Assembly: GCF_963576675.1 (NCBI RefSeq)
Contig: NC_088910.1
Location: 108,280,807-108,344,806 of the forward strand
Direction: 5' to 3'
Origin: Euphorbia lathyris
Taxonomy: Eukaryota > Streptophyta > Magnoliopsida > Malpighiales > Euphorbiaceae
DNA: 64,000 nucleotides
Shown in pieces: positions 1-64,000 of this stretch. Numbering within the stretch: position 1 is the first letter of the stretch; each line of letters opens with the position of its first letter. The position numbers and the translations under genes are program-made. The notes under the pieces are model-generated. The model ran no database searches. It saw only the letters and a list, made by a program, of their open reading frames with translations, and was not told the origin of the DNA.

Positions 1-330
1 ATAATTATGTGAACAGACAAATGACAGCAGGAGATATATAAATTAATGTGTAAAACGAACCAAAAATCATGTGAATTTTGGTTAAGAAAGATAAAAATTG
101 TTCATTTTTGTGCAGTTGTTGTAAACTTAGGGAGCAGCCTTAATTGTGTAATGGAACAAAGAAAATTAATTAAGCCGACAGTTTAAACAAATACTACTAT
201 GAAGTGACCTTTTTTATTTGTCTTTTTAGCTCAATAATGCCCAAGTGGGCAATATGTTTGAAAAATATAGCTAATTATTTACAGAAATGACTGGTATTTC
301 ATATTCAAAGAAATTGGAATGCGATAAATA
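1..330. other. AT-rich intergenic stretch
   Basis: No gene, repeat or terminal motif recognised. The sequence is AT-rich and ends at the T-rich tail of the minus-strand LINE that follows. Confidence 0.5.
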
Positions 331-487
331 GGTTTTTTTTTATTTATTTTTTTTTGAAGAGAAGAATCATTTCATTATCAAATCGTTAAAGCATCATTAC
401 AAAGCATTGGCCAAACAATATCTGGACTATCATCGTGTAATATCATCGATGCCTGAAAATTCCGCACTCATCTTACAAGCTGGTGTG

Positions 488-982
488 CTACCTTATTTCC
501 CTCTCTCCTAATATATTTGAATGTACAGCTATTGAAGGTCTGGCTAGCTGCAGTACATCCAAATACAAGGAGTGAAGGGATGAGTCAGGAATAGGACCCC
601 AGGTGAGGGCTTCAACCACTTTTTTTGCGTCAGATTCAACCCAAATGTTCTCTAATTCGTGATCCCGTGCCAGCTTAAGGGCTTCCCGTATGGCGTGCAA
701 TTCTGCAGCTTCCACCGAAATACACGGCAATGGAGGGATCCCCGCTGAAATTATCACATGAGCGTGGAGGTCACAAGCAATTACCCCGATGCTTGCGGAG
801 AGGCCATTATCCTCCCATGCGGCATCACAATTAAATTTTGTAACGCCATCGGGAGGAGGATACCAAACCTTGTAAGCATCAAGAGGCGTATCGCCCGGAC
901 CACTTTGTTCTATCCCCATATTCCGCGTTTGCCATTCCGTGTGGAAACTTTTAGCTTTATCAATTAGTGCAGCCACTTCCAT
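488..982 (-). pseudogene. LINE-A RNase H domain
   Basis: Encodes about 164 residues of an RVT_3-type RNase H. The block beginning KVWYPPPDGVTKFNCDAAWE carries the first acidic position (CDAAW). SVEAAELHAIREAL and WVESDAKKVVEAL give the conserved Glu and the ESDA aspartate. The C-terminal part is cut short at GEREIR, so the last catalytic Asp region is missing. It is out of frame with the zf-RVT segment upstream (964-1707), showing a frameshift near 970. It would have removed template RNA during target-primed reverse transcription. Non-functional as it stands. Confidence 0.8.
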
Positions 983-1707
983 AAGCCTTGTCCTTCGTGT
1001 AATAGCAGGTTTCTGCTATACCAAATCCACCACAAAAGAATTAAACCATACTCGCTGTCCTCGGTAGACGACTTCGACCAACATTCGTGCAGCCAGCCTT
1101 TGAAGTTCCCCGCTGTAACTCGATCCCAACGCAACGATAAACCTGCAGCTCTCCAAACTGTTCCTGCAACTGGACAGTCGATAAACACATGCTTCAGCAT
1201 CTCTCCCACAGCGTGACACGCCTTGCAACCTGCACTAGAATTAATACCTCGCAGCTGCAGAACGACAGAACATGGCAGGATATTATTCAGGAGGCGCCAG
1301 GCGAAGTGTTTAACTTTAGGTGGAACTTTAATCTGCCAGAACCTTTTCCACTGTGAGGTGCAGCTAACGGATGATGATGGAGTGCCTAATTGGGCTCGCC
1401 GTCGCTGTTCAATGAGGTAGTAACAAGATTTGATAGTGAATCTCCCATGCGTCGTGCCTCGCCAGTAGAATCCATCGCTGTATCGTGATTCACTGATACC
1501 GATTTTGCTAATCTCTGTCATTTCAGAAGGGACAAAGCAAGAGTTAAGCACACTAAAGTCCCAACCATTACCTGCATCATTTATCAGCTCCTGCACTAGT
1601 TTCAGACGTGGTGTAATCAGCGAAATTAGTGGTTTCCTAGCATTGAGGGTAGGCACCCAGTTATCATCCCATATGTTGATTTTTGATCCGTCCCCAACCC
1701 TCCACAT
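964..1707 (-). pseudogene. LINE-A zinc-binding (zf-RVT) linker
   Basis: About 247 residues beginning MWRVGDGSKINIWDDNWVP, the standard opening of the plant LINE zf-RVT region. It continues through GRFTIKSCYYL, WKRFWQIKVPPKVKHFAWRL and the Cys/His cluster C.AC..VGEMLKHVFIDCP. This domain joins reverse transcriptase to RNase H. Overlapping minus-strand frames show that the segment is frameshifted relative to both neighbours. The start is internal to the original ORF2 and is not a genuine start codon. Confidence 0.8.
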
Positions 1708-1824
1708 TATTCCATTCTGAACTGTATCATGAGCTGCCCAGAAACTTCTCCATAGATAACTCGGGTTGTTACTTAACCTGGCCTCAAAGAGATTCGTGCT
1801 TGGGAAGTATTTCGCCTTTAGGAT

Positions 1825-3305
1825 CTATGAGCATAGGGAATTAGGATATTTCATCAACCGCCACAGCTGTTTAGCTAGTAAAGCCATATTGAACGAGCAG
1901 AGCCACCTGAACCCTACCTCTCCCTCTTCTTTAGCCTGGCACATCGCTTCCCATGCCATCCAGTAGATCGGTCTGTGTGTATCAGAGCCTCCCCACCAGA
2001 ATTTACTAATTAATCCTTGAATCTCGGAACAAAGGGTATCAGGTAGGAGGAAACATGACATTACATATGTCGAAATTGACTGGATAACGGACTTTATCAA
2101 AACTTCCTTTCCCCCTGATGATAAAAACCGCTCTTCCCATCCTTTAAGTCGTCTGTGAATTCGGTCCTTCGGCATTGAGAACACAATTCTCTTATTTCGT
2201 CCGATGAGGGTTGGTAAACCAAGATAACATGGAAGTGCCCCCGTTTCTCGGACCTCCAATGTCTGCACTATCAGATCTCGTCTATCCACTGGAACCCCTG
2301 AACTGAAAAAACTGATTTATCGAAGTTGATAGCCTGCCCAGAACACCTTTCATATTCGTGCAAGATATATCGAAGCCCTGCAATTTCAGACAAAGTAGCC
2401 CGCCCAAAGATAAGCGAATCATCAGCGAAAAACGGGTGGGTTATGCTCGGACTTCCTCTCGCCACTTTCAGACCATGCAATTCTCCCATCCGTTCAGCTT
2501 TACTGATATTTGCCGATAGAGATTCAGCACAGACCACAAACAGATAGGGCGACAATGGGTCACCTTGTTTGAGCCCCCTGGACGGTTTCAGCCATCCTTT
2601 TGCATGTCCATTGATAAGAAAAGACATAGAAACGGAGGTAACACACATCATTAGAAATTTGATAAAATGATCAGGGAAGTTCATCTTGGTAAGCACCCTT
2701 TCAAGGAATTTCCACTATATTCGGTCATAAGCTTTGCTCATGTCGAGTTTAAGAGCAAAGTTCCCTCTATTTCCTTTTATCCTAGTCTTCATACTATGAA
2801 ATGCCTCGAAAGCAAGAATAGCATTGTCTGTTATCAATCTCCCCGGAACAAAAGCAGCCTGCGTGTTAGAGATAACACTAGACAACACTAGTTTCATTCT
2901 ATTTGCAAGAACTTTGGATATAAGTTTATATAGAACGTTACAAAGCGTTATGGGTCTGAGGTCTTTCATTGTGGTCGGGTTTTTAATCTTTGGTATAAGT
3001 GTAATGAAGGTATGGTTTAGCTGATCAGGGAGGGTTCCTGACTGTAGGCAATTTAGCACAAGATTCACTGCATCATCACCAATTATGGACCAGTATTGTT
3101 GATAAAAGATCGGGGACATTCCATCAGGGCCCGGGGCCTTTGTCGGGTGCATTTGTTTCAAGGCATGTACAACCTCCTCCCTCGTAAAGTTGGCTGATAG
3201 TGTCATTTTCTGTTCAGTTTGCAGGTTTGTCTCAATTACATCAATGAATTCCTCACAGGTGCCTCTATCAGTACTGTCAAAAAGCTCAGTAAAGTAGTCC
3301 ATCAC
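1825..3305 (-). pseudogene. LINE-A reverse transcriptase
   Basis: Three frame-broken pieces (2715-3305, 2271-2696, 1825-2289) together cover the RT. The N-terminal piece has [37 protein letters not shown] and [12 protein letters not shown] (first catalytic Asp). The middle has GLKQGDPLSPYLFVVCAE and FFADDSLIFGRA, an intact ADD catalytic pair. The last has the thumb-like GCLGLPTL-type region and FWWGGSD....YWMAWEAMC. Frameshifts separate the pieces, so no active enzyme is possible. Family: L1-type plant LINE RT. Confidence 0.85.
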
Positions 3306-3314
3306 TACATCAGA

Positions 3315-4480
3315 TCAGGCCTCCGCTCCTTCCCTCCATATGCCATTCTTATCCTGTAACCATTGTAGTCTGTTGTTCCTGCGCCTGGCCGTGCATCTCG
3401 AGTGAAAATAGCCTGTATTGCAGTCAACCAATTTTAACCACTCAACCTTTGCTCGCTGTTTCCACTTTAACTCTTCCCTCGCTGTAACTCGACAATGCGA
3501 GTAGCTAACCTGCTTTCTTGCTCCTTTGTAGTGGGATCTGCGCATTGCTGAATAGCTAGTAAATCTGCCCCTAATCTCTTTAGTTCCGCGCGGCAATTTC
3601 CAAAAGTTCTGGAGCTCCAATGGGTTAATTTTTGAGACACAGTAGCAAGTTTCTCGTGTACCGTCTGACCCGACCTCATATGCTGCCACCAGGTTTCAAT
3701 CACGTTTCTGCACGATTTGTCCCGTGTCCACATCAATTCGAACTAAAAGAGTTTTCTCCTTGGGTGCGATAGCCTTTCCTCCTCCTCCCCACAAATTAGA
3801 ATTGGGTTATGATCCGAAGAAATCCTTACCAGTGTATGAATTGTTGCTGTCGGAAAGAGACCGATCCAATTTGGATCCGCTACGGCTCTGTCGAGTCTCT
3901 CCCATATAGCCCCTTCACCCTACCGTCGATTGTTCCAAGTGAATTCTGAACCGATATGCCCCAAATCGACTAGGTTACAACTGTCCAAGCAATTGTGGAA
4001 GTCCGCCATTAACGGGCTCTCTCTAGCTCGGCCTCCTTTCTTCTCTGATAACCACAAGATTTTATTAAAATCTCCAAAACCAATAAGTGGCAAGTTGTCA
4101 AGTCCGCTGATATATGTAATTAACTCCCATGTGAGTTTCTTGTTTGCACGTTCAGGCCATCCGTATACTCTTACCCCTCTCCAAAGTGGCACATTATTTA
4201 TTCCTACAATAAAGTAAACACAGTGCGCCGAGTATCGGGTTATTAAAACATCAATATCTTTCTTCCATCCAAAAATTAGGCCCCCACTTAAACCAACAGC
4301 ATCAATAATAAAGAAGTTTTATTCTTTAAAAGTTTGGTAAAAGTGAGAACAATCGCTTTTCTTTAATCTGGTCTCCATCAAGAAAAGCATGTCTGGGTAA
4401 TTTTCCCTCATTAACCGTTTGAGGGTACAGAATGTCCACGAGTTACCCAACCCCTGGACATTCCAGTTTAGTACTTTCAT
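3315..4480 (-). pseudogene. LINE-A endonuclease and EN-RT linker
   Basis: ORF2 appears to start with the ATG at 4480 (complement of 4478-4480), reading MKVLNWNVQGLGN and then ..PDMLFLMETRL. These are the N-terminal EEP motifs, with Asn in the first and Glu in MET. After several stops the frame resumes at 4192 with LPLIGFGDFNKIL (the GDFN motif) and GSEFTWNNRR. The segment 3315-3736 holds the linker (ELKWKQRAKVEWLKLVDCNTGYFHSRCTA pattern). In plant LINEs this nuclease nicks the target to prime reverse transcription. Multiple stops and frameshifts make this copy dead. Confidence 0.75.
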
Positions 4481-4606
4481 AATGTAGGGTGGGGCCCAAT
4501 GATGGCCTCCACCCTCTGGTCAGTACTAATGCTAGCTCTCTTTCTTCCTGTCTCCAGCCCCTCCCTTATATCCTCAAGTGATTCTGAGTCCTCTCTTGCC
4601 CTTTTT

Positions 4607-5029
4607 TTATCCCACTGAGATTGGTGCACTGATCCGAGGAGCTACGTGTGACTGCTGTCCTCGTGCAAGCTTCTTCAATTTTGTCCTTTTTGGGCCCTTT
4701 CCCGTACTGGTATGCCCCACTGCAGTAAATACAAGACCTGTGTCTTTTACCGTTCCTATATCCCCATGTGTGATTGCCTCCAATCTATCTGCACAACTGG
4801 TACCTTGCCCATACTGGTGTTGCACTATCACTGCAGCAGAGCCTGACCCATCTGCTTCCATCTCGTCGGCTGGTTCTATATCTTCCTCCATATCTGTGGG
4901 GGTGCAATCAAGCTTATTCAGATTGCCCGAATCATCCAGCTGGTTCTCAGTATGTGTCGCTTGCCCAGCATCGTGCCCTGGTCTTAGGATTCCAACATAT
5001 CTCATTCTTCTTTCTAGGTGGGATGTCAA
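4607..5029 (-). pseudogene. LINE-A ORF1 C-terminal remnant (tentative)
   Basis: An open stretch of about 140 residues just upstream of ORF2, acidic in the middle (DMEEDIEPADEMEADG) and ending with a basic GPKRTKLKKLARG cluster. The basic K-rich end before ORF2 is what I expect for the tail of a plant LINE ORF1. No zinc knuckle is present, which fits 5' truncation of the element. Assignment rests mainly on position and composition. Confidence 0.45.
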
Positions 5030-5278
5030 TTCCTAAATTCACAACACGAGATATTATTAATGGTTAGTAATTACTCCTTCCGTTCCATATTATTAGACAT
5101 TTTAGAGTATTTTTTATTTTCCAAATTAATAGACGTTTTACAATATTAATACAATTTTATCCATTTTTTTCTTTTTATACCCTTTATTCCATTTAACCAT
5201 TGAACTACCTCTTAAATGTAACTTTTAGTTCCCAATAATACCTTTTTAGTGAATCTTTCCATTTCCAACTGTAATTAA

Positions 5279-5296
5279 TTGTAATTTTAGTTTCCA
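5279..5296 (+). repeat. Left target-site duplication of LINE-B
   Basis: TTGTAATTTTAGTTTCCA, repeated exactly at 10325-10342 after the A-tail. If the A run is included the match extends to about 20 bp. An exact duplication fixes the LINE-B insertion point inside the MITE. Confidence 0.9.
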
Positions 5297-6146
5297 CGTG
5301 GACAAAACTACAATTGGTGCCATTAGGGGCAAGTTTGCAAGGGTTTGTGTTGATGTTGATCTTGCAAAACCTTTGTTGTCAAAATTCTGTGTTCAAAACA
5401 AGGTGTTTTTTATTGAGTATGAAGGTTTACATAACATTTGTTATGATTGTGGCATGTATGGTCATTCTCAGGAGGGGTGCCCTAAAAGGGAGAAGGTTGT
5501 AGAAGAGATTGTTAAGGATGGTGTGGAGAGAACTGAAGTGAACCAGGGGAATGGAGGGAATTTTGGACCCTGGATGGTGGAAAAAATGACTGCTAGACGT
5601 AGAACACAACCTTCAGTGGTGCAGAATCGTCCTCCTGATATTAGCATCAATTTGAAGTCTTCCCTATCTAAGCCTATTGCCTTTCCTAGTGTCAAGGAGA
5701 AGCCTATCCCCAAAGCAAGGGAGGAGTCTGGAGCCGTTTCAGCTTTCATATCAGGATCTAGATTTGGGGCCCCGACGATTGAGGAAGTTCATGATCCTGA
5801 CCAAGGGGATGAGCATATTGTTCAAAGCATGCCAGGTTTGGAGTTTGTTGAACCATCTGAGAAGGTGGTTGAATTTGTTAATCCCCTCTTTGTTTCCAAG
5901 GACGAAGCCCAGGGGGGGACCCTGGCCCTGGCTGCTCGAAGGATGAAGAAGATAAATGAGGTTAGTATTCCTATTCTTTGTGGTGATCCTGGGATTGGGA
6001 AGTCGATGGGAGTTAATAAAACTAGTTTGAAAAAGCTAAAGGGTAAACAAAAAAGTATTCAGAATACTTTGGCTTTACCAGAGAAGAGGGGGCCGGCGGG
6101 TACCTCGGCGAGGCTCTCAGGAGCCCCTAATAAATACCTGGCTTAG
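5297..6146 (+). pseudogene. LINE-B ORF1 (gag-like), N-terminally truncated
   Basis: About 280 residues open from the insertion border. The first in-frame codon is GTG and is a truncation artefact, not a start. The N-terminal RGKFARVCVDVDLAKPLL block followed by a CCHC zinc knuckle (CYDCGMYGHSQEGC, CX2CX4HX4C) is the standard plant LINE ORF1 arrangement. The remainder is Pro/Lys-rich and ends KYLA. ORF1 proteins bind the LINE RNA. The missing N-terminus means this copy cannot make the full protein. Confidence 0.8.
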
Positions 6147-6178
6147 GTGTGTTGGTGCGGTCAGTTATCCTCCTTTCT

Positions 6179-8872
6179 ATGGATTTGTTGTGTTGGAATG
6201 TTAGGGGTGCGGCTAGCAAGGCTACCCGTATCCATGTTAATGATCTAATTAAACATTTTAACCCTTCTTATTTTGCTTTAATGGAAACTAAGATTAGTGG
6301 AGATAAAGCAGATGAGGTGGTTAAAAAGTTTAGGAGCTGGAACTGTGTTAGATCGGAGGCTACTGGCCGAGCTGGGGGGATTTGGCTTTTCTGGAAGCCA
6401 GATCGGGTTCATTTCGATATTATTAGCATGGACAAGCAGTTTATTCACTGTAAAGTGAGTGTCTCCGGTAATAATTCTTTTTTAATTACCCTGCTGTATG
6501 CTGACCCTATTTTAGCCAATCGGAAACGGCTTTGGTAGGTTCTTTACTCTATGAGTGTCAGCATATCTGAGCCCTGGTTTGTGGCGGGTGACTTTAATGA
6601 TATTGCTTTTATGAGTGATCAGAGAGGGGGTTCGCATCATTATGTTAATCGCTGCCTTCACCATAAGAATAGTATGGATTTATGTGGGCTTTCTGATATT
6701 GGGGCCTCCGCTCATAAGTTCACTTGGAAGCGCAACAGTACCTTTGTTCGGTTGGATAAAGTTTACGCTAATGTTTTAGCTCAGACTTCTTTCCCTGAGA
6801 GTTCTGTGTTAAATCTTCCGTTCCGCCATTCGGATCACTGTCCTATTTTATTTAGGCTGTTGAGAGGCAATCATCCTAGGGGTGAGAGACCGTTCCGTTA
6901 TCAATTGGCTTGGGAGTCTCATCCTAAGTTTAAGGATTTCGTTCATGATAATTGGAAACCTCACTCGAATGTCCTTCAAGCTGCTGAAGGATTCAGGAAT
7001 AATGTGCTGGGGTGGAATAGAAATGTCTTTGGACACATTATTAGAAGGAAGAATAAGTTATTGAATAGGATGGAGGGTATTCAGCGTAGGTTGGAGGTGA
7101 GGTTTGATCACGGTTTGGATGGCCTCCTCAGAACCCTTCAGAAGGAGTTGGAGGCTGTGCTCAGGTAGGAGGAGCTTCTTTGGTTTCAAAAGTCTAGGAA
7201 GTCTTGGATAAGAGGTGGGGATCGTAATACCAGGTATTTCCATCTTTCTACCATTATTAGAAGGCGGAGGAATAGAATTGATGCCATTAAGGACTCTAAT
7301 GGTGATTGGGTGTATGAAGATGAGGAGATTCGGAGATTGGCCCTGGAATTCTATAAGGATCTGTTTAAAGAGGAGCCTGTTTATCTGGAGAGGGCTCACT
7401 CTGTTGCTACCTTTCCTATGATTGGAGAGGATAGCATTCAGGATGCCTTTCACCCTATCTCCCTGAATGAAATAGACCAAGCCATTTTTAGTATTGGGGC
7501 TATTAAAGCTCCTGGGATTGATGGTCTGCCTGCTGGTTTTTACCATAAGCACTGGGAGGTTGTGAAGGAAGGTATCTATAATTTTATCATAGGTGTTTTT
7601 AATGGTTCTCAGGATATAGAGCTGGTGAATAGAACCCTTCTGGTTCTGATTCCTAAAATTGAGAAGCCTTTTTCCTTTTTGCATATGAGACCTATCAGTC
7701 TTTGTAATGTTCTTTATAAGACTGTTACAAAGATTGTGGCTAATAGAATCCGTTGCATTCTTCCTGAGATCATCTGCCAGAATCAGGGAAGTTTTGTGCC
7801 TGGTAAACAAATGATGGATAATGTGGTGATTGCCCAAGAGATGGTCCACACGATGAAGATCAGGAAGGGGAAGAAAGGCATTGTGGCTCTTAAGTTGGAT
7901 TTGGAGAAAGCCTATGATCGCATCAACTGGAGTTTCCTGATGGAGAGTCTGGAAAGAGCAAGGATCCCTGACAGTTGGAGAAGGTTAATTAAGGTTTGTA
8001 TCTCTTCTCCTGTTTTTCAAGTTATGATTAATGGTGATATGTCGGAGGAATTCTCTCCGGGCCAGGGTATCCGTCAGGGTGACCCAATGAGTCCCTTCCT
8101 TTTCGTTATTGCTATGGAGAGGTTGTCTCATCTGATTCAAGATGCTATTGATAATGGGAATTTCCACCCAGTGGCTATCAATAGTTTCTATCCCCAGGTT
8201 ACATACTTATTCTTTGCAGATGATGTCCTAATCTTCCTAGAAGGTAATGAGGAGCAGTTGAGTGTTATTATGGATATTCTTGATTGTTTCTGTTCGGCCT
8301 CTGGGCAGAAGCTTAATGTCCAGAAGTCTAGGATGATGTGCTCTAAAAATATGAACCAGAGAGTCTGTAAAAGGTTAAGTGATCTGTTGGGTATTCCTCT
8401 GATTGGCTCCCTAGGGAAGTATCTGTGTATTCCCCTCCACAATGAGAGAGTGTCTAAGGTGTCTTTTAAAGATACTTTGGATAAAGCTAATATGAAGTGT
8501 GCCACGTGGAAAGCCAAGACTCTCTCTCTCGCTGGCCACCTTACATTAATTCAATCTGTTAATTGTGCGACTCCCAATCACATTATGCAGGCTTGTCATC
8601 TTCCGGATCCTGTGCTTAAAGATCTTGATAAAATTAACCGTAGGTTCCTGTGGGGGGAAGCTGAGGAGGGGAGAAAGATCCATCTTGTGCCTTGGAGTGA
8701 GGTTTGTCAGCCTAAAGATTCAGGAGGTCTGGGCATTAGGAAAGCTAAAGATAATAATAAAGTCTTATTAATGAAACTCCTGTGGCGAATGTGGCAGTAT
8801 CCTACAGCTCTTTGGGTCCAGCTCTTATGCGGGAAGTACCGGAAGGATAAGGTGTTGGGGGGCCTAAGGAGA
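6179..8872 (+). pseudogene. LINE-B ORF2: endonuclease and reverse transcriptase
   Basis: Starts at ATG 6179 (MDLLCWNVRGAAS), the first EEP motif, followed by ALMETKISG, FVAGDFNDIAF and the SDHCPIL motif (Asp-His near residue 220). An in-frame TAG at 6536-6538 lies inside the nuclease and another at 7166-7168 lies in the linker. Both sit where a Gln codon would be natural. RT follows in the same frame: KAPGIDGLPAGFY, RPISLCNVLYKT, LKLDLEKAYDRI, GIRQGDPMSPFLFV, YLFFADDVLIF (catalytic ADD). After GGLRRE the frame is lost by one base, most likely in the G6 run at 8857-8862. Confidence 0.88.
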
Positions 8873-8874
8873 GA

Positions 8875-10275
8875 GTGGTTAATTGTTCCTTTCTTTGGAA
8901 AGGCATTAGTGCTGTGTTTGCTGAATTTTGTTCTGGGATTGGGTGGAATGTGGGTAATGGCAGGTCCATCAGTTTCTGGAAGGATATTTGGGTAGGTAAG
9001 AAGCCTTTATTGGAGGTTTGTACTTCCTTGCCTCCGTTGGACGTTCAGGACTGGAGGATTGCTGATGTTGTGGATTCTGAGGGTGAGTGGATTTGGGATA
9101 AATTTGATTCATACCTCAGTCTGGAATCGCTTCTTTCTATTAGAGGGGTTCACATTAGTAATCAAATTGAGGATCAGGATAGTTACTGTTGGACGCTGAC
9201 AAACAATGGGGCCTATTCGTGTAAATCTTCTTTTCAGGCATTCTATCAGGGTTTGGATTCTTCTTCCCCAGGGGTGTGGAAGACGATTTGGGGCTTGAAA
9301 GTACCATACCACATTAGGAGCTTCCTGTGGCTTGGGGCTAGGAATAGGTTGCTTACTAACTCGGATAGAAAAAGGAGGCACCTGGTGGATTCTGGAGCCT
9401 GTGGCAGATGCAGAGGGTTTGAGGAGACGTTATGCCATGCTCTCAGGGATTGTGAGAAAAGTTTAGAGGTTTGGAGAAGAATTCTCCCTAGGGATGTGCT
9501 TCCTTCCTTTTTAGCCCATTCTGAAAATAATTGGTTTGTTGATGGTATTAATGGGATTCTTCTGCCTGGGAATCAAGGTGTTCTTCTTTTTGTGGCGGTG
9601 TGCCATCGGATTTGGAGGTGGCGGAACGAGGAGATCTTTGGAGGAGGAGTGGTTTCTATGCCAAATGTCCTTGATTTCTTTTCTAAGAAGATTAGTACCT
9701 GGGTTGAGAGTTTTGGTGAGGATCCCTTAGCTAGGGTGGTTCAGAGGAAGGAGGTCAATCTTTTAGGCTGGTGTAGGCCGAGTGAAGGTGTGGTTAAGCT
9801 AAACACTGATGGTTCTTATCTGAGAGATGGGAGAATTGCTACAGGAGGGGTCCTTAGAGACGATGGAGGCAGGTGGGTTTCTGGCTTCTCTCAGAATTTG
9901 GGTATTGGTTCTTCCTTTTCTGCAGAGCTTTGGGGGATTCTCTCTGGCCTGAAGCTGGCTAAGGATCTAGGGGTGAAGAAGCTTCTGGTTGAGTCAGATA
10001 ACCAAGAAGCGGTTAAAATGATTTCTGAGGGCAAGTCTGTTTGCCGGAATAGCTTGAATATTATTAAAGGCATTAAAAGGATTGGGTCCTCCTTTGAGTC
10101 TATTAAGTTTGTTCATATTTATAGGGAGCAGAACCGCGTCGCGGACCGTTTTGCAATGGAAGGGCACTCTGGTTTGTTGGGTCTTTCTACCTTTTTTTCT
10201 CCATCGGGCTTCATTTCTTCTTTGATCTTGGAGGATGTGGTGGGGGTCAGTTTTCCTAGGCTGATCCCGGGTTGA
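8875..10275 (+). pseudogene. LINE-B ORF2 C-terminal part: zf-RVT and RNase H
   Basis: About 466 residues, shifted by one frame from the RT part. zf-RVT: GWNVGNGRSISFWKDIWVG, then WKTIWGLKVPYHIRSFLWL and the cluster C.RCRGFEETLCHALRDC. RNase H: VKLNTDGSYLRDG (first Asp), FSAELWGILSGLKLA (Glu), LLVESDNQEAV (Asp) and HIYREQNRVADRFA (last His/Asp region), so all catalytic positions are present. The domain ends at 10275 and is followed by a T-rich 3' UTR. It is intact internally, but cut from its own RT by the frameshift. Confidence 0.88.
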
Positions 10276-10324
10276 GTTGTTTTGTTTGTTTGTTTTTTTT
10301 CTTTCCTTTCCTACCAAAAAAAAA

Positions 10325-10342
10325 TTGTAATTTTAGTTTCCA
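10325..10342 (+). repeat. Right target-site duplication of LINE-B
   Basis: Exact copy of 5279-5296, directly after the A-tail. The remainder of the MITE continues from 10343. Confidence 0.9.
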
Positions 10343-10575
10343 AATAATTTTTTAATTGTTTTTAAAAGTGCATTTATGGAGTATATTAACGTGAACCATA
10401 AGAGAAAGAAAGATTAAAAATCTTAGTGGAGAAAAATTAAAAAGCAATTAATTTAATAATAAATGTGAATTAACATTTATTAAAGGGTAATTTAATCATT
10501 GTTAGCTTTACTAATATTTTTTTTAATTCGTGTGAAATCCTCCAAAGCGTCTAATAAAATGGAATGGAGGGAGTA

Positions 10576-10933
10576 GATTTAGATGCCTAATTATAAGTAA
10601 TCTACTTTTAGTTCCTATCGAAATGATACTTGCATTTTATCTGGTTTTGGTGTTATTAATTGTTAACTATTTATTGTTTTTATAACCGCCAGGAATTAAC
10701 TAATTTTCTTTCAGAAATAACTAACATTAATTGTTTTTTTATTCCAACATTTAGAGTAAAAAATAAAAACTAAACAAACGCATGATTTGTAAAAAAAAAT
10801 GTAGTCTTTATAGACAAAACCAATGTATTTAATGTTAGGGATCCAATAGATTAAAGCTCCAAATCTAAAGGGTCCTAAGACTCTCTAAGAGGCTCCTCTA
10901 TAGACATAAGAGTATCACATCGACTCACCACCA
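10576..10933. other. AT-rich intergenic stretch
   Basis: No coding potential or repeat recognised between the MITE end and the start of the Sirevirus-like LTR fragment. Confidence 0.5.
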
Positions 10934-11430
10934 CCTTATTGATCCCGTGTAACGTGAGAGAATTAGTTTCAAGGGGGGTTAGGAACTATTTCAAAATTTT
11001 CTCTTTAAGGCTGACTTCTTTTTCAAATAAAACTTTTACTTAGTCGTTTAGCACAGTGGTGCTGAGTGGGATCAGAGACAGGTTTAGTTAACTAGTAACT
11101 AAGACTGCTTCTGTCGTTGAGTCAGGAGATAGCACTGAAGTCTATTCCCGAACTCAGTACTCAAGCCACACAACTCAGTATATATATTTTAACGTTTTAC
11201 TAGGCATAGTTCAAAAGCAAGCATATAAGGAGTAAGAGTTAGAAAGTGTTACTCAGCAGATTTATCCTGGTTCGGCCTCCTGCCTACATCTAGTCCCCGG
11301 AATCCTTCCGAGCTTTAATCCACTACTGAGCTCTTTCAGGTAGAGCACAAACCTCTTACAATAGTAAGTGAGTATACAGAGTACCTTCCTCTATATCCTA
11401 TACACAATACTATTTCTACCACTGAGTGAT
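10934..11430 (-). repeat. Diverged fragment of Sirevirus-like LTR
   Basis: From TTGATCCCGTGTAACGTGAG onward this follows the same order of words as the minus-oriented LTR at 26106: the GGTTAGGAACTATT block, GTGCTGAGT, the CTTATCCTGGTTCGGCCTC-like block, GGAATCCTTCCGAGC, and GAGTACCTTCCTCTAT. It stops abruptly near 11430, where plus-strand accessory ORF sequence begins, so it is a rearrangement border. It is more diverged than the other LTR copies in the window. Confidence 0.7.
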
Positions 11431-14058
11431 ATAACCAAGCAACTCTACGCTAACCTAAGAGTCGCTGATGATGATCGGGACTACATGGTCACCAAGGTTC
11501 AAGGGAAAGATATCTTCATCAACCCTCCTTACCTTGCCAAACTACTAAAATTGAAAACCGAAGGAGCTAAACTTCGAAAAAGAGGTGACCACGAAAAAAT
11601 TGACTATCCCACTGAGTTTTGCAAACCTGCCGGTCATGCCGGGGAAATCTCGAGTACCTCCATGGGTAGGAATCAAAATATGGCCCATTACATACTAACC
11701 AACTTCCTCTTTCCAAAGGTCAACTCCACTTCCTCAGCGTCGAACTTCGAGCAGTGCTTCATATGGCACATGCTGACCTACCAGCCGATCAACATGCCAC
11801 TCTTTCTAATTGGTGGTTTTCAAAGAAGTACTGGAACCCTTAGGTTAGGCTCCCTTATTACCAGAATCCTCAAAGACTATCAAGTGAGTTTGGTTGAGGA
11901 AATTAATGTCTGGGGGACTGAAATTACCGCAGCTGCATTGTTCGGCTTGGTTTACGACTAACCGATTGTGCCCAAGAAAGGAAAAGGGGCCGTTGTTAAG
12001 GAAACTGAGGGGATGGTGACTAGAGAAGGAAAGAAAGTAAGGAAAGCTCAAGCTGATAAGCAAGACAGAAAGAGGAAAGCTGTTCAAACCTCTTCCAAAG
12101 ACGTTGATGCTCCACCGAAAAAGATTCGGTTTGTGTCCAAAGGAATAAAGCCTCAAGTTGCACAAGGTCAGGTTGGGCCTAAGTCAGCAGAAAACCTCAA
12201 AAGGCAAGCTGAGCCTGAGGAAGAAGAAAAAGAGGACACTCCTGAGCAACCACTGAGAAAGAAGAAGAAGATCTCTTCTGGGTTGAGTCCTATCGATGCA
12301 CCCCCATTTGACGTTGTCATCTCTGAAGACTCACATTTCATGAGAAGTCAATGCATTGATCTTGAGAAGACCCCCACTGACCAAGATGACGAAGAATTGG
12401 GTAATCACGGAGGTCAGTTTGATACTGAGGAGACAGCAGATGTTGAGCAATATGAAACAACCAACACTAAGTAGGTTGAAGAACAAGCTGAGCCAACAGC
12501 AAAGGATCATGCTGATCTAGGGGTAACTTCACCTTCTGACTCAATTGACTCTATTCAAGCTGACCCCTCTCCTCCAAAGACCAAGAGATTGAGGAGACTT
12601 AAGAAGATGGCTCATAGATCCCCAGTTATTGACCTTCTAGGTGACTCACCTCTACGGGATCCCATAACTGATCTCTCTGATATACAGTTCAAATTCTTCT
12701 CCAATCCCACTGAGTTTTCTCCACCAGAGCAACAGAAAAAGCAAGCCTCTGTTTCTCAGCCTCAGGAACATGCCGACTCAATTGCTACTCAAGGTCAAGT
12801 TGATACCGAGCAAGTACTCAAAGTTGCTGCTCCTCAACATACTAAGATAGCAAAGGAAACACCTGCTCAGGTCAGTTCTGAAACTCCTCAACCTCCTCAA
12901 ACTAGTCAGCTTCAGCCTGACTTTGAGCAAGTAAATGACTCTACCGATCAACTTCTTCCACATCCTCAAGTGCAGACTATCAACCAGTCAGCTTCTGCTG
13001 GCAATCTGAACTCAAGTCCAGCCGCTGATCATGCTGGCACTTCCAATAATGAAAGGAACCAAACACATCCACCTTCCGGTTCTACTCATATTCCGGCAAC
13101 TGGGCCAAACCATGATGGATCCTATACTTATCTGAATGCCACTGAGTCTGGTCGAAGAATCATTGACTCAGCTCAAGCCTTACTCCAGGACCTTCATCAA
13201 ACTAATGCCGACGTCGCTGGGTCTATTCCTGTTGAGCCAACTCAACTTTCCTCTGTCACTCAGCTTCTCACAGAAATCAAAGGTCTTAAGGATCTTCTGA
13301 GTGTCATGACATCACTCCAGTCTCAACAGCCCAAGCAGGAATCAATAGTAAAGCTGGCCAAACTCCAGCTGACAATGATCAATCACATGAACTCTCTCCA
13401 GGGTCAATTTCAAAACCTGTCAGCTGCGAACTCTATGTATGCAACTTCTGCTGAAGTTCATCAACTCTTTACCCAGCTTCACTCTGAGCAAGCCAGAACC
13501 AATGCTCAACTCTCTTCCTCCTCACAATGCTCCATTGAGCAAATTAGTGAGGTTGTCCGTCTACTCAACTTGAGTAAGGAAGAGATGGAAACTGACCAAC
13601 TCAAGACAAATGAGCTTCTGTAATACTCCCAATCCATCTTCAAACATGTACGTCACACGAATGCTCAACGTCAGTATTATGACTCGGCTCTGCTTAAAAT
13701 GTTTCATCAAGCTTATGCCATGCTGACTGACACTATCACCTGGGTTGGGAAGTCTCAAGAATACATTATGAGTATGCTCAGTGCCTCGATCAGGGTTCCC
13801 CGTTCTGTCTTGGATGATGGTGTTCCTGTTTTTGATGGTATAAATGAAAGCACGCGTAAGCTTAAGGCATTCTCTGTATAGTTAACTCGTGCTGCCCTCA
13901 ACGACACCTTCATTCCTCCTCCACCCGATACTGGCAAAACGGGGGAGAAAGAACAAGCTAGTAGAACTCAGCATACAGGAGAAGCATCTGGCAGTCAGCA
14001 GAAACAAAAGGGAAAAGCCAAAGAGCATTCTGCCCAAGGCAACTACAAGAAAAAATAG
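11431..14058 (+). pseudogene. Sirevirus-like accessory (post-pol) ORF, plus-strand copy
   Basis: One frame runs from about 11431 to a stop at 14056-14058, with internal stops TAA 11959, TAG 12472, TAA 13621 and TAG 13879. All fit a Gln-to-stop C-to-T change, though the ancestral codons are not visible. The N-terminal part (LYANLRVADDDRDYMVTK ... MAHYILTNFLFPK ... FQRSTGTLRLGSLITRIL) resembles the putative plant transposon protein domain. A Lys/Glu-rich then Gln/Pro/Ser/Thr-rich middle follows, and a C-terminal region with heptad-like pattern (LHSEQARTNAQL..., ISEVVRLLNLSKEEMET). The N-terminus is missing through the rearrangement. Function unknown; the env-like position is typical of some Sireviruses, but I see no membrane segment. 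Confidence 0.7.
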
Positions 14059-14561
14059 CTTGACTAGAATTGCTAGATATGTATTTTGTTGTGCTGAACA
14101 TTAATCCAAAACTATGTATGCATCTATTTTTCAAATTAACTAATCTTATGTGATGCTTACTTGTGTTTTGTGCTAAACATTAACGTATCTTCATCAAATC
14201 AATTATGTTAATTGTTCACATTGCTTTATGACTGTCTGCTGTGTTGATCTATTCGTTGACCTCTTTTACATGTCCTCTTAACTAAAACTCATTGAACAAA
14301 GATATACTCAGCGTACTCTGATATCTAAATCTTCCGCATAACCTAACTGAGTTAAAAAGAAAATGTTCCATGAGCTGACCTAATTCGGAAAACTGACCTT
14401 AGACTTACTTGATTAAACCTTGAAATTTTTAAAGTAAAACTAAGTCAGTAGCTCAACCCTTACGGGGGAGTATCTTGAAAAAAATAAGGTCAACTATCAT
14501 GGGGGAGCTCAACACTGAGTTCCTTACTGAATATTTTTGCCAACATCAAAATGGGGGAGTT
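14059..14561 (+). other. 3' untranslated region with polypurine tract
   Basis: Non-coding stretch between the accessory ORF and its LTR. Words such as ACTGAGT and GGGGGAG recur: GGGGGAGTATC near 14465, GGGGGAGCTC near 14500 and AATGGGGGAGTTTG at 14550. The last abuts the LTR and is the likely polypurine tract priming plus-strand DNA. The two earlier ones look like extra purine tracts, as known for Sireviruses. Confidence 0.65.
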
Positions 14562-15908
14562 TGTTGAAACACCTTTCCACATGATTTTGATTTGACAAAA
14601 TTATTTATGTGAATAATAAAAATATTCCAACACATTAAATTTAAATGCTTTGATTTATTCACACTAATGTGTTTGTTCAATGTTGAGTTAATTGATTTAT
14701 AAGACATTAAGATAAAAAGCCTAAAGGCCCATAAGAGGAAGTCAAGCCCAAGTCAACAGATCAAGACCTCACGGCCCAGGAAGACAAAACGCAGTCGTAT
14801 CAAGTAAAACGCCAGCTCAGCATGAAGAAGGATCGAGAAGCCTTCGACCAAATAGCTTCAAGACGAAGCTGCTGAGTTAAGCGACAATGTAGTCAGGTCA
14901 GCGGCAGAACAGAACCAACTTAGAGACAAAGTATTTCTACTTTGGGTAAAGATCAGAAGACGGAGTAAGCTGTCTGGAAGACTTTACTATAAATGTCTAA
15001 ACATTCTGTTCATCTGACGAAAAGCTGTTGAGCACTGCCGTAGACAGAAGATGCAAGAATCTCATTGGCCAACGACACTGAGCACGACCTGAGTGAAAGC
15101 GACAGGAAGCCGTTAGCCTCCAACGGTTATTTCGAAATTCAAAATCACCGGTGCTTGAAGTGTCACTATAAATAGGCCTTTCAAATGCTTCATTCGATGC
15201 AGATCTTCAATCAAGTCGAAACGCTGACCAAATTCATACTTGAAGTTCTGTGAGAAAAGCAAAGCAAATCTTACACCAATTCCAATCATTGTGTAAAAGT
15301 TTAGAGTGATTTTATTCATCTAAAGTGTCTTAGCAATTGTTGTTTAGGACAAACACTTATCATTTCTAGAAGAATAGAAAGGAGAAGCTGAGTACTCGGT
15401 TATAGTACTCAGCGGTAGTTATAGGAGTGAGTAGAGGAATAGAGGAAGGTACTCTTGTATACTCAGCTTCTGTTGTAAAAGGTTTCGTGCTCTACCTTTA
15501 AAGAGCTCAGTAGAGGATTCAAAAAGCTCGGAACGAGTTCCGGGGACTGGATGTAGGCGGAGAGGCCGAACCAGGATATGTCTGCTGAGTAACATATTTC
15601 TAACCTTTAAACTCCTTTATATATTGCTTGCTATAAAACTGACTAAGTAACGAACTCATGCTGAGTTGAGTGCACTAAGAAGCTGAGTTCAGGAATAGAC
15701 TTGAGTGCTATCTCCTGACTCAAGGAAAGAAACAGACTTAGTCACCAGTTGACTAAGCTTGTGTCTTAAAACTACTTAGCGCCGCTGTGTAAACCTTTTC
15801 TCAAGGAAAAGAAGTCAGCCTTAACGGACAAAATTTTAAATAGTTCCTATCCTCCCTCCCCCCCCCCCCCCCTTAGAACTAACCTTGTCACGTTATACGG
15901 GACCAACA
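14562..15908 (+). repeat. 3' LTR of Sirevirus-like Copia, plus orientation
   Basis: 1,347 bp beginning TGTTGAAACACC and ending CGGGACCAACA (TG...CA). A TATAAATAGG box lies at 15167-15176. Contains a C15 run near 15858-15872. The sequence agrees in reverse with the minus-strand LTRs at 15909-17010 and 26106-29035. The following base pairs belong to an opposite-facing, truncated LTR, so there is no clean flank with which to confirm a target duplication. Confidence 0.88.
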
Positions 15909-17010
15909 ATATTTAGCAAGCAATAAATAAATATATATATATATATATATATCAAAAGATAAAGGGTTAGAAGTTACTCAGCAGACTTATCCTGGTTCGG
16001 CCTCTCCGCCTACGTCCAGTCCTCGGAGATCCTTCCGAGCTTTTTGAATCCTCTACTAAGCTCTTTAAAGGTAGAGCACAAACCGTTTACAATAGCAACT
16101 GAGTATGCAAGAGTACCTTCCTCTATTCCTCTACTCAATCCTATCTCTACAATCGAGTACTATAACCGAGTACTCAGCCTCTCTCTACCACTGAGTACTA
16201 TAACCGAGTACTCAGCCTCTCTTTTATAACCTTTTACAAATGATAAGAAATTGTTCTTGATACAACAAAGAACACTTTAGATGAATAAATCAATCTAGAC
16301 TTTTACACAAAAATAGGAGTTGGTGTAAGAGCTTGCTTTTTCTTTTCAGACAGCTTCTACTTTGGATTTTCCAAATGAATTGACTTAATGAAGATTTTGC
16401 TTGTCTGTCTTGTAATGATTCAAGTATGAAGTGGCCTTTTTATAGTGATGTTTGAGGCATCAATTATTTGCATCCCGACATAGCCGTTGTGGGGAAACGT
16501 TCTTCTTTCGTCATCACTTGGTTAGCACTTAGTGTTGCAGGCCAATCCTGTCTTCTGTCTTCGTCAGACGCCAGGTTTGTCTTCTTGTAGATGTCAGATG
16601 GTCCATGCTCCTTTTCGAAAAGTCTTCCAGACAGATTTCTGTGGCTTCTGAATATTTCAGAAAATGGACAGACTTTGTCTTGCCAGTTGAACGATCATTG
16701 ATGCTGACCTGACGACCATTTATCTTGACACAGCGGCTTCGCCTTCAAGCTTTTTAGAAGAAGACATTTTATTTCTCAAAGCTAAGTTATATTTTACTCA
16801 GCTCCGGCTGTGTGACTTGCATCTGCTGACTTTGTCTTGACTTATACATTTTTAGTTCCTATTCTTATGAATCAACTTACTCAATATTGAACAAACACAT
16901 TAGTACAATTAAATCAAAGCAATTAAATTTAATTGTAATGGAGTATTTTTATCATGGAGATTAACTTAAATAATTTTGTCAAATCAAAATTATGTGAAAA
17001 GGTGTTTCAA
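15909..17010 (-). repeat. 3' LTR of minus-strand Sirevirus-like Copia, truncated
   Basis: Corresponds to the minus-oriented LTR at 26106-29035 from its ATATTTAGCAAGCAATA block to the terminal GGTGTTTCAA, so about the first 290 bp (the U5 end) is missing. It contains an (AT)n run at about 15930-15953. The minus-strand TATA-like CCTTTTTATA lies at 16435-16444. On its right, GCAACTCCCTCATTTTG (17011 on) is the minus-strand polypurine tract of the internal region. It directly abuts the intact end of the plus LTR. Confidence 0.85.
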
Positions 17011-17369
17011 GCAACTCCCTCATTTTGATGTTGGCAAAAATATTTAACAAGGAACTCAGTGTTGAGCTCCCCCATGATAATTGACCTTTTCAAAACTTCT
17101 GAAAATACTCCCCTGTAAGGGTTAAACTACTGACTTAGTTTTACTCTAAACCTTTTAAGATTTAATCAAGTAAGCATAAGGTCAGCTTCAGAAGTAGGTC
17201 AGTACTTGGAACATTTTGTCATTACTCAGTTTTAACACTTAGTTAAGTTGAAAATAAGGTTCAGGTATCAGAGTTAAGGTAAGTTGAGTATATTAATTGG
17301 GGCTGAGTAGTTTTACTCAATGGCCAAGTACTTGTGTAATTTTTTATGTTCACAAGTTTTAGTTAATTG
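17011..17369 (-). promoter_or_regulatory. Polypurine tract and 3' untranslated region (minus element)
   Basis: Next to the LTR, the minus strand reads CAAAATGAGGGAGTTGC (a polypurine tract). Further purine-rich words are seen as CTCCCCCATGATAA near 17076 and CTCCCCTG near 17108 on the plus strand. Same layout as the plus-strand copy at 14465-14561. No ORF. Confidence 0.6.
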
Positions 17370-17372
17370 TTT

Positions 17373-20300
17373 TCAATGAGTAGTTATATGAGAAAGGTCA
17401 ACATTTAACACAACATATAAAGCAACATAAATAGAGACAGTATGTGGAACGATGCTTTTATAAATACCTAGCTCAACAAGAAACACATCAACAACAAAAT
17501 ATCTAAACAAACAAGTTAACGAAAAAAAAATTCTATTTCTTAATGTTGACTTGAATTTGTTTGGATTTGGATTTGGTTTGCTGAGTTGTCTTCGATGGTT
17601 CTTGTGGCTGCGCAGCAGAAGTTGAGCCAAGATTTTGCTTTTGTTGAGTTCCTTCTGCTGGGTGCTTATCTTTCTCCCCCGTTTTGCCAGCATCACCAGA
17701 CTGAGGAGCAGAAGCATAGAACTGGCCTCTTTGAACAGCACGAGTCAGTAGGTTTGAATAGTGTTGCATTTGACTTGTACTTTCTTTGAGACCGTTAAAG
17801 ACCTCGAGACCACCGGCTATGCTGGATGCGGGAATTTGCATATGGGCACTAATGACACTGAGTATGAACTCTAGTGACTTCCCCATCTAGGTGATAGAAT
17901 CGGTCATCCGTGTATATGATTGATGATACATCTTGAGCATTGAGGCATCATATATGTGGCACTGAGCGTTCAGATGATGGATGTGCTCAAGAGTTGATCG
18001 GGTGCAGTGCAGGATGTCGTTGGTCTTAACCTAGTTAGTCTCCATCTTTTCTCGGCTCAAGCTGAGTAGGCGCACAGCCTCAACAACTTGTTCGATTCTG
18101 CATTGAGAGGTGGAGGAAATGAGGTATCGAGCTGTTGTGAGTTCAGTGCTCAGTTGGGTGAAGTGCTGAGTAACTGCAGCAGAAGTGGCGGTGGTTGAGT
18201 TGACAGCGGATAAGGCATTTATTTTCCCCTCGATGGAATCCATGTGATGGATCATCATTACTTGAAGGTCAGCCAACTTAACAAGTAGTTCCTGTTTGGG
18301 CTGCTGAGAGACTATGGAGGTCAGGATGCTCATCAGCTCCTTAAGACCCTTGACTTCGGTCAGAAGTTGCGTGATGGAGGAAATTGGAGTTTGCTCAGCA
18401 GAGGCGGATCTAGCAGCATCAGTTTGAGACTTATGGATTTCTTCTAAGAGAGCATGGGCTGAGTAGATGATCCTTCGACCCGTTTCAGAGGCATCAATGA
18501 AGTTGAAGGGATCAGCTTCAGTATGAGTCTCAGAGGTTGTATGCTGGTTAGCAGCAGGTGTTTGGACATGAGGGAGCTGACCAGAATTGGAAGTACCAGC
18601 TTGATGAGTTGCAGATTGGTCAATGGGAGCTTCCTGGTCAGTATTGAGTCCAGCAGCAGGAGCTGACTGGTGTACTTGCTGCTCAGATGAGGTCGGAAGA
18701 ATTTGTTCAGCAAAAGTGTTTACCTGCTCAGTGTCAACTTGAGGCTGAGTTGAGATTTAAGGATGAGTCAGCTCATAGTTGTCTTTAGCAGGAGCATTTT
18801 CCGGTACTTGCTCATTGAGCTGAGTAGTAGGAACTTCGAGCACTTGCTCAGTAGAAGGTGGAGCAGCGGTGTCGGCAGAAGTTTGACCCTTTTGGATTGT
18901 TGGTTCAGCATGTTCCTAGGTCTTAGAAACAGAGGCTTGATTTTCCTTATCCTGACATTGAGTGGGTTCAGTTATGTTGGTGAAGAAGTTGAACTGCAAC
19001 CCAGTCAGGTCAGTAATGGGATCCCTAAGTGGGGAGTCATCCAAAATGTCTATCAGATTGGGTATGCGTGACTTCCGCTTGAACCGTTTTTCCATGCTTC
19101 CCTTGGATTTTGTGGATTGAGTAGATGGGTCAGCAATGACAGGTTCAGGGGACTCAGGAGAAGTAGTGAGGCCAAAGTCGGCATAAAGGTCTTCAACGAC
19201 CTTGTTTATTTCTAGAGACTAAGCTTCTTGTCCATCAGCATGCTCAGCAACAGCTGAGTTGTTGGGTTCAACAGATGCTGTTTTGTCAGCTGCATGCTAT
19301 TCCTCAGCTAGGATTGGTTCTTCCTCCTGATCACCAGGAGTTTTCTCAAGATCGATCCCCTGAGCTCGCAAGAAGTGTGAATCCTTTGAGATGACGAAGT
19401 CAAGTGGAGCAGCATCCAAATGCGTCATTCCAGAGGTTTTCTTCCTTTTTAGGGGTTGCTCAGGTTCACCTTCACTTTCTTCTTCAGGCTCAGGTCTTTT
19501 CTTCTTTGCCTCAGCGGGTTCAGATTTCTTCTTTGCTGACTCAGCAGGGTAAGGTTTAGTCAGCACTACCCGGATCTTTTTGGCATCCTGAGCAATATCT
19601 TTGCCTTTAGGAGTTGAGGATGTTTATCTTTCCTCTTCTTCCCTTTGCTGGGCAACTCAGTTTCCTCTTCTTCTTCCACAGTTTCCTTTCCTTTCTTAGA
19701 CTTTTACTTGAAAGGAAGGTTGTGTGCCAAGCCGACCAGAATACCCAAGGTGATCTCAGTGCCTACTACGCTTGCTTCCCCTTTGAAGCTGATCTTGTGA
19801 TCTTGAAGAATTTTGGTGATGAGTGAGCCCATCCTGAGAATTCCAGTGCTTCGTTGAAAAGCCCCAATTAGGAATACAGGCATGTTCAATGGTTGGTAGT
19901 TGAGCATATGCCAGATGAAGCATTGCTCAAAGTTTGAGGCTGAGGAGGAGGAGTTGACCTTTGGGAAAAGGTAGTTGGTCAGGATGTAGTGTTCTTACCT
20001 TTGAGGCTGACTCAGACATGTGCTAGAGACTTCTCCCACATGGTCCTTGGGTTTACAGATCTCAGCCTCATAATCGACGTGCTTGTAGTCATTGGTTCTC
20101 CTTAGTTCCGATCATTCTTCTTTTAGATCCAATAGTATAGCGAGATATGAAGGGGTGATGGTAATCTGCTTTTTGTTAGCGTGAGTTACCATATAGTCAG
20201 CGTCATCGTCAGCCATTGTTAGGTTAGTGTAAAACTCAGTCACTAGCCTTGGGTAGGTCATTCCAGGGAGTGAGAAGAGGGTAGTCCATCTGTTCTTTGA

Positions 20301-20651
20301 GATCCACTCGCAGAAGGGTTTCTCAGCTTCAACGAAGCTCTTAGAGAACCAGAGTGAATGGAAGACGTTGAGGTTCTCAACACCGTTGAAGGCAGCAATG
20401 AACTTTCTTTCCCTGGGTTTCTTATTCTTTTTCTGCTTCTTCTTTTTCGAAGGAGTTGAGTGCTCAGTGCAAGGGTTTTCACCGAGGATGCTGACCTCAT
20501 CCATTGGTTGGTCATGCTGACCATGAGGTTGATGAGACTCAGAGGAAGAACAAGTTCCCTCGTATGTCTGTTCCGGTGGAGAAGGATGGTTGATGTCCGA
20601 TCTATTATCCTCGTATTGGTCACTGGAGTTGTTCTGGGAATCATTCGACAT
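17373..20651 (-). pseudogene. Sirevirus-like accessory (post-pol) ORF, minus-strand copy
   Basis: Starts at ATG 20651 (MSNDSQNNSSDQYEDNRSD). It runs with many stops and frameshifts to about 17530, where it ends ..KSKQIQVNIKK. Order: Ser/Asp/Gln-rich head, a Lys-rich patch (KKKKQKKNKKPRERK), then the conserved part (FCEWISKNRWTTLFSLPGM, YPRLVTEFYTNL, ITITPSYLAILLDL, EHYILTNYLFPKVNSSS, GILRMGSLITKIL), a basic and Glu-rich stretch, a Gln/Pro/Thr-rich region and a helical C-terminal part with TQLSTELTTARYLISSTSQC and MGKSLEFILSVISAHMQIP. It preserves the N-terminus missing from the plus copy. I assign the conserved part to the putative plant transposon protein type. Role in the element unknown. 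Confidence 0.7.
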
Positions 20652-21167
20652 GGTGTTCTTGAGGAGTTCTTGAGAAATGTAGAAGATTAGGGATTTGAGA
20701 GGGAGAGAGAGATCAAGTGTGAATATTAAGCGTAAAGATGAATAGTGAGAAATCGTTCACTATTTATAGCCAGTGCGTGTTGATCTGATAGGTCAGGATA
20801 ACGGTGGGAATTTGAACCACTCAGAGTCATTTAATTCTGACATTAATGACATGTTCGGCGTATGGTTTTTCTAATCATGACGCTTACGTCATCCTAGTTA
20901 GCTACTTGAATACGCGTGCAAGCATTAATTACGCAAGTTGTTTTACTCAGTATCTAAGGTACTCAACATTTGAAGTTCTGAGTGTAAAATAGAGTTATAT
21001 ATTTGCATAGTGAATCACTCAGTATGCATATCAACTCAGCGTGTAGTACTTACTCAGCATGCATAGTAACTCAACATTTAATAATCACTCAACGTACTTA
21101 GCCATTCAGCATATAGTGATTATTCAGCATATGCAATAATCACTCAGCATTTATTGTACTTGGAAAT
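20652..21167 (-). repeat. Pol-accessory ORF spacer with degenerate 17-18 bp tandem repeats
   Basis: Between the accessory ORF start and the pol stop, the words ACTCAGCAT, ACTCAACAT and ATTCAGCAT recur at about 21017, 21034, 21052, 21069, 21087, 21104, 21122 and 21142, steps of 17-20 bp. There is no ORF. The nearer part (20700-20900) also has a GAGAGGGAGAGAGAG leader-like stretch and CACTATTTATAGCC (TATAAATAG on the minus strand) at about 20757-20771, about 110 bp upstream of the accessory ATG. Confidence 0.6.
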
Positions 21168-22754
21168 TTATTGAAGAGGATTCAACATACTGATAGCTTC
21201 CCTTAATATGCTAAACTGTTCACGAGCTAGTGGCTTCGTGAAGATATCTGCAAGTTGTTCATCCGTTGGAACATAGGTCAGCTTGATCTCACCATTGAGT
21301 ACATAATCTCTGATGAAGTGATGCCTAATGCTGACATGCTTCATCCTGCTGTGCTAGATTGGATTCTTTGATAAGTCAATGGCACTTTTGTTGTCACATT
21401 TGACTTCAATTGTTTTAGTTTGAACTCCATAATCGTCCAGTTGTTGCTTGATCCATAGGACTTATGCAACACAGCTTCCAACAACAATGTACTCATCTTC
21501 AGTTATTGACAGGGCTATTGACGACTGCTTCTTACTGAACCAAGACACCAGACAGCTTCCAAGGAAGTGACATCCTCCTGAAGTACTTTTTCGCTCAAGC
21601 TTGTCTCGTCCATAGTCAGCGTCAGTGTATCCAACGAGTGTGAAATCATTTATGTTAGGATACCATAAACATGCATTTACTATGCCTTGCAAATATCTAA
21701 AGATTCTTTTTACAGCTATATAATAAGATTCTTTAGGGTTAGATTGATATCTTGCACAGTAACATACTGAGTACTGAATATCTGGCCTACTTGCTGTTAG
21801 ATAGAGTAGAGAGCCAATTATACCTCGATACAATTTGCTGTCTACTGACTTACCATTTTCGTCAGCACATAACATAGTCTCAGTACCCATTGGGGTAGAT
21901 ATTAACTTACAGTTTTCAATTTCAAATTTCTTCAATATCTCCTTGGCATACTTAGTCTGGCTGATAAAGATGCCATTTTTGACTTGTTTGATTTGAAGTC
22001 TAAGGAAAAAGTTGAGTTCTCCCATCATTGACATCTCAAACTCAGTCTGCATCTGCTTACTAAATTCCTTGCACATAGACTCATTAGTAGCACCAAAAAT
22101 AATATCATCAACATATATTTGTGCCAGCAGGGTATCTTTACCCTTTCTCTTAATGAATAAGGTTGTGTCAGCTTTTCCTCTGACATAGTTTTTGGTCAGC
22201 AGGTAACTGGTCAGCCTTTCATACCAAGCACGTGGTGCTTGCTTCAGACCATACAAAGCCTTTTTGAGTTTATAAACATGGTTTGGGAACTTGGGATCTT
22301 CAAACCCTGGAGGCTGACTAACATAAACCTCTTCATTTATAACTCCATTAAGAAAGGCACTTTTGAAATCCATTTGGAATAATTTAAAGTTCATAAAGCT
22401 AGCATATGCACACAATATCCTTATAGCTTCTAATCTAGCCACGGGGGCAAAGGTCTCACCATAGTCAATACCTTCCTGCTGACTATAACCTTGAGCTACA
22501 AGTTTGGCTTTGTTCCTGACTACATTTCCTTGTTCATCTAGCTTATTTCGAAATACCCATCTTGTTCCTATGATCTTCTGACTTCTTGGATTGGGCACTA
22601 AATCCCAGACTTCATTTCTTTTGAATTGATCAAGCTCCTTTTGCATTGCATTTATCCAGAACTTATCGTTCTCAGCTTCTGAGAAGTTTCTTGGTTCAAG
22701 AACTGACACGAAGGCTACGTTGCTGAGATATCTCCTGAGTTGATTTCTGGTCAT
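21168..22754 (-). pseudogene. Copia reverse transcriptase and RNase H
   Basis: Opens near 22754 with the [26 protein letters not shown] entry and then [17 protein letters not shown] motifs: [49 protein letters not shown] and [13 protein letters not shown] (catalytic VDD). RNase [29 protein letters not shown], then a TAA at 21459-21461. The frame then continues with CDNKSAIDLSKNP (one TAG), HIRDYV-type and [11 protein letters not shown] to a natural stop at 21168-21170. The ATG at 22754 is internal. A frameshift separates it from integrase. The enzyme would convert element RNA to DNA in cytoplasmic particles. Inactive because of the stops. Confidence 0.9.
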
Positions 22755-24259
22755 AGGGTGTTCTCAGCGGCATCAAGAATGCTACTTTCAGAGTGTCCTT
22801 TTGGAACCTTGATCTCTTTTGGCAATGTAGTGTCTTCAGGGGTAGGTGTTTCAACAATCTCTGCAGGTTTATGATGGTCAGCAAAGTTAATTTGAGGTTC
22901 ATTTTTACCTTGGGTCAGCCCTTGAGGTAGTGACTCAGTGGCTCCACTTTGGTCAGCAGATGCTGAGTATTGGTCATCCTTAGTTGATTGATTTACCTTT
23001 CCTGCAGGGTCAGTTTCTTCGAACTCAACATGTACAGACTCTTCTAGGGCCTGAGTTCGTTTATTGAACACCATATATGCTTTGTTGTTTGTTGAGTAAC
23101 CTAAGAAGATAGCTTTGTCAGCTTTTGAATCAAACATAGCAAGGTTGTCTTTAGTATTTAGAATAAAACATTTGCAACCAAAGGCACGAAAATATCCAAT
23201 GTTGGGTTTTCGTCCTTTCCAAAGTTCATAGGGGGTTTTCTTAAGTATAGGTCTGACTAAAGCCCTATTGAGTATATAGCATGCTGTGTTGACAGCTTTG
23301 CCCCAGAAGTACTTTGGAAGCCTATTCTCACTCAGCATTGTCCTGGCTATTTCAACCAAGGTTATGTTCTTCCTCTCAACTACCCCATTTTGTTGAGGAT
23401 TTCTGGGAGCAAAAAAGTTGTGGTCAATGCCGCTGGCTTCACAGAATTCATCAAATTGTTGATTTTTGAATTCTCGACCATTATCACTTCGGATGTGAGC
23501 TAATTTTAGGTCTTTATCATTTTCAATTTTTCTAACCAATGTTGAGAATATCTCAAAAGCTTCATCCTTGCTACTCAGCAGGATGACCCAAGTGTACCGA
23601 GAAAAGTCATCTACAATGACCAAGGAAAATCTCTTACCACCCAAGCTCAGCGGCTAGACTGGTCCAAAAATATCCAAGTGTAGTAACTCTAATGGACGCT
23701 TGGTTGAGACTACATTTTTACTTTGAAAAGATTTCTTAGTTTGTTTTCCTTGCTGACAAGCATTGCATAATTGATTCTTCTCAAACCTGAGTTTGGGCAA
23801 TCCCTCAACTAATTGCTTTCTTGCTAATTTGGCAAGGAGGTCCATGCTTACATGACCAAGTCTCCTATGCCATAGCCAGGAATTGTCTTCCTTTGACACT
23901 AAGCATATATTCTTTGAAAACTTCTTTTCTAAGTTCATCATGAAAACGTTGTCAACACGAGGGGCAGTTAAAATCAACTCATTTGTTTTGCCCTCGAGTA
24001 TTTTACACTCAGTGGCATCGAATACAATCTTTCTACCGCTATCACACAGCTGAGCTACGCTCAGTAGGTTATATTCAAGTCCTCTAACTAGGGAGACTGA
24101 CTCAATAGTAGGATTACCACCAACAGTTCCTGACCCTACTATCTTACCCTTTTTGTTGTCTCCAAAATTTACATTTCCACCTCGTTTATGAACAAGTGTG
24201 ATGAACTGAGTTTCATCACCAGTCATATGCCATGAGCACGCGCTGTCAATGTACCACAA
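22755..24259 (-). pseudogene. Copia GAG-pre-integrase and integrase
   Basis: Residues from MWYIDSACSWHMTG (the protease D-S/T-A-type site, here DSACS). The GAG-pre-integrase zinc region follows with WHRRLGHVSMDLLAKLA and LCNACQQGKQTKKSF (HHCC-type). A TAG follows GPV at about 23651. The same frame then gives the integrase core: VIVDDFSRYTWV (Asp), IRSDNGREFKN (Asp), PQQNGVVERKN (Glu), so the D-D-E triad is present. The segment ends in an acidic Pro/Thr/Gln-rich linker at 22754, where the frame shifts into RT. It normally cleaves the polyprotein and inserts the cDNA. Confidence 0.88.
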
Positions 24260-24300
24260 TTTTGACTACTCGGCACACCTCAGGCCTACCTGCAATATAA

Positions 24301-25374
24301 CTAGTTATCTTTAGGTACCCAAGTCTTTTTGGGTCCTCGTTTGTTAGAGTCAGCAGGGGATACATCATACTTAATTTTATGACGACACACATTGATAGTG
24401 TGGCCATTCTTCCCATAGAAGTCACAATAGACCTTCCATTGGGGATACCTTACTTGCTGGTCAGCACCTTGGTGCAGAACATACCAACACACTTTTGTGG
24501 TGTGTCCTTCCTTTCCACAGAAGTCACATTGACCTTTCTGCTGAGTATTCCATCTCCGCTGACTAGTGCCGAAGTACTCAGCGTTTGGATAGAACCTTTT
24601 CTTAGCTGATGTGTTCAGCTGATTCTGTATGGATGTGATGTCCTTCCTCAGTTTCTCAGAATCTGATTGGACTTCAGAGACAAACCTATGCATGATTTTT
24701 AAATTTTCATTTTGTCTGGTATTGTCCTGGAGAAGATGTCGAAGGTCACTGAGTTTGACCTCCTCAATTTCATCACATCGCCTGCTGAGTGCTCGTATTT
24801 TCTTGTTACACTATTGGATAAGTGTGTAGAGATCACTCAGGGCATTTATCATTTCATTTCTGAGCAAAGGTAGAGACATTACCTCAGTTGAGTTTTCCTC
24901 ATGATCAGACCCACCAGAGAGGTCAGCTTGCTCAGAACGGCAGAAGTCAGCAGACTCATCAGCCATGAAACAGATGTTCGCTGATTCAGTGGCATTAGCT
25001 TCAGACGAGGTTGACTCATCACTGTCACTCCATGTTGCCACCATTGCCTTTCTACTGCGCTTCTTATCTTTCTTTAAGGTAGGACAGCTTGACTTGATGT
25101 GTCCAGTTTGATGATATTCAAAACAGGTAACGGGCTTTGAGCTGTCTTTCTTGTGTCTGTCGTCGGTTGACTCAGCTTTATATTTGTCATTTTTCTTAAA
25201 TGACTTTCTGCTATGTCTGTCATTCTTTCAAAACATCTTTTTCATTTTTTTGGTGAACATGGACATTTCCTCATCATCTGATGAGTCAGCATCAGTTGAG
25301 TCAGCTTTCATGACAAGAGATTTTTGCTTCTTGTCCTCAGACTTTTCTTTTGCTTTGAAATTCTTCATAGAGAT
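24301..25374 (-). pseudogene. Copia gag C-terminal region with zinc knuckles
   Basis: Frame-broken minus-strand segment. It contains CDFCGKEGHTTKVC (CX2CX4HX4C) and a second decayed copy CDFYGKNGHTINVC, in which Cys2 is Tyr. Upstream is a first decayed knuckle CFEYHQTGHIKSSC near 25085-25130, and AMVATWSDSDESTSSE (about 25010-25044) followed by an acidic region. This AMVATWSD block next to knuckles is characteristic of Sirevirus gag. Knuckles bind the genomic RNA. The helical stretch MHRFVSEVQSDSEKLRKD may be a coiled coil. Confidence 0.75.
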
Positions 25375-26043
25375 CTAATGGGTCAGCAGGGATCCAATAA
25401 GCTCATCATACTTATAGGTGGATAGGTCCTGAGCTTCTTCAACAACTGTTTTCTTTGCCTGCCAGCTTTTGGGAAGACTCCTTAGAATTTTCTTCACCTG
25501 TTCTTCCTCAGTGAAGTTCTTACCGAGTCTCTTGAGCTCATTGATTATATTAGTGAACCTTGCATTCATCTCAGAGATGCCTTCATCATCATTCATCTCG
25601 AACATCTCGTATAAACGCATGTGTTGATTCACTTTGGATTCTTCAACCTTGCTGGTTCCTTCATAGGTCACTTCCAACTTCTTCCAGATTTCTTGTGCTG
25701 GCTCACAACCTAAAATCTTATTGTATTCTGCAGAATCTAAAGCACATTGAAGCATGTTTATAGCCGAAGCATTATTTTGCAATTTCTTAAGGTCATCCTC
25801 GTACCATTTAGCCTCGCTTTTGACAGTTTTTACACCGTCAATGATTTCATAAGGAACAAAAGGGCCTTGGACTATAGCCAGCCATGCACTCATATTTGTT
25901 GCCTGAATGAAATTTTTCATCCTGTTCTTCTAGAAGGTATAGTTAGCTCCGAAGAACAGTGGAAGCCTTGAAATAGACAATCCCTTAGGGAGTATCTGAG
26001 TTGTTTGATTTCCTGGAAGGAAACGAGTGCTGTTCTCAGCCAT
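25375..26043 (-). pseudogene. Copia gag N-terminal (UBN2-type capsid) region
   Basis: Best start is ATG at 26043 (MAENSTRFLPGNQTTQ), about 50 bp after the primer site. A TAG at 25930-25932 interrupts it just before MKNFIQATNM. Then follow the capsid-type motifs WLAIVQGPFVPYE, AINMLQCALDSAEY, AQEIWKKLEVTYEGTSKVEESK, LKRLGKNFTEEEQVKKILRSLPKSW and DELIGSLLTH. This matches the UBN2 family of Copia gag proteins, which build the virus-like particle. It is truncated by a stop at 25375. Confidence 0.85.
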
Positions 26044-26090
26044 TACAGGGATCAGCTCAAGATAGTTTTATCTTGGTTAGTGAGCTGTTA

Positions 26091-26103
26091 GGCTCTGATA
26101 CCA
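26091..26103 (-). promoter_or_regulatory. Primer binding site, tRNA-iMet type
   Basis: The minus strand reads TGGTATCAGAGCC, the standard initiator-Met tRNA complement of plant Copia elements, two bases from the LTR edge. Confidence 0.88.
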
Positions 26104-26410
26104 CTTGTTGGTCCCGTGTAACGTGATAGTGTTAGTTCCAAGTGGGGGGGTTAGGAACTATTATAACTTTTAAAACAATAATGCTGACTTATTTTAATGT
26201 TTAAGGTTTTAACTCAGTTTTTAGGTCAGCACCGCTGAGTATGATACGAGACAGCTTTAATCAGCTGCTGACTATAGCTATTTCAATCGTGAGTTAGGAA
26301 ATAATGTTTAAGTTAATTCCCAACTCAGCACTCAGATTACACAACTCAGCATTTAGATTACTCAACACAGCATATATTAGTTATTGTTTTGTTGAGTGAT
26401 ATTTAGCAAG

Positions 26411-26412
<2 letters not shown>

Positions 26413-26458
<46 letters not shown>
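26413..26458. repeat. (AT)n microsatellite
   Basis: About 46 bp of uninterrupted AT. The sister LTR at 15930-15953 has roughly half this length. Confidence 0.9.
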
Positions 26459-26460
<2 letters not shown>

Positions 26461-26942
26461 AAAGATAAAGGGTTAGAAGTTACTCAGCAGACTTATCCAG
26501 GTTCGGCCTCTCCGCCTACGTCCAGTCCCTGGAGATCCTTCCGAACTTTTTGAATCCTCTACTGAGCTCTTTAAAGATAGAGCACAAACCATTTACAATA
26601 GCAACTGAGTATGCAAGAGTACTGATAGCTCCCATTTATATAGTGTTTTTAGGATTAATTTAGATTGTTTTTATTAGCTTCTAGTTAAGTTTTTGTATTA
26701 ATTTGTTAGTTTTTAGTTAAATTTAGTATTTTCCTTATTTATGGCATTTTCGGTGTTTTCAGGGATTTTCAGGGACCTTTCGTGCATTTCTGAACCAGAC
26801 CCAAGCCTATTGGAGCATTTTCGGATCATTCAGGGATCATCAGAGCACTTTTGGGATTCGTCAGGGACCATTAGAGCACTTTTCGGAAGCCCATGGACCT
26901 AAACAGATAAAAGCCGGAGCCACAGTTCCTCAAATATGACTT

Positions 26943-27016
26943 GTCTCGGCGAGACATCACCTGCCTCGTCGAGACAGGCCCTCGTCTCGTCGAGACATGC
27001 CTTGTCTCGACGAGAC
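26943..27016. repeat. Four phased GTCTCG-N-CGAGAC palindromes in U3
   Basis: 13 bp dyads at 26943, 26963 (first arm imperfect, GCCTCG), 26984 and 27004; start-to-start 20, 21, 20 bp. The centre base varies (G, T, T, A) while the arms are kept. They lie about 130-200 bp upstream of the TATA box. Confidence 0.9.
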
Positions 27017-27022
27017 GAGGCG

Positions 27023-27048
27023 GGGGAAGGCGCGCCTGCGCCTTCCCC
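27023..27048. repeat. GC-rich inverted repeat (hairpin)
   Basis: Arms GGGGAAGGCGC and GCGCCTTCCCC, 11 bp each, with a 4-base loop GCCT. Directly follows the phased palindromes in the same LTR. Confidence 0.88.
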
Positions 27049-29035
27049 TTTGCTGAAATTGGCGGATCAGGGCCTTAAAAGCCCATTTAACACTTTGTAA
27101 ATGCCATTTTTACCCCTGAGGCATTAGGGTTTCCTTCCTAACTCTATAAATAGGGAGCTAATCCTAATCTTTCAGGGGGGGATTAGCCACTTAATAAATT
27201 GGAGAGCCGCTAGGGCTTTCTCTCCTCCATAATGTAGATTTATATTTTTTAGATTAGATTTCCAGCTTTCTAGGTTAGATTTATTTTCAGTTTTTATTTC
27301 TTTCAAGAACAATTGATGGGAGAAGTTCCTCATCTTCTATTTCTGTAATTGGAATCGGCAAAACGGGTTTTGGATTTCTATCTCTCCCTCTTATCTTTTC
27401 CTTTAATATTCAATTGAAGCTTTTTTCATTGTTCCTATTTTCCTATTGCTATGATTGGTTTGTCTATGAACTGATCTCCATCCAATTTAGGATGGGGATG
27501 AAATTGATTATAAGAATATGTATGATTAGGGATCTAGGACATTTGATTGATCAGTTTATGCATGCTTAATGCCTAGAAATTGTTAGGAACAGGATTTATG
27601 CTAGAATGAACATTGATAATGATCAACTAGCCTGTTTATGTATATAATGTGCTTAATGCATGTGACCCTGACATTAAATAGGATTATAGATAGATGAGAA
27701 CCTGACCACGGAATCGTCTATACCGAACTTGTGTAAATCTGACTTCGCTAGAGACCACTAGGAATGAGGCTTTGTGGCTGGGCTACGGCTTTAGCCTTAG
27801 TTGTCAATAAACCTAATGCTTTGCATGACCTAGGGTATATGCCTAATCAAGCCGTCACCCGAATGCATGTGAATAGGTTAGACAAATCCCGTACAAATTT
27901 GTCTTTCACTTAGGACAATTACCTTCAATCATTGGTAAAACACAAATCTGAACTCCCTAAACCCATACCTAGGATTTAATCAAAGGAATCCTCAACCTAT
28001 ATTGTGCCATCCGTCAATTCACCTTCTACCCTGTCAATTGTTCACTTTGTTTTGTTATGTTTATTTCCTTTAATTCAATTAGTTAGTTATTAAAAACCCA
28101 AATCTTTATCCAACCCTCTAAACAATTAGATCATTCTAGGTAGATTTACTAGTTATAACGAATAGTCTTTGTGGTTCGATCTCGTGCTTAGCACAATATT
28201 ACTTGTTGCGATAGGATACACTTGTCCTATTAAATGCTATATATTTTACGAGCATCAAGTACCTTCCTCTATTCCTCTACTCAATCATATCTCTACAACT
28301 GAGTAATATAACCGAGTACTCAGCCTCTCTCTACCACTGAGTACTATAACCGAGTACTCAGCCTCTCTTTTCTAACCTTTTACAAATGATAAGAAATTGT
28401 TCTTGATACAACAAAGAACACTTTAGATGAATAAATCAATCTAGACTTTTACACAAAAATAGGAGTTGGTGTAAGAGCTTGCTTTTTCTTTTCAGACAGC
28501 TTCTATTTTGGATTTTCCAAATGAATTGACTTAATGAAGATTTTGCTTGTCTGTCTTGTAATGATTCAAGTATGAAGTGGCCTTTTTATAGTGATGTTTG
28601 AGGCATCAATTATTTGCATCCTGACATATCCGTTATGGGGAAACGTTCTTCTTTCGTCATCACTTGGTTAGCACTCAGTGCTGCAGGCCAATCTTGTCTT
28701 CTGTCTTCGTCAGACGATCATTGATGCTGACCTGACGACCATTTATCTTGACACAGCGGCTTCGCCTTCAAGCTTTTTAGAACAATACATTTTATTTCTC
28801 AAAGTTGAGTTGCATTTTACTCAGCTCCGGCTGTGTGACTTGCATCTGCTGACTTTGTCTTGACTTATACATTTTTAGTTCATATTCTTATGAATCAACT
28901 TACTCAATATTGAACAAACACATTAGTACAATTAAATCAAAGCAATTAAATTTAATTGTAATGGAGTATTTTTATCATGGAGATTAACTTAAATAATTTT
29001 GTCAAATCAAAATCATGTGAAAAGGTGTTTCAACA

Positions 29036-30110
29036 CCTACGTGGATGGCCAATGTGGTCCTGGTAAAAATGTGTGTGGACTTCACTAACCTTAATAAGGC
29101 ATTCCCCAAAGACTGTTTCCCACTACCCAACATCAATTAGTTGGTCGATCAAACGACAAGACACTAGGTGTTATCTATCATTGATTGCATAACATGATAT
29201 CACCAGATTCCTATGAACCCGAATGACAAAGAGAAAATAGCCTTCACTGCCCACGTGGGCACCTTCTGCTACAAGGTGATGCCCTTTGGTCTCAAAAACT
29301 TTGGAGCCACATACCAGCACTTAGTTAATAAATTTTTTGTAGACTAGATAGGAAAGACTATGTAAGTGTACATAGATAACATGGTAGTGATGAGTGCTCG
29401 AGCAAAGGACCACCCATCCGATATTAAAAAAGCAATATCATCTTCTACAAGTATTAGATGAGGCTGAATCTATAAAATTAAGTTTTTGGAATGAAGTCGA
29501 TAAAATTCATGGGATTTGTGAACGGAATAGAGCCTACCCTAGATAAGGTTTATATTATGCTGGAAATGGAGCCGTAAAGGGCACTACATAAGGTATAAAG
29601 ACTAAACGGGAAGCTCACTACACTAGGAAGATTTCTATCATACTCAGCTAGAAATGCCTACCTTTTTTATAAGCTCCTAAAGAAAGATCACCCGTTTAAA
29701 TGGGATGATAAATTCCAAGCTTTCGAGGGAATCAAAATGATTTTGCTTGACCCATAGTTACTTAACGCTCCATATGAGGGGGATGTCCTTGAATTGTATC
29801 ACACGGTTGTCGAGGAAGCAATAGCCACGGTCCTGCTAAAAGTAGAGGAGGGAGAAATCTTTCCCATATACTACCTTATATCAAGGTTCTAAGAGGGGAA
29901 GAACTATGGTGTTTTATGGTAGAGAAGGTGTTGATCGTGGTAGTGCATGTGATAGCATGCCCCTAGCCCTACTTCCAGGTCCATACAATGATTGTACGCA
30001 CAAATCTCCCTCGAAAAAAGGTTATCCAGAAGTCGGAAGTCTCTAGATGAGTAACTGAAATGGTTAGTGAGAATATCATAGTTCAACATCTTATTCAAGT
30101 CAAGGAAAGG
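29036..30110 (+). pseudogene. Gypsy (Tat-type) RT and RNase H remnant
   Basis: Plus-strand text recognisable through many stops: VDFTNLNKAFPKDCFPLP, PMNPNDKEKIAFTAHVGTFC, KVMPFGLKNFGATYQ, VYIDNMVVMS (catalytic YVDD now YIDN), then a decayed RNase H region (FYKLLKKDHPFKWDDKF, PYFQVHTMIVRTNLP). The sequence starts exactly where the Sirevirus-like LTR ends, so the RT was cut by that insertion and its upstream part lies elsewhere. Confidence 0.75.
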
Positions 30111-30149
30111 GATGAAGGCATAGATTTTATGTGGAGCAAGGTTTGATAT

Positions 30150-30355
30150 TGATGATGATCGCACGAAACACTTGATATTGATATCCATTTTATTCGTGAT
30201 TATGTGGAGCAAGGTTTCTTAACTACCCCTCATGCAAATTCAGAAGATCAACTAGCATACCTCTTCACTAAACCATGGATTGGTTCAAAACTTGCAGAAT
30301 TATCAGTCAAGCTTGGAATTGTTTCATCACCAATTCCAGCTTGAGGAGGGACGGT
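30150..30355 (+). pseudogene. Copia RNase H C-terminal remnant
   Basis: Plus-strand frame reading DIDIHFIRDYVEQGFLTTPHANSED then QLAYLFTKPWIGSKLAELSVKLGI, ending PIPA with a stop and TTGAGGAGGG. This is the pol terminus plus a polypurine-like tract of a different Copia element. Only a scrap remains. Confidence 0.7.
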
Positions 30356-31748
30356 AAGCTTAACAGCTATTAAAAGTTATTGTAAGGTACTGTTATAGTC
30401 TATTAAAAGAGAAATTTTAAAATAATAGTCAAGATAAAACGATGACATGTTCTCAAACGATAAAAAAAATTCAGTAATATTAATGACTTGAAAGAAAAAA
30501 AATATCATCCAACATCAACAATATTATAAAAAAAAAATATTGTTTTTTTACGTTCTAAACCAGATTGCCAATTTTTTTTACAAAAATCAGTCTTCAAAAT
30601 TCCACAGCACAAATTTATTTTATTTGTTTTTTTATTACTTTTCTCTAATATTTATGGAAATGAATTTTTTAAACAAAACATTGATTTTCTTTATTTTGAA
30701 CATGGAGTGCTTTATAATGTGTACTGTTAAAGCTAGCGTGATGATTATTTAGAGTTTAGTCCATTAATTGAAAGGTAAATAAATTTGAACAAATATTAAA
30801 ACTTTAGAACTAAATTTCATGAAATTCAACATTAAGAATTTAAACTAAAAAAAAAAAAAAAGGCAAGCGCCAAAACTATTATTTTGGTATTTATTCCTGA
30901 AGCGTAATTCAATAATATAACCTCTGATTGAACAGCAGCCCAATTATTTAAGCCCAGTTTATTTTAAAAGTGATGATGAAATTTCAACCTCCACATTAAT
31001 AATAATAATAAAAAAGCCTAATTGAAAGTAGATACAATTAATAGTAGCTTTTCTTTTAAGTACGGCCATATACGTGTTCTAATTCAGATAAACCAAACAT
31101 CTTACTAATAATTTTGGCCCAATTTTCACACTTGGCAAACCTGAATTAGTTACATATAATCATTAATACTATAATTCAAACTTAACATTATTGGAAGATT
31201 GAATTTTTCCTTAATATCAATCTACAGCTTTCCACATTCACATTTCTTTTCACTCCTTCATCATTATAACTCTTTTACATTATTCATCCGGGCCGGATTT
31301 TTCGTTTCCCTCAGAAATCGAATCAGAAATCTCAAAAAAGTTCCTCACATGATGAATTTTTTTTATTTACGAAGTTAGAATAAAAACATACATGGGAATA
31401 CCTTTTCCACCGCGTGATAATCTTATCATAGACTCTATAAAGATTCTCAAAATTAGTAACAAAATTATATAGGTATATATCTAGTTGAAGGCCCCGTGAT
31501 GCATGGATATGATATTTTCGACATGTTTAAAACATATTTATAAAATTCAAATCTTATATTCAATAAAATTTAAAAAATTCATTGTTGATGTAACATGCAA
31601 AAGGGCAAGCACAATAAAAGATAACACTTATAATTTATTACACGGTGAAACCCATATTTTTAACAATCAAAATTGAGAACAAAAATATAACTAAAGAAAT
31701 CAAAAGTTGAGAAAAAGAAATATCTAAAAACGTAAAAGATAGAAATGA

Positions 31749-31786
<38 letters not shown>

Positions 31787-32689
31787 GTTTCATTGATTTC
31801 TTTACATTTTATCACACCTAGATCTGATATCTACTTCTATATTCAAACTTGCGCACAATTTCATATATAGTTGTTTTGTAAAAAATATATTATAAATAAA
31901 AACCAATTTTTTTTTTTTTAAAAAAAAAAGTTGATACAGAAACGAAACATATCATATTTCTCATCTTTAACTGTGTCACTAATTATTCTACTAATTAAAT
32001 AAAATAAGATAATGAATTAAATAAGACTCGTCATTGAATTGGAAATTAAGGTCGACATTTACACTAAAAATTTGGCTTAATTTGTCAATTTGGTGTTGAT
32101 GGTTAGTGACAATGACGGGACAGAGCTAATAGTTTTCCTTTTCCTTTCAATTCAAGCATTCTCACAATAAAATCTAGTTTCTCTAACATCCTCTCTCATT
32201 GCTCTTCTTCCTCCGTGATATTCTTCCTCCTTTCTTTGAACAATTATACAATCTTTCATTTATATTTTACCTATCTCTTTCACATCAAATCTTCAACTAT
32301 ATAAAGCTGATTTAGAAAATGTTATCAAGAAGAAACTGACCTAAGAAGTCAAGAACTTCAATGTCATCTCTTTACATAAAAAACGAAAATAATTAGCCAA
32401 GTTGCTCAAAATTGAAGCAAGATTATCAAGAACATACCAATTATTTGTAAACATAATATATATCATCAATCAAGAAAACTTATCACAAATTCATCATAAT
32501 ATATAAAGTTAATAAAATGGATCAGAAGATTGAGATAGAAAGAACATGATTTTTTTCTTAAATTGATACTTTAGGTTTGAACTCTAAATATGAGATAGAG
32601 AGTTTATTATGTGGAAAACTGAAGAAGTTTTATGAGAGAGAATATAAAGATTTTTTTAGACTTACACGCAAAATTCCTTGAGGGTGCAT
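30356..32689. other. AT-rich intergenic region
   Basis: No gene recognised in about 2.3 kb. Contains an A16 run near 30847, an (ATA)n microsatellite at about 31747-31784 and T/A homopolymers near 31910. No structured repeat or protein trace found on either strand. Confidence 0.5.
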
Positions 32690-33230
32690 AGTTGAGTTGT
32701 CTCCCATTATTTGTTAATATGGCATGAGGCACCCCATATCGAGTTATATAATATTGTATTGCACAAATGTTATAGCTCTATTTTCTGTAATAGATGCCAT
32801 TATTTCTGCCTACACACACTTTGTGAAGTGGTCGATGGCTACTATTATAAACGTCTTTTATGAGAGGTTCACACGAACGGGCCTAAGATACCAATCCCTT
32901 ATAGGGAAAAGGGCTAGGGAGAGTCGATCCCCTTCATATCTATGAGGGTAAATTGTATATGTTAACATGGAGCTGGCAATTGGACAACGGTGCACTAATT
33001 TTGCAACATCCTTGTCCATAGATTGCCAATACAATCCCTCTACTCGTGCCTTCTGTGTTGTCATTTTTTCTCACTGGTGTGATCCATAAAGTCCCTCATG
33101 TATTTCTTCTAAACATTCTAATCCTTTGTCTCTAGAGATGCACTTGGCCCACTTGTGGCTTAACGACTTCTTATACATAGTCCCCCCGCACCACATATAG
33201 TTAAGACCTTCGAACTATTTCCACCTCCTC
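32690..33230 (-). pseudogene. Gypsy integrase remnant
   Basis: Minus-strand traces of the integrase zinc-binding and core regions: CISRDKGLECLEEIHEGLYGSHQ, then GLYWQSMDKDVAKLVHRC, and after stops AEIMASITENRAITFVQ followed by a degraded GIP...DNG region. The typical HHCC residues are partly lost. Likely a Tat-type element of similar age to the 29036 remnant, but in the opposite orientation. Confidence 0.65.
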
Positions 33231-33261
33231 GTTTTTATTCTCGAGGAGCTATGACCTTCAA

Positions 33262-33710
33262 ACTATAGCCGAACTTTGGGGCATTTTTTCTGGTTTAAAA
33301 ATGGCCAGATTTGGGTATTAATAATCTGATTATTGAGTTTGACAGTATGGAAGTAGTGAACTTCATTTTACACAAGTGTCCCTTACATCATCCCTCAAGA
33401 TCCTTAACTCGACAGATGCAAATGTTGATGTTCGGTTTTAGAGATGCTCGTGTTCTGCGAAAAGATAATCAAAGTGCAGATTTTTTGACAAAGAAAACTT
33501 ATGATTTTCCAGTTAACATCACATGTCTTTTTGTGTTCTGCTGATATACAAAAAATGTTGTCAATGGACTTGAGGGGTTATACCTTACCCAATCATGTTG
33601 CTGCTCAAGGCAGCCTTTTTGTTTGAGTTTTTCCTCTTTCATTTTGTTTCGGGTTTTTTTTTTTTTTTTGCTGCGGTGTGTTTTTTAGTTCAATTGTTCA
33701 CACAAAAAAA
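33262..33710 (+). mobile_element. 5'-truncated LINE fragment (RNase H end) with A-tail
   Basis: Begins in an RNase H (AELWGIFSGLKMAR, then NNLIIEFDSMEVVNF, RVLRKDNQSADFLTKK) and ends with a T-rich 3' UTR and an A8 tail. Flanked by ATGACCTTCAA (33251-33261) and ATGACTTTCAA (33711-33721), an 11 bp duplication with one mismatch. About 450 bp, a classic dead-on-arrival LINE insertion. Confidence 0.8.
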
Positions 33711-33721
33711 ATGACTTTCAA

Positions 33722-34751
33722 TTTTAATCAACACTAATATATGGGAATAAATTCAATTATTGATATTATTTTAACAACTCATCAAAAATATTTTTAAAAC
33801 TTTTCTTCATCATTTGTCAATGAATAACTTTTCAATTTTGATCCAATACAAATACATGGAAAATAAATTCAATTTACTATAAATTATAAATAATAAATAT
33901 ATATAAATGACTATTCAATTTTTCTTTATTGTTAATACTTTTAAAACTCTTCTCGATCATTTCTCTCTACTTTTGTTATACATTAACAACTCATCAAAAA
34001 TACTTTTAAAACTCTTCTCTATCATTTCTCCCATACTTTTGTTATTATATATATATATACCCTAAAACTACTTTAAAATGCATAAAACTGCTTAAATTAT
34101 TGATAAAATTATTATTCAATTCAAAATATGATATAACAATTAAATAATTAATCAAATAACCATCAAATCCACTTGTTTAAATAGAAATGAAACTAGTCTT
34201 ACTTTTAAAACATTATAATTAGATCTTTATTATTTCATATGTTTTTTTAGATATAATAATAATAATAAGAGTTTGATTGCATGAAGTCTTGTAAATTAGA
34301 AAACCAAAGAAGTTGAGGTGCAGTATGCAATACTGTGATCAATTTTTGGATGTTAAATTCATGGTACATATTTCTTTTTCTCTCTTTTTTTTTTCCTCCC
34401 TTATTTCTTACAAAGAAATAAAAACAAAAGGCAGAATATGACTTTTACAGTTGAAGGAACAAACCAACATTACACAAACAACAACAACAATACGAATGCT
34501 AATAGAAACTTATAAAACTATCTTATCCTCTTATCCTATTATCCCTCTTCTATATTCTCAATAATATGTTCAATCAAATCTCTTCTCTCGAATATTTGCA
34601 CCCTTCATATTATCATCCATTTACCACTTATCCTGTAATACCAAATAGTCGTGTCAGTTCCGTTATCACCTCGTGATCAAGGGTCTTATGTGTTTAAATA
34701 AAAGATCAAGAGCTCAATCTGCCAAAGTCAGAAGTGGTTACCTAAGTCAAG
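33722..34751. other. AT-rich intergenic, downstream of the ORP gene
   Basis: No gene. Around 33775-34035 a ~45 bp phrase (CAACTCATCAAAAATA, then TTTTAAAACTCTTCTC, ATCATTTCTC) recurs two to three times with changes. Short AT and AAT microsatellites at 34046 and 34255. The 3' untranslated region of the minus-strand ORP gene probably lies in the right part of this stretch; I could not place its poly(A) site. Confidence 0.45.
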
Positions 34752-37700
34752 TCAAGATGCTTCAGAGGATTCTGCTAAATCTTCATTAAATTCACCGAAA
34801 ATATCTGGACAACCGCCCCAATTTTGCTGCTCCCGTGCTTCCCAATAACCTCCTGTGTAGCGGAACGGTCCGTTTTCACCCTCCCTCTCAAACCACTTGG
34901 GCTTCCATCCATGTTCTTGCAATTTTCTTGACTGCACAAGATGCACAAGTGTAAGATCAAGATGATTACTGATAATAGATATGACAAGAGAAGATATTCT
35001 AATCCATTTTTTTACCATTCTCTGCCGCTTCTCCAACCGCTGTTTCTCTCCATTTGCCTTCTCATATTCCCCATTCTCCAGATGTCGCTGGTCCGGTCTC
35101 AGCCTGGAATCCGTAGGTGGAAGTTTCTCCTTAATCCGTGATCAAATACCCGGGATCAGACATGGCTATAAGAAACGATTAGACATGCATAAGAGAAAAA
35201 TGAAATGCACATTGCAAAATTGATATATTACATCATCTCTACCTGAAGTCCTGGTGTTAATTCATTTAGAGTGATAGCAAATGATGTTAAGTTGTACCGA
35301 GTCAGATTAGGAATCGGCTTAGTACTTTTCCATAGCAAGGTAGCATCATTGCAATCTTTTGTCTTGCTGCTCCCATCGCCTTTAGAATAATACATGCTGT
35401 CATCCCACTTCCCAAATACCGTAGCAACTTTTTTCCCCGAAATGTCTTCAACAAATCCGTTAACCTTTATAAAATTAATAACAATGATTAACATTTGTTT
35501 AATAACTTAATTGCAGCAAAGCTTTTATCAAGCCAATAAAGTGAGATTTAGCTAGATTAAAATACTAACCTGGTGAGGATTTCTGTCAAGAATAGACTGT
35601 TCTTTAAACCTAAGTTTGCATGAATACTGTCGATTTCCGTTTATATTCATCATTCCATGGTGATCACAATACACTTTACCAAGAATAAGATTGTAAATTG
35701 TTGTTGTCACCTGATGGATCACAAAACCGATGTTAATAGAAAACACATCCTAAGAAAAACAATACAGAAGATCAAAAGAATTAAGCGATCACATTCTGCA
35801 TCAGCAGTAGTATATACCTTGCTCCATTGGAATACTTCACCATCATCAAATTCCAAGGTTAGAACTCCAACAGGGTCAAGCTGAATTGACCGGCCCCAAA
35901 ATTTTGTGCGAAGATTGCTGTCACCCCAAAACTTCCACCCTTTGCCTTCACTATGGCAGGCAATAAGAGTTGGGTGATGACTAACCTGTACAAACAACAT
36001 AGAATGATTGAAATGCATATTCTGCTAGAAGAAAATAAATTATGACAAATATTTTCAATTCCAACTCTATTCCATGCCACATCTTAAGTACAAAGAGAAA
36101 TTCCAATCTTTAGGTAATATCTACGTTTTATTCTGCAAAACCTGGGATAAATCTTTCAGATTCTTTTGCGAACAAATTATTTTCCTAAAGGCTGAAAGCA
36201 TGAACACTATATTATTCTCCCCTCGACAAAGGCCACTCTTTTCCCTATCAGAATCACCCAGGTCCACTCTTTTCCTTATCAGAAACACCCAGATCCACTC
36301 TTTTCCTTATCAGAATCACCCAGAGAATCAAAACCCAAGTTAACTCGACATTTTTACATTTCACTTAGTTACGGTTCCGTCTCTGCAAAAGAATCTTCCA
36401 TCATGATTTTTGGCATTGGAAAACTAAATTTTACTTCCATCAATTGAAAAAAATATGGCTTGTTTGGGCTAATATCAAAATCCAGGAAACTAAAAAGTAG
36501 TATTGGGACAGAAATAAAAGACATGGAACTTTTATCGAGGCATTTTGCAAAATTGCACCTCTTAGCATGAGTTTTAGATCTCTCATTTCTTTAGGAATTT
36601 GAATGGATGAAGGTTTTGGTGAAGTCTATTACTTCAGTCATTATCTGTCTAAACAAAACAAGAACTTTCATCCAAATTCCTAGATTCCAGTAATTCCTGC
36701 ATTTAGAATTCTCCAAAACAAAGTTTGGCCTTCGTTTATTGTAACGAAATAAGAAATAATCTAGCATCATAGTTATTAAAGGCGCAAGGGGGGTCCTAGA
36801 GCCTTGGCGCAAGGCGCAACTTAAGGCGCGCGCCCAAGCGACTCGAGGCGCACCAAAAAAAATCATAAATTCATAATACTAGTCACAAATAGTCAAATAC
36901 CAACAATAAAACCATAAAATGCATGAGTTAAGTTCTAGTTAACTACTCAGGCATAATGTCTGCTGCTATATGTGTAGTAAAAACTTTCGATCTTTGTCTG
37001 TCTCTGTTTTTCTTTTATTTTCTGAACTTAAAAACCCCTAAAATACCCTAACCCTAAAACACCCTCAAAACCCTAAAATACCCTCAACCCTAAAATACCC
37101 TAAATTACCCTAAAGTAGCCAAGGCGCTAAGGCTGGAGCCTTAGCCGAGGCGTGCCTTTAATAACTATGTCTAGCATAATCACCAAAAATAAATATCAAT
37201 TTAAAATTTCAAATAACTGCTGCATGATTATATCATGAATCTTGTATGACTACTGACCTTCTCAGAGAAGAAGCGAACTCCCTTATCAGGAAAATCAGCT
37301 TCATATGTTTCTCCTAGCAAAGGATTGAAGGGTTTACAATGCCGGCCTTCAGATGAAGCATATCCAGATACAGCAAATGCAGCAACATTTAAGATCCTCA
37401 GAAGACTATTTCCCTTTACAAAACCAGAAAATAAACTATCAGAAATATATGACACTCTGAAAGCTTAATATAGAGGACTATGCGCACAAAAATAACAACA
37501 AATATAACAGGGTTGAAAACACAAGCAACAAATACACTAGTGACATTAATTCTGTAACAAAACAAATGCAAACATGTCACGTGTATCATGACCACATTTT
37601 TCAAACCTAAAAGTTTATAGAGAAACATTACTTCTTTCCCATGCTGATAGGCTCGGTCCAAAAGATAAGAATACTCCAAATCCTCAAAGCACTTCTGAAG

Positions 37701-40700
37701 AGATGATATTGGCTCATTAAAATAAACAGGGAGACAAACCCGAGTAAGATCCTTCCCCACATTGTCTTTGATCATAGACCAAAGACTTACCCCTTTCTCC
37801 TTCTCAACCGGGTCAGGAAGCTTCTTTCGCCTTTCAATATGTGGATATCCAGAATTACAAAGTTGCTTCTTGGCCGGCATTTTGTCTTCATTATCAGATT
37901 GATTGTGTTTAGCGTGTTTCGCTTCTTGACTGGAAGCTTGTTTCATTGACCCGTGAATAGAAATAGGTTCAGTGAAAAATTCTTTTGTATCATAAAAGAA
38001 CGCTTCCTCTTCATCTGAAGCTTCCTCAAGTTCTTGTTTCTCAATATCGTCAGAAGATTCTGTTGTGCTACATTCTGAAATCCAAACAGATAATCGAGAA
38101 TAAGAGCACAGCAAATAAAAAATCATTAAATATTATGATAAATCTAGGAGAATGAATTGGTTAAAAATTACAAAGAACTACCACAAATATTATGGGAAAA
38201 AAAATGAATATAAATTAAATGTGATGAGGGATCAAAGCAGAAAGCGAAAAAGAGATTATGCTCATTTTCTGCTTTTGAATCGGCTGAGCTGCAAATAAAT
38301 AAGACAAAACAACTATTGACCCTTTAAATTTTCTGTCTGATATAAGACTGATAAGGAAATGGATAGGTTCCAAATTAATAACAATAATAAAATAATGATA
38401 AGCTCAAGTAAACAATAACGGTACCACTAAGTTTTCCTCGCCTTAAACTTGAAAATTCATGCTTTGTCAATTGAAATTCACCATCAGCGATTCCAGATGT
38501 TTCTGCTTCAAGGTTAGCTGCCTGCACAAGGAAAATATAAATTTTGATGTCCAGTACATAGAATGCAAGTATTTCAGAAGTGGAATACAATCTATAAAAT
38601 GAAAGCCCCGAGAAGTGAATATTCCTGAGAACATCACAACCGAAAACATACAATTTATATAATAATCAATATATAAACAACTATACTTCACAAGAGCATC
38701 TAAATGCACCAATCATTACAGTGCTGGACACTTCCAGACAACCTTTTGTGCCAGTATGTTCATTACTTGGAATTCCAGCACAAAAATTTATATTCACCCA
38801 ATTGCTATCCAAAACACTGAGGCAACTAAATAGTTACCCTTGTTTTTCAGCAGAATCAGTAGTGAATCCCCAAGACCAATTGATAAATATGATAAAGATA
38901 ATAATTCCTTTGGCATTGTTCACTTCTTTCCAAAGATAATAACAGCAGCTAAAACAACATATATCAAACACAATTTATCCAAAAAGAGGGCCAGCTGCTT
39001 AGTTCGAAATCTGTTTGCATGATGTGGAAAGTGAACCCAAATAATATCTGTCTTCTCTTAATTTATCCATCTAGCCAATTAAGGACCTTAATAGTAAGTA
39101 AAACCAAAAGAACGTCCTAAAGAAACCAGACCAAATCTCAAGAAAATTTTACCTGATGAAGCTAAGAAATAATTATGAATGCTAAAGATATAATATGTAT
39201 CAGGCAAATCTAAAATAAAATAAAAAAAATTCCTTCAATGTTGAATTATCAAGGCATAATTGGCCAAAATTATCTTTCTTCCGTTTTTGTTTGTCAAATT
39301 CGCGTCAACTTGCTATTTTGGTCAATTTAGCCTAAATCTCAAGTTGCTCAACCCCAACTAGACAATTTCAGAACACTTAATCGCTCAAAAATTTGGCTGA
39401 ATCAGCCAAATTTGCAAGTGGCGAGAAAATTTCGCCAGAAAAAGCTTATTCATTCCAATTTTTTGATCAAGTACAAAACCAGGAATCAACTTTCAGCTTA
39501 TAAGGAAAACGTTGGATTTAATTCACTATATATGGCCAAACTTGCTGGACTTCAAGATACATCTAACTGAAGAAGAGAAAAAGAGAAGAAAGGAAATGCA
39601 TTCTTTGATTCCTTCTAGGACTTCTAAAGAGTAAAGTGAACACATCTAAAAGTTCATTTGCAGGGATTGGAATTACAAAAGGCTCCACTTAACTTGTAAA
39701 TAACAATGAAATATCAAGACACCGTTATTAAATAAACCATAATGAACAATAATAGCCATCATTATATCCTTATGAAGCTTAAAGCAAATTAACTAACAAT
39801 TTATCAAACTTAGTAGTAATGTTACCTCTAATTGTCTCAATGTGTCTAGCAAATTGGACCGTTCCTCGCAAATTAATTTAAATTGTCCTTGTATTTCAGA
39901 GAATTCAGACAGCATAATCTGCTCGCAATCCTTAACAAGGCTTTCACTGATGCCGTCTTCCAGCAATCGATTCTTAAGCCTTTCAGTTGAAATAGAAAAA
40001 TCTTTTGGTATAATGGGAAGACTATCATTCAATGGTCTCAAGGGATAGATGCTCCTAGTTGAGACCAATGCATGAATCCAAGCCACCCTATCTCTCTTTG
40101 AATCGGTTCTCAGATGAAGTGTCTTTGTAGCTGTGAATATGTAAAATTTCCTATCATCCGATTTGCTCTCACGAAAAGATGAAATCTGCAACAAAATTAA
40201 GATAGGATCCTCATAAATAAATAAATAAAAGAATTGCAGTAACTAACAAACATATAATTGAAACAAGATGAAGTTCAAATCTTTGTTTACTATCAAAAAA
40301 GTTGCATCTGAGAAAAGGTAGAGCTAGGAGTTTATCCACAAGTCAGCAGCATGAAAGTTAACCAAACAGAAAACAAAACCATTTCCTTAGCCGAAAACAG
40401 CTTCTCCTACTAATAATGGCAAGAGAACACTGTAGAAACCCAAAAGCAGGAAACAAAATGTAGAAGTGAGATCATGACTAGTCAAGAGGATTGGGGTCGG
40501 TATTTGGGATCTAGTAGTAATTATAGAAGGATATGCTTAAAATGGGAGAAGAAAATCCTAATCAGTTTTTGCAGACATCCTAAATAGATAGCGGTATAAA
40601 GTCCTAATAAATGTAAAGCACAAAGTCCCCACAAGCTTTATTCTTTGTTTATTTCTTGACGTTACCACTAATGATAAAAGTAAGAATAAAACCCACAATT

Positions 40701-42013
40701 AAAGAAAAGTTCAACTATGTAACCAAAAAGAAAAGTCAACAGAATTTCTAGATTTTAAGTAGAGGAACTACCCTGCTAATTGATAGACTCGCTGTTCATC
40801 ATTTATCTACGCTACCCACAAAGAAAACACAAAAATACATAAAGAATTAAAAGAGAGCAGAAATACACAAAGTTGAAGTAAGAAATGATACCCACAAGAA
40901 ATTGACCAATCAATAAAATTTAGATCAGATAGGAAGGAAAAAAGAGAGAAAAACAAAATGAAGGATGATCTTGAAAGAAGCTCAAGTCCATCGATTTGAT
41001 AAAAATGGTGGTGACCACTGATGAGTACACAGACCTAAAACGTACCGTATCATAGCTAACCTACACATATACACACAAATACACAAACCCACCTGTTGAT
41101 GTGACCTACTCTAGTTAAAACTGTAAAAAAGAAAAGAAGATAAGGAGGAGAGAACAAAGATGAAATTGAAATCATCAAAAACAAGAAGAAAAAAGGGGAT
41201 AAAATTGAAAACTCATTTGGCTTTTGGGCGCTTACAGAAGAACAGAACACAGTAGTCTCTGAGCATTGCGAGGGACCTATGCTTCATAATCCACATAAAT
41301 TTTCTCTTTCTAAAAGCTCAGATATCAATGGCACTTTATTGTTTTCCACAGACATTATCAGAACTCTGAATTCAGATATATATACAATTTTGACCAAATT
41401 GGTAAAAAACGCAAGGTTAATTTTTTGAATCAAATTTTTGCCTGAATTAGCAAAACTTTTCACCAATACCGCCAAAAAGAAAAAAACAACATTTCCATAC
41501 ATACCCAGATCCCACTTCCCTTGCTCCGATCATTCGATTTTCCTTCGAATTTCAATTTTTATCTTTCATTTTGATTTTAGCTATTTCGTTTACCTTTAAC
41601 TGAACAATGCCAACACTTTTCGGCGGTTTCCGGCGAAAACTGCCGCTGTCCATCCTCGATAGCCGATTAGTTGTGATTTCTCCGATCAATCTGACGTCAT
41701 CACTGGACGATAATAGATTAAGATTCTCCGACCGGCGAATCTTAGAGTAAGAGAGCACACCGTTTTTAAGTAAGAACCAACGTGATCTCCATCCCTTGCC
41801 GTAATTCGTCCACTTGTGGAGCACACCAGCTACAGTAGCCTCCGGTCCAGCTATGATCCGCCCTACATTGCCATCAGATCCACCGGAAAACCCGGCCGGT
41901 AAGGATCTAGCCCTAGTTAAAGACGCCTCCGGAGACTGGTCTCCGATTCCAGGACTCTCCAAGGAGATGCAACAGAGAGGGTGCATTTCCTTGACCCTCA
42001 TTTTCATTACCAT
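34752..42013 (-). CDS. Oxysterol-binding-protein-related protein, ORP2A-like (10 exons)
   Basis: Lipid-transfer protein of the plant ORP1/ORP2A group, expected to move sterols or phosphoinositides at ER contact sites. Exons on the minus strand: 42013-41594, 40185-39826, 38521-38425, 38074-37632, 37413-37258, 35985-35818, 35710-35570, 35464-35243, 35129-35016, 34931-34752. All have GT-AG borders and phases agree, giving about 766 residues (757 if the ATG at 41986, MHPLCC, is used). Domains: PH ([32 protein letters not shown]; continued [19 protein letters not shown]), a coiled linker, an acidic stretch with an FF-motif-like core ([14 protein letters not shown], possible VAP binding), then the OSBP-related domain: [11 protein letters not shown], the signature [55 protein letters not shown] and the terminal PKWF...YTGGYWEAR. 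Length and order match the family, with no break. Subgroup 2A is my best guess, from memory of the MHPLCC opening. Confidence 0.92.
36233..36325. repeat. 31 bp x 3 minisatellite in ORP intron 5
   Basis: Units begin at 36233, 36264 and 36295, each opening CCACTCTTTTCC(C/T)TATCAG, with two or three substitutions among them. Confidence 0.92.
36768..37169. mobile_element. hAT-like MITE in ORP intron 5
   Basis: 402 bp with terminal inverted repeats CATAGTTATTAAAGGC, flanked by the 8 bp duplication TCTAGCAT (36760-36767 and 37170-37177). The 8 bp size fits the hAT superfamily. Both ends are GC-rich (repeated AGGCGC words). The interior carries a CCCTAAAATACCCTAA-type array. Non-coding. Confidence 0.88.
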
Positions 42014-42323
42014 TAAGAAAAGACAAAATCTCTCAGCGGAATATTACTTCACATCAAAGAATCATCAACGCCTGCAAATCCAACCAAATCCGAAAAAAGA
42101 AATTCAAAAATAGGAAAGCAAAAATGTACCCCAAAACAAACATTGATTCACATAAAACCCAATATTTAAAAGAAAAAGGGGCTGTGTACCTAAATAGACA
42201 AACTGAGTACAGAAACTGAGAGATTCTGTTGAAAGAGAAAGAAGAGGGAGATTGGTAAAAAGAAGAGAGCTTTTTTCCCTTCTTATTCAACAAAACACAA
42301 AACGAATAATAAAAAAAAAAGCC

Positions 42324-42331
42324 TATATATA
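42324..42331 (-). promoter_or_regulatory. TATA box of the ORP gene
   Basis: The minus strand reads CTATATATAGG. It lies about 310 bp upstream of the proposed ATG, which would put transcription start near 42295 with a leader of about 280 bases. The leader is CT-rich on the coding strand. Confidence 0.6.
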
Positions 42332-42607
42332 GTATTAGAGTATCAGTACATGCTGTGTGTGTAAATATATATATATATAGATATAATATGCGAGAGAGTG
42401 TGAGTGCAGCAATGGTGGATGATGGAAGGAGGAAGAAGAGAAGGTGGGGTAGAATGGTAAATAGAGAAAAGGTGGGGTTGAATCTGAGAATGAATTGATG
42501 GATAGAGAGAGGAGAAGAAGAAGAAAGTGAATTACAGGTGAGAAATCGTGAAAATGGAAAGTAATTTATGGTAAAATATTAAATATGGTGCGGTAAAAGC
42601 AAAAGAC
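42332..42607 (-). promoter_or_regulatory. Upstream region of the ORP gene
   Basis: Non-coding. Contains an AT microsatellite at 42364-42388 and a purine-rich stretch (AAGGAGGAAGAAGAGAAGG and similar, 42425-42535), i.e. pyrimidine-rich on the gene strand, common in plant core promoters. No specific transcription-factor site is claimed. Confidence 0.45.
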
Positions 42608-42846
42608 ACGTATTTATGATGGGATTTATTGCATGATCACCACGTTTTATCTCTTCGAACAATTTTTTCATTTTTTATTCTTTTCTTTCCTTAACGCCAA
42701 TGCTTTCCTATATTTATTTACTATCCGTTGAAAGGTCCGTTTGTTTTACCTACTGTTTACTGTTATTGTTTGTTGTTATGGTTTATTGTTTACTGTTACG
42801 GTTTATTATTGCTATTTGATGTTGAAGTTACGGTTTATTTTTTGAT

Positions 42847-43199
42847 TGCTCTGTTAGTGGGGTGTCTGGATTGAGATTAGTGGTAAGTGTGATGTACCAA
42901 ATAATCTACCATAGAGAAGACTTATAAGTTGGTTGTCAAGGAAAGCTGCTGGAAAATCTCTTAAATCTTCTATCAGAAGAGTTGTTTTTGCAGCAATTGT
43001 GTATTGGGTGTGGTTGACTAGGAATAGAATTGCTTTTGATAATTGTCTTTTTTGTAAGGATCAAATTGTTAGGCAAATGTCTTTAAATGTAAAAATGAGA
43101 TTATGTAAATCTCAATCTTCCAACTTGCTGTGGAACAATTGGACCTAGATGTATGAGTTGTCCTTTGGTCATTGTATAAGTTTTTTTGCGCTTAATAAG
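42847..43199 (+). mobile_element. 353 bp LINE-derived insertion
   Basis: Absent from the right-hand repeat copy. Flanked by ATTTTTTGAT (42837-42846 and 43200-43209). Carries about 70 codons of zf-RVT-type LINE sequence (RRVVFAAIVYWVWLTRNRIAF ... DQIVRQMSLNVKMRL). No A-tail is visible. It dates after the duplication that made the two direct repeats. Confidence 0.75.
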
Positions 43200-43599
43200 A
43201 TTTTTTGATATTTCCATGGAAAAAAACTGTTTTTCCAAAAAGCATAGATTCTCTGCTTTTGTAAAAGTCTGCTTTTCGGGTATAAAATGCAAACAGGATA
43301 TCACTAACCAAACACCTAATATTGTTTTTCAGATGTAAAAGGAAAATAGGAGGTCACTAACCAAACACCTAAAAATCTCCCCTTTGAAGTGAAAAGGCAA
43401 AAATGAGTATGAAAATGAGCAACCAAATACCCATAATTCTTCGTTTCTAATATATTTCTTTTTACTTCAAAAAGTAATTTTTGAATAGAAATATAAAAGC
43501 TTTAAAAATAATTTCATCTACTTAATAACTATTTTAAGCAATTTATGAGTAGTTGGCGTTTTAATGAATCTTTTTCAAAATTATAAATCATTTATTATT

Positions 43600-43860
43600 T
43601 TTCGTTTTCATATTGCTGGAAACTTTTCGGTTAGGTGGATCAAACTCAAGGGTTTGGATGGTGTGGATATAGGTTCAGATGTATTATCAGTGGTGGAGCA
43701 TATTCATCGAGAATACTTTCGTTCTTCTTATGGTTCAATTGTAGACGATTATAAAAGTCTTATTTCTAATATTAATGATATTTCTATCAGATTTATAGAT
43801 CGTTCTGCAAATAGGATGATTCATGTTTTAGGTTTTCTCATTCTTTGTCAGAACTTGTAG
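43600..43860 (+). pseudogene. LINE-type RNase H remnant (left repeat copy)
   Basis: Reads WIKLKGLDGVDIGSDVLSVV, then YGSIVDDYKSLISNINDISIRFIDRSANRMIHVL. This is the C-terminal half of an RVT_3 RNase H (SDCL..V and RSANR.AH.L patterns), with the catalytic Asp context partly lost. The same remnant recurs at 48300-48540. Confidence 0.65.
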
Positions 43861-44172
43861 AATAAGATACTATCACTTTATATGTTATTTTACATTTCTT
43901 ATATGATGATTCTATTCAAGTTCTTTTTCTTAAAAAAAATATTCTTTCAAAAAAAATATCTACCATCACCAAACATCTATGATATATTAATCAAAGTCAT
44001 GTAATACAGACATAACATATGAATCGATATATCATCGTTTTAAAACGCACTAAATAAACTTTATTTCATTAATTTTAATTAATCTCTCAATCATATAATA
44101 TATAGGATCCAGTTTCAATTTAATAATATTACTTTAAAAAAAACTGAAGGAAAGATCAAACTTGTATTAAAA

Positions 44173-44898
44173 TCAACTAAGAGCTAAACACATGAATTCC
44201 TGAACCGAACTTGGGCAGTATCCCGTAAAAACAAAAGGGGACTGAGAATGCTTGGCCCATTTAGCTAAATTATGTGCAATGTTATTTCCGCTCCGGTAGA
44301 TAAAATGAAAAGAGCAGCTAATGAAGGATTGTGATAGATTGATCACATCCGTATAGAGATAGTGTAAATGCGACAGAGGTGGGTCTCCCTGGTTAATCGC
44401 GTCAATTATTCCTTTCGCATCTGATTCAATCCATATGTGGGTAAGTTGGAATCGTCGTGCCAGTAATAGACTTTCCCAGATGCCGTGTAGTTCTTCTTCG
44501 TCAACAAAGGAGCAAATTTTAATGGGAATTCCAGCAGAGAAGATTCTTGTGCCTACTTTGTCTCCCGCGATCACTCCGACTCTTGCGGATAGGCTGTTGC
44601 CCTCCCATGCGTCATCATAGTTTATTTTTGTAACACCAGCGGGAGGGGGACACCACACCTTGTAAGAGTCAAGAAGTGAATTACCAATAGGAAGATTAGG
44701 CGTTGTTGCTCGAGCTTTAATCCAATCTGCATAAAAATCATTTACCTTTGGGAGGATTGTATCAGGTTCCAGAATTCGTCCTTCATAGACAAGTAAATTT
44801 CTTTTGTACCAAAGCCACCATAACAGTATCAAGCCAGATGCTCTTTCGTTCTTGGTCGAAGCAGATAAACACTCCGAAAGCAAATTCTGACAATCCAC
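44173..44898 (-). pseudogene. LINE-C RNase H and end of zf-RVT
   Basis: About 241 residues: the zf-RVT end (GLILLWWLWYKRNLLVYEG), then KVWCPPPAGVTKINYDDAWEG, EEELHGIWESLLLA, IWIESDAKGIIDAIN and FIYRSGNNIAHNLAKWA. The final region normally holds Asp in N.(V/A)AD..A; here it is AHNLA, as in many plant LINE RNase H domains. Stop at 44173. Better kept than the LINE-A equivalent. Confidence 0.8.
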
Positions 44899-44940
44899 CT
44901 CCTGAACTCGATTCCATCGAGCTATCGCTGGTGATTTATT

Positions 44941-45618
44941 TCACACCGCCATTACCGCGGGGCATTTCATAAAGACGTGATGTGCATCCTCTCTGAAGAA
45001 GCCACACGCACGGCATCGCATATCCACTGGCCATCCCCGAAGGCTGAGATTCCGGAAAGTTGGCAGTATGTCCTTTGCTAATTTCCAACCGAAGTGAAGA
45101 ACTTTAGGCGGAGCGTCTATATTCAAGAGTTGTCGCCATAGCATCGACTAGGAGGAGGACGGTGAGGGGATAGCCTGCACTTCGTGACATCATCGTTCTG
45201 CCAGGTAATAACATGATCTGACTGAAAAACGTCCATGCTTTCCTGGTCCCCAATAAAAGACTTCTGTGGCACCTGAAACAGAAAGCAAAGTGTTAATTAA
45301 CGAGTTATTCCATTCAGTACCTTCCGGATTCATCAATTCCCTAACAAGCCTAGGTGGGGTAGTAGTCAAACAAGACAGGGGTCTTCGGGCATTTAAGGTC
45401 GGGACCCAGTGGTCCTCCCAGATCTGAATATGTTCGCCGTCCCCCACTCTCCACATCAAACCGTCCCTTCGTGCGGACATAAAACTCTTCCACACATAGC
45501 TTGAGTTTTGGGTCGGTTCTGCTTCAATAACACTTGTATGGGGAAAGTATTTGCCCTTCAGGACTCCAAAACATAGTGAACCGGAGTGACGAGCCAGCCT
45601 CCATAGTTGCTTAGACAA
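44941..45618 (-). pseudogene. LINE-C zf-RVT linker
   Basis: Two frame-broken pieces. 45190-45618: LWRLARHSGSLCFGVLKGKYFP, MWRVGDGEHIQIWEDHWVP, GRFSVRSCYYLAER. 44941-45144: MLWRQLLNIDAPPKVLHFGWKL and the metal-binding CRACGFFREDAHHVFMKCP. Same family as 964-1707. Confidence 0.78.
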
Positions 45619-46979
45619 AAGTGCTGAATTAAAAGAACAGAGCCATCGGAAACCAATACCACCCTCATGCTTAGCTTGACACAGGGCCTCCTAAGCAAGC
45701 CAATACACCGGGCATTTTGTATCGGATCCGCCCCACCAAAACCGACTGATAAGCTGCTGGGTATCATGACAGAGCCCATCTGGTAACATAAAACAGGACA
45801 TCACATAAATGGGAATGGATTGAATAACAGCCTTAATTAGTACCTTTTTACCACCTGCGGAGAGATGTCTTTCTTTCCAACCTCGGAGCTTTCGATGTAT
45901 TCGTTCTTTGATTGTAGAGAACACAACTTTTTTATTTCTCCCAATGATTGTTGGGAGCCCCAGGTATCGAGGGAGAGCACCTGTAATACTGACATTTAAA
46001 AAAGTAGAAATTAAGGCCTTCCTAGTGTCCGACACCCTAGCGCTGAAAAAAATCTCGGACTTGTCAAAATTAATAACTTATCCTGAATTGCTCTCATATT
46101 CATGGAGGATGGTGCGTAGATAAGTAACTTTAGTCAGAGTGGCACGACCAAAAATAAGAGAGTCGTCAGTGAAAAATAAGTGTGATATTCCCGAACTCTC
46201 TCTTGCCACTTTCAGGCTATGCAGCTTCCCTATGGACTCAGCTTGTCTGATGTTGGCTGATAAGACTTCTACACACATCAGAAATAAGTATGGAGATATG
46301 GGATCTCCCTGTCTCAAGCTCTTAGTCGGTTTAAGCCATCCCTCAGGGTGTCCATTAATCATGAAGGACATTGATACAGACGAGATGCATAACATTACAA
46401 GATTAAAAAAGGAGGGTGGAAATTGAATACGTAACATAGATTTTTCCAAAAAAGGCCATTCAATTCTGTCGTAAGCCTTACTCATATCCAATTTTAGAGC
46501 AAAATTACCTCGATTCCCTTTAATTCTAGTTTTCATACTATGAAATGCCTCGAAAGCGAGTATAGCATTATCAGTAATGAGCCTTCCAGGGACAAAAGTC
46601 GATTGTCTGTCGTGAATCAAACTAGGTAATACTACTTTCAATTTGTTCGAGGGACTTTCAAGATAATTTTATAGATTACATTACATAAGGCTATGGGTCT
46701 TAAATCTTTCATTACAGAGGGATTTTTTACTTTAGGAATCAGTGTAATAAGAGTATGATTCAGACCATTAGGTAAAGAGCAAGAATTCAAACAATCAAGC
46801 ACTAGATGAGTGACATCAGGACCAATAAAATACCAGCATGACTGATAGAATAGAGGAGACATACCATCATGCCCTGGGGCCTTGTTTGGGTGCATTTGGT
46901 GAATCACACGCTTGACCTCCTCACTTCTAAAAGGAGCCGATATATCCAATTGTTGTTGAGGAGACAAACTCGAGTCCAC
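45619..46979 (-). pseudogene. LINE-C reverse transcriptase
   Basis: Pieces at 46638-46979 (HPNKAPGHDGMSPLFYQSCW, LITLIPKVKNPSVMKDL, RPIALCNVIYKI), 46078-46641 ([53 protein letters not shown]) and 45691-46035 (YLGLPTIIGRN, FWWGGSD). The catalytic box reads FTDD rather than FADD; both aspartates are present. GPDG has become GHDG. Frameshifts separate the pieces. Confidence 0.82.
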
Positions 46980-47028
46980 TGCTTCTATGAAGGAAGTATT
47001 AATCTGCGGGTTTTCTGATCTAAACAGC

Positions 47029-47696
47029 TCAGAAAAGTAATCTGTAATTATGGTGCCAATAGTCAGGGGACCCTCTCGCCAGCTTCCCCCCGAATCCCGT
47101 AAGCGCTGAATCTGATTTGTTCGTCTTCTGGCCGAGCACTTTGCATGAAAGTAGCCTGTGTTTCGATCTCCACCGAATTAGCCAATCGAACTTTGCCCGT
47201 TGTTTCCATTTCAGCTCCTCACACCTTTCTAATTCTGCAATTCTTGCCGATATCTCCCTTTCACGCTCAATACTCATGTCAGAAGCGGACCTCTGTATCC
47301 TCTCAAGTTCCCGCGACAAACGCTAAATCTGCCCACGCGGATTATTAAAAGATTTTTTTCTCCAGACCGTTAATCAGTGCGCAACTGCTTCAATTTTACT
47401 GACTACCATATTCCCAGAAGTCGGACTTACCCAGCACTGTTCAATGAGTGGTTTACATTCGTTGCTGCGCGGCCACATGGATTCGAATCAGAAGATTCGG
47501 CGTTGGTTGTACCGGTCGCTGCTGGGCGAGCAGTTTATGAGAAGCGGGTTATGGTCCGATGCAATTTGTGCGAGGGTGCTAACACGAACCGTGGGAAATA
47601 AATTAATCCACTCAGCAGTTGCAACAGCTCGATCGAGGCATTCCCCAATTGTCGCTGAGCCCGAGCGCTTATTACACCAAGTAAAACTGTCACCAG
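47029..47696 (-). pseudogene. LINE-C endonuclease C-terminal part and linker
   Basis: From the right border the minus strand reads GDSFTWCNKRSGSATIGECLDRAVATAEW, then ASDHNPLLI (SDH motif), then after a stop the linker with RCEELKWKQRAKFDWL. The N-terminal catalytic motifs were never copied because of 5' truncation. Confidence 0.7.
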
Positions 47697-48790
47697 ACGT
47701 ATCGATGATGGGATTTATTGCATGATCACCACGTTTTATCTCTTCGGAACAATTTTTTCATTTTTTATTCTTTTCTTTCCTTAACACCACTGCTTTCCTA
47801 TATTTATTTACTATCTGTTTAAAGGCCCATTTGTTTTACCTACTGTTTACTATTGCTGTTTGTTGTTACGGTTTGTTGTTTACTGTTACAGTTTACTGTT
47901 GTTTTTTGATGTTGTTGTTACGGTTTGCTGTTTGCTGTTGGAAAAAGCTGCTTTTCCAAAAAGCAGAGATTCTCTGCTTTTGTAAAAGTCTGTTTTTCGG
48001 GTGTAAAAGGCAAATAGGAGGTCACTAACCAAAGACCTAAAACTCTCCCCTTTGAAGTGAAAAGGCAAAAAGAAGTATGAAAATAAGCAACCAAACACGC
48101 CCTAATTCTTCGTTTCTAATACATTTCTTTTTACTTCAAAAAGTAATTTTTGAATATAAATATAAAAGCTTTAAAAATAATTTCATCTGCTTAATAACTA
48201 TTTTAAGCAATTCATGAGCAGTTGGCGTTTTAATGAATCTTTTTCAAAATTATAAACCATTTACTATTTTTCGTTTTCATATTGCTGGAAACTTTTCGGT
48301 TAGGTGGATCAAACTCAAAGGTTTGGGTGGTGTGGATATAGGGTCAAATGTATTATCAGTGGTGGAGCATATTCATTGGAATACTTTCGTTCTTCTTATG
48401 GTTCAATTGTAGACGATTATAAAAGTCTTATTTCTAATATTAATGACATTTCTATCAGATTTACAGGTCGTTCTGCAAATAGAATGATTCATGTTTTAAT
48501 TAGGTTTTCTCATTCTTTGTCAGAACTTGTAGAGTAAGATACTATCACTTCATATTTTATTTTATATTTCTTATATGATGATTCTACTCAAGTTCTTTTT
48601 CTTAAAAAAAATATCTACCATCACCAAACATCTATGACATATTAATCAAAGTCATGTAATACAGACATAACATATGAATCGATATATCATCGTTTTAAAA
48701 CGCATTAAATAAACTTTATTTCATTGATTTTAATTAATCTCTCAACCATATAATATAGGATCCAGTATTAATTTAATAATATTTTTTTAA
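47697..48790 (+). repeat. Right ~1.1 kb direct repeat flanking LINE-C
   Basis: Second copy of 42608-44140 without the 353 bp insertion. Begins immediately at the 5' end of LINE-C. Contains the second RNase H remnant (48300-48540: SSYGSIVDDYKSLISNINDI, RFTGRSANRMIHVL). Confidence 0.85.
48300..48540 (+). pseudogene. LINE-type RNase H remnant (right repeat copy)
   Basis: Sister of 43600-43860 with several substitutions and small indels. The text after HVL continues IRFSHSLSELVE here, where the left copy is frameshifted to LGFLILCQNL. Confidence 0.62.
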
Positions 48791-49274
48791 AATTAAAAAT
48801 GAAATAAAATAATTAAAAGTGTCATCTGCAGCACAAAATGACGGTGGCACCTCACCAAGCGATTATTCCATTAACTTTACCCCCATTGAAAAGATTATTA
48901 GAGGGGATTAATAAGCTTTTTCGTTAAACTCGTGTACTTTTATTTATTTTGCATTATCCAATACTTCTTATATCTTTGTCTATCTTTTTCTTTTTAATTT
49001 CAATTTCATAAACATTGTTATTTATTTTTTCTTTTAGTGCTAACCTATTAAATAGGTTTAACACAAATTAAGGTTTACTTAATAGTTAGAAAAAGTTTTC
49101 ATAACTTTAAATCTTTAAATTAGAGACTTCGAATTCCAATCCTACCACCTATTTAATTAGGAGAAAAGTTAACAAAAACTACAATATTTTTCAACAGTCT
49201 AAAATTATTAATTTAAATAATACGGGTATCCAATCGATTAAATAAGAAGGGATAAGTGGTGGAAGAAGCCGGAT
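48791..49274. other. AT-rich intergenic stretch
   Basis: No gene or repeat recognised. Confidence 0.5.
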
Positions 49275-49884
49275 TGTGAAATTATACCCTACATGTCGTG
49301 TGGATTACTGAAATAAACCTCAAAGGTTCAGTAGTAGTTCCACACGCAATGTGGGAATCTCACACACCGTGTGGACTTTAAAAACATCAGCTATTTTTTT
49401 GATATAAAGTCCGCACGTTGTGTGGCTATTCCCACACGTCGTGTGGACTTTTAAAAAGTCAAACAAGACCAATCTTGGCCCTCACTCTAGGTCTCTTCTA
49501 ATTACAATTTTGTCACTCATTAATTACAACACACGTCACTCCTTATTTACAACTCATGACACCCTTGTACATCTATCCCATTTTACCCTTTAAGTTTCAT
49601 CTATTTTAATTGTATGCATTTAACATTTATGTAATTTCATATTTAGGTTTAGAGATGATATAAATTTATCTCTTTCATTTATAACACTCGACTTTTTATC
49701 AATAAACTTATTATCTTTCTTTTTGAGAAGTATTAGGGTTCATCCCTTTTACCAATGAGGATCTTTCACTCCTATAGGTTTTAGCTTGTAAACCTTGGGA
49801 TTAACTCATTCTAGTTTAGCTAGAGAATAAACTCTTTGTTAGTTTATGATCAAAACTAACTCACTCGTCATTAAATCCGTGTCA
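49275..49884 (+). repeat. Probable LTR of an unclassified LTR retroelement
   Basis: The right edge GTCA (49884) is followed by the iMet-type primer site at 49887. A left edge at TGTGAAATTATACC (49275) is only plausible, giving about 610 bp. GATATAAATTTAT at 49656 could be its TATA element. Contains the phased dyad array at 49289-49446. No second LTR was seen in the window. Confidence 0.5.
49289..49446. repeat. Phased CCACACG-N-CGTGTGG dyad array
   Basis: 15 bp words centred on the same dyad start at 49289, 49340, 49360, 49411 and 49432, spaced 51, 20, 51, 21. That is a ~71-72 bp unit with two dyads 20-21 bp apart. The copy at 49432 is a perfect 7+7 dyad; the others have one to four changes. 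Confidence 0.88.
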
Positions 49885-49886
49885 GT

Positions 49887-49899
49887 TGGGATCAGAGCC
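49887..49899 (+). promoter_or_regulatory. Primer binding site, tRNA-iMet type
   Basis: TGGGATCAGAGCC, one base off the usual TGGTATCAGAGCC. Confidence 0.7.
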
Positions 49900-49964
49900 G
49901 AATCGTTTTCCTTTCCGGAGACTTCTTTCTTGCAATAGTTCAACCCCGACTACCCCAAAAGGTG

Positions 49965-50640
49965 ATGGAATCCATTGATAAATGATTTGAAGATATGGCA
50001 GCTACTATGAAAGGATTTAGAGAAGCTCTTATGGAGCAAAACAGAAGGCGCAAGTTAGGAATGAGAAAGTTGATAGTCTCTATGGAGAGCTTCAAGCTAG
50101 AAATCTGAAACAACTTCCAACCAACTTTGGGAGTCCCTCCTAGAAGAAATGAAGAAAACCCATGTTGCCTCCTAATGATTCATCACCAATCTTTTCTCCA
50201 TTGCACATCCATGAGGTAATTCCTACACTTTCAATTTCTCATGTTGGAGTTATGGGTAATTAAATTATTAATGAGAAGTTGGGTGTTTGTGATGTGGATG
50301 GTGATTTAGATTCTCATATTGAGCTTGTTGATAATGAAATTGTGAATGAGGATTTAAATTCATGTATAAATGAGGAGGAATGAGTGTTAGTATGTGGGAA
50401 CATTAAGGAAGCTCAAGTTGCAAAGGGTGCACACTATATGTTTGATGAAATGCCTCATAGGCAAACTTTCACTTGTATACTTAAGGAAGGTGAGAGCCTT
50501 AATCTTGAAGAAGTGGAGAGTGACTTTGGACTTGATGATCTCTTAGGCAAAAATGATGACATTGTTTCCCACAAGTTTTCTAAATTCTCCTATTATTATA
50601 TTATTTTCAAATATACCATATAAAAGTTAAACTAATAAAG
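49965..50640 (+). pseudogene. Decayed gag-like leader of the same retroelement
   Basis: From ATG 49965 the text MESIDK(stop)FEDMAATMKGFREALMEQNRRRK resembles the helical opening of plant Gypsy gag proteins, then breaks up. The piece 50384-50623 is open (acidic, KEGESLNLEEVESDFGLDDLL) but matches nothing I know. No pol follows. Assignment rests on its position after the primer site. Confidence 0.4.
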
Positions 50641-51400
50641 TGAGACATCATCATATGCAGTTTCAACAGAGCAGAGGACGTGTTGCCTCAACTGTGGAAT
50701 GCTACGTGAAGCAACATGGTTTGTTGGAAGAGGCATATAATGGGATTAAAAAAAACTAGTGGAAAATGCATGGAAGGACATCAATGATGAGATCCTGAAA
50801 CCAGGTGATGATGCAGCTGTAATGCCTATGCCTTGAGAAGCTGTATTTTCAACTTTGCAAAAGTCATAAATGTTTTCTACGTAGATGAAGATGGTTATAC
50901 TGATTCCAATGATTCCTTTAAAAAAATAATGCAACCTTGCTACTCAAACTCTTCCTTTACTGCTACTATTTAATTAGTATAGATTATCAATGTTAATATA
51001 AATAATACACCCAAAAACTTAATTACGACTGTTCTCTTGGCTTTGGCTTGCCAATTTTACATATATATCAGTAAGCAAACTAGAAAAGCATATCCAAAAG
51101 TTCCCAAAAAAACTAGCATGACTATTTAAAAGATGTGGTTTTAGATAATGCAAAACTCAAAATAAGTTACACGTAATTAATTGTATGTGTATATCTAGTA
51201 GCCAAAAGCTATAAATTCATGCACATAATAGTGCTATTTTTCTCATGCATAAATGAAACCCACATGAGATAGTCCATAAAATAGTAAAGTTGTGTATAAA
51301 TGCATTGGCTAAGAACATGAATATTACCACATGATAAGGAATTTGAATACTTACTATTTGTAATACATGCACAAAACAGACCTGATATAACCATAACACA
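50641..51400. other. Unassigned AT-rich stretch
   Basis: A short phrase near 50680-50745 (VECYVKQHGLLEEAYN) is open but too short to identify. The rest shows nothing. Confidence 0.4.
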
Positions 51401-51419
51401 CGTAACCCATTATCTGCTT

Positions 51420-51792
51420 AAATAACCGTACCCACGTTCAGTACGGTATCTTCCTCCCTTATTCCTATAAATAGGTTTAAGTTCGAAGGAGAAGGGGTTG
51501 GTTTTTAGAGAGAAAAAAGAATATTATATTTTAAGATATCTGACTTAAGCATCGGAGCGTTTGTGGGAAGATCGCTTCCCACACTGTAACAGGCTTGATC
51601 CTCAAAGAAGACGTTCAACCTTCATCCAGGGACATTCAACCTTCATCCAGGGAAGTTCAATCTTCATCCAGGAGGTTCGATCCTCAAAGAACGCGGACGG
51701 TCATCATCCTGATTGGAAGGACCGCCTTCCTTCAAAAGTTCAACGATTGGTCTCCCGTCTTACAAATTTATTGTTTAGTTCAGGCTACAACA
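51420..51792 (+). repeat. 5' LTR (right part) of Tat-type Gypsy element
   Basis: The right edge is CTACAACA at 51792, just before the primer site. TATAAATAGG lies at 51466-51475. The left edge was not found; the LTR may begin well before 51420. Confidence 0.6.
51614..51675. repeat. 21 bp tandem repeat x 3 in LTR
   Basis: TTCAACCTTCATCCAGGGA-type units start at 51614, 51635 and 51656, with one or two changes; period 21 bp. It lies downstream of the TATA box. Confidence 0.9.
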
Positions 51793-51794
51793 AT

Positions 51795-51812
51795 TGGCGC
51801 CGTCTGTGGGAA
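51795..51812 (+). promoter_or_regulatory. Primer binding site of the Tat-type element
   Basis: TGGCGCCGTCTGTGGGAA, the common primer-site form of plant Ty3-Gypsy elements of this group, two bases after the LTR. Confidence 0.85.
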
Positions 51813-51867
51813 ATATCGATCAAAAAGCCATTCATTCTATGTCATCTACTTTTCGTAATCAAAAGGG

Positions 51868-53511
51868 ATGCCTCCCCAGAGATCTCAAGTTCCACCTTCT
51901 CAAACATCTCATATTCCGGACGAGCACGATGCACGCCAAGCCAATGAAGAAGAACATGTGGAACACGTTGAAGACCAACATGGTCCATCAAGAGCTAATC
52001 CGCCCACCGTTCCCTTAGCGAACTATGAGGAGTTGAAGAAAAAATTTGAGGAAAACAATAATCAACTCCAGGAGTTAATGCTTTTTGTTCAAGAAGAGAT
52101 GCGGGACAAAGAATTTCGGAACAAGGAAAAGCGTCCTGAAGTCGAGTTATCACACGATGAAATCTCAGAACCACGTGAAGGAGGAAAGCGTAAGGGAAAC
52201 AACTTAAAGATCCATGAGGTTGTGGAGAGTTCTTGTAAAGAAAATTGGAAAGCACGTGAAAAAGCCGGAGAAGAATCCATGTTCAGCGCGAAAGAGACAG
52301 TAGATCTTAAGAGGATGATCGAGCAGGTATTAGAACAAAAGAAGTTGGTTCCAAACAGTGACGAACAAACAGCAAGAAAAGTCCCCTTTTCAGGAGAGAT
52401 CATGAATAAACCTCTCCCTCGAAAGTTCAAAATGCCACAACTCATCACTTACTCCGAAAAAGGCGATCCTTATGATCACATGCAGAATTATGAGGCAGTA
52501 ATGCTATTACATGGATGGGACGATGCTATAATGTGTCGAGCTTTCTCACTCACTTTATCAGATCATGCCCGTACTTGGTTCAATAGCTTAAAGGAAAGCT
52601 CCATCTCCAACTTTGATCAGTTGAGAAAAGAATTCATAAAAGCATTCATCATCAACACCAAAAGGAAGAAGGATGCAACGTATCTCCTTACAATAAAGCA
52701 AGATGAAAGAGAAAGCTTGAAAGATTATGTAGAAAGGTTTCGCGCTGCAACTCTCGAGATTCATGATCTCCAAGTTGGAATGGCAGTTGCGGGAGTACTT
52801 CAGGGAACAAGATCGTGGGATCTCCAAAAATCTCTTTCCTATGATCAACCTTCAACCTTGGGCGATTTGTTCAGCAGGGCTAATAAATTCATTCTTTCCG
52901 AAGATGTGATGAGGAATATAGGGGCGAGAGGAAATCAAGATAAAAAAAGGAAGGAGAGGGACGAGGTTGATGATGTAAAAAAGGGAAATGGAAGAAGAAA
53001 TGAAGCAAGACATGCTCCAAAGTTGAGATATGAAAATTTCACACCTTTACTCCAACCACGTTCCAATATCCTGGCAGCCATTGAAAGATCCGGACTCCTT
53101 ACATTCCCTCCCAAAACTGACAGAACTATGGGCAAATTTACGGATGCTTATTGTGGATTCCACAAAACTCATGGTCATTCAACTGATCGATGTAGACAAT
53201 TGATGAATGAAATAGAATCATTGGTACGACAAGGTAAGCTTGAAAATTTTGTCTATGCAGAAATGTGGAGAGGGGAAAAACCACGAAACTTAAAGGAAGA
53301 AAGATACATGGAAAACAGAGAAAAGGATGGTCGAATATATGCCAAAGGAAAGGAAGACAAAAAAGATAAAGCCATAACTCTTGATAACAAGCCTGCGTAT
53401 CCAGCAATAAATGTTATCTCTGGAGGGGAAACTTTGGCTGGTGAATCCTCTTCATCAAGGAAAGCTTATGCTAGACAAGCTTATGAAGTCAATAATGTGA
53501 TGAAAGTCTAA
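51868..53511 (+). pseudogene. Gypsy gag
   Basis: ATG at 51868 (MPPQRSQVPPSQ), 547 codons to a TAA. A Gln/Glu-rich coiled-coil-like N-terminal third (ELKKKFEENNNQLQELM..) is followed by the capsid-type retrotrans_gag region (YSEKGDPYDHMQNYEAVM, AFSLTLSDHARTWFNSLKESSI, LRKEFIKAF, KQDERESLKDYVERFRAAT). Near the end is a CxFHKTHGHSTDRC zinc-like motif, then a Lys/Glu-rich tail. The TAA at 53509 separates it from protease in the same frame; whether it is a programmed stop or decay is unclear, but two more stops follow. Confidence 0.85.
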
Positions 53512-54207
53512 GAAGAAGAGTCCATAATTTTTACCCCTGCGGATCAAGGAAATGTGGTTATACCCCATGATGATGCTTTAGTGATTTCCGCTACCATAAT
53601 GAAGTTCCCAGTAGAAAGAATTCTCATTGATAGTGGGAGTTCGGTCAACCTCCTCTATTGGAATTGTTTTAAGAAGATGAACTTGTCTTTGGATAGATTG
53701 AAGAAGGTGTCGGCTCCACTCTTTAGCTTCTCAGGGGAAGCTGTCCAGGTGGCAGGGTCTATCTAATTACCGGTCACGTTGGGCGAGGAGCCTTGTAATG
53801 TTACAAGGATGGTGAATTTTATGGTAGTAAAATCTATATCTCTAGCCTACAATGTGATACTAGGAAGACCATTAATTATTGGCATGGGAGCCATGATATC
53901 GCCAGGATACTTATTGATGAAGTTTCCTACACCAAACGGCATAGGGCAAGTGAGAGGAGATCAAAAGAAAGCTCGTAATTGCTACGTTTCTTCCATTAAA
54001 GGAAAACATGGTGTAAGTGCAGAAACAATGGCAATTTCAGAAGAATCTGATAACAAGCCAAAACTGAAGCCAGTTGAAGAAGTTGAAGCAATAAGGTTGA
54101 ATAAAGATGATCCGGAAAAAATAACATATGTTGGGAGTAAAATGGCAGAAGAAGTGAAGGGTGAAGTAATCGCATGCCTTAGGAGAAATGTGGACGTGTT
54201 TGCTTGA
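53512..54207 (+). pseudogene. Gypsy aspartic protease region
   Basis: In frame with gag. The active-site block is RILIDSGSSVNLLYWNCF (DSGSS), followed by SFSGEAVQVAGSI, a TAA at 53764-53766, then YNVILGRPLIIGMGAMISPGYLLMKFPT (the second protease motif, ILGRP). It ends with an acidic linker and TGA at 54205-54207, where Trp (TGG) would be expected in the VFA-W context. Confidence 0.82.
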
Positions 54208-55392
54208 GTTTCTGCAGATATGCCTGGCATAAGTTTGGATGTAGCTTCACACCACTTGAATGTTGATCCAAACATCAAGCCCATCAAGCAAAAGAAAAGG
54301 AGAATCGCTCCGGAGAGGCAAAAGGCTTTAGAAGAAGAAGTTGATAAGTTACTGGAGGCAAACTTTATTCGAGAAGTTTACTACCCGGATTGGCTTGCAA
54401 ATGTTGTGATGGTGAAGAAACCCAACGGAAAGTGGAGAATATGCATAGATTTCACCGATTTAAACAAGGCTTGTCCAAAGGATTCATATCCTTTGCCTCC
54501 AATTGACAAAATGGTGGATGAAACCTCTGGATACGAGTTATTGAGCTTCGTGGACGCATACATGGGATACCATCAAATCAAGATGAATCCATCTGATGAA
54601 GAAAAAACTGCATTTATCACTGAGAAGGGCACATACTGTTACAAGGTTATGCCTTTTGGACTTAAAAATGCAGGAGCAACATACCAAAGGATGATAAAAA
54701 AAGTTTTCAAGCCTTTATTGGGTAACACCATGGAAGCCTATGTGGACGATATGATCATTAAAAGCAAGAAAGGAGAAATGCATGCAGAGAAGCTCGACAA
54801 GGTGTTCGATGTATTGAGAACCCACAATATAAAGTTAAATCCTAGCAAATGTACTTTCGGAGTACAATCAGGAAAAATTTTGGGGTATATGATAACTGAA
54901 AGGGGTATTGAGGCAAATCCAGAAAAAATCCAAGCCATTTTAGAGATGAAGCCTCCCACCTCCATTAAGGAAGTTCAACGTTTAACAGGAAGATTAGCAT
55001 CATTGAATAGATTTCTGTCTAAATCTGCGGAAAAAAGCCTACCTTTCTTCAAAACCTTGAGAGCATGGAAAAATTTCCAGTGGATAACGGAATGTGAAAA
55101 GGCTTTTGAAGAATTAAAGGATTACTTAAAGAAAATACCACTTTTGACTAGGCCAGAACCAGGAGAGATATTGTTTGTATATTTAGGAGTAAGCAATATG
55201 GCCTTGAGTGCGGTTCTGTTGAAAAGAGAAGGAAAAATTGACAAGCCAATCTACTACGTCAGTAAAGAACTTCAAGGAGTAGAACCTCGATACCCTTCTG
55301 CAGAAAGAGTTGCACTTGCACTAGTGATGGCCTCCAGGAAGTTAAGACCTTATTTTCAGGCTCACTCCATAGTGGTATTAACTGATCAACCT
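54208..55392 (+). pseudogene. Gypsy reverse transcriptase and truncated RNase H
   Basis: About 390 codons. RT: ANVVMVKKPNGKWRICIDF, DLNKACPKDSYPLPPID, LSFVDAYMGYHQIKM (first Asp), KVMPFGLKNAGATYQRM, EAYVDDMIIKSK (YVDD). Connection and RNase H start: CEKAFEELKDYLKKIPLL, LSAVLLKREGKIDKPIYYVS, ELQGVEPRYPSAERVALALV. The reading ends at LTDQP, exactly where the TGATAGGGG end of the next element begins. The domain itself is free of stops, but it is physically severed. Confidence 0.9.
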
Positions 55393-55629
55393 TGATAGGG
55401 GTATTTTACCCCTATATTTTAGCGTGATTTACGGGTTGATTTTGGATAAAATAAATAAGTTTAATTATAAAAATAAAGTGTTTTTGATAAAATAAAGAAA
55501 TAAAAATAAATCTCGTACTTTCAGTTTATTTTCCTCGTTTTTTATTAGTTTAGGAAATAAAAACGTCAAGCTAACTCGGCTCTCAAGATTTGTATTTCAG
55601 GTACAAGAAAGGAGCAAAAATCCACTCCA

Positions 55630-56100
55630 TACGCGGGGCGTATAATCCTCTACGCGGGGCGTGAAACATGGTGTCGGTAATGATTGCCTTATCCGCAGAA
55701 GCCATGTGAAACTGACTCAGCATACGCGGGGCGTATGCCACTCTACGCGGGGCGTATGACACATATCGGCAATAATTGGCCTAATCCTGAAAGTCAGACT
55801 GCATTGTCTCCCAGAGTCAACTCTCCATACGCGGGGCATATCACCATATACGCGGGGCGTAAAAGGCAGTTCTTCAACGTAAAAAGATCAGAGACTCTTT
55901 TACGCCGGGCGTACTTCAGCTACGCACGGCGTAAAAGCACCAATTCAAGCAATAAAACTTCAGAGACTCAAACACGCGGGGCGTACAATCCTTTACGCAG
56001 GGCATGCTTGAGACAACAAGACAACGAATTGGTCCACATGCAGGAGATTTCTGACGGAATGGGCACTTACGCGGGGCGTAGACCACTTTACGCGGGGCGT
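55630..56100. repeat. Six direct pairs of ACGC-GGG-GCGT dyads (U3)
   Basis: 12 bp words starting at 55630/55651, 55723/55744, 55828/55849, 55901/55921, 55973/55994 and 56068/56089. Within-pair spacing is 21 bp (once 20); pair-to-pair steps are 93, 105, 73, 72, 95. Variants keep the outer ACGC/GCGT arms in most copies. All have G-rich centres on the plus strand. Confidence 0.93.
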
Positions 56101-56179
56101 ATCATGGGATTTCTGCACCAAATAATGTTGCTCCATACTTGTACTTTGTGAAATTACAAGCTTGCCCTTGCTTGATGTC

Positions 56180-56189
56180 TATAAATAGG
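56180..56189 (+). promoter_or_regulatory. TATA box of the Athila-like 5' LTR
   Basis: TATAAATAGG, about 80 bp after the last dyad. The same box recurs in the 3' LTR at 63730-63739. Confidence 0.75.
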
Positions 56190-57222
56190 AAGCTCTTGAA
56201 CTTCATTTGACACCAAGAAATAATTTACACACTAGAGAGCAAACTATACTTGTTTTGTTATTTGTTGTAGTATAGATTCAGTTTTTGTAGCTAAACTCTC
56301 CACCTCGAGAGCTTGTTCGGTTGTTCCGGCATTCCATCGAAGTTCCGCTCCACCATTCGTCACCAAGCTCGAGAGTTCCACCTCCACGACCTAGGAGACG
56401 GCTTTGAGTCCGGTTAGCTAGTTTCAAGGGCGGATTCTCCCCTTTTACGTGCTAATTAGCTTGTACTCTTCCTATGTACTAGGCTTGGTTGTATCCCATT
56501 TATATACATTTCATATTTATAATTTCATGATTTATAATCTTTATTTCCCTTTACGTGTTAGTATTTGCTACTTGTTTTGATATTGATAATTGACTATTGT
56601 GTAGGAGAACGCGATTTCCGACGCCATTCGGGTTATCTTTAGGGAGTTATATAGGTGTTGCCCTACCGGAAGTGACAAATCGGAAACCGTAGGAATTGAT
56701 AAGCCATGGAACTTACGGGCCCTAGTTTCTAATTCCCCCGCATTAGACACGCCTTGACTAGGATTTACGTAGTCTAAGTGCTTCACGGGTCGGTCCTACT
56801 ATACTTAGTCGTCTTTCCAAGAGTAAATTATTATCCGTATACATTTAGAGTCATTATTTATCGCGGTTATAACTTATCAATATTCATCCCACTTCATAGG
56901 GTTTTAGCTACACAAATCTGAGTCGCCAATAGTTAGGATAGTGTGTAGTTGTATCTTGCTTCACCCCAAAGTAATCGCCGCTTAAATAACATACGAAACC
57001 GAGTCGTCTAATACTTGTAATTATAAATCCCGTGGATTCGATACCCGGTCTTAACCGGATTATTACTTGATACGATGAGGTACACTTGCCCCTAAGTAGC
57101 CGTAGCATCTAGTAGAGTTAAGAACATTTAAAAGATCACATCCATATTCATAGCACATTCACCACAATACACATTTAATCGTCATTAGAAAACTCTACCT
57201 AGGCGCGCACGCATCAAGTTTT

Positions 57223-57240
57223 TGGCGCCGTTGCCGGGGA
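57223..57240 (+). promoter_or_regulatory. Primer binding site, tRNA-Asp type
   Basis: TGGCGCCGTTGCCGGGGA, six bases after the LTR end. This is the primer-site form usual in Athila-group elements. Confidence 0.9.
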
Positions 57241-57342
57241 TTTATAATCTCCTACAATATTAGACAAAAACGTTTCATTGTTAGTTTAAGCATTCTTTTT
57301 GTATAAATTATTTATATATACTTTGACTAACATTATTCTTTC

Positions 57343-58884
57343 TTGTTGATAACCTTTTGTACTTCTTTTTACTTTATGCACACCCGATCGAAAAGTGATT
57401 CTCTTATTCCTATTGATCTCGAAATTGAACGTACTCTTTGTAGGATTCGAAAAGAGAGAATGGCAAACCCCAATGCCGAGGTCAACCAATCCGGCGGAAA
57501 CCAAAGGCCACACGTGAACAACATCCGCGGGGGAAATGATACGCGTTCGATGATGGAAATCCTCGTTCCGCATCGCCCCCAGAATCGTAATGGCATAGTC
57601 GCTCCCACGATCCCGGCCAACACATATGAGATCAAGACCGGAATGATCCAATTGATACAATAATGTGGTCAATTCGGAGGGGAACTCCATGAGAACCCCA
57701 ACGAACATTTGGATAAATTTCTTATGTGTGCCGATACCTCTCGGCAAAATGGTGTTCCCGTTGAGGCTGTGAGACTGAAATTGTTTCCTTTTTCATTGAC
57801 AGGACAGGCGTTGGAATGGCTACACTCATTGGAGGCGGGATCCATCACGTCATGGGAAGAGCTCGAAAAGGAGTTCCTTTCCTACTATTTTCCGCCGTCC
57901 AAAACAGTCAAGTTACGGACCGATATCACATCCTTCAGGCAGTTGGAATGCGAGGCCCTTCACGCAGCTTGGGCTAGGTTCCGGAAGTTGCTCCGAAACT
58001 GCCCCCACCATGACATCCCAAAGCACGACTTGGTAAGCACTTTTTACCACGGGTTAACTCCCACTAACCGTGCGACTGTCGATTCCACTGCAGGTGGGGA
58101 TCTATTTCGGATGTAAGCTAGTGAGGCCTACGAGCTCATTCATGAGCTCGCAAGGAAAAGTGTGCAATGTCAAGAGGATCGGCTTGCCGGCCCATCGCGA
58201 CACCAGACATTCGTTGTGGAGAAAGAGGCTCCGAAAAGCTCCATAGCTGAAATGAACAAGAAGATTGACTCGTTGATCGCCCAATTGAGCCTCAATAAAA
58301 GTGTGCAGGTCCTGATGTGCACTCACTGTGGTGGAGACCATGATGCGTTTAATTGCCAAGCCGGCAGCCCTTTTGCCGGCGATGCCGAAAACGTAAGTTA
58401 TATAGGAGGCAACCAAAGGTATAATTCCCATCCGAACTCCTATTCTCACCACAATAATAATAATAATAATGGCGGATGGAGGCCTCGATACCTACACCCG
58501 AACTTATCATATGGCAATAATAATAACGTGTTGAGGCCCCCATCCGGCTTTGAGCAAGAATTTCGGGAAAACAGGCTCGGGCAATCACAAGCCACGCCCG
58601 GTAATCGGAACGCTCCACCTTCCAACAATGTACACGACCAATCGGTCACGTCCTTGTTGAATGACATATTAACCCGTCTTTCCGATAGCGAAGTGTTTTG
58701 CAGGGATCTTAGCCGCCAGGTGGCCCACCTAAACCGTCAACAACAAGAAAGGCCACTAGGAACCCTCCCGGCAAACACTGAACAAAATCCGCGGGGTAAG
58801 AATAGGGAATCCGGACAAGTGATAACGCTCCTCAACAATAGGAGTTCGGACCCGTCAAGCTCCAACGCGGACGTCTTGCAATAA
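57343..58884 (+). pseudogene. Athila-type gag
   Basis: One frame in three segments, 57343-57663, 57709-58116 and 58162-58884, broken by TAA at 57661 and TAA at 58114. The capsid-type region is clear: FPFSLTGQALEWLHSLEAGSITSWEELEKEF then YYFPPSKTVKLRTDITSFRQ and ARFRKLLRNCPHHDIPKHDLV, then EAYELIHELARKS. A zinc knuckle CTHCGGDHDAFNC (CX2CX3HX4C, one residue shorter than usual before His) is followed by an Asn-rich tail encoded partly by an AAT run. Gag forms the particle. This copy cannot be translated through without readthrough. No pol follows. Confidence 0.85.
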
Positions 58885-59103
58885 GCCGCCATATAAGAAA
58901 GTCGAGCTACTTCGACTTAAAACGTAGCATCGGTTTGAATTCCTCGAACCACTTGTCTATATGTATTATAAACGTTATCTCTTTTCTTTATTTTGCATTA
59001 TTGTTATTTTATTTTCATCTTCATTTTTACTTTTCCCCACTTTCTTTTATTTTCATAAAATCAAAAGAAAAACAAATCCCACATTAATCCAAAACCCTTA
59101 AAA
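58885..59103 (+). other. Non-coding spacer after gag
   Basis: AT-rich, no recognisable protease or RT text. Marks the point at which pol is absent. Confidence 0.6.
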
Positions 59104-59288
59104 TACGCGGGGCGTACAACCCCTTGCGCCCCGCGTAGTTGTGCGTCTGCCCTTTTTGCTTAATAAAGGACGCACTACACGCGGCGTACCTGAATTTGCG
59201 CCCCGCGTACACGATACTCATTGACGCTTTTGTTTAATAAGTTCCACGTAGAGGACACGCGGGGCGTACCATAGGGTACGCCGCGCAT
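59104..59288. repeat. Dyad block 1: three inverted pairs
   Basis: Pairs at 59104/59125, 59178/59197 and 59256/59277. In each pair the first word has a GGG-type centre and the second a CCC-type centre or CCG variant, 19-21 bp apart; units repeat at about 74-78 bp. Spacers share CCCTTTTTGCTTAATAAAGG-like text. Confidence 0.9.
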
Positions 59289-59294
59289 ATCCTC

Positions 59295-59319
59295 GGGGAG
59301 TTGTGAATCACAACTCCCC
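59295..59319. repeat. Perfect 11 bp inverted repeat
   Basis: GGGGAGTTGTG, loop AAT, CACAACTCCCC. It lies directly after dyad block 1. Confidence 0.92.
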
Positions 59320-59628
59320 ATGGCAACTCCCTCTCTCTCAAACTTCCCATCACTCCTCTTCCCTATACAACTTTTCCACTTCCACACTCCACCTCCTCTT
59401 CCACCCAATCAACTTCCACCCTTTCAAATTCAAATTTTCAACTTCCCTCCATAATAAATTTTCATTAACTACCTCCTTAATTACAAATAAATAAAAATTA
59501 AAAAGAGTCATAAATAAAACATAAAAATCATAAAATCAATTAAAAATCATTAAACAATCATAAATCCAAAAATCAAAAAAATCAGAAAATTACCAAAAAC
59601 CACAAAAATCCTTCATCTTCCGTCCTCA
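59320..59628. other. CT-rich then AT-rich spacer
   Basis: CT-rich leader-like stretch (59325-59430) with CCCTATACAAC near 59363, then A-rich text with repeated ATAAAAATCA and AAATCAT words. It resembles a decayed second copy of the 59840-59964 leader. No gene. Confidence 0.45.
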
Positions 59629-59806
59629 TACGCGGGGCGTAACCCCATTTACGCCCGACGTCTCCACCCTTTTTGTCATAAAAAAGGAGCAGGAGGTCCG
59701 ATACGCGTGGCGTAACCCTATTTACGTCGCGCGTATCTCACCATTCTTGCGTAAAATAACATCAGGGGGAGGGATACGCGTGGCGTGGCCCCTTTACGCC
59801 CCGCGT
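59629..59806. repeat. Dyad block 2: three inverted pairs
   Basis: Pairs at 59629/59650, 59702/59723 and 59775/59795; units of exactly 73 bp. Two first words read ACGCGTGGCGT. The block ends 45 bp upstream of the TATA box of the accessory ORF. Confidence 0.92.
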
Positions 59807-59850
59807 ACCCCTCTGGGAATCCGAGCTTTGCTTGGATTCCCCACTTCTCC

Positions 59851-59860
59851 CCTATATATA
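59851..59860 (+). promoter_or_regulatory. Internal TATA box before the accessory ORF
   Basis: CCTATATATATCC context. A strongly pyrimidine-rich leader (TTTCTCCCTTTCCTTCC and similar) follows, with no ATG before 59965, as expected for a plant core promoter and 5' leader. The three inverted dyad pairs lie just upstream. Confidence 0.6.
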
Positions 59861-59964
59861 TCCTCCCTTTTTCTCCCTTTCCTTCCTCACAACTACCCCA
59901 ACTCTTCACCAACATTCATCTCCTACTCCCTCTTCATTCCTTCTCCATTCTTCCTCATATAATC

Positions 59965-61167
59965 ATGACCCGAAGCAAACGAGCCGCCGTTAACACCCCC
60001 CTCGACCAACAAATGCAAGCTCGTCGACCTCGCACCACACGCTCCTCCCGCTCCGCCCAAAATCAACAACCACCACCACCCGACCGGGAGGAAACGCCTC
60101 CACTTACACGGCAATACCGGGTCCCTTTTCACCTTCTCACCGAGGAGGAGGCCACCCGGTACGAAGAACTTTGCGCGACTACGGTCCAAGAACTTCCGTA
60201 CATCCCGCGTAGCGTGCTCGATCAACATGATCTCGGCACGCCTTTCAAAGCCCATCTCCGTGCCCTCGGGTGTTATGACATTTACAGTACCGAATACCAT
60301 GTGTACCCCTCCTTAGTCATTGAATTCTTCACCACCCTCACCTCCAATAATGTACCCGGAGCCGCGCTTTTCAATTTCCGCCTCCAAAACCGTCCCTTCA
60401 CCATTGACACCCAATGGCTTCGCAACCACTTCACTCACCAAGTGGAGCCCAGCGTCGCCCATTGGCCCGACGGTGTCTCCGCTCCCGAATTTTGGGCTTC
60501 CATCACCGGGTCCGATGACTATCACGTATCCAACCTCCACTCGACCTCTATTCGTGACCCTATTCTCCAACTCCTTCACCGCTTTATCTCCTTTTATTTC
60601 ATGGGGAAATCCGAGTCCACCAAGGTCAACAAACATGAACTGTTGGCCCTCTACTGTTGTGCCAACGGGCTCACATACGACCTCGCCTACCACGTGGCCG
60701 TCCACCTCCGCGCCACACCCATCCGAAAACGGGCCAAGCTCGGGTTTGGCCACCTCGTCACCATCTTCACCCTCTCCACTCTCGGTTCCGACGCCATTGA
60801 GCACCTCCCACGCCTTGTGCCTAGGCCGTTGGACAAAAACGCTTTCAAATCCTTACAACGTCCAACTTTCAGCCCGGGCGAGACTTCGGGGGCGGCTCAT
60901 GCCAATGCGGAAGGTGACTCGGACTCGAGCTTGGGTCTCAATTTTAGTCCTCCACCCCTTCACGACTTCAATGCCCTTTATGCTCGGTTGGATATCTTGG
61001 AGGATAACCAACGTCGTGATCGGGCCCATTTTGACACCCGCTTCGACACCATTGAGGCACAACAACATGAGGATCGGGCTCATATCGACTCTCGTTTCGA
61101 TGCCCTCACCGCTTCCTGCGCTTCCTACTTCAACCTCCATGGCAATCCACCTCTACCTCAACCATAG
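59965..61167 (+). CDS. Intact accessory ORF, putative plant transposon / ATHILA ORF-1-like protein
   Basis: ATG at 59965 (MTRSKRAAVNTPLDQQ), 400 residues; the open frame also runs upstream to a GTG at 59785, but 59965 is the first ATG in a good context. Basic Pro-rich head (about 1-50), then the conserved part: PFHLLTEEEATRYEELCA, YPSLVIEFFTTL, FTIDTQWLRNHF, LLHRFISFYFMGKSEST, HELLALYCCANGLTYDLAYHVAVHL and LGFGHLVTIFTL. C-terminal coiled-coil-like heptads (YARLDILEDNQRRDRAHFDTRF, repeated as DTIEAQQHEDRAHIDSRF). No signal peptide or membrane segment seen. The codon third positions are strongly C-rich, unlike gag. It is flanked by dyad blocks on both sides. Function unknown. Similar in layout to the Copia accessory ORFs at 11431 and 17373. 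Being intact while gag is broken, it may still be expressed. Confidence 0.75.
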   Translation: MTRSKRAAVNTPLDQQMQARRPRTTRSSRSAQNQQPPPPDREETPPLTRQYRVPFHLLTEEEATRYEELCATTVQELPYIPRSVLDQHDLGTPFKAHLRALGCYDIYSTEYHVYPSLVIEFFTTLTSNNVPGAALFNFRLQNRPFTIDTQWLRNHFTHQVEPSVAHWPDGVSAPEFWASITGSDDYHVSNLHSTSIRDPILQLLHRFISFYFMGKSESTKVNKHELLALYCCANGLTYDLAYHVAVHLRATPIRKRAKLGFGHLVTIFTLSTLGSDAIEHLPRLVPRPLDKNAFKSLQRPTFSPGETSGAAHANAEGDSDSSLGLNFSPPPLHDFNALYARLDILEDNQRRDRAHFDTRFDTIEAQQHEDRAHIDSRFDALTASCASYFNLHGNPPLPQP

Positions 61168-61306
61168 TTCCATTTCTTTTTGTTTTCCATTTTCTTTTGA
61201 TGTTTTAATGTTTTGATGTACTATCCTTTTATTTTCTAATATATTAGTAATTTCCGTTTATGTTTCGTGCTATTTTTGTGTTTATTTTTGCTGTTTATAC
61301 CAACTA

Positions 61307-61483
61307 CACGCAGGGCGTACCCCATAGCATGCCCCACGTACTCTTTATTTTCATACACAAAAAGGTTCAGAACCTCAAACACGCGGGGCGTCCCCTACTG
61401 CGCCCCGCGTATTTGAGTCTCTAACTCCACAAACAATAAAAACGCCAACTTACGCGGGGCGCCCCCCTGGGCACGCCTCGCGT
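61307..61483. repeat. Dyad block 3: three inverted pairs
   Basis: Pairs at 61307/61328, 61380/61399 and 61451/61472; units of 73 and 71 bp. It lies about 140 bp after the accessory stop codon. Confidence 0.9.
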
Positions 61484-62945
61484 AGGCCCCCTAACCACTA
61501 AGGGTCTTCTTCTTTCCATTCCTTAGCTTTATTTTTGTTTTTGTTTTAGTTTCTTTTTGCGACGCCCTTGGAATAGGCGTCATTTTAAATAACACGGAGG
61601 GCCGTGCAACCCCGCACTTTTAGTTTGGTTTGCACTACCAAAAACAAAAATAAAAATTTAATAACAACAAAATAATTAGACTCATTTATTCACTCTCTTA
61701 AATTTTCCCGACACGTTATCCCTCCTTCGAAAATTAATTAAAGTTCTGTTATTTGTCATCAAAAATAAAAGTGTCGGAACATAAAGGAATGATTCGATTA
61801 AGAAATTTTAGTCTCGATCTTAAAGTTAGGGAATTTGTGCAAAACTTAGGATTGGTACTAAACTAAGACATTGAGTCTTAACCCAAATGTTACCTCCATT
61901 ATAAACTTTAAAAAGGAAATAAAAACGGGATAGTTGAGAATTTAGCGAAAACTTGGTAGTACACAATTTAAACCCGAATCTTTGTGAGGTATTTTTTAGC
62001 CTAAAAGAGTTTGTACAAGAACTCTAATTCTTTCACAATTTTTCGAGAGCTTTGACTTCACTCGAATCATAGAATTTGCATCCAATACCGGGTTAAGTAC
62101 ACTTATTGTGGTAAAAAGGCAATAGATGATAAACCGAACCCACTTAGGCTAATTTTTCCTAATTTATTTTTCTCTTTTTCATTGAACATTAGGAAACCCC
62201 CTCGAGCCTATTAACCAACTTTTTTTTGTTAACACCCTCTTAACATTTAACCCTTTTTCCTCTTGTTCAAATACCGACATAATCAAGTTGCACCCGAATT
62301 ACCCGAAATAAGTCACGGCCTTAGCAAATGAGCACCATCAGTTCTCAAAATATTGTTTTTGTGCCTCTATCAAAACGAAGGATACAATAAAAATAAAAAG
62401 GCATTCTCAAGCTCCACCCGAGCAATTTTGAAGTATATCTTGTAAAATTCGCCAAGGCCGAAATAAGCAATGATGCGGTGCAATCACAAAACAGTATTTT
62501 TGAACTCGAGTTTCTTTAAAATAACCACTAAAGAAGCCACCCACATTACAACCCCCTTCCGGGTTCATTTTTAATATTGCCTAACCATATTTCAGAGGAA
62601 AAACCCGGATAAAAATGCAAATTCAACATGATCTCGAGTAAGTGCAAAGAAGAGTGCTAAAACACCGACCCACCTAAAATTGAGCGTAAGAGCGAAATCC
62701 CTTGGTGAGGTACTATCGGGTTCTCGAAAGATAATCAACCCCCGTTAATATTGCCTATTAAATCTTGATCATGGAGGTTTCAAACGAGTTTTTGTACTCA
62801 ATTATTTGCGTAGGTACTTACCAAAACCTTTGCACAAAACCATAACTTTGAAATCACGCACTTGGCAAAACCAACCTTCGGTTTGTTTCTTAATTTTCTC
62901 AATCCTTTGTCTTTCGATTTCTTTTACTTGAGGACAAATAAAACT
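61484..62945 (+). other. Long 3' non-coding region of the Athila-like element
   Basis: About 1.46 kb without an ORF of note. Contains a small inverted repeat GACGCC...GGCGTC at about 61561-61581. Otherwise only unstructured AT-rich and CCGAA-type text. Confidence 0.55.
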
Positions 62946-62963
62946 TTAAAGTCCGAGGAGGTT
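62946..62963 (+). promoter_or_regulatory. Polypurine tract of the Athila-like element
   Basis: AAAGTCCGAGGAGGTT just before the TG of the 3' LTR, preceded by CTTGAGGACAAATAAA, a phrase usual at this place in Athila-group elements. Confidence 0.75.
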
Positions 62964-64000
62964 TGATAGGGGTATTTTACCCCTATCTTTTAGCGTGATT
63001 TACGGATTGATTTTGGATAAAATAAATAAGTTTAATTATAAAAATAAAGTGTTTTTGATAAAATAAAGAAATAAAAATAAATCTCGTACTTTCAGTTTAT
63101 TTTCCTCGTTTTTTATTAGTTTAGGAAATAAAAACGTCAAGCTAACTCGGCTCTCAAGATTTGTATTTCAGGTACAAGAAAGGAGCAAAAATCCACTCCA
63201 TACGCGGGGCGTATAATCCTCTACGCGGGGCGTGAAACATGGTGTCGGTAATGATTGCCTTATCCGCAGAAGCCATGTGGAACTGACTCAGCATACGCAG
63301 GGCGTATGCCACTCTACGCGGGGCGTATGACACATATCGGCAATAATTGGCCTAATCCTGAAAGTCAGACTGCATTGTCTCCCAGAGTCAACTCTCCATA
63401 CGCGGGGCGTAAAAGGCAGTTCTTCAACGTAAAAAGATCAGAGACTCTTTTACGCGGGGCGTACTTCAGCTACGCACGGCGTAAAAGCACCAATTCAAGC
63501 AATAAAACTTCAGAGACTCAAACACGCGGGGCGTACAATCCTTTACGCAGGGCGTGCTTGAGACAACAAGACAACGAATTGGTCCACATGCAGGAGATTT
63601 CTGACGGAATGGGCACTTACGCGGGGCGTAGACCACTTTACGCGGGGCGTATCATGGGATTTCTGCACCAAATAATGTTGCTCCATACTTGTACTTTGTG
63701 AAATTACAAGCTTGCCCTTGCTTGATGTCTATAAATAGGAAGCTCTTGAACTTCATTTGACACCAAGAAATAATTTACACACTAGAGAGCAAACTATACT
63801 TGTTTTGTTATTTGTTGTAGTATAGATTCAGTTTTTGTAGCTAAACTCTCCACCTCGAGAGCTTGTTCGGTTGTTCCGGCATTCCATCGAAGTTCCGCTC
63901 CACCATTCGTCACCAAGCTCGAGAGTTCCACCTCCACGACCTAGGAGACTGCTTTGAGTCCGGTTAGCTAGTTTCAAGGGCGGATTCTCCCCTTTTACGT
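62964..64000 (+). repeat. 3' LTR of the Athila-like element (cut by window end)
   Basis: First 1,037 bp of the LTR. Dyads start at 63201/63222, 63294/63315, 63399 (single), 63451/63471, 63523/63544 and 63618/63639. One member of the third pair is lost through a 21 bp deletion. About 780 bp of the LTR should follow outside the window. Confidence 0.92.

Follow-up and report, generated by a model that had tools for sequence, protein, structure and literature searches.

The window, the whole stretch of 64,000 nucleotides of Euphorbia lathyris DNA that we analyzed, contains recurring dyad words in three LTR retrotransposon families: a solo LTR, an LTR at 49 kb and an Athila-like element. The solo LTR sits within the LTR of a copia element, splitting one member of the repeat pair that flanks an RVT_2 ORF.

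26623..28257, + strand, solo LTR (TGATAG...GCATCA) recognized by sequence and flanked by the target-site duplication AGTAC
26943..27016, + strand, array of four dyads GTCTCGNCGAGAC, centres 26949, 26969, 26990 and 27010
27023..27048, no strand assigned, separate palindrome with 11-bp arms immediately 3' of the array
27144..27150, + strand, TATA box, chosen by position (two more matches lie farther downstream)

An earlier note on this DNA had described four dyads in this LTR, spaced by 20, 21 and 20 bp and located 5' of a TATA box. These were confirmed, with the TATA box at 27144; three of the four match GTCTCGNCGAGAC exactly and one has a single mismatch. The second family is represented at 49 kb.

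49289..49446, + strand, degenerate array of five CCACACGNCGTGTGG-like dyads, centres 49296, 49347, 49367, 49418 and 49439
49659..49665, + strand, TATA-like sequence 3' of the array, a match to TATAAAT only
49887..49897, + strand, primer-binding-site-like sequence marking the 3' end of the LTR, a pattern match

The primer-binding-site-like sequence at 49887, which we take to be of the initiator-Met type, supports the reading of this region as an LTR; neither a second LTR nor a 5' end was found for it. The spacings of 51, 20, 51 and 21 bp given before hold, but no dyad was found at 49275, where one had been placed (the array begins at 49289, with its first centre at 49296), and four of the five dyads are degenerate: the last centre (49439) alone has a perfect 15-bp dyad, and at each of the remaining centres 5 of the 7 arm positions pair. 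The third family, the Athila-like element, extends to the end of the window.

55393..57216, + strand, LTR1 (TGATAG...GCATCA), followed by a primer binding site at 57223
55631..56100, + strand, LTR1 array of 12 dyads ACGCnnnGCGT in six pairs (20 to 21 bp), 5' of the TATA at 56179
57664..58884, + strand, gag region of two open stretches, 57664-58116 matching gag in Pfam and 58117-58884 without a Pfam match
59105..59288, + strand, internal array 1, three 21-bp dyad pairs with a G-rich first and a C-rich second spacer
59295..59319, no strand assigned, 25-bp palindrome 3' of internal array 1
59630..59806, + strand, internal array 2, three dyad pairs (21, 21 and 20 bp), ending 45 bp 5' of the TATA-like sequence at 59852
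59965..61167, + strand, extra ORF of 400 amino acids, ATHILA ORF-1 family according to Pfam
61308..61483, + strand, internal array 3, three dyad pairs (21, 19 and 21 bp), 3' of the extra ORF
62964..64000, + strand, LTR2, with 11 dyads and its 3' part beyond the window end

The type of the primer binding site at 57223, like all tRNA primer-site names here, is presumed. The 21-bp pairs of ACGC-GGG-GCGT previously noticed in this element proved more extensive than claimed, with 12 dyads in LTR1 (exact arms in 10, one mismatch in two), 11 in LTR2 (all with exact arms, forming five pairs plus a lone dyad) and 18 in the interior (nine exact, eight with one mismatch and one with two). Some internal dyads were accepted for standing 21 bp from a better dyad, and the set leaves out a one-mismatch match at 60205, within the ORF, together with 14 two-mismatch matches. 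The proposed unit of ~73 bp describes 8 of the 12 pair-to-pair steps (71 to 73 bp), but not the remaining ones, of 93, 105 and 95 bp in LTR1 and 80 bp in internal array 1. The GGG spacer is retained in 9 of the 12 LTR1 dyads, which are thus not fully symmetric and could be recognized as words with a direction; both members of the LTR pairs mostly have the same orientation. All nine internal pairs have a G-rich first spacer and a C-rich second one, an order newly observed here, and they hold their distance unchanged, which argues for more than a copied 21-bp unit. LTR2 is without one exact 21-bp unit present in LTR1. Otherwise the two LTRs differ at 3 of 121 dyad positions and at 4 of 916 in the remainder; the dyads changed faster, as CpG-rich DNA would.

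The extra ORF has dyad arrays on both sides (1 and 2 upstream, 3 downstream) and matched PF03078 (ATHILA) with 24.1 bits (cut-off 20.2) and PF20167 with 26.4 bits, below the cut-off of 45. The ATHILA ORF-1 domain points to the ATHILA lineage. No Pfam match to reverse transcriptase or other pol domains was found in the six stop-to-stop ORFs of at least 150 amino acids between 57217 and 62963, a scan that left out 23 shorter ORFs (60 to 149 amino acids), and from this absence we read the element as pol-less and probably non-autonomous. Searches of viral contigs with gag and RT queries gave 15 and 9 pattern matches, respectively, none confirmed as a relative. The extra ORF was also considered as a dimeric DNA binder, a role for which no support was found. 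The predicted fold of its product was unusable (mean pLDDT 42.6, above 70 only in a C-terminal helix), the heptad periodicity of that helix was not significant (P 0.57), the protein search gave 3264 candidates, of which none reached E 0.001 or better, and no DNA-binding domain was named among the Pfam matches.

The arrays are real and specific. Single dyads were barely above chance (1204 in the window versus 1134 in shuffles, sd 40). For phased pairs of dyads with similar words, the window had 23 overlapping rows versus a mean of 0.41 and a maximum of 2 in 100 shuffles, distributed among the solo LTR (7), the 49-kb LTR (2), the Athila-like LTRs (13) and one position elsewhere (51652). A stricter scan of 24 stretches, which exclude 15301-15589 and 63729-64000, detected pairs in five (6, 1, 9, 2 and 9 pairs) and zero in 19, internal array 3 having none; four of the five lie in LTRs and precede a TATA box or a sequence resembling one. 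The solo array alone gave six similar-word pairs versus 0.00 in 60 shuffles. TATA or TATA-like sequences lie downstream of the arrays at 27144, 49659, 56179 and 59852. Over the whole window the strict scan listed nothing outside the arrays. It found no pairs in three sets assigned as LTRs by this analysis: those of the copia element (15.6-29 kb), the two paired repeats at 42.6-48.8 kb and the sequence that precedes the 51795 primer site. A Tat character is presumed for the element at 51.8-55.4 kb. Since these other presumed LTRs gave no pairs in the strict scan, the recurrent LTR architecture suggested by the earlier note is not supported as a general design, and the 49-kb array is mostly degenerate.

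The words are much better conserved than their surroundings, with identities of 78 to 96% versus 31 to 57% for flanks and linkers. Arms in the Athila-like LTR reach 96% (inner linkers 44-57%, outer flanks 32-33%), solo dyads 90% (linkers 42%) and 49-kb arms 78% (versus 31-38%); the sample is three LTR families in one window, and duplication links the units inside an array. All but one of 39 dyads (LTR2 excluded) had another dyad at a distance of 19-21 bp, where pairs are defined by closeness and position contributed to the acceptance of a few weak dyads. The tandem periods found were 20, 21, 41 and 73 bp. A helical phase of 10.4 bp held in five of six arrays (R 0.81-0.99); for LTR1, R was 0.938 (n=12), with P 0.0065 in a test that treated each pair as one unit, sampled spacings uniformly between 62 and 115 bp and kept the best period within 10.2-10.6 bp. 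A phase common to all arrays was rejected, as internal array 1 misfits (R 0.53). This off-phase array, with its 80-bp step, and the one LTR2 dyad without a close partner count against a reading of the dyads as dimeric sites, as do the incomplete symmetry of the LTR dyads and their faster change between LTR1 and LTR2. Both the dyad symmetry and the CpG content noticed before were upheld, the CpG observed/expected ratio being 1.28 in the solo array, 0.92 at 49 kb, 1.22 in LTR1 and 1.63, 1.43 and 1.20 in the internal arrays versus 0.62 in the window; outside its array, too, the Athila-like LTR has a high ratio (1.07).

Outside the pairs, the outer flanks are complementary in exact register, with 71 of 152 positions at offset 0 versus 29-45 at 16 other offsets (19 pairs; solo 26969/26990 was dropped as lying between two pairs and LTR2 as a near copy of LTR1). 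This is likewise a new observation, and it indicates that dyad pairs tend to be the cores of larger inverted repeats. An unrestricted permutation of 20 short pairs (0/5000) was replaced by permutation within families, which for seven lengths between 3 and 10 gave P values of 0.0004-0.012, or of 0.00025-0.0039 without the base adjoining the dyad; 15 non-redundant units permuted across families gave P 0.0005. Such flanks are unexpected from simple site repetition and count against the dimeric-site reading. G.U combinations were depleted in the outer flanks (8 versus 14.1 permuted, 8 bases), unlike what selection on sense RNA would leave; counting G.U as pairs weakened the signal (P 0.020), and counting A.C did not (P 0.003). 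Inside the dyads G.U and A.C were about equal (11 versus 10). Single dyads were extended by their own flanks at 1.87 of 6 positions (39 dyads), and flanks facing each other across 13 long gaps gave no significant complementarity (2.38 of 6, P 0.12). The inner linkers gave weak signals that we did not use (26/54 for 3 bases, 18 pairs, P 0.011; 25/60 for 4 bases, 15 pairs, P 0.06).

The nearest precedent is in the Sireviruses (Ty1/copia), whose repeated motifs are palindromic, family-specific words 5' of the LTR TATA and of an extra ORF, 10-20 bp long (Table 3) and with a CGG-CCG core in all words but one (PMC2829016). Here too a palindrome with a family-specific word is repeated 5' of a TATA (at 49 kb, a TATAAAT match only), and extra copies precede an additional ORF (env there; here arrays 1 and 2 before ORF 59965). 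Word length is similar and the clusters are CpG-rich. Sirevirus clusters define CpG islands; the measure here is the observed/expected ratio, which is raised in the rest of the Athila-like LTR as well. Unlike the Sirevirus motifs, the words ACGCnnnGCGT, GTCTCGnCGAGAC and CCACACGnCGTGTGG are without the CGG-CCG core, they are carried by an Athila-like element, by the solo LTR that is its relative and by a 49-kb LTR of no assigned class, and we measured a paired 20-21 bp geometry and complementary outer flanks; no figure for the spacing between repeats was found in the portion of PMC2829016 available. Against the Sirevirus criterion of at least 8 copies, there are 12 in Athila-like LTR1 and only 4 and 5 elsewhere. 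That paper called the motifs Sirevirus-specific, absent from the classic copia elements compared there (PMC2829016). In various TE families, the regulatory region often consists of arrayed repeats that are sometimes palindromic (PMC10760457). Maize Sirevirus palindromes are clustered in the LTR regulatory region, highly variable and strongly structured by prediction, like the arrays here, but they belong to copia elements, and maize Ty3 elements are generally without an obvious structure peak (PMC5311732, PMC10760457). The VANDAL/VANC system of Arabidopsis shares short, family-differing words in noncoding tandem arrays; it differs in involving DNA transposons, a non-palindromic VANC21 word in one orientation and a known trans factor (PMC5735166, PMC10398659). 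Retand, a Ty3 element, has family-specific internal repeats beside an extra ORF that may bind DNA, but its accessory ORFs are mainly antisense; in the available text "dyad" is absent and "palindrom" was seen only in a reference title (PMC11963269). Nothing on dyads was found in the available parts of PMC10794571 and PMC3601003, and our searches of an open-licence library yielded no comparable design in Ty3/Athila. The arrays are thus the Sirevirus-type design extended to Athila-type elements, and given that precedent and the repeat arrays of other TEs, "undescribed system," as the earlier note had it, is too strong.

The arrays in the three families look like a family-specific control switch, each with its own word, and private words with a common geometry, as proposed before, are what we found. 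At a probability of roughly 45%, we favor promoter-proximal regulatory repeats, with sites multimerized for a dimeric factor both in the LTR promoter and in a second, internal one. Each dyad would bind a dimeric sequence-specific DNA-binding factor, and sites two helical turns apart, in pairs often about seven turns apart, would place the dimers on one face of the DNA. Located 5' of the LTR TATA and, in the Athila-like element, also 5' of the TATA-like sequence before the extra ORF, the bound factor would activate transcription. No trans-acting partner of the dyad words was found in the present analysis.

Alternatively, the spacing could stem from tandem duplication and the inverted symmetry from events of reverse transcription, either template switching or quasipalindrome correction, with no selected function. 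Quasipalindrome correction is a mechanism that makes inverted symmetry. The unit-sized difference between LTR1 and LTR2 and the 20-, 21-, 41- and 73-bp tandem periods fit such a neutral origin, and C-rich second spacers and Watson-Crick rather than wobble flanks are the expected trace of copying at the DNA level. Nevertheless, copying alone does not give words at 96% and flanks at 32% identity, nor does it account for arrays being restricted to 5 of 24 stretches, of which four are in LTRs and precede a TATA or a similar sequence; we consider it unlikely. We judge it similarly unlikely that a hairpin or cruciform was selected, with a longer inverted repeat (loop of 5-10 bases) built around each dyad pair and acting as RNA (small-RNA source, translation or packaging) or as single-stranded DNA. 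The in-register flanks (71/152 versus 29-45) are what it expects, and RNA folds were strong for the solo array (z -10.2), the 49-kb halves (-5.4 and -6.5) and the nine internal pairs (-1.7 to -6.4); Sirevirus palindromes, moreover, are small-RNA hot spots (PMC5311732, PMC10760457). However, GGG stands opposite GGG, hence unpairable, in four of six LTR1 pairs, three of the six fold near chance (-0.2, -0.7 and -1.0; the others -2.6, -3.0 and -6.2), and neither the helical phase nor the position before the TATA is explained. The self-pairing repeats in LTR RNA raised earlier thus agree with the larger inverted repeats but not with the G.U depletion.

An anti-silencing system like VANC, in which the product of the extra ORF recognizes the element's private word, both in the LTR and at the promoter of the ORF, and lifts silencing, is very improbable. 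The ORF is open in an element with no pol match among its six ORFs of at least 150 amino acids, it is flanked by arrays on both sides, and VANC targets are rapidly diverging noncoding tandem repeats (PMC5735166, PMC10398659); its product, however, gave an unusable fold (pLDDT 42.6), a heptad P of 0.57, 0/3264 protein candidates at E 0.001 and no DNA-binding domain named by Pfam.

Within the reading as dimeric-factor sites, whole-unit gain and loss could let a family change its word and keep its geometry. The word drift suggested by the earlier note is supported by the solo and Athila-like LTRs, which are alignable close to their 3' ends (score 38, against a maximum of 27 or 33 in 300 shuffles) but not in U3 (score 21, shuffle mean 20.6), where their dyad words are unrelated. 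A broader and rather improbable extension is that plant Ty3 LTRs carry a two-level code of private dyad words, paired two turns apart in a larger inverted repeat and recognized by a fast-coevolving dimeric reader, with related families swapping the whole word and keeping the geometry. If general, the Sirevirus design would be a recurrent solution in plant LTR promoters, not limited to one copia lineage, and related LTRs with a changed word and fixed geometry would suggest an arms race in which a DNA-binding factor or silencing is at stake. The dyad words may resemble plant factor sites, and similar CpG dyad words probably occur in LTRs of other plants, which we did not count as evidence.

The window is taken as plant DNA carrying nested retrotransposons, and short palindromic words (dyads) stand in rows in three hosts: a solo LTR, an LTR-like region at 49 kb, and an Athila-like element whose dyad word is ACGCnnnGCGT. 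The main features are as follows (forward-strand coordinates).

26623-28257, solo LTR
55393 onward, Athila-like element, with LTR1 ending at 57216, a gag region inside, and LTR2 from 62964, cut by the window end
59105-59288, 59630-59806, and 61308-61483, internal arrays 1, 2, and 3 of this element, each with three dyad pairs
59965-61167, extra ORF of 400 aa between internal arrays 2 and 3

The solo LTR, flanked by a 5-bp target-site duplication, sits inside one of two paired repeats that lie on either side of a copia-type reverse transcriptase (RVT_2). It has four dyads (three exact, one with a single mismatch), for which we measured the same spacings of 20, 21, and 20 bp as the earlier note; those it gave for the 49-kb region were recovered for all five dyads there, one perfect and four with 5/7 arm positions pairing. 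A primer-binding-site-like sequence at 49887 suggests an LTR end at 49 kb. In the Athila-like element, a 400-aa ORF matches the ATHILA ORF-1 family with a score over the cut-off, and no reverse transcriptase was found among the six ORFs of at least 150 aa. Its dyads, from a scan permitting up to two mismatches, number 12 in LTR1 (10 exact, 2 with one mismatch), 11 in LTR2 (all exact), and 18 in the interior (9 exact, 8 with one mismatch, 1 with two); 1 one-mismatch and 14 two-mismatch matches within the element were discarded. The insertion point (55392-55393) is in a Ty3 element (51.8-55.4 kb) that has gag and reverse transcriptase, within the RNase H portion of that element.

Single dyads are barely above the shuffled expectation in the window (1,204 versus 1,134, sd 40). 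Phased pairs of similar words formed 23 overlapping rows, against a mean of 0.41 and a maximum of 2 in 100 shuffles, and 22 of the 23 fall within the three elements. A stricter scan, which required similar words with perfect 5-bp arms at a distance of 12 to 130, covered 24 stretches, some with boundaries that we estimated. Pairs occurred in five of them (the U3s of the solo LTR and of both Athila-like LTRs, the 49-kb LTR, and the stretch holding internal arrays 1 and 2); the other 19 had none, including the copia LTR, the 42.6- to 48.8-kb repeat pair, and the LTR stretch before 51795. Across the whole window it gave no pairs beyond the arrays, and scans of viral contigs found no relatives. The evidence base is three families from one window.

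Excluding LTR2, 38 of 39 dyads (4 solo, 5 at 49 kb, 12 in LTR1, 18 interior) have a neighbor at 19 to 21 bp, a result that concerns the narrow distance range and not pairing itself, since closeness defines the pairs. The exception is the first 49-kb dyad; LTR2, outside the 39, also has one single. The 12 LTR1 centers share a 10.4-bp phase (R 0.938; P 0.0065 with pairs as units and spacings drawn at random), with R values of 0.533, 0.986, and 0.874 in internal arrays 1 to 3, 0.955 in the solo array, and 0.814 in the 49-kb array. Pair-to-pair steps measure 71 to 73 bp in 8/12 cases. Spacers are GGG/GGG in four of the six LTR1 pairs, while all nine internal pairs have a G-rich then a C-rich spacer (exactly GGG/CCC in two) at unaltered distance.

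The solo and Athila-like LTRs have in common their TGATAG...GCATCA ends, the CTATAAATAGG TATA context, and, close to the 3' end, an alignable stretch of ca. 60 bases (score 38 versus maxima of 27 and 33 in 300 shuffles). Their U3s do not align (score 21 versus a shuffle mean of 20.6), and it is there that their unrelated dyad words are located. Although it is a single comparison, this contrast offers the strongest individual evidence in the window that geometry outlasts the word.

We favor reading the arrays as putative multimerized sites for a dimeric factor, which would act in the LTR promoter and also in an internal promoter preceding the extra ORF; a TATA-like sequence at 59852 precedes this ORF at 59965. 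That the ORF itself codes for the word-binding factor has no positive support: its predicted fold was unusable, no heptad signal was seen, and a protein search found no relatives. The dyad symmetry may also be accounted for by a neutral copying origin. Between LTR1 units, identity is 96% in arms, 44 to 57% in inner linkers (between the dyads of a pair), and 32 to 33% in outer flanks; in the interior, it is 94% and 81% in the arms of the first and second dyads, 51% and 33% in inner linkers, and 31 to 34% in outer flanks. Words and non-word sequence stand at 90% versus 42% in the solo array and 78% versus 31 to 38% at 49 kb, so if duplication built the arrays, most non-word sequence drifted afterwards. 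Between LTR1 and LTR2 the pattern is the opposite, with dyads changing faster (3/121 positions versus 4/916 in the remainder), which fits CpG mutability after insertion.

Selection for hairpins may likewise explain the symmetry. Predicted RNA hairpins are strong in the solo array (z -10.2), the 49-kb halves (-5.4 and -6.5), and most internal pairs; folding is close to chance in three of six LTR1 pairs. The sequence immediately outside pairs tends to be mutually complementary, a second level of symmetry: over 8 bases in 19 pairs, 71/152 positions are complementary in register, versus 29 to 45 at 16 shifts. Permutation gave P values of 0.0004 to 0.012 within families (3 to 10 bases), 0.0002 to 0.021 for the Athila-like element alone, and 0.0005 for 15 non-redundant units across families. 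The effect is patchy, with 5/6 bases complementary in 6/19 pairs and values close to chance in some others. G.U combinations are below those of permuted partners (8 versus 14.1 over 8 bases), and scoring them as pairing lowers the signal to P 0.020, which makes sense-RNA pairing a poor explanation of this complementarity.

Arrays of this kind are already known from published systems. Passages in PMC2829016 describe palindromic, family-specific repeated motifs of Sireviruses upstream of the TATA and of env, with a CGG-CCG core in all but one, state that the classic copia elements used for comparison lack them, and note that dyad symmetry is frequent in retrotransposon cis-acting activators. According to parts of PMC10760457, regulatory regions of TE families in various organisms are often repeat arrays, sometimes palindromic, and maize Ty3 elements are generally without an obvious peak of such structure; in sections of PMC5735166, the target words of VANC proteins are tandem and fast-changing. 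What the window adds, relative to the open-licence literature searched, is the geometry of the pairs, the symmetry of their outer flanks, and the occurrence in an Athila-type element.

Some minor observations were also made in the window. Interior stretches 59105-59400 and 59630-59890 are similar consecutive modules that resemble a duplicated internal promoter. Each has three dyad pairs together with a palindrome, a TATA-like sequence (at 59363 and 59852, respectively), and a leader rich in pyrimidines. Larger palindromes lie directly 3' of three arrays (27023-27048, 59295-59319, and about 59811-59839, the last read by eye), starting with GGG(G)A and ending with TCCCC around unlike inner sequence. 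The 55979 LTR unit and the 61386 internal unit, after the ORF, have identical outer flanks at 12/16 positions, so LTR and interior seem to swap units. The copia LTR (16132-16222 and 28290-28368) has 38-bp tandem repeats with CTGAGT/ACTCAG inverted words, which the strict scan did not score as dyads. Three 21-bp tandem repeats with imperfect dyads (51610-51672) follow a TATA match (51465) in the LTR region that precedes the 51795 primer site.
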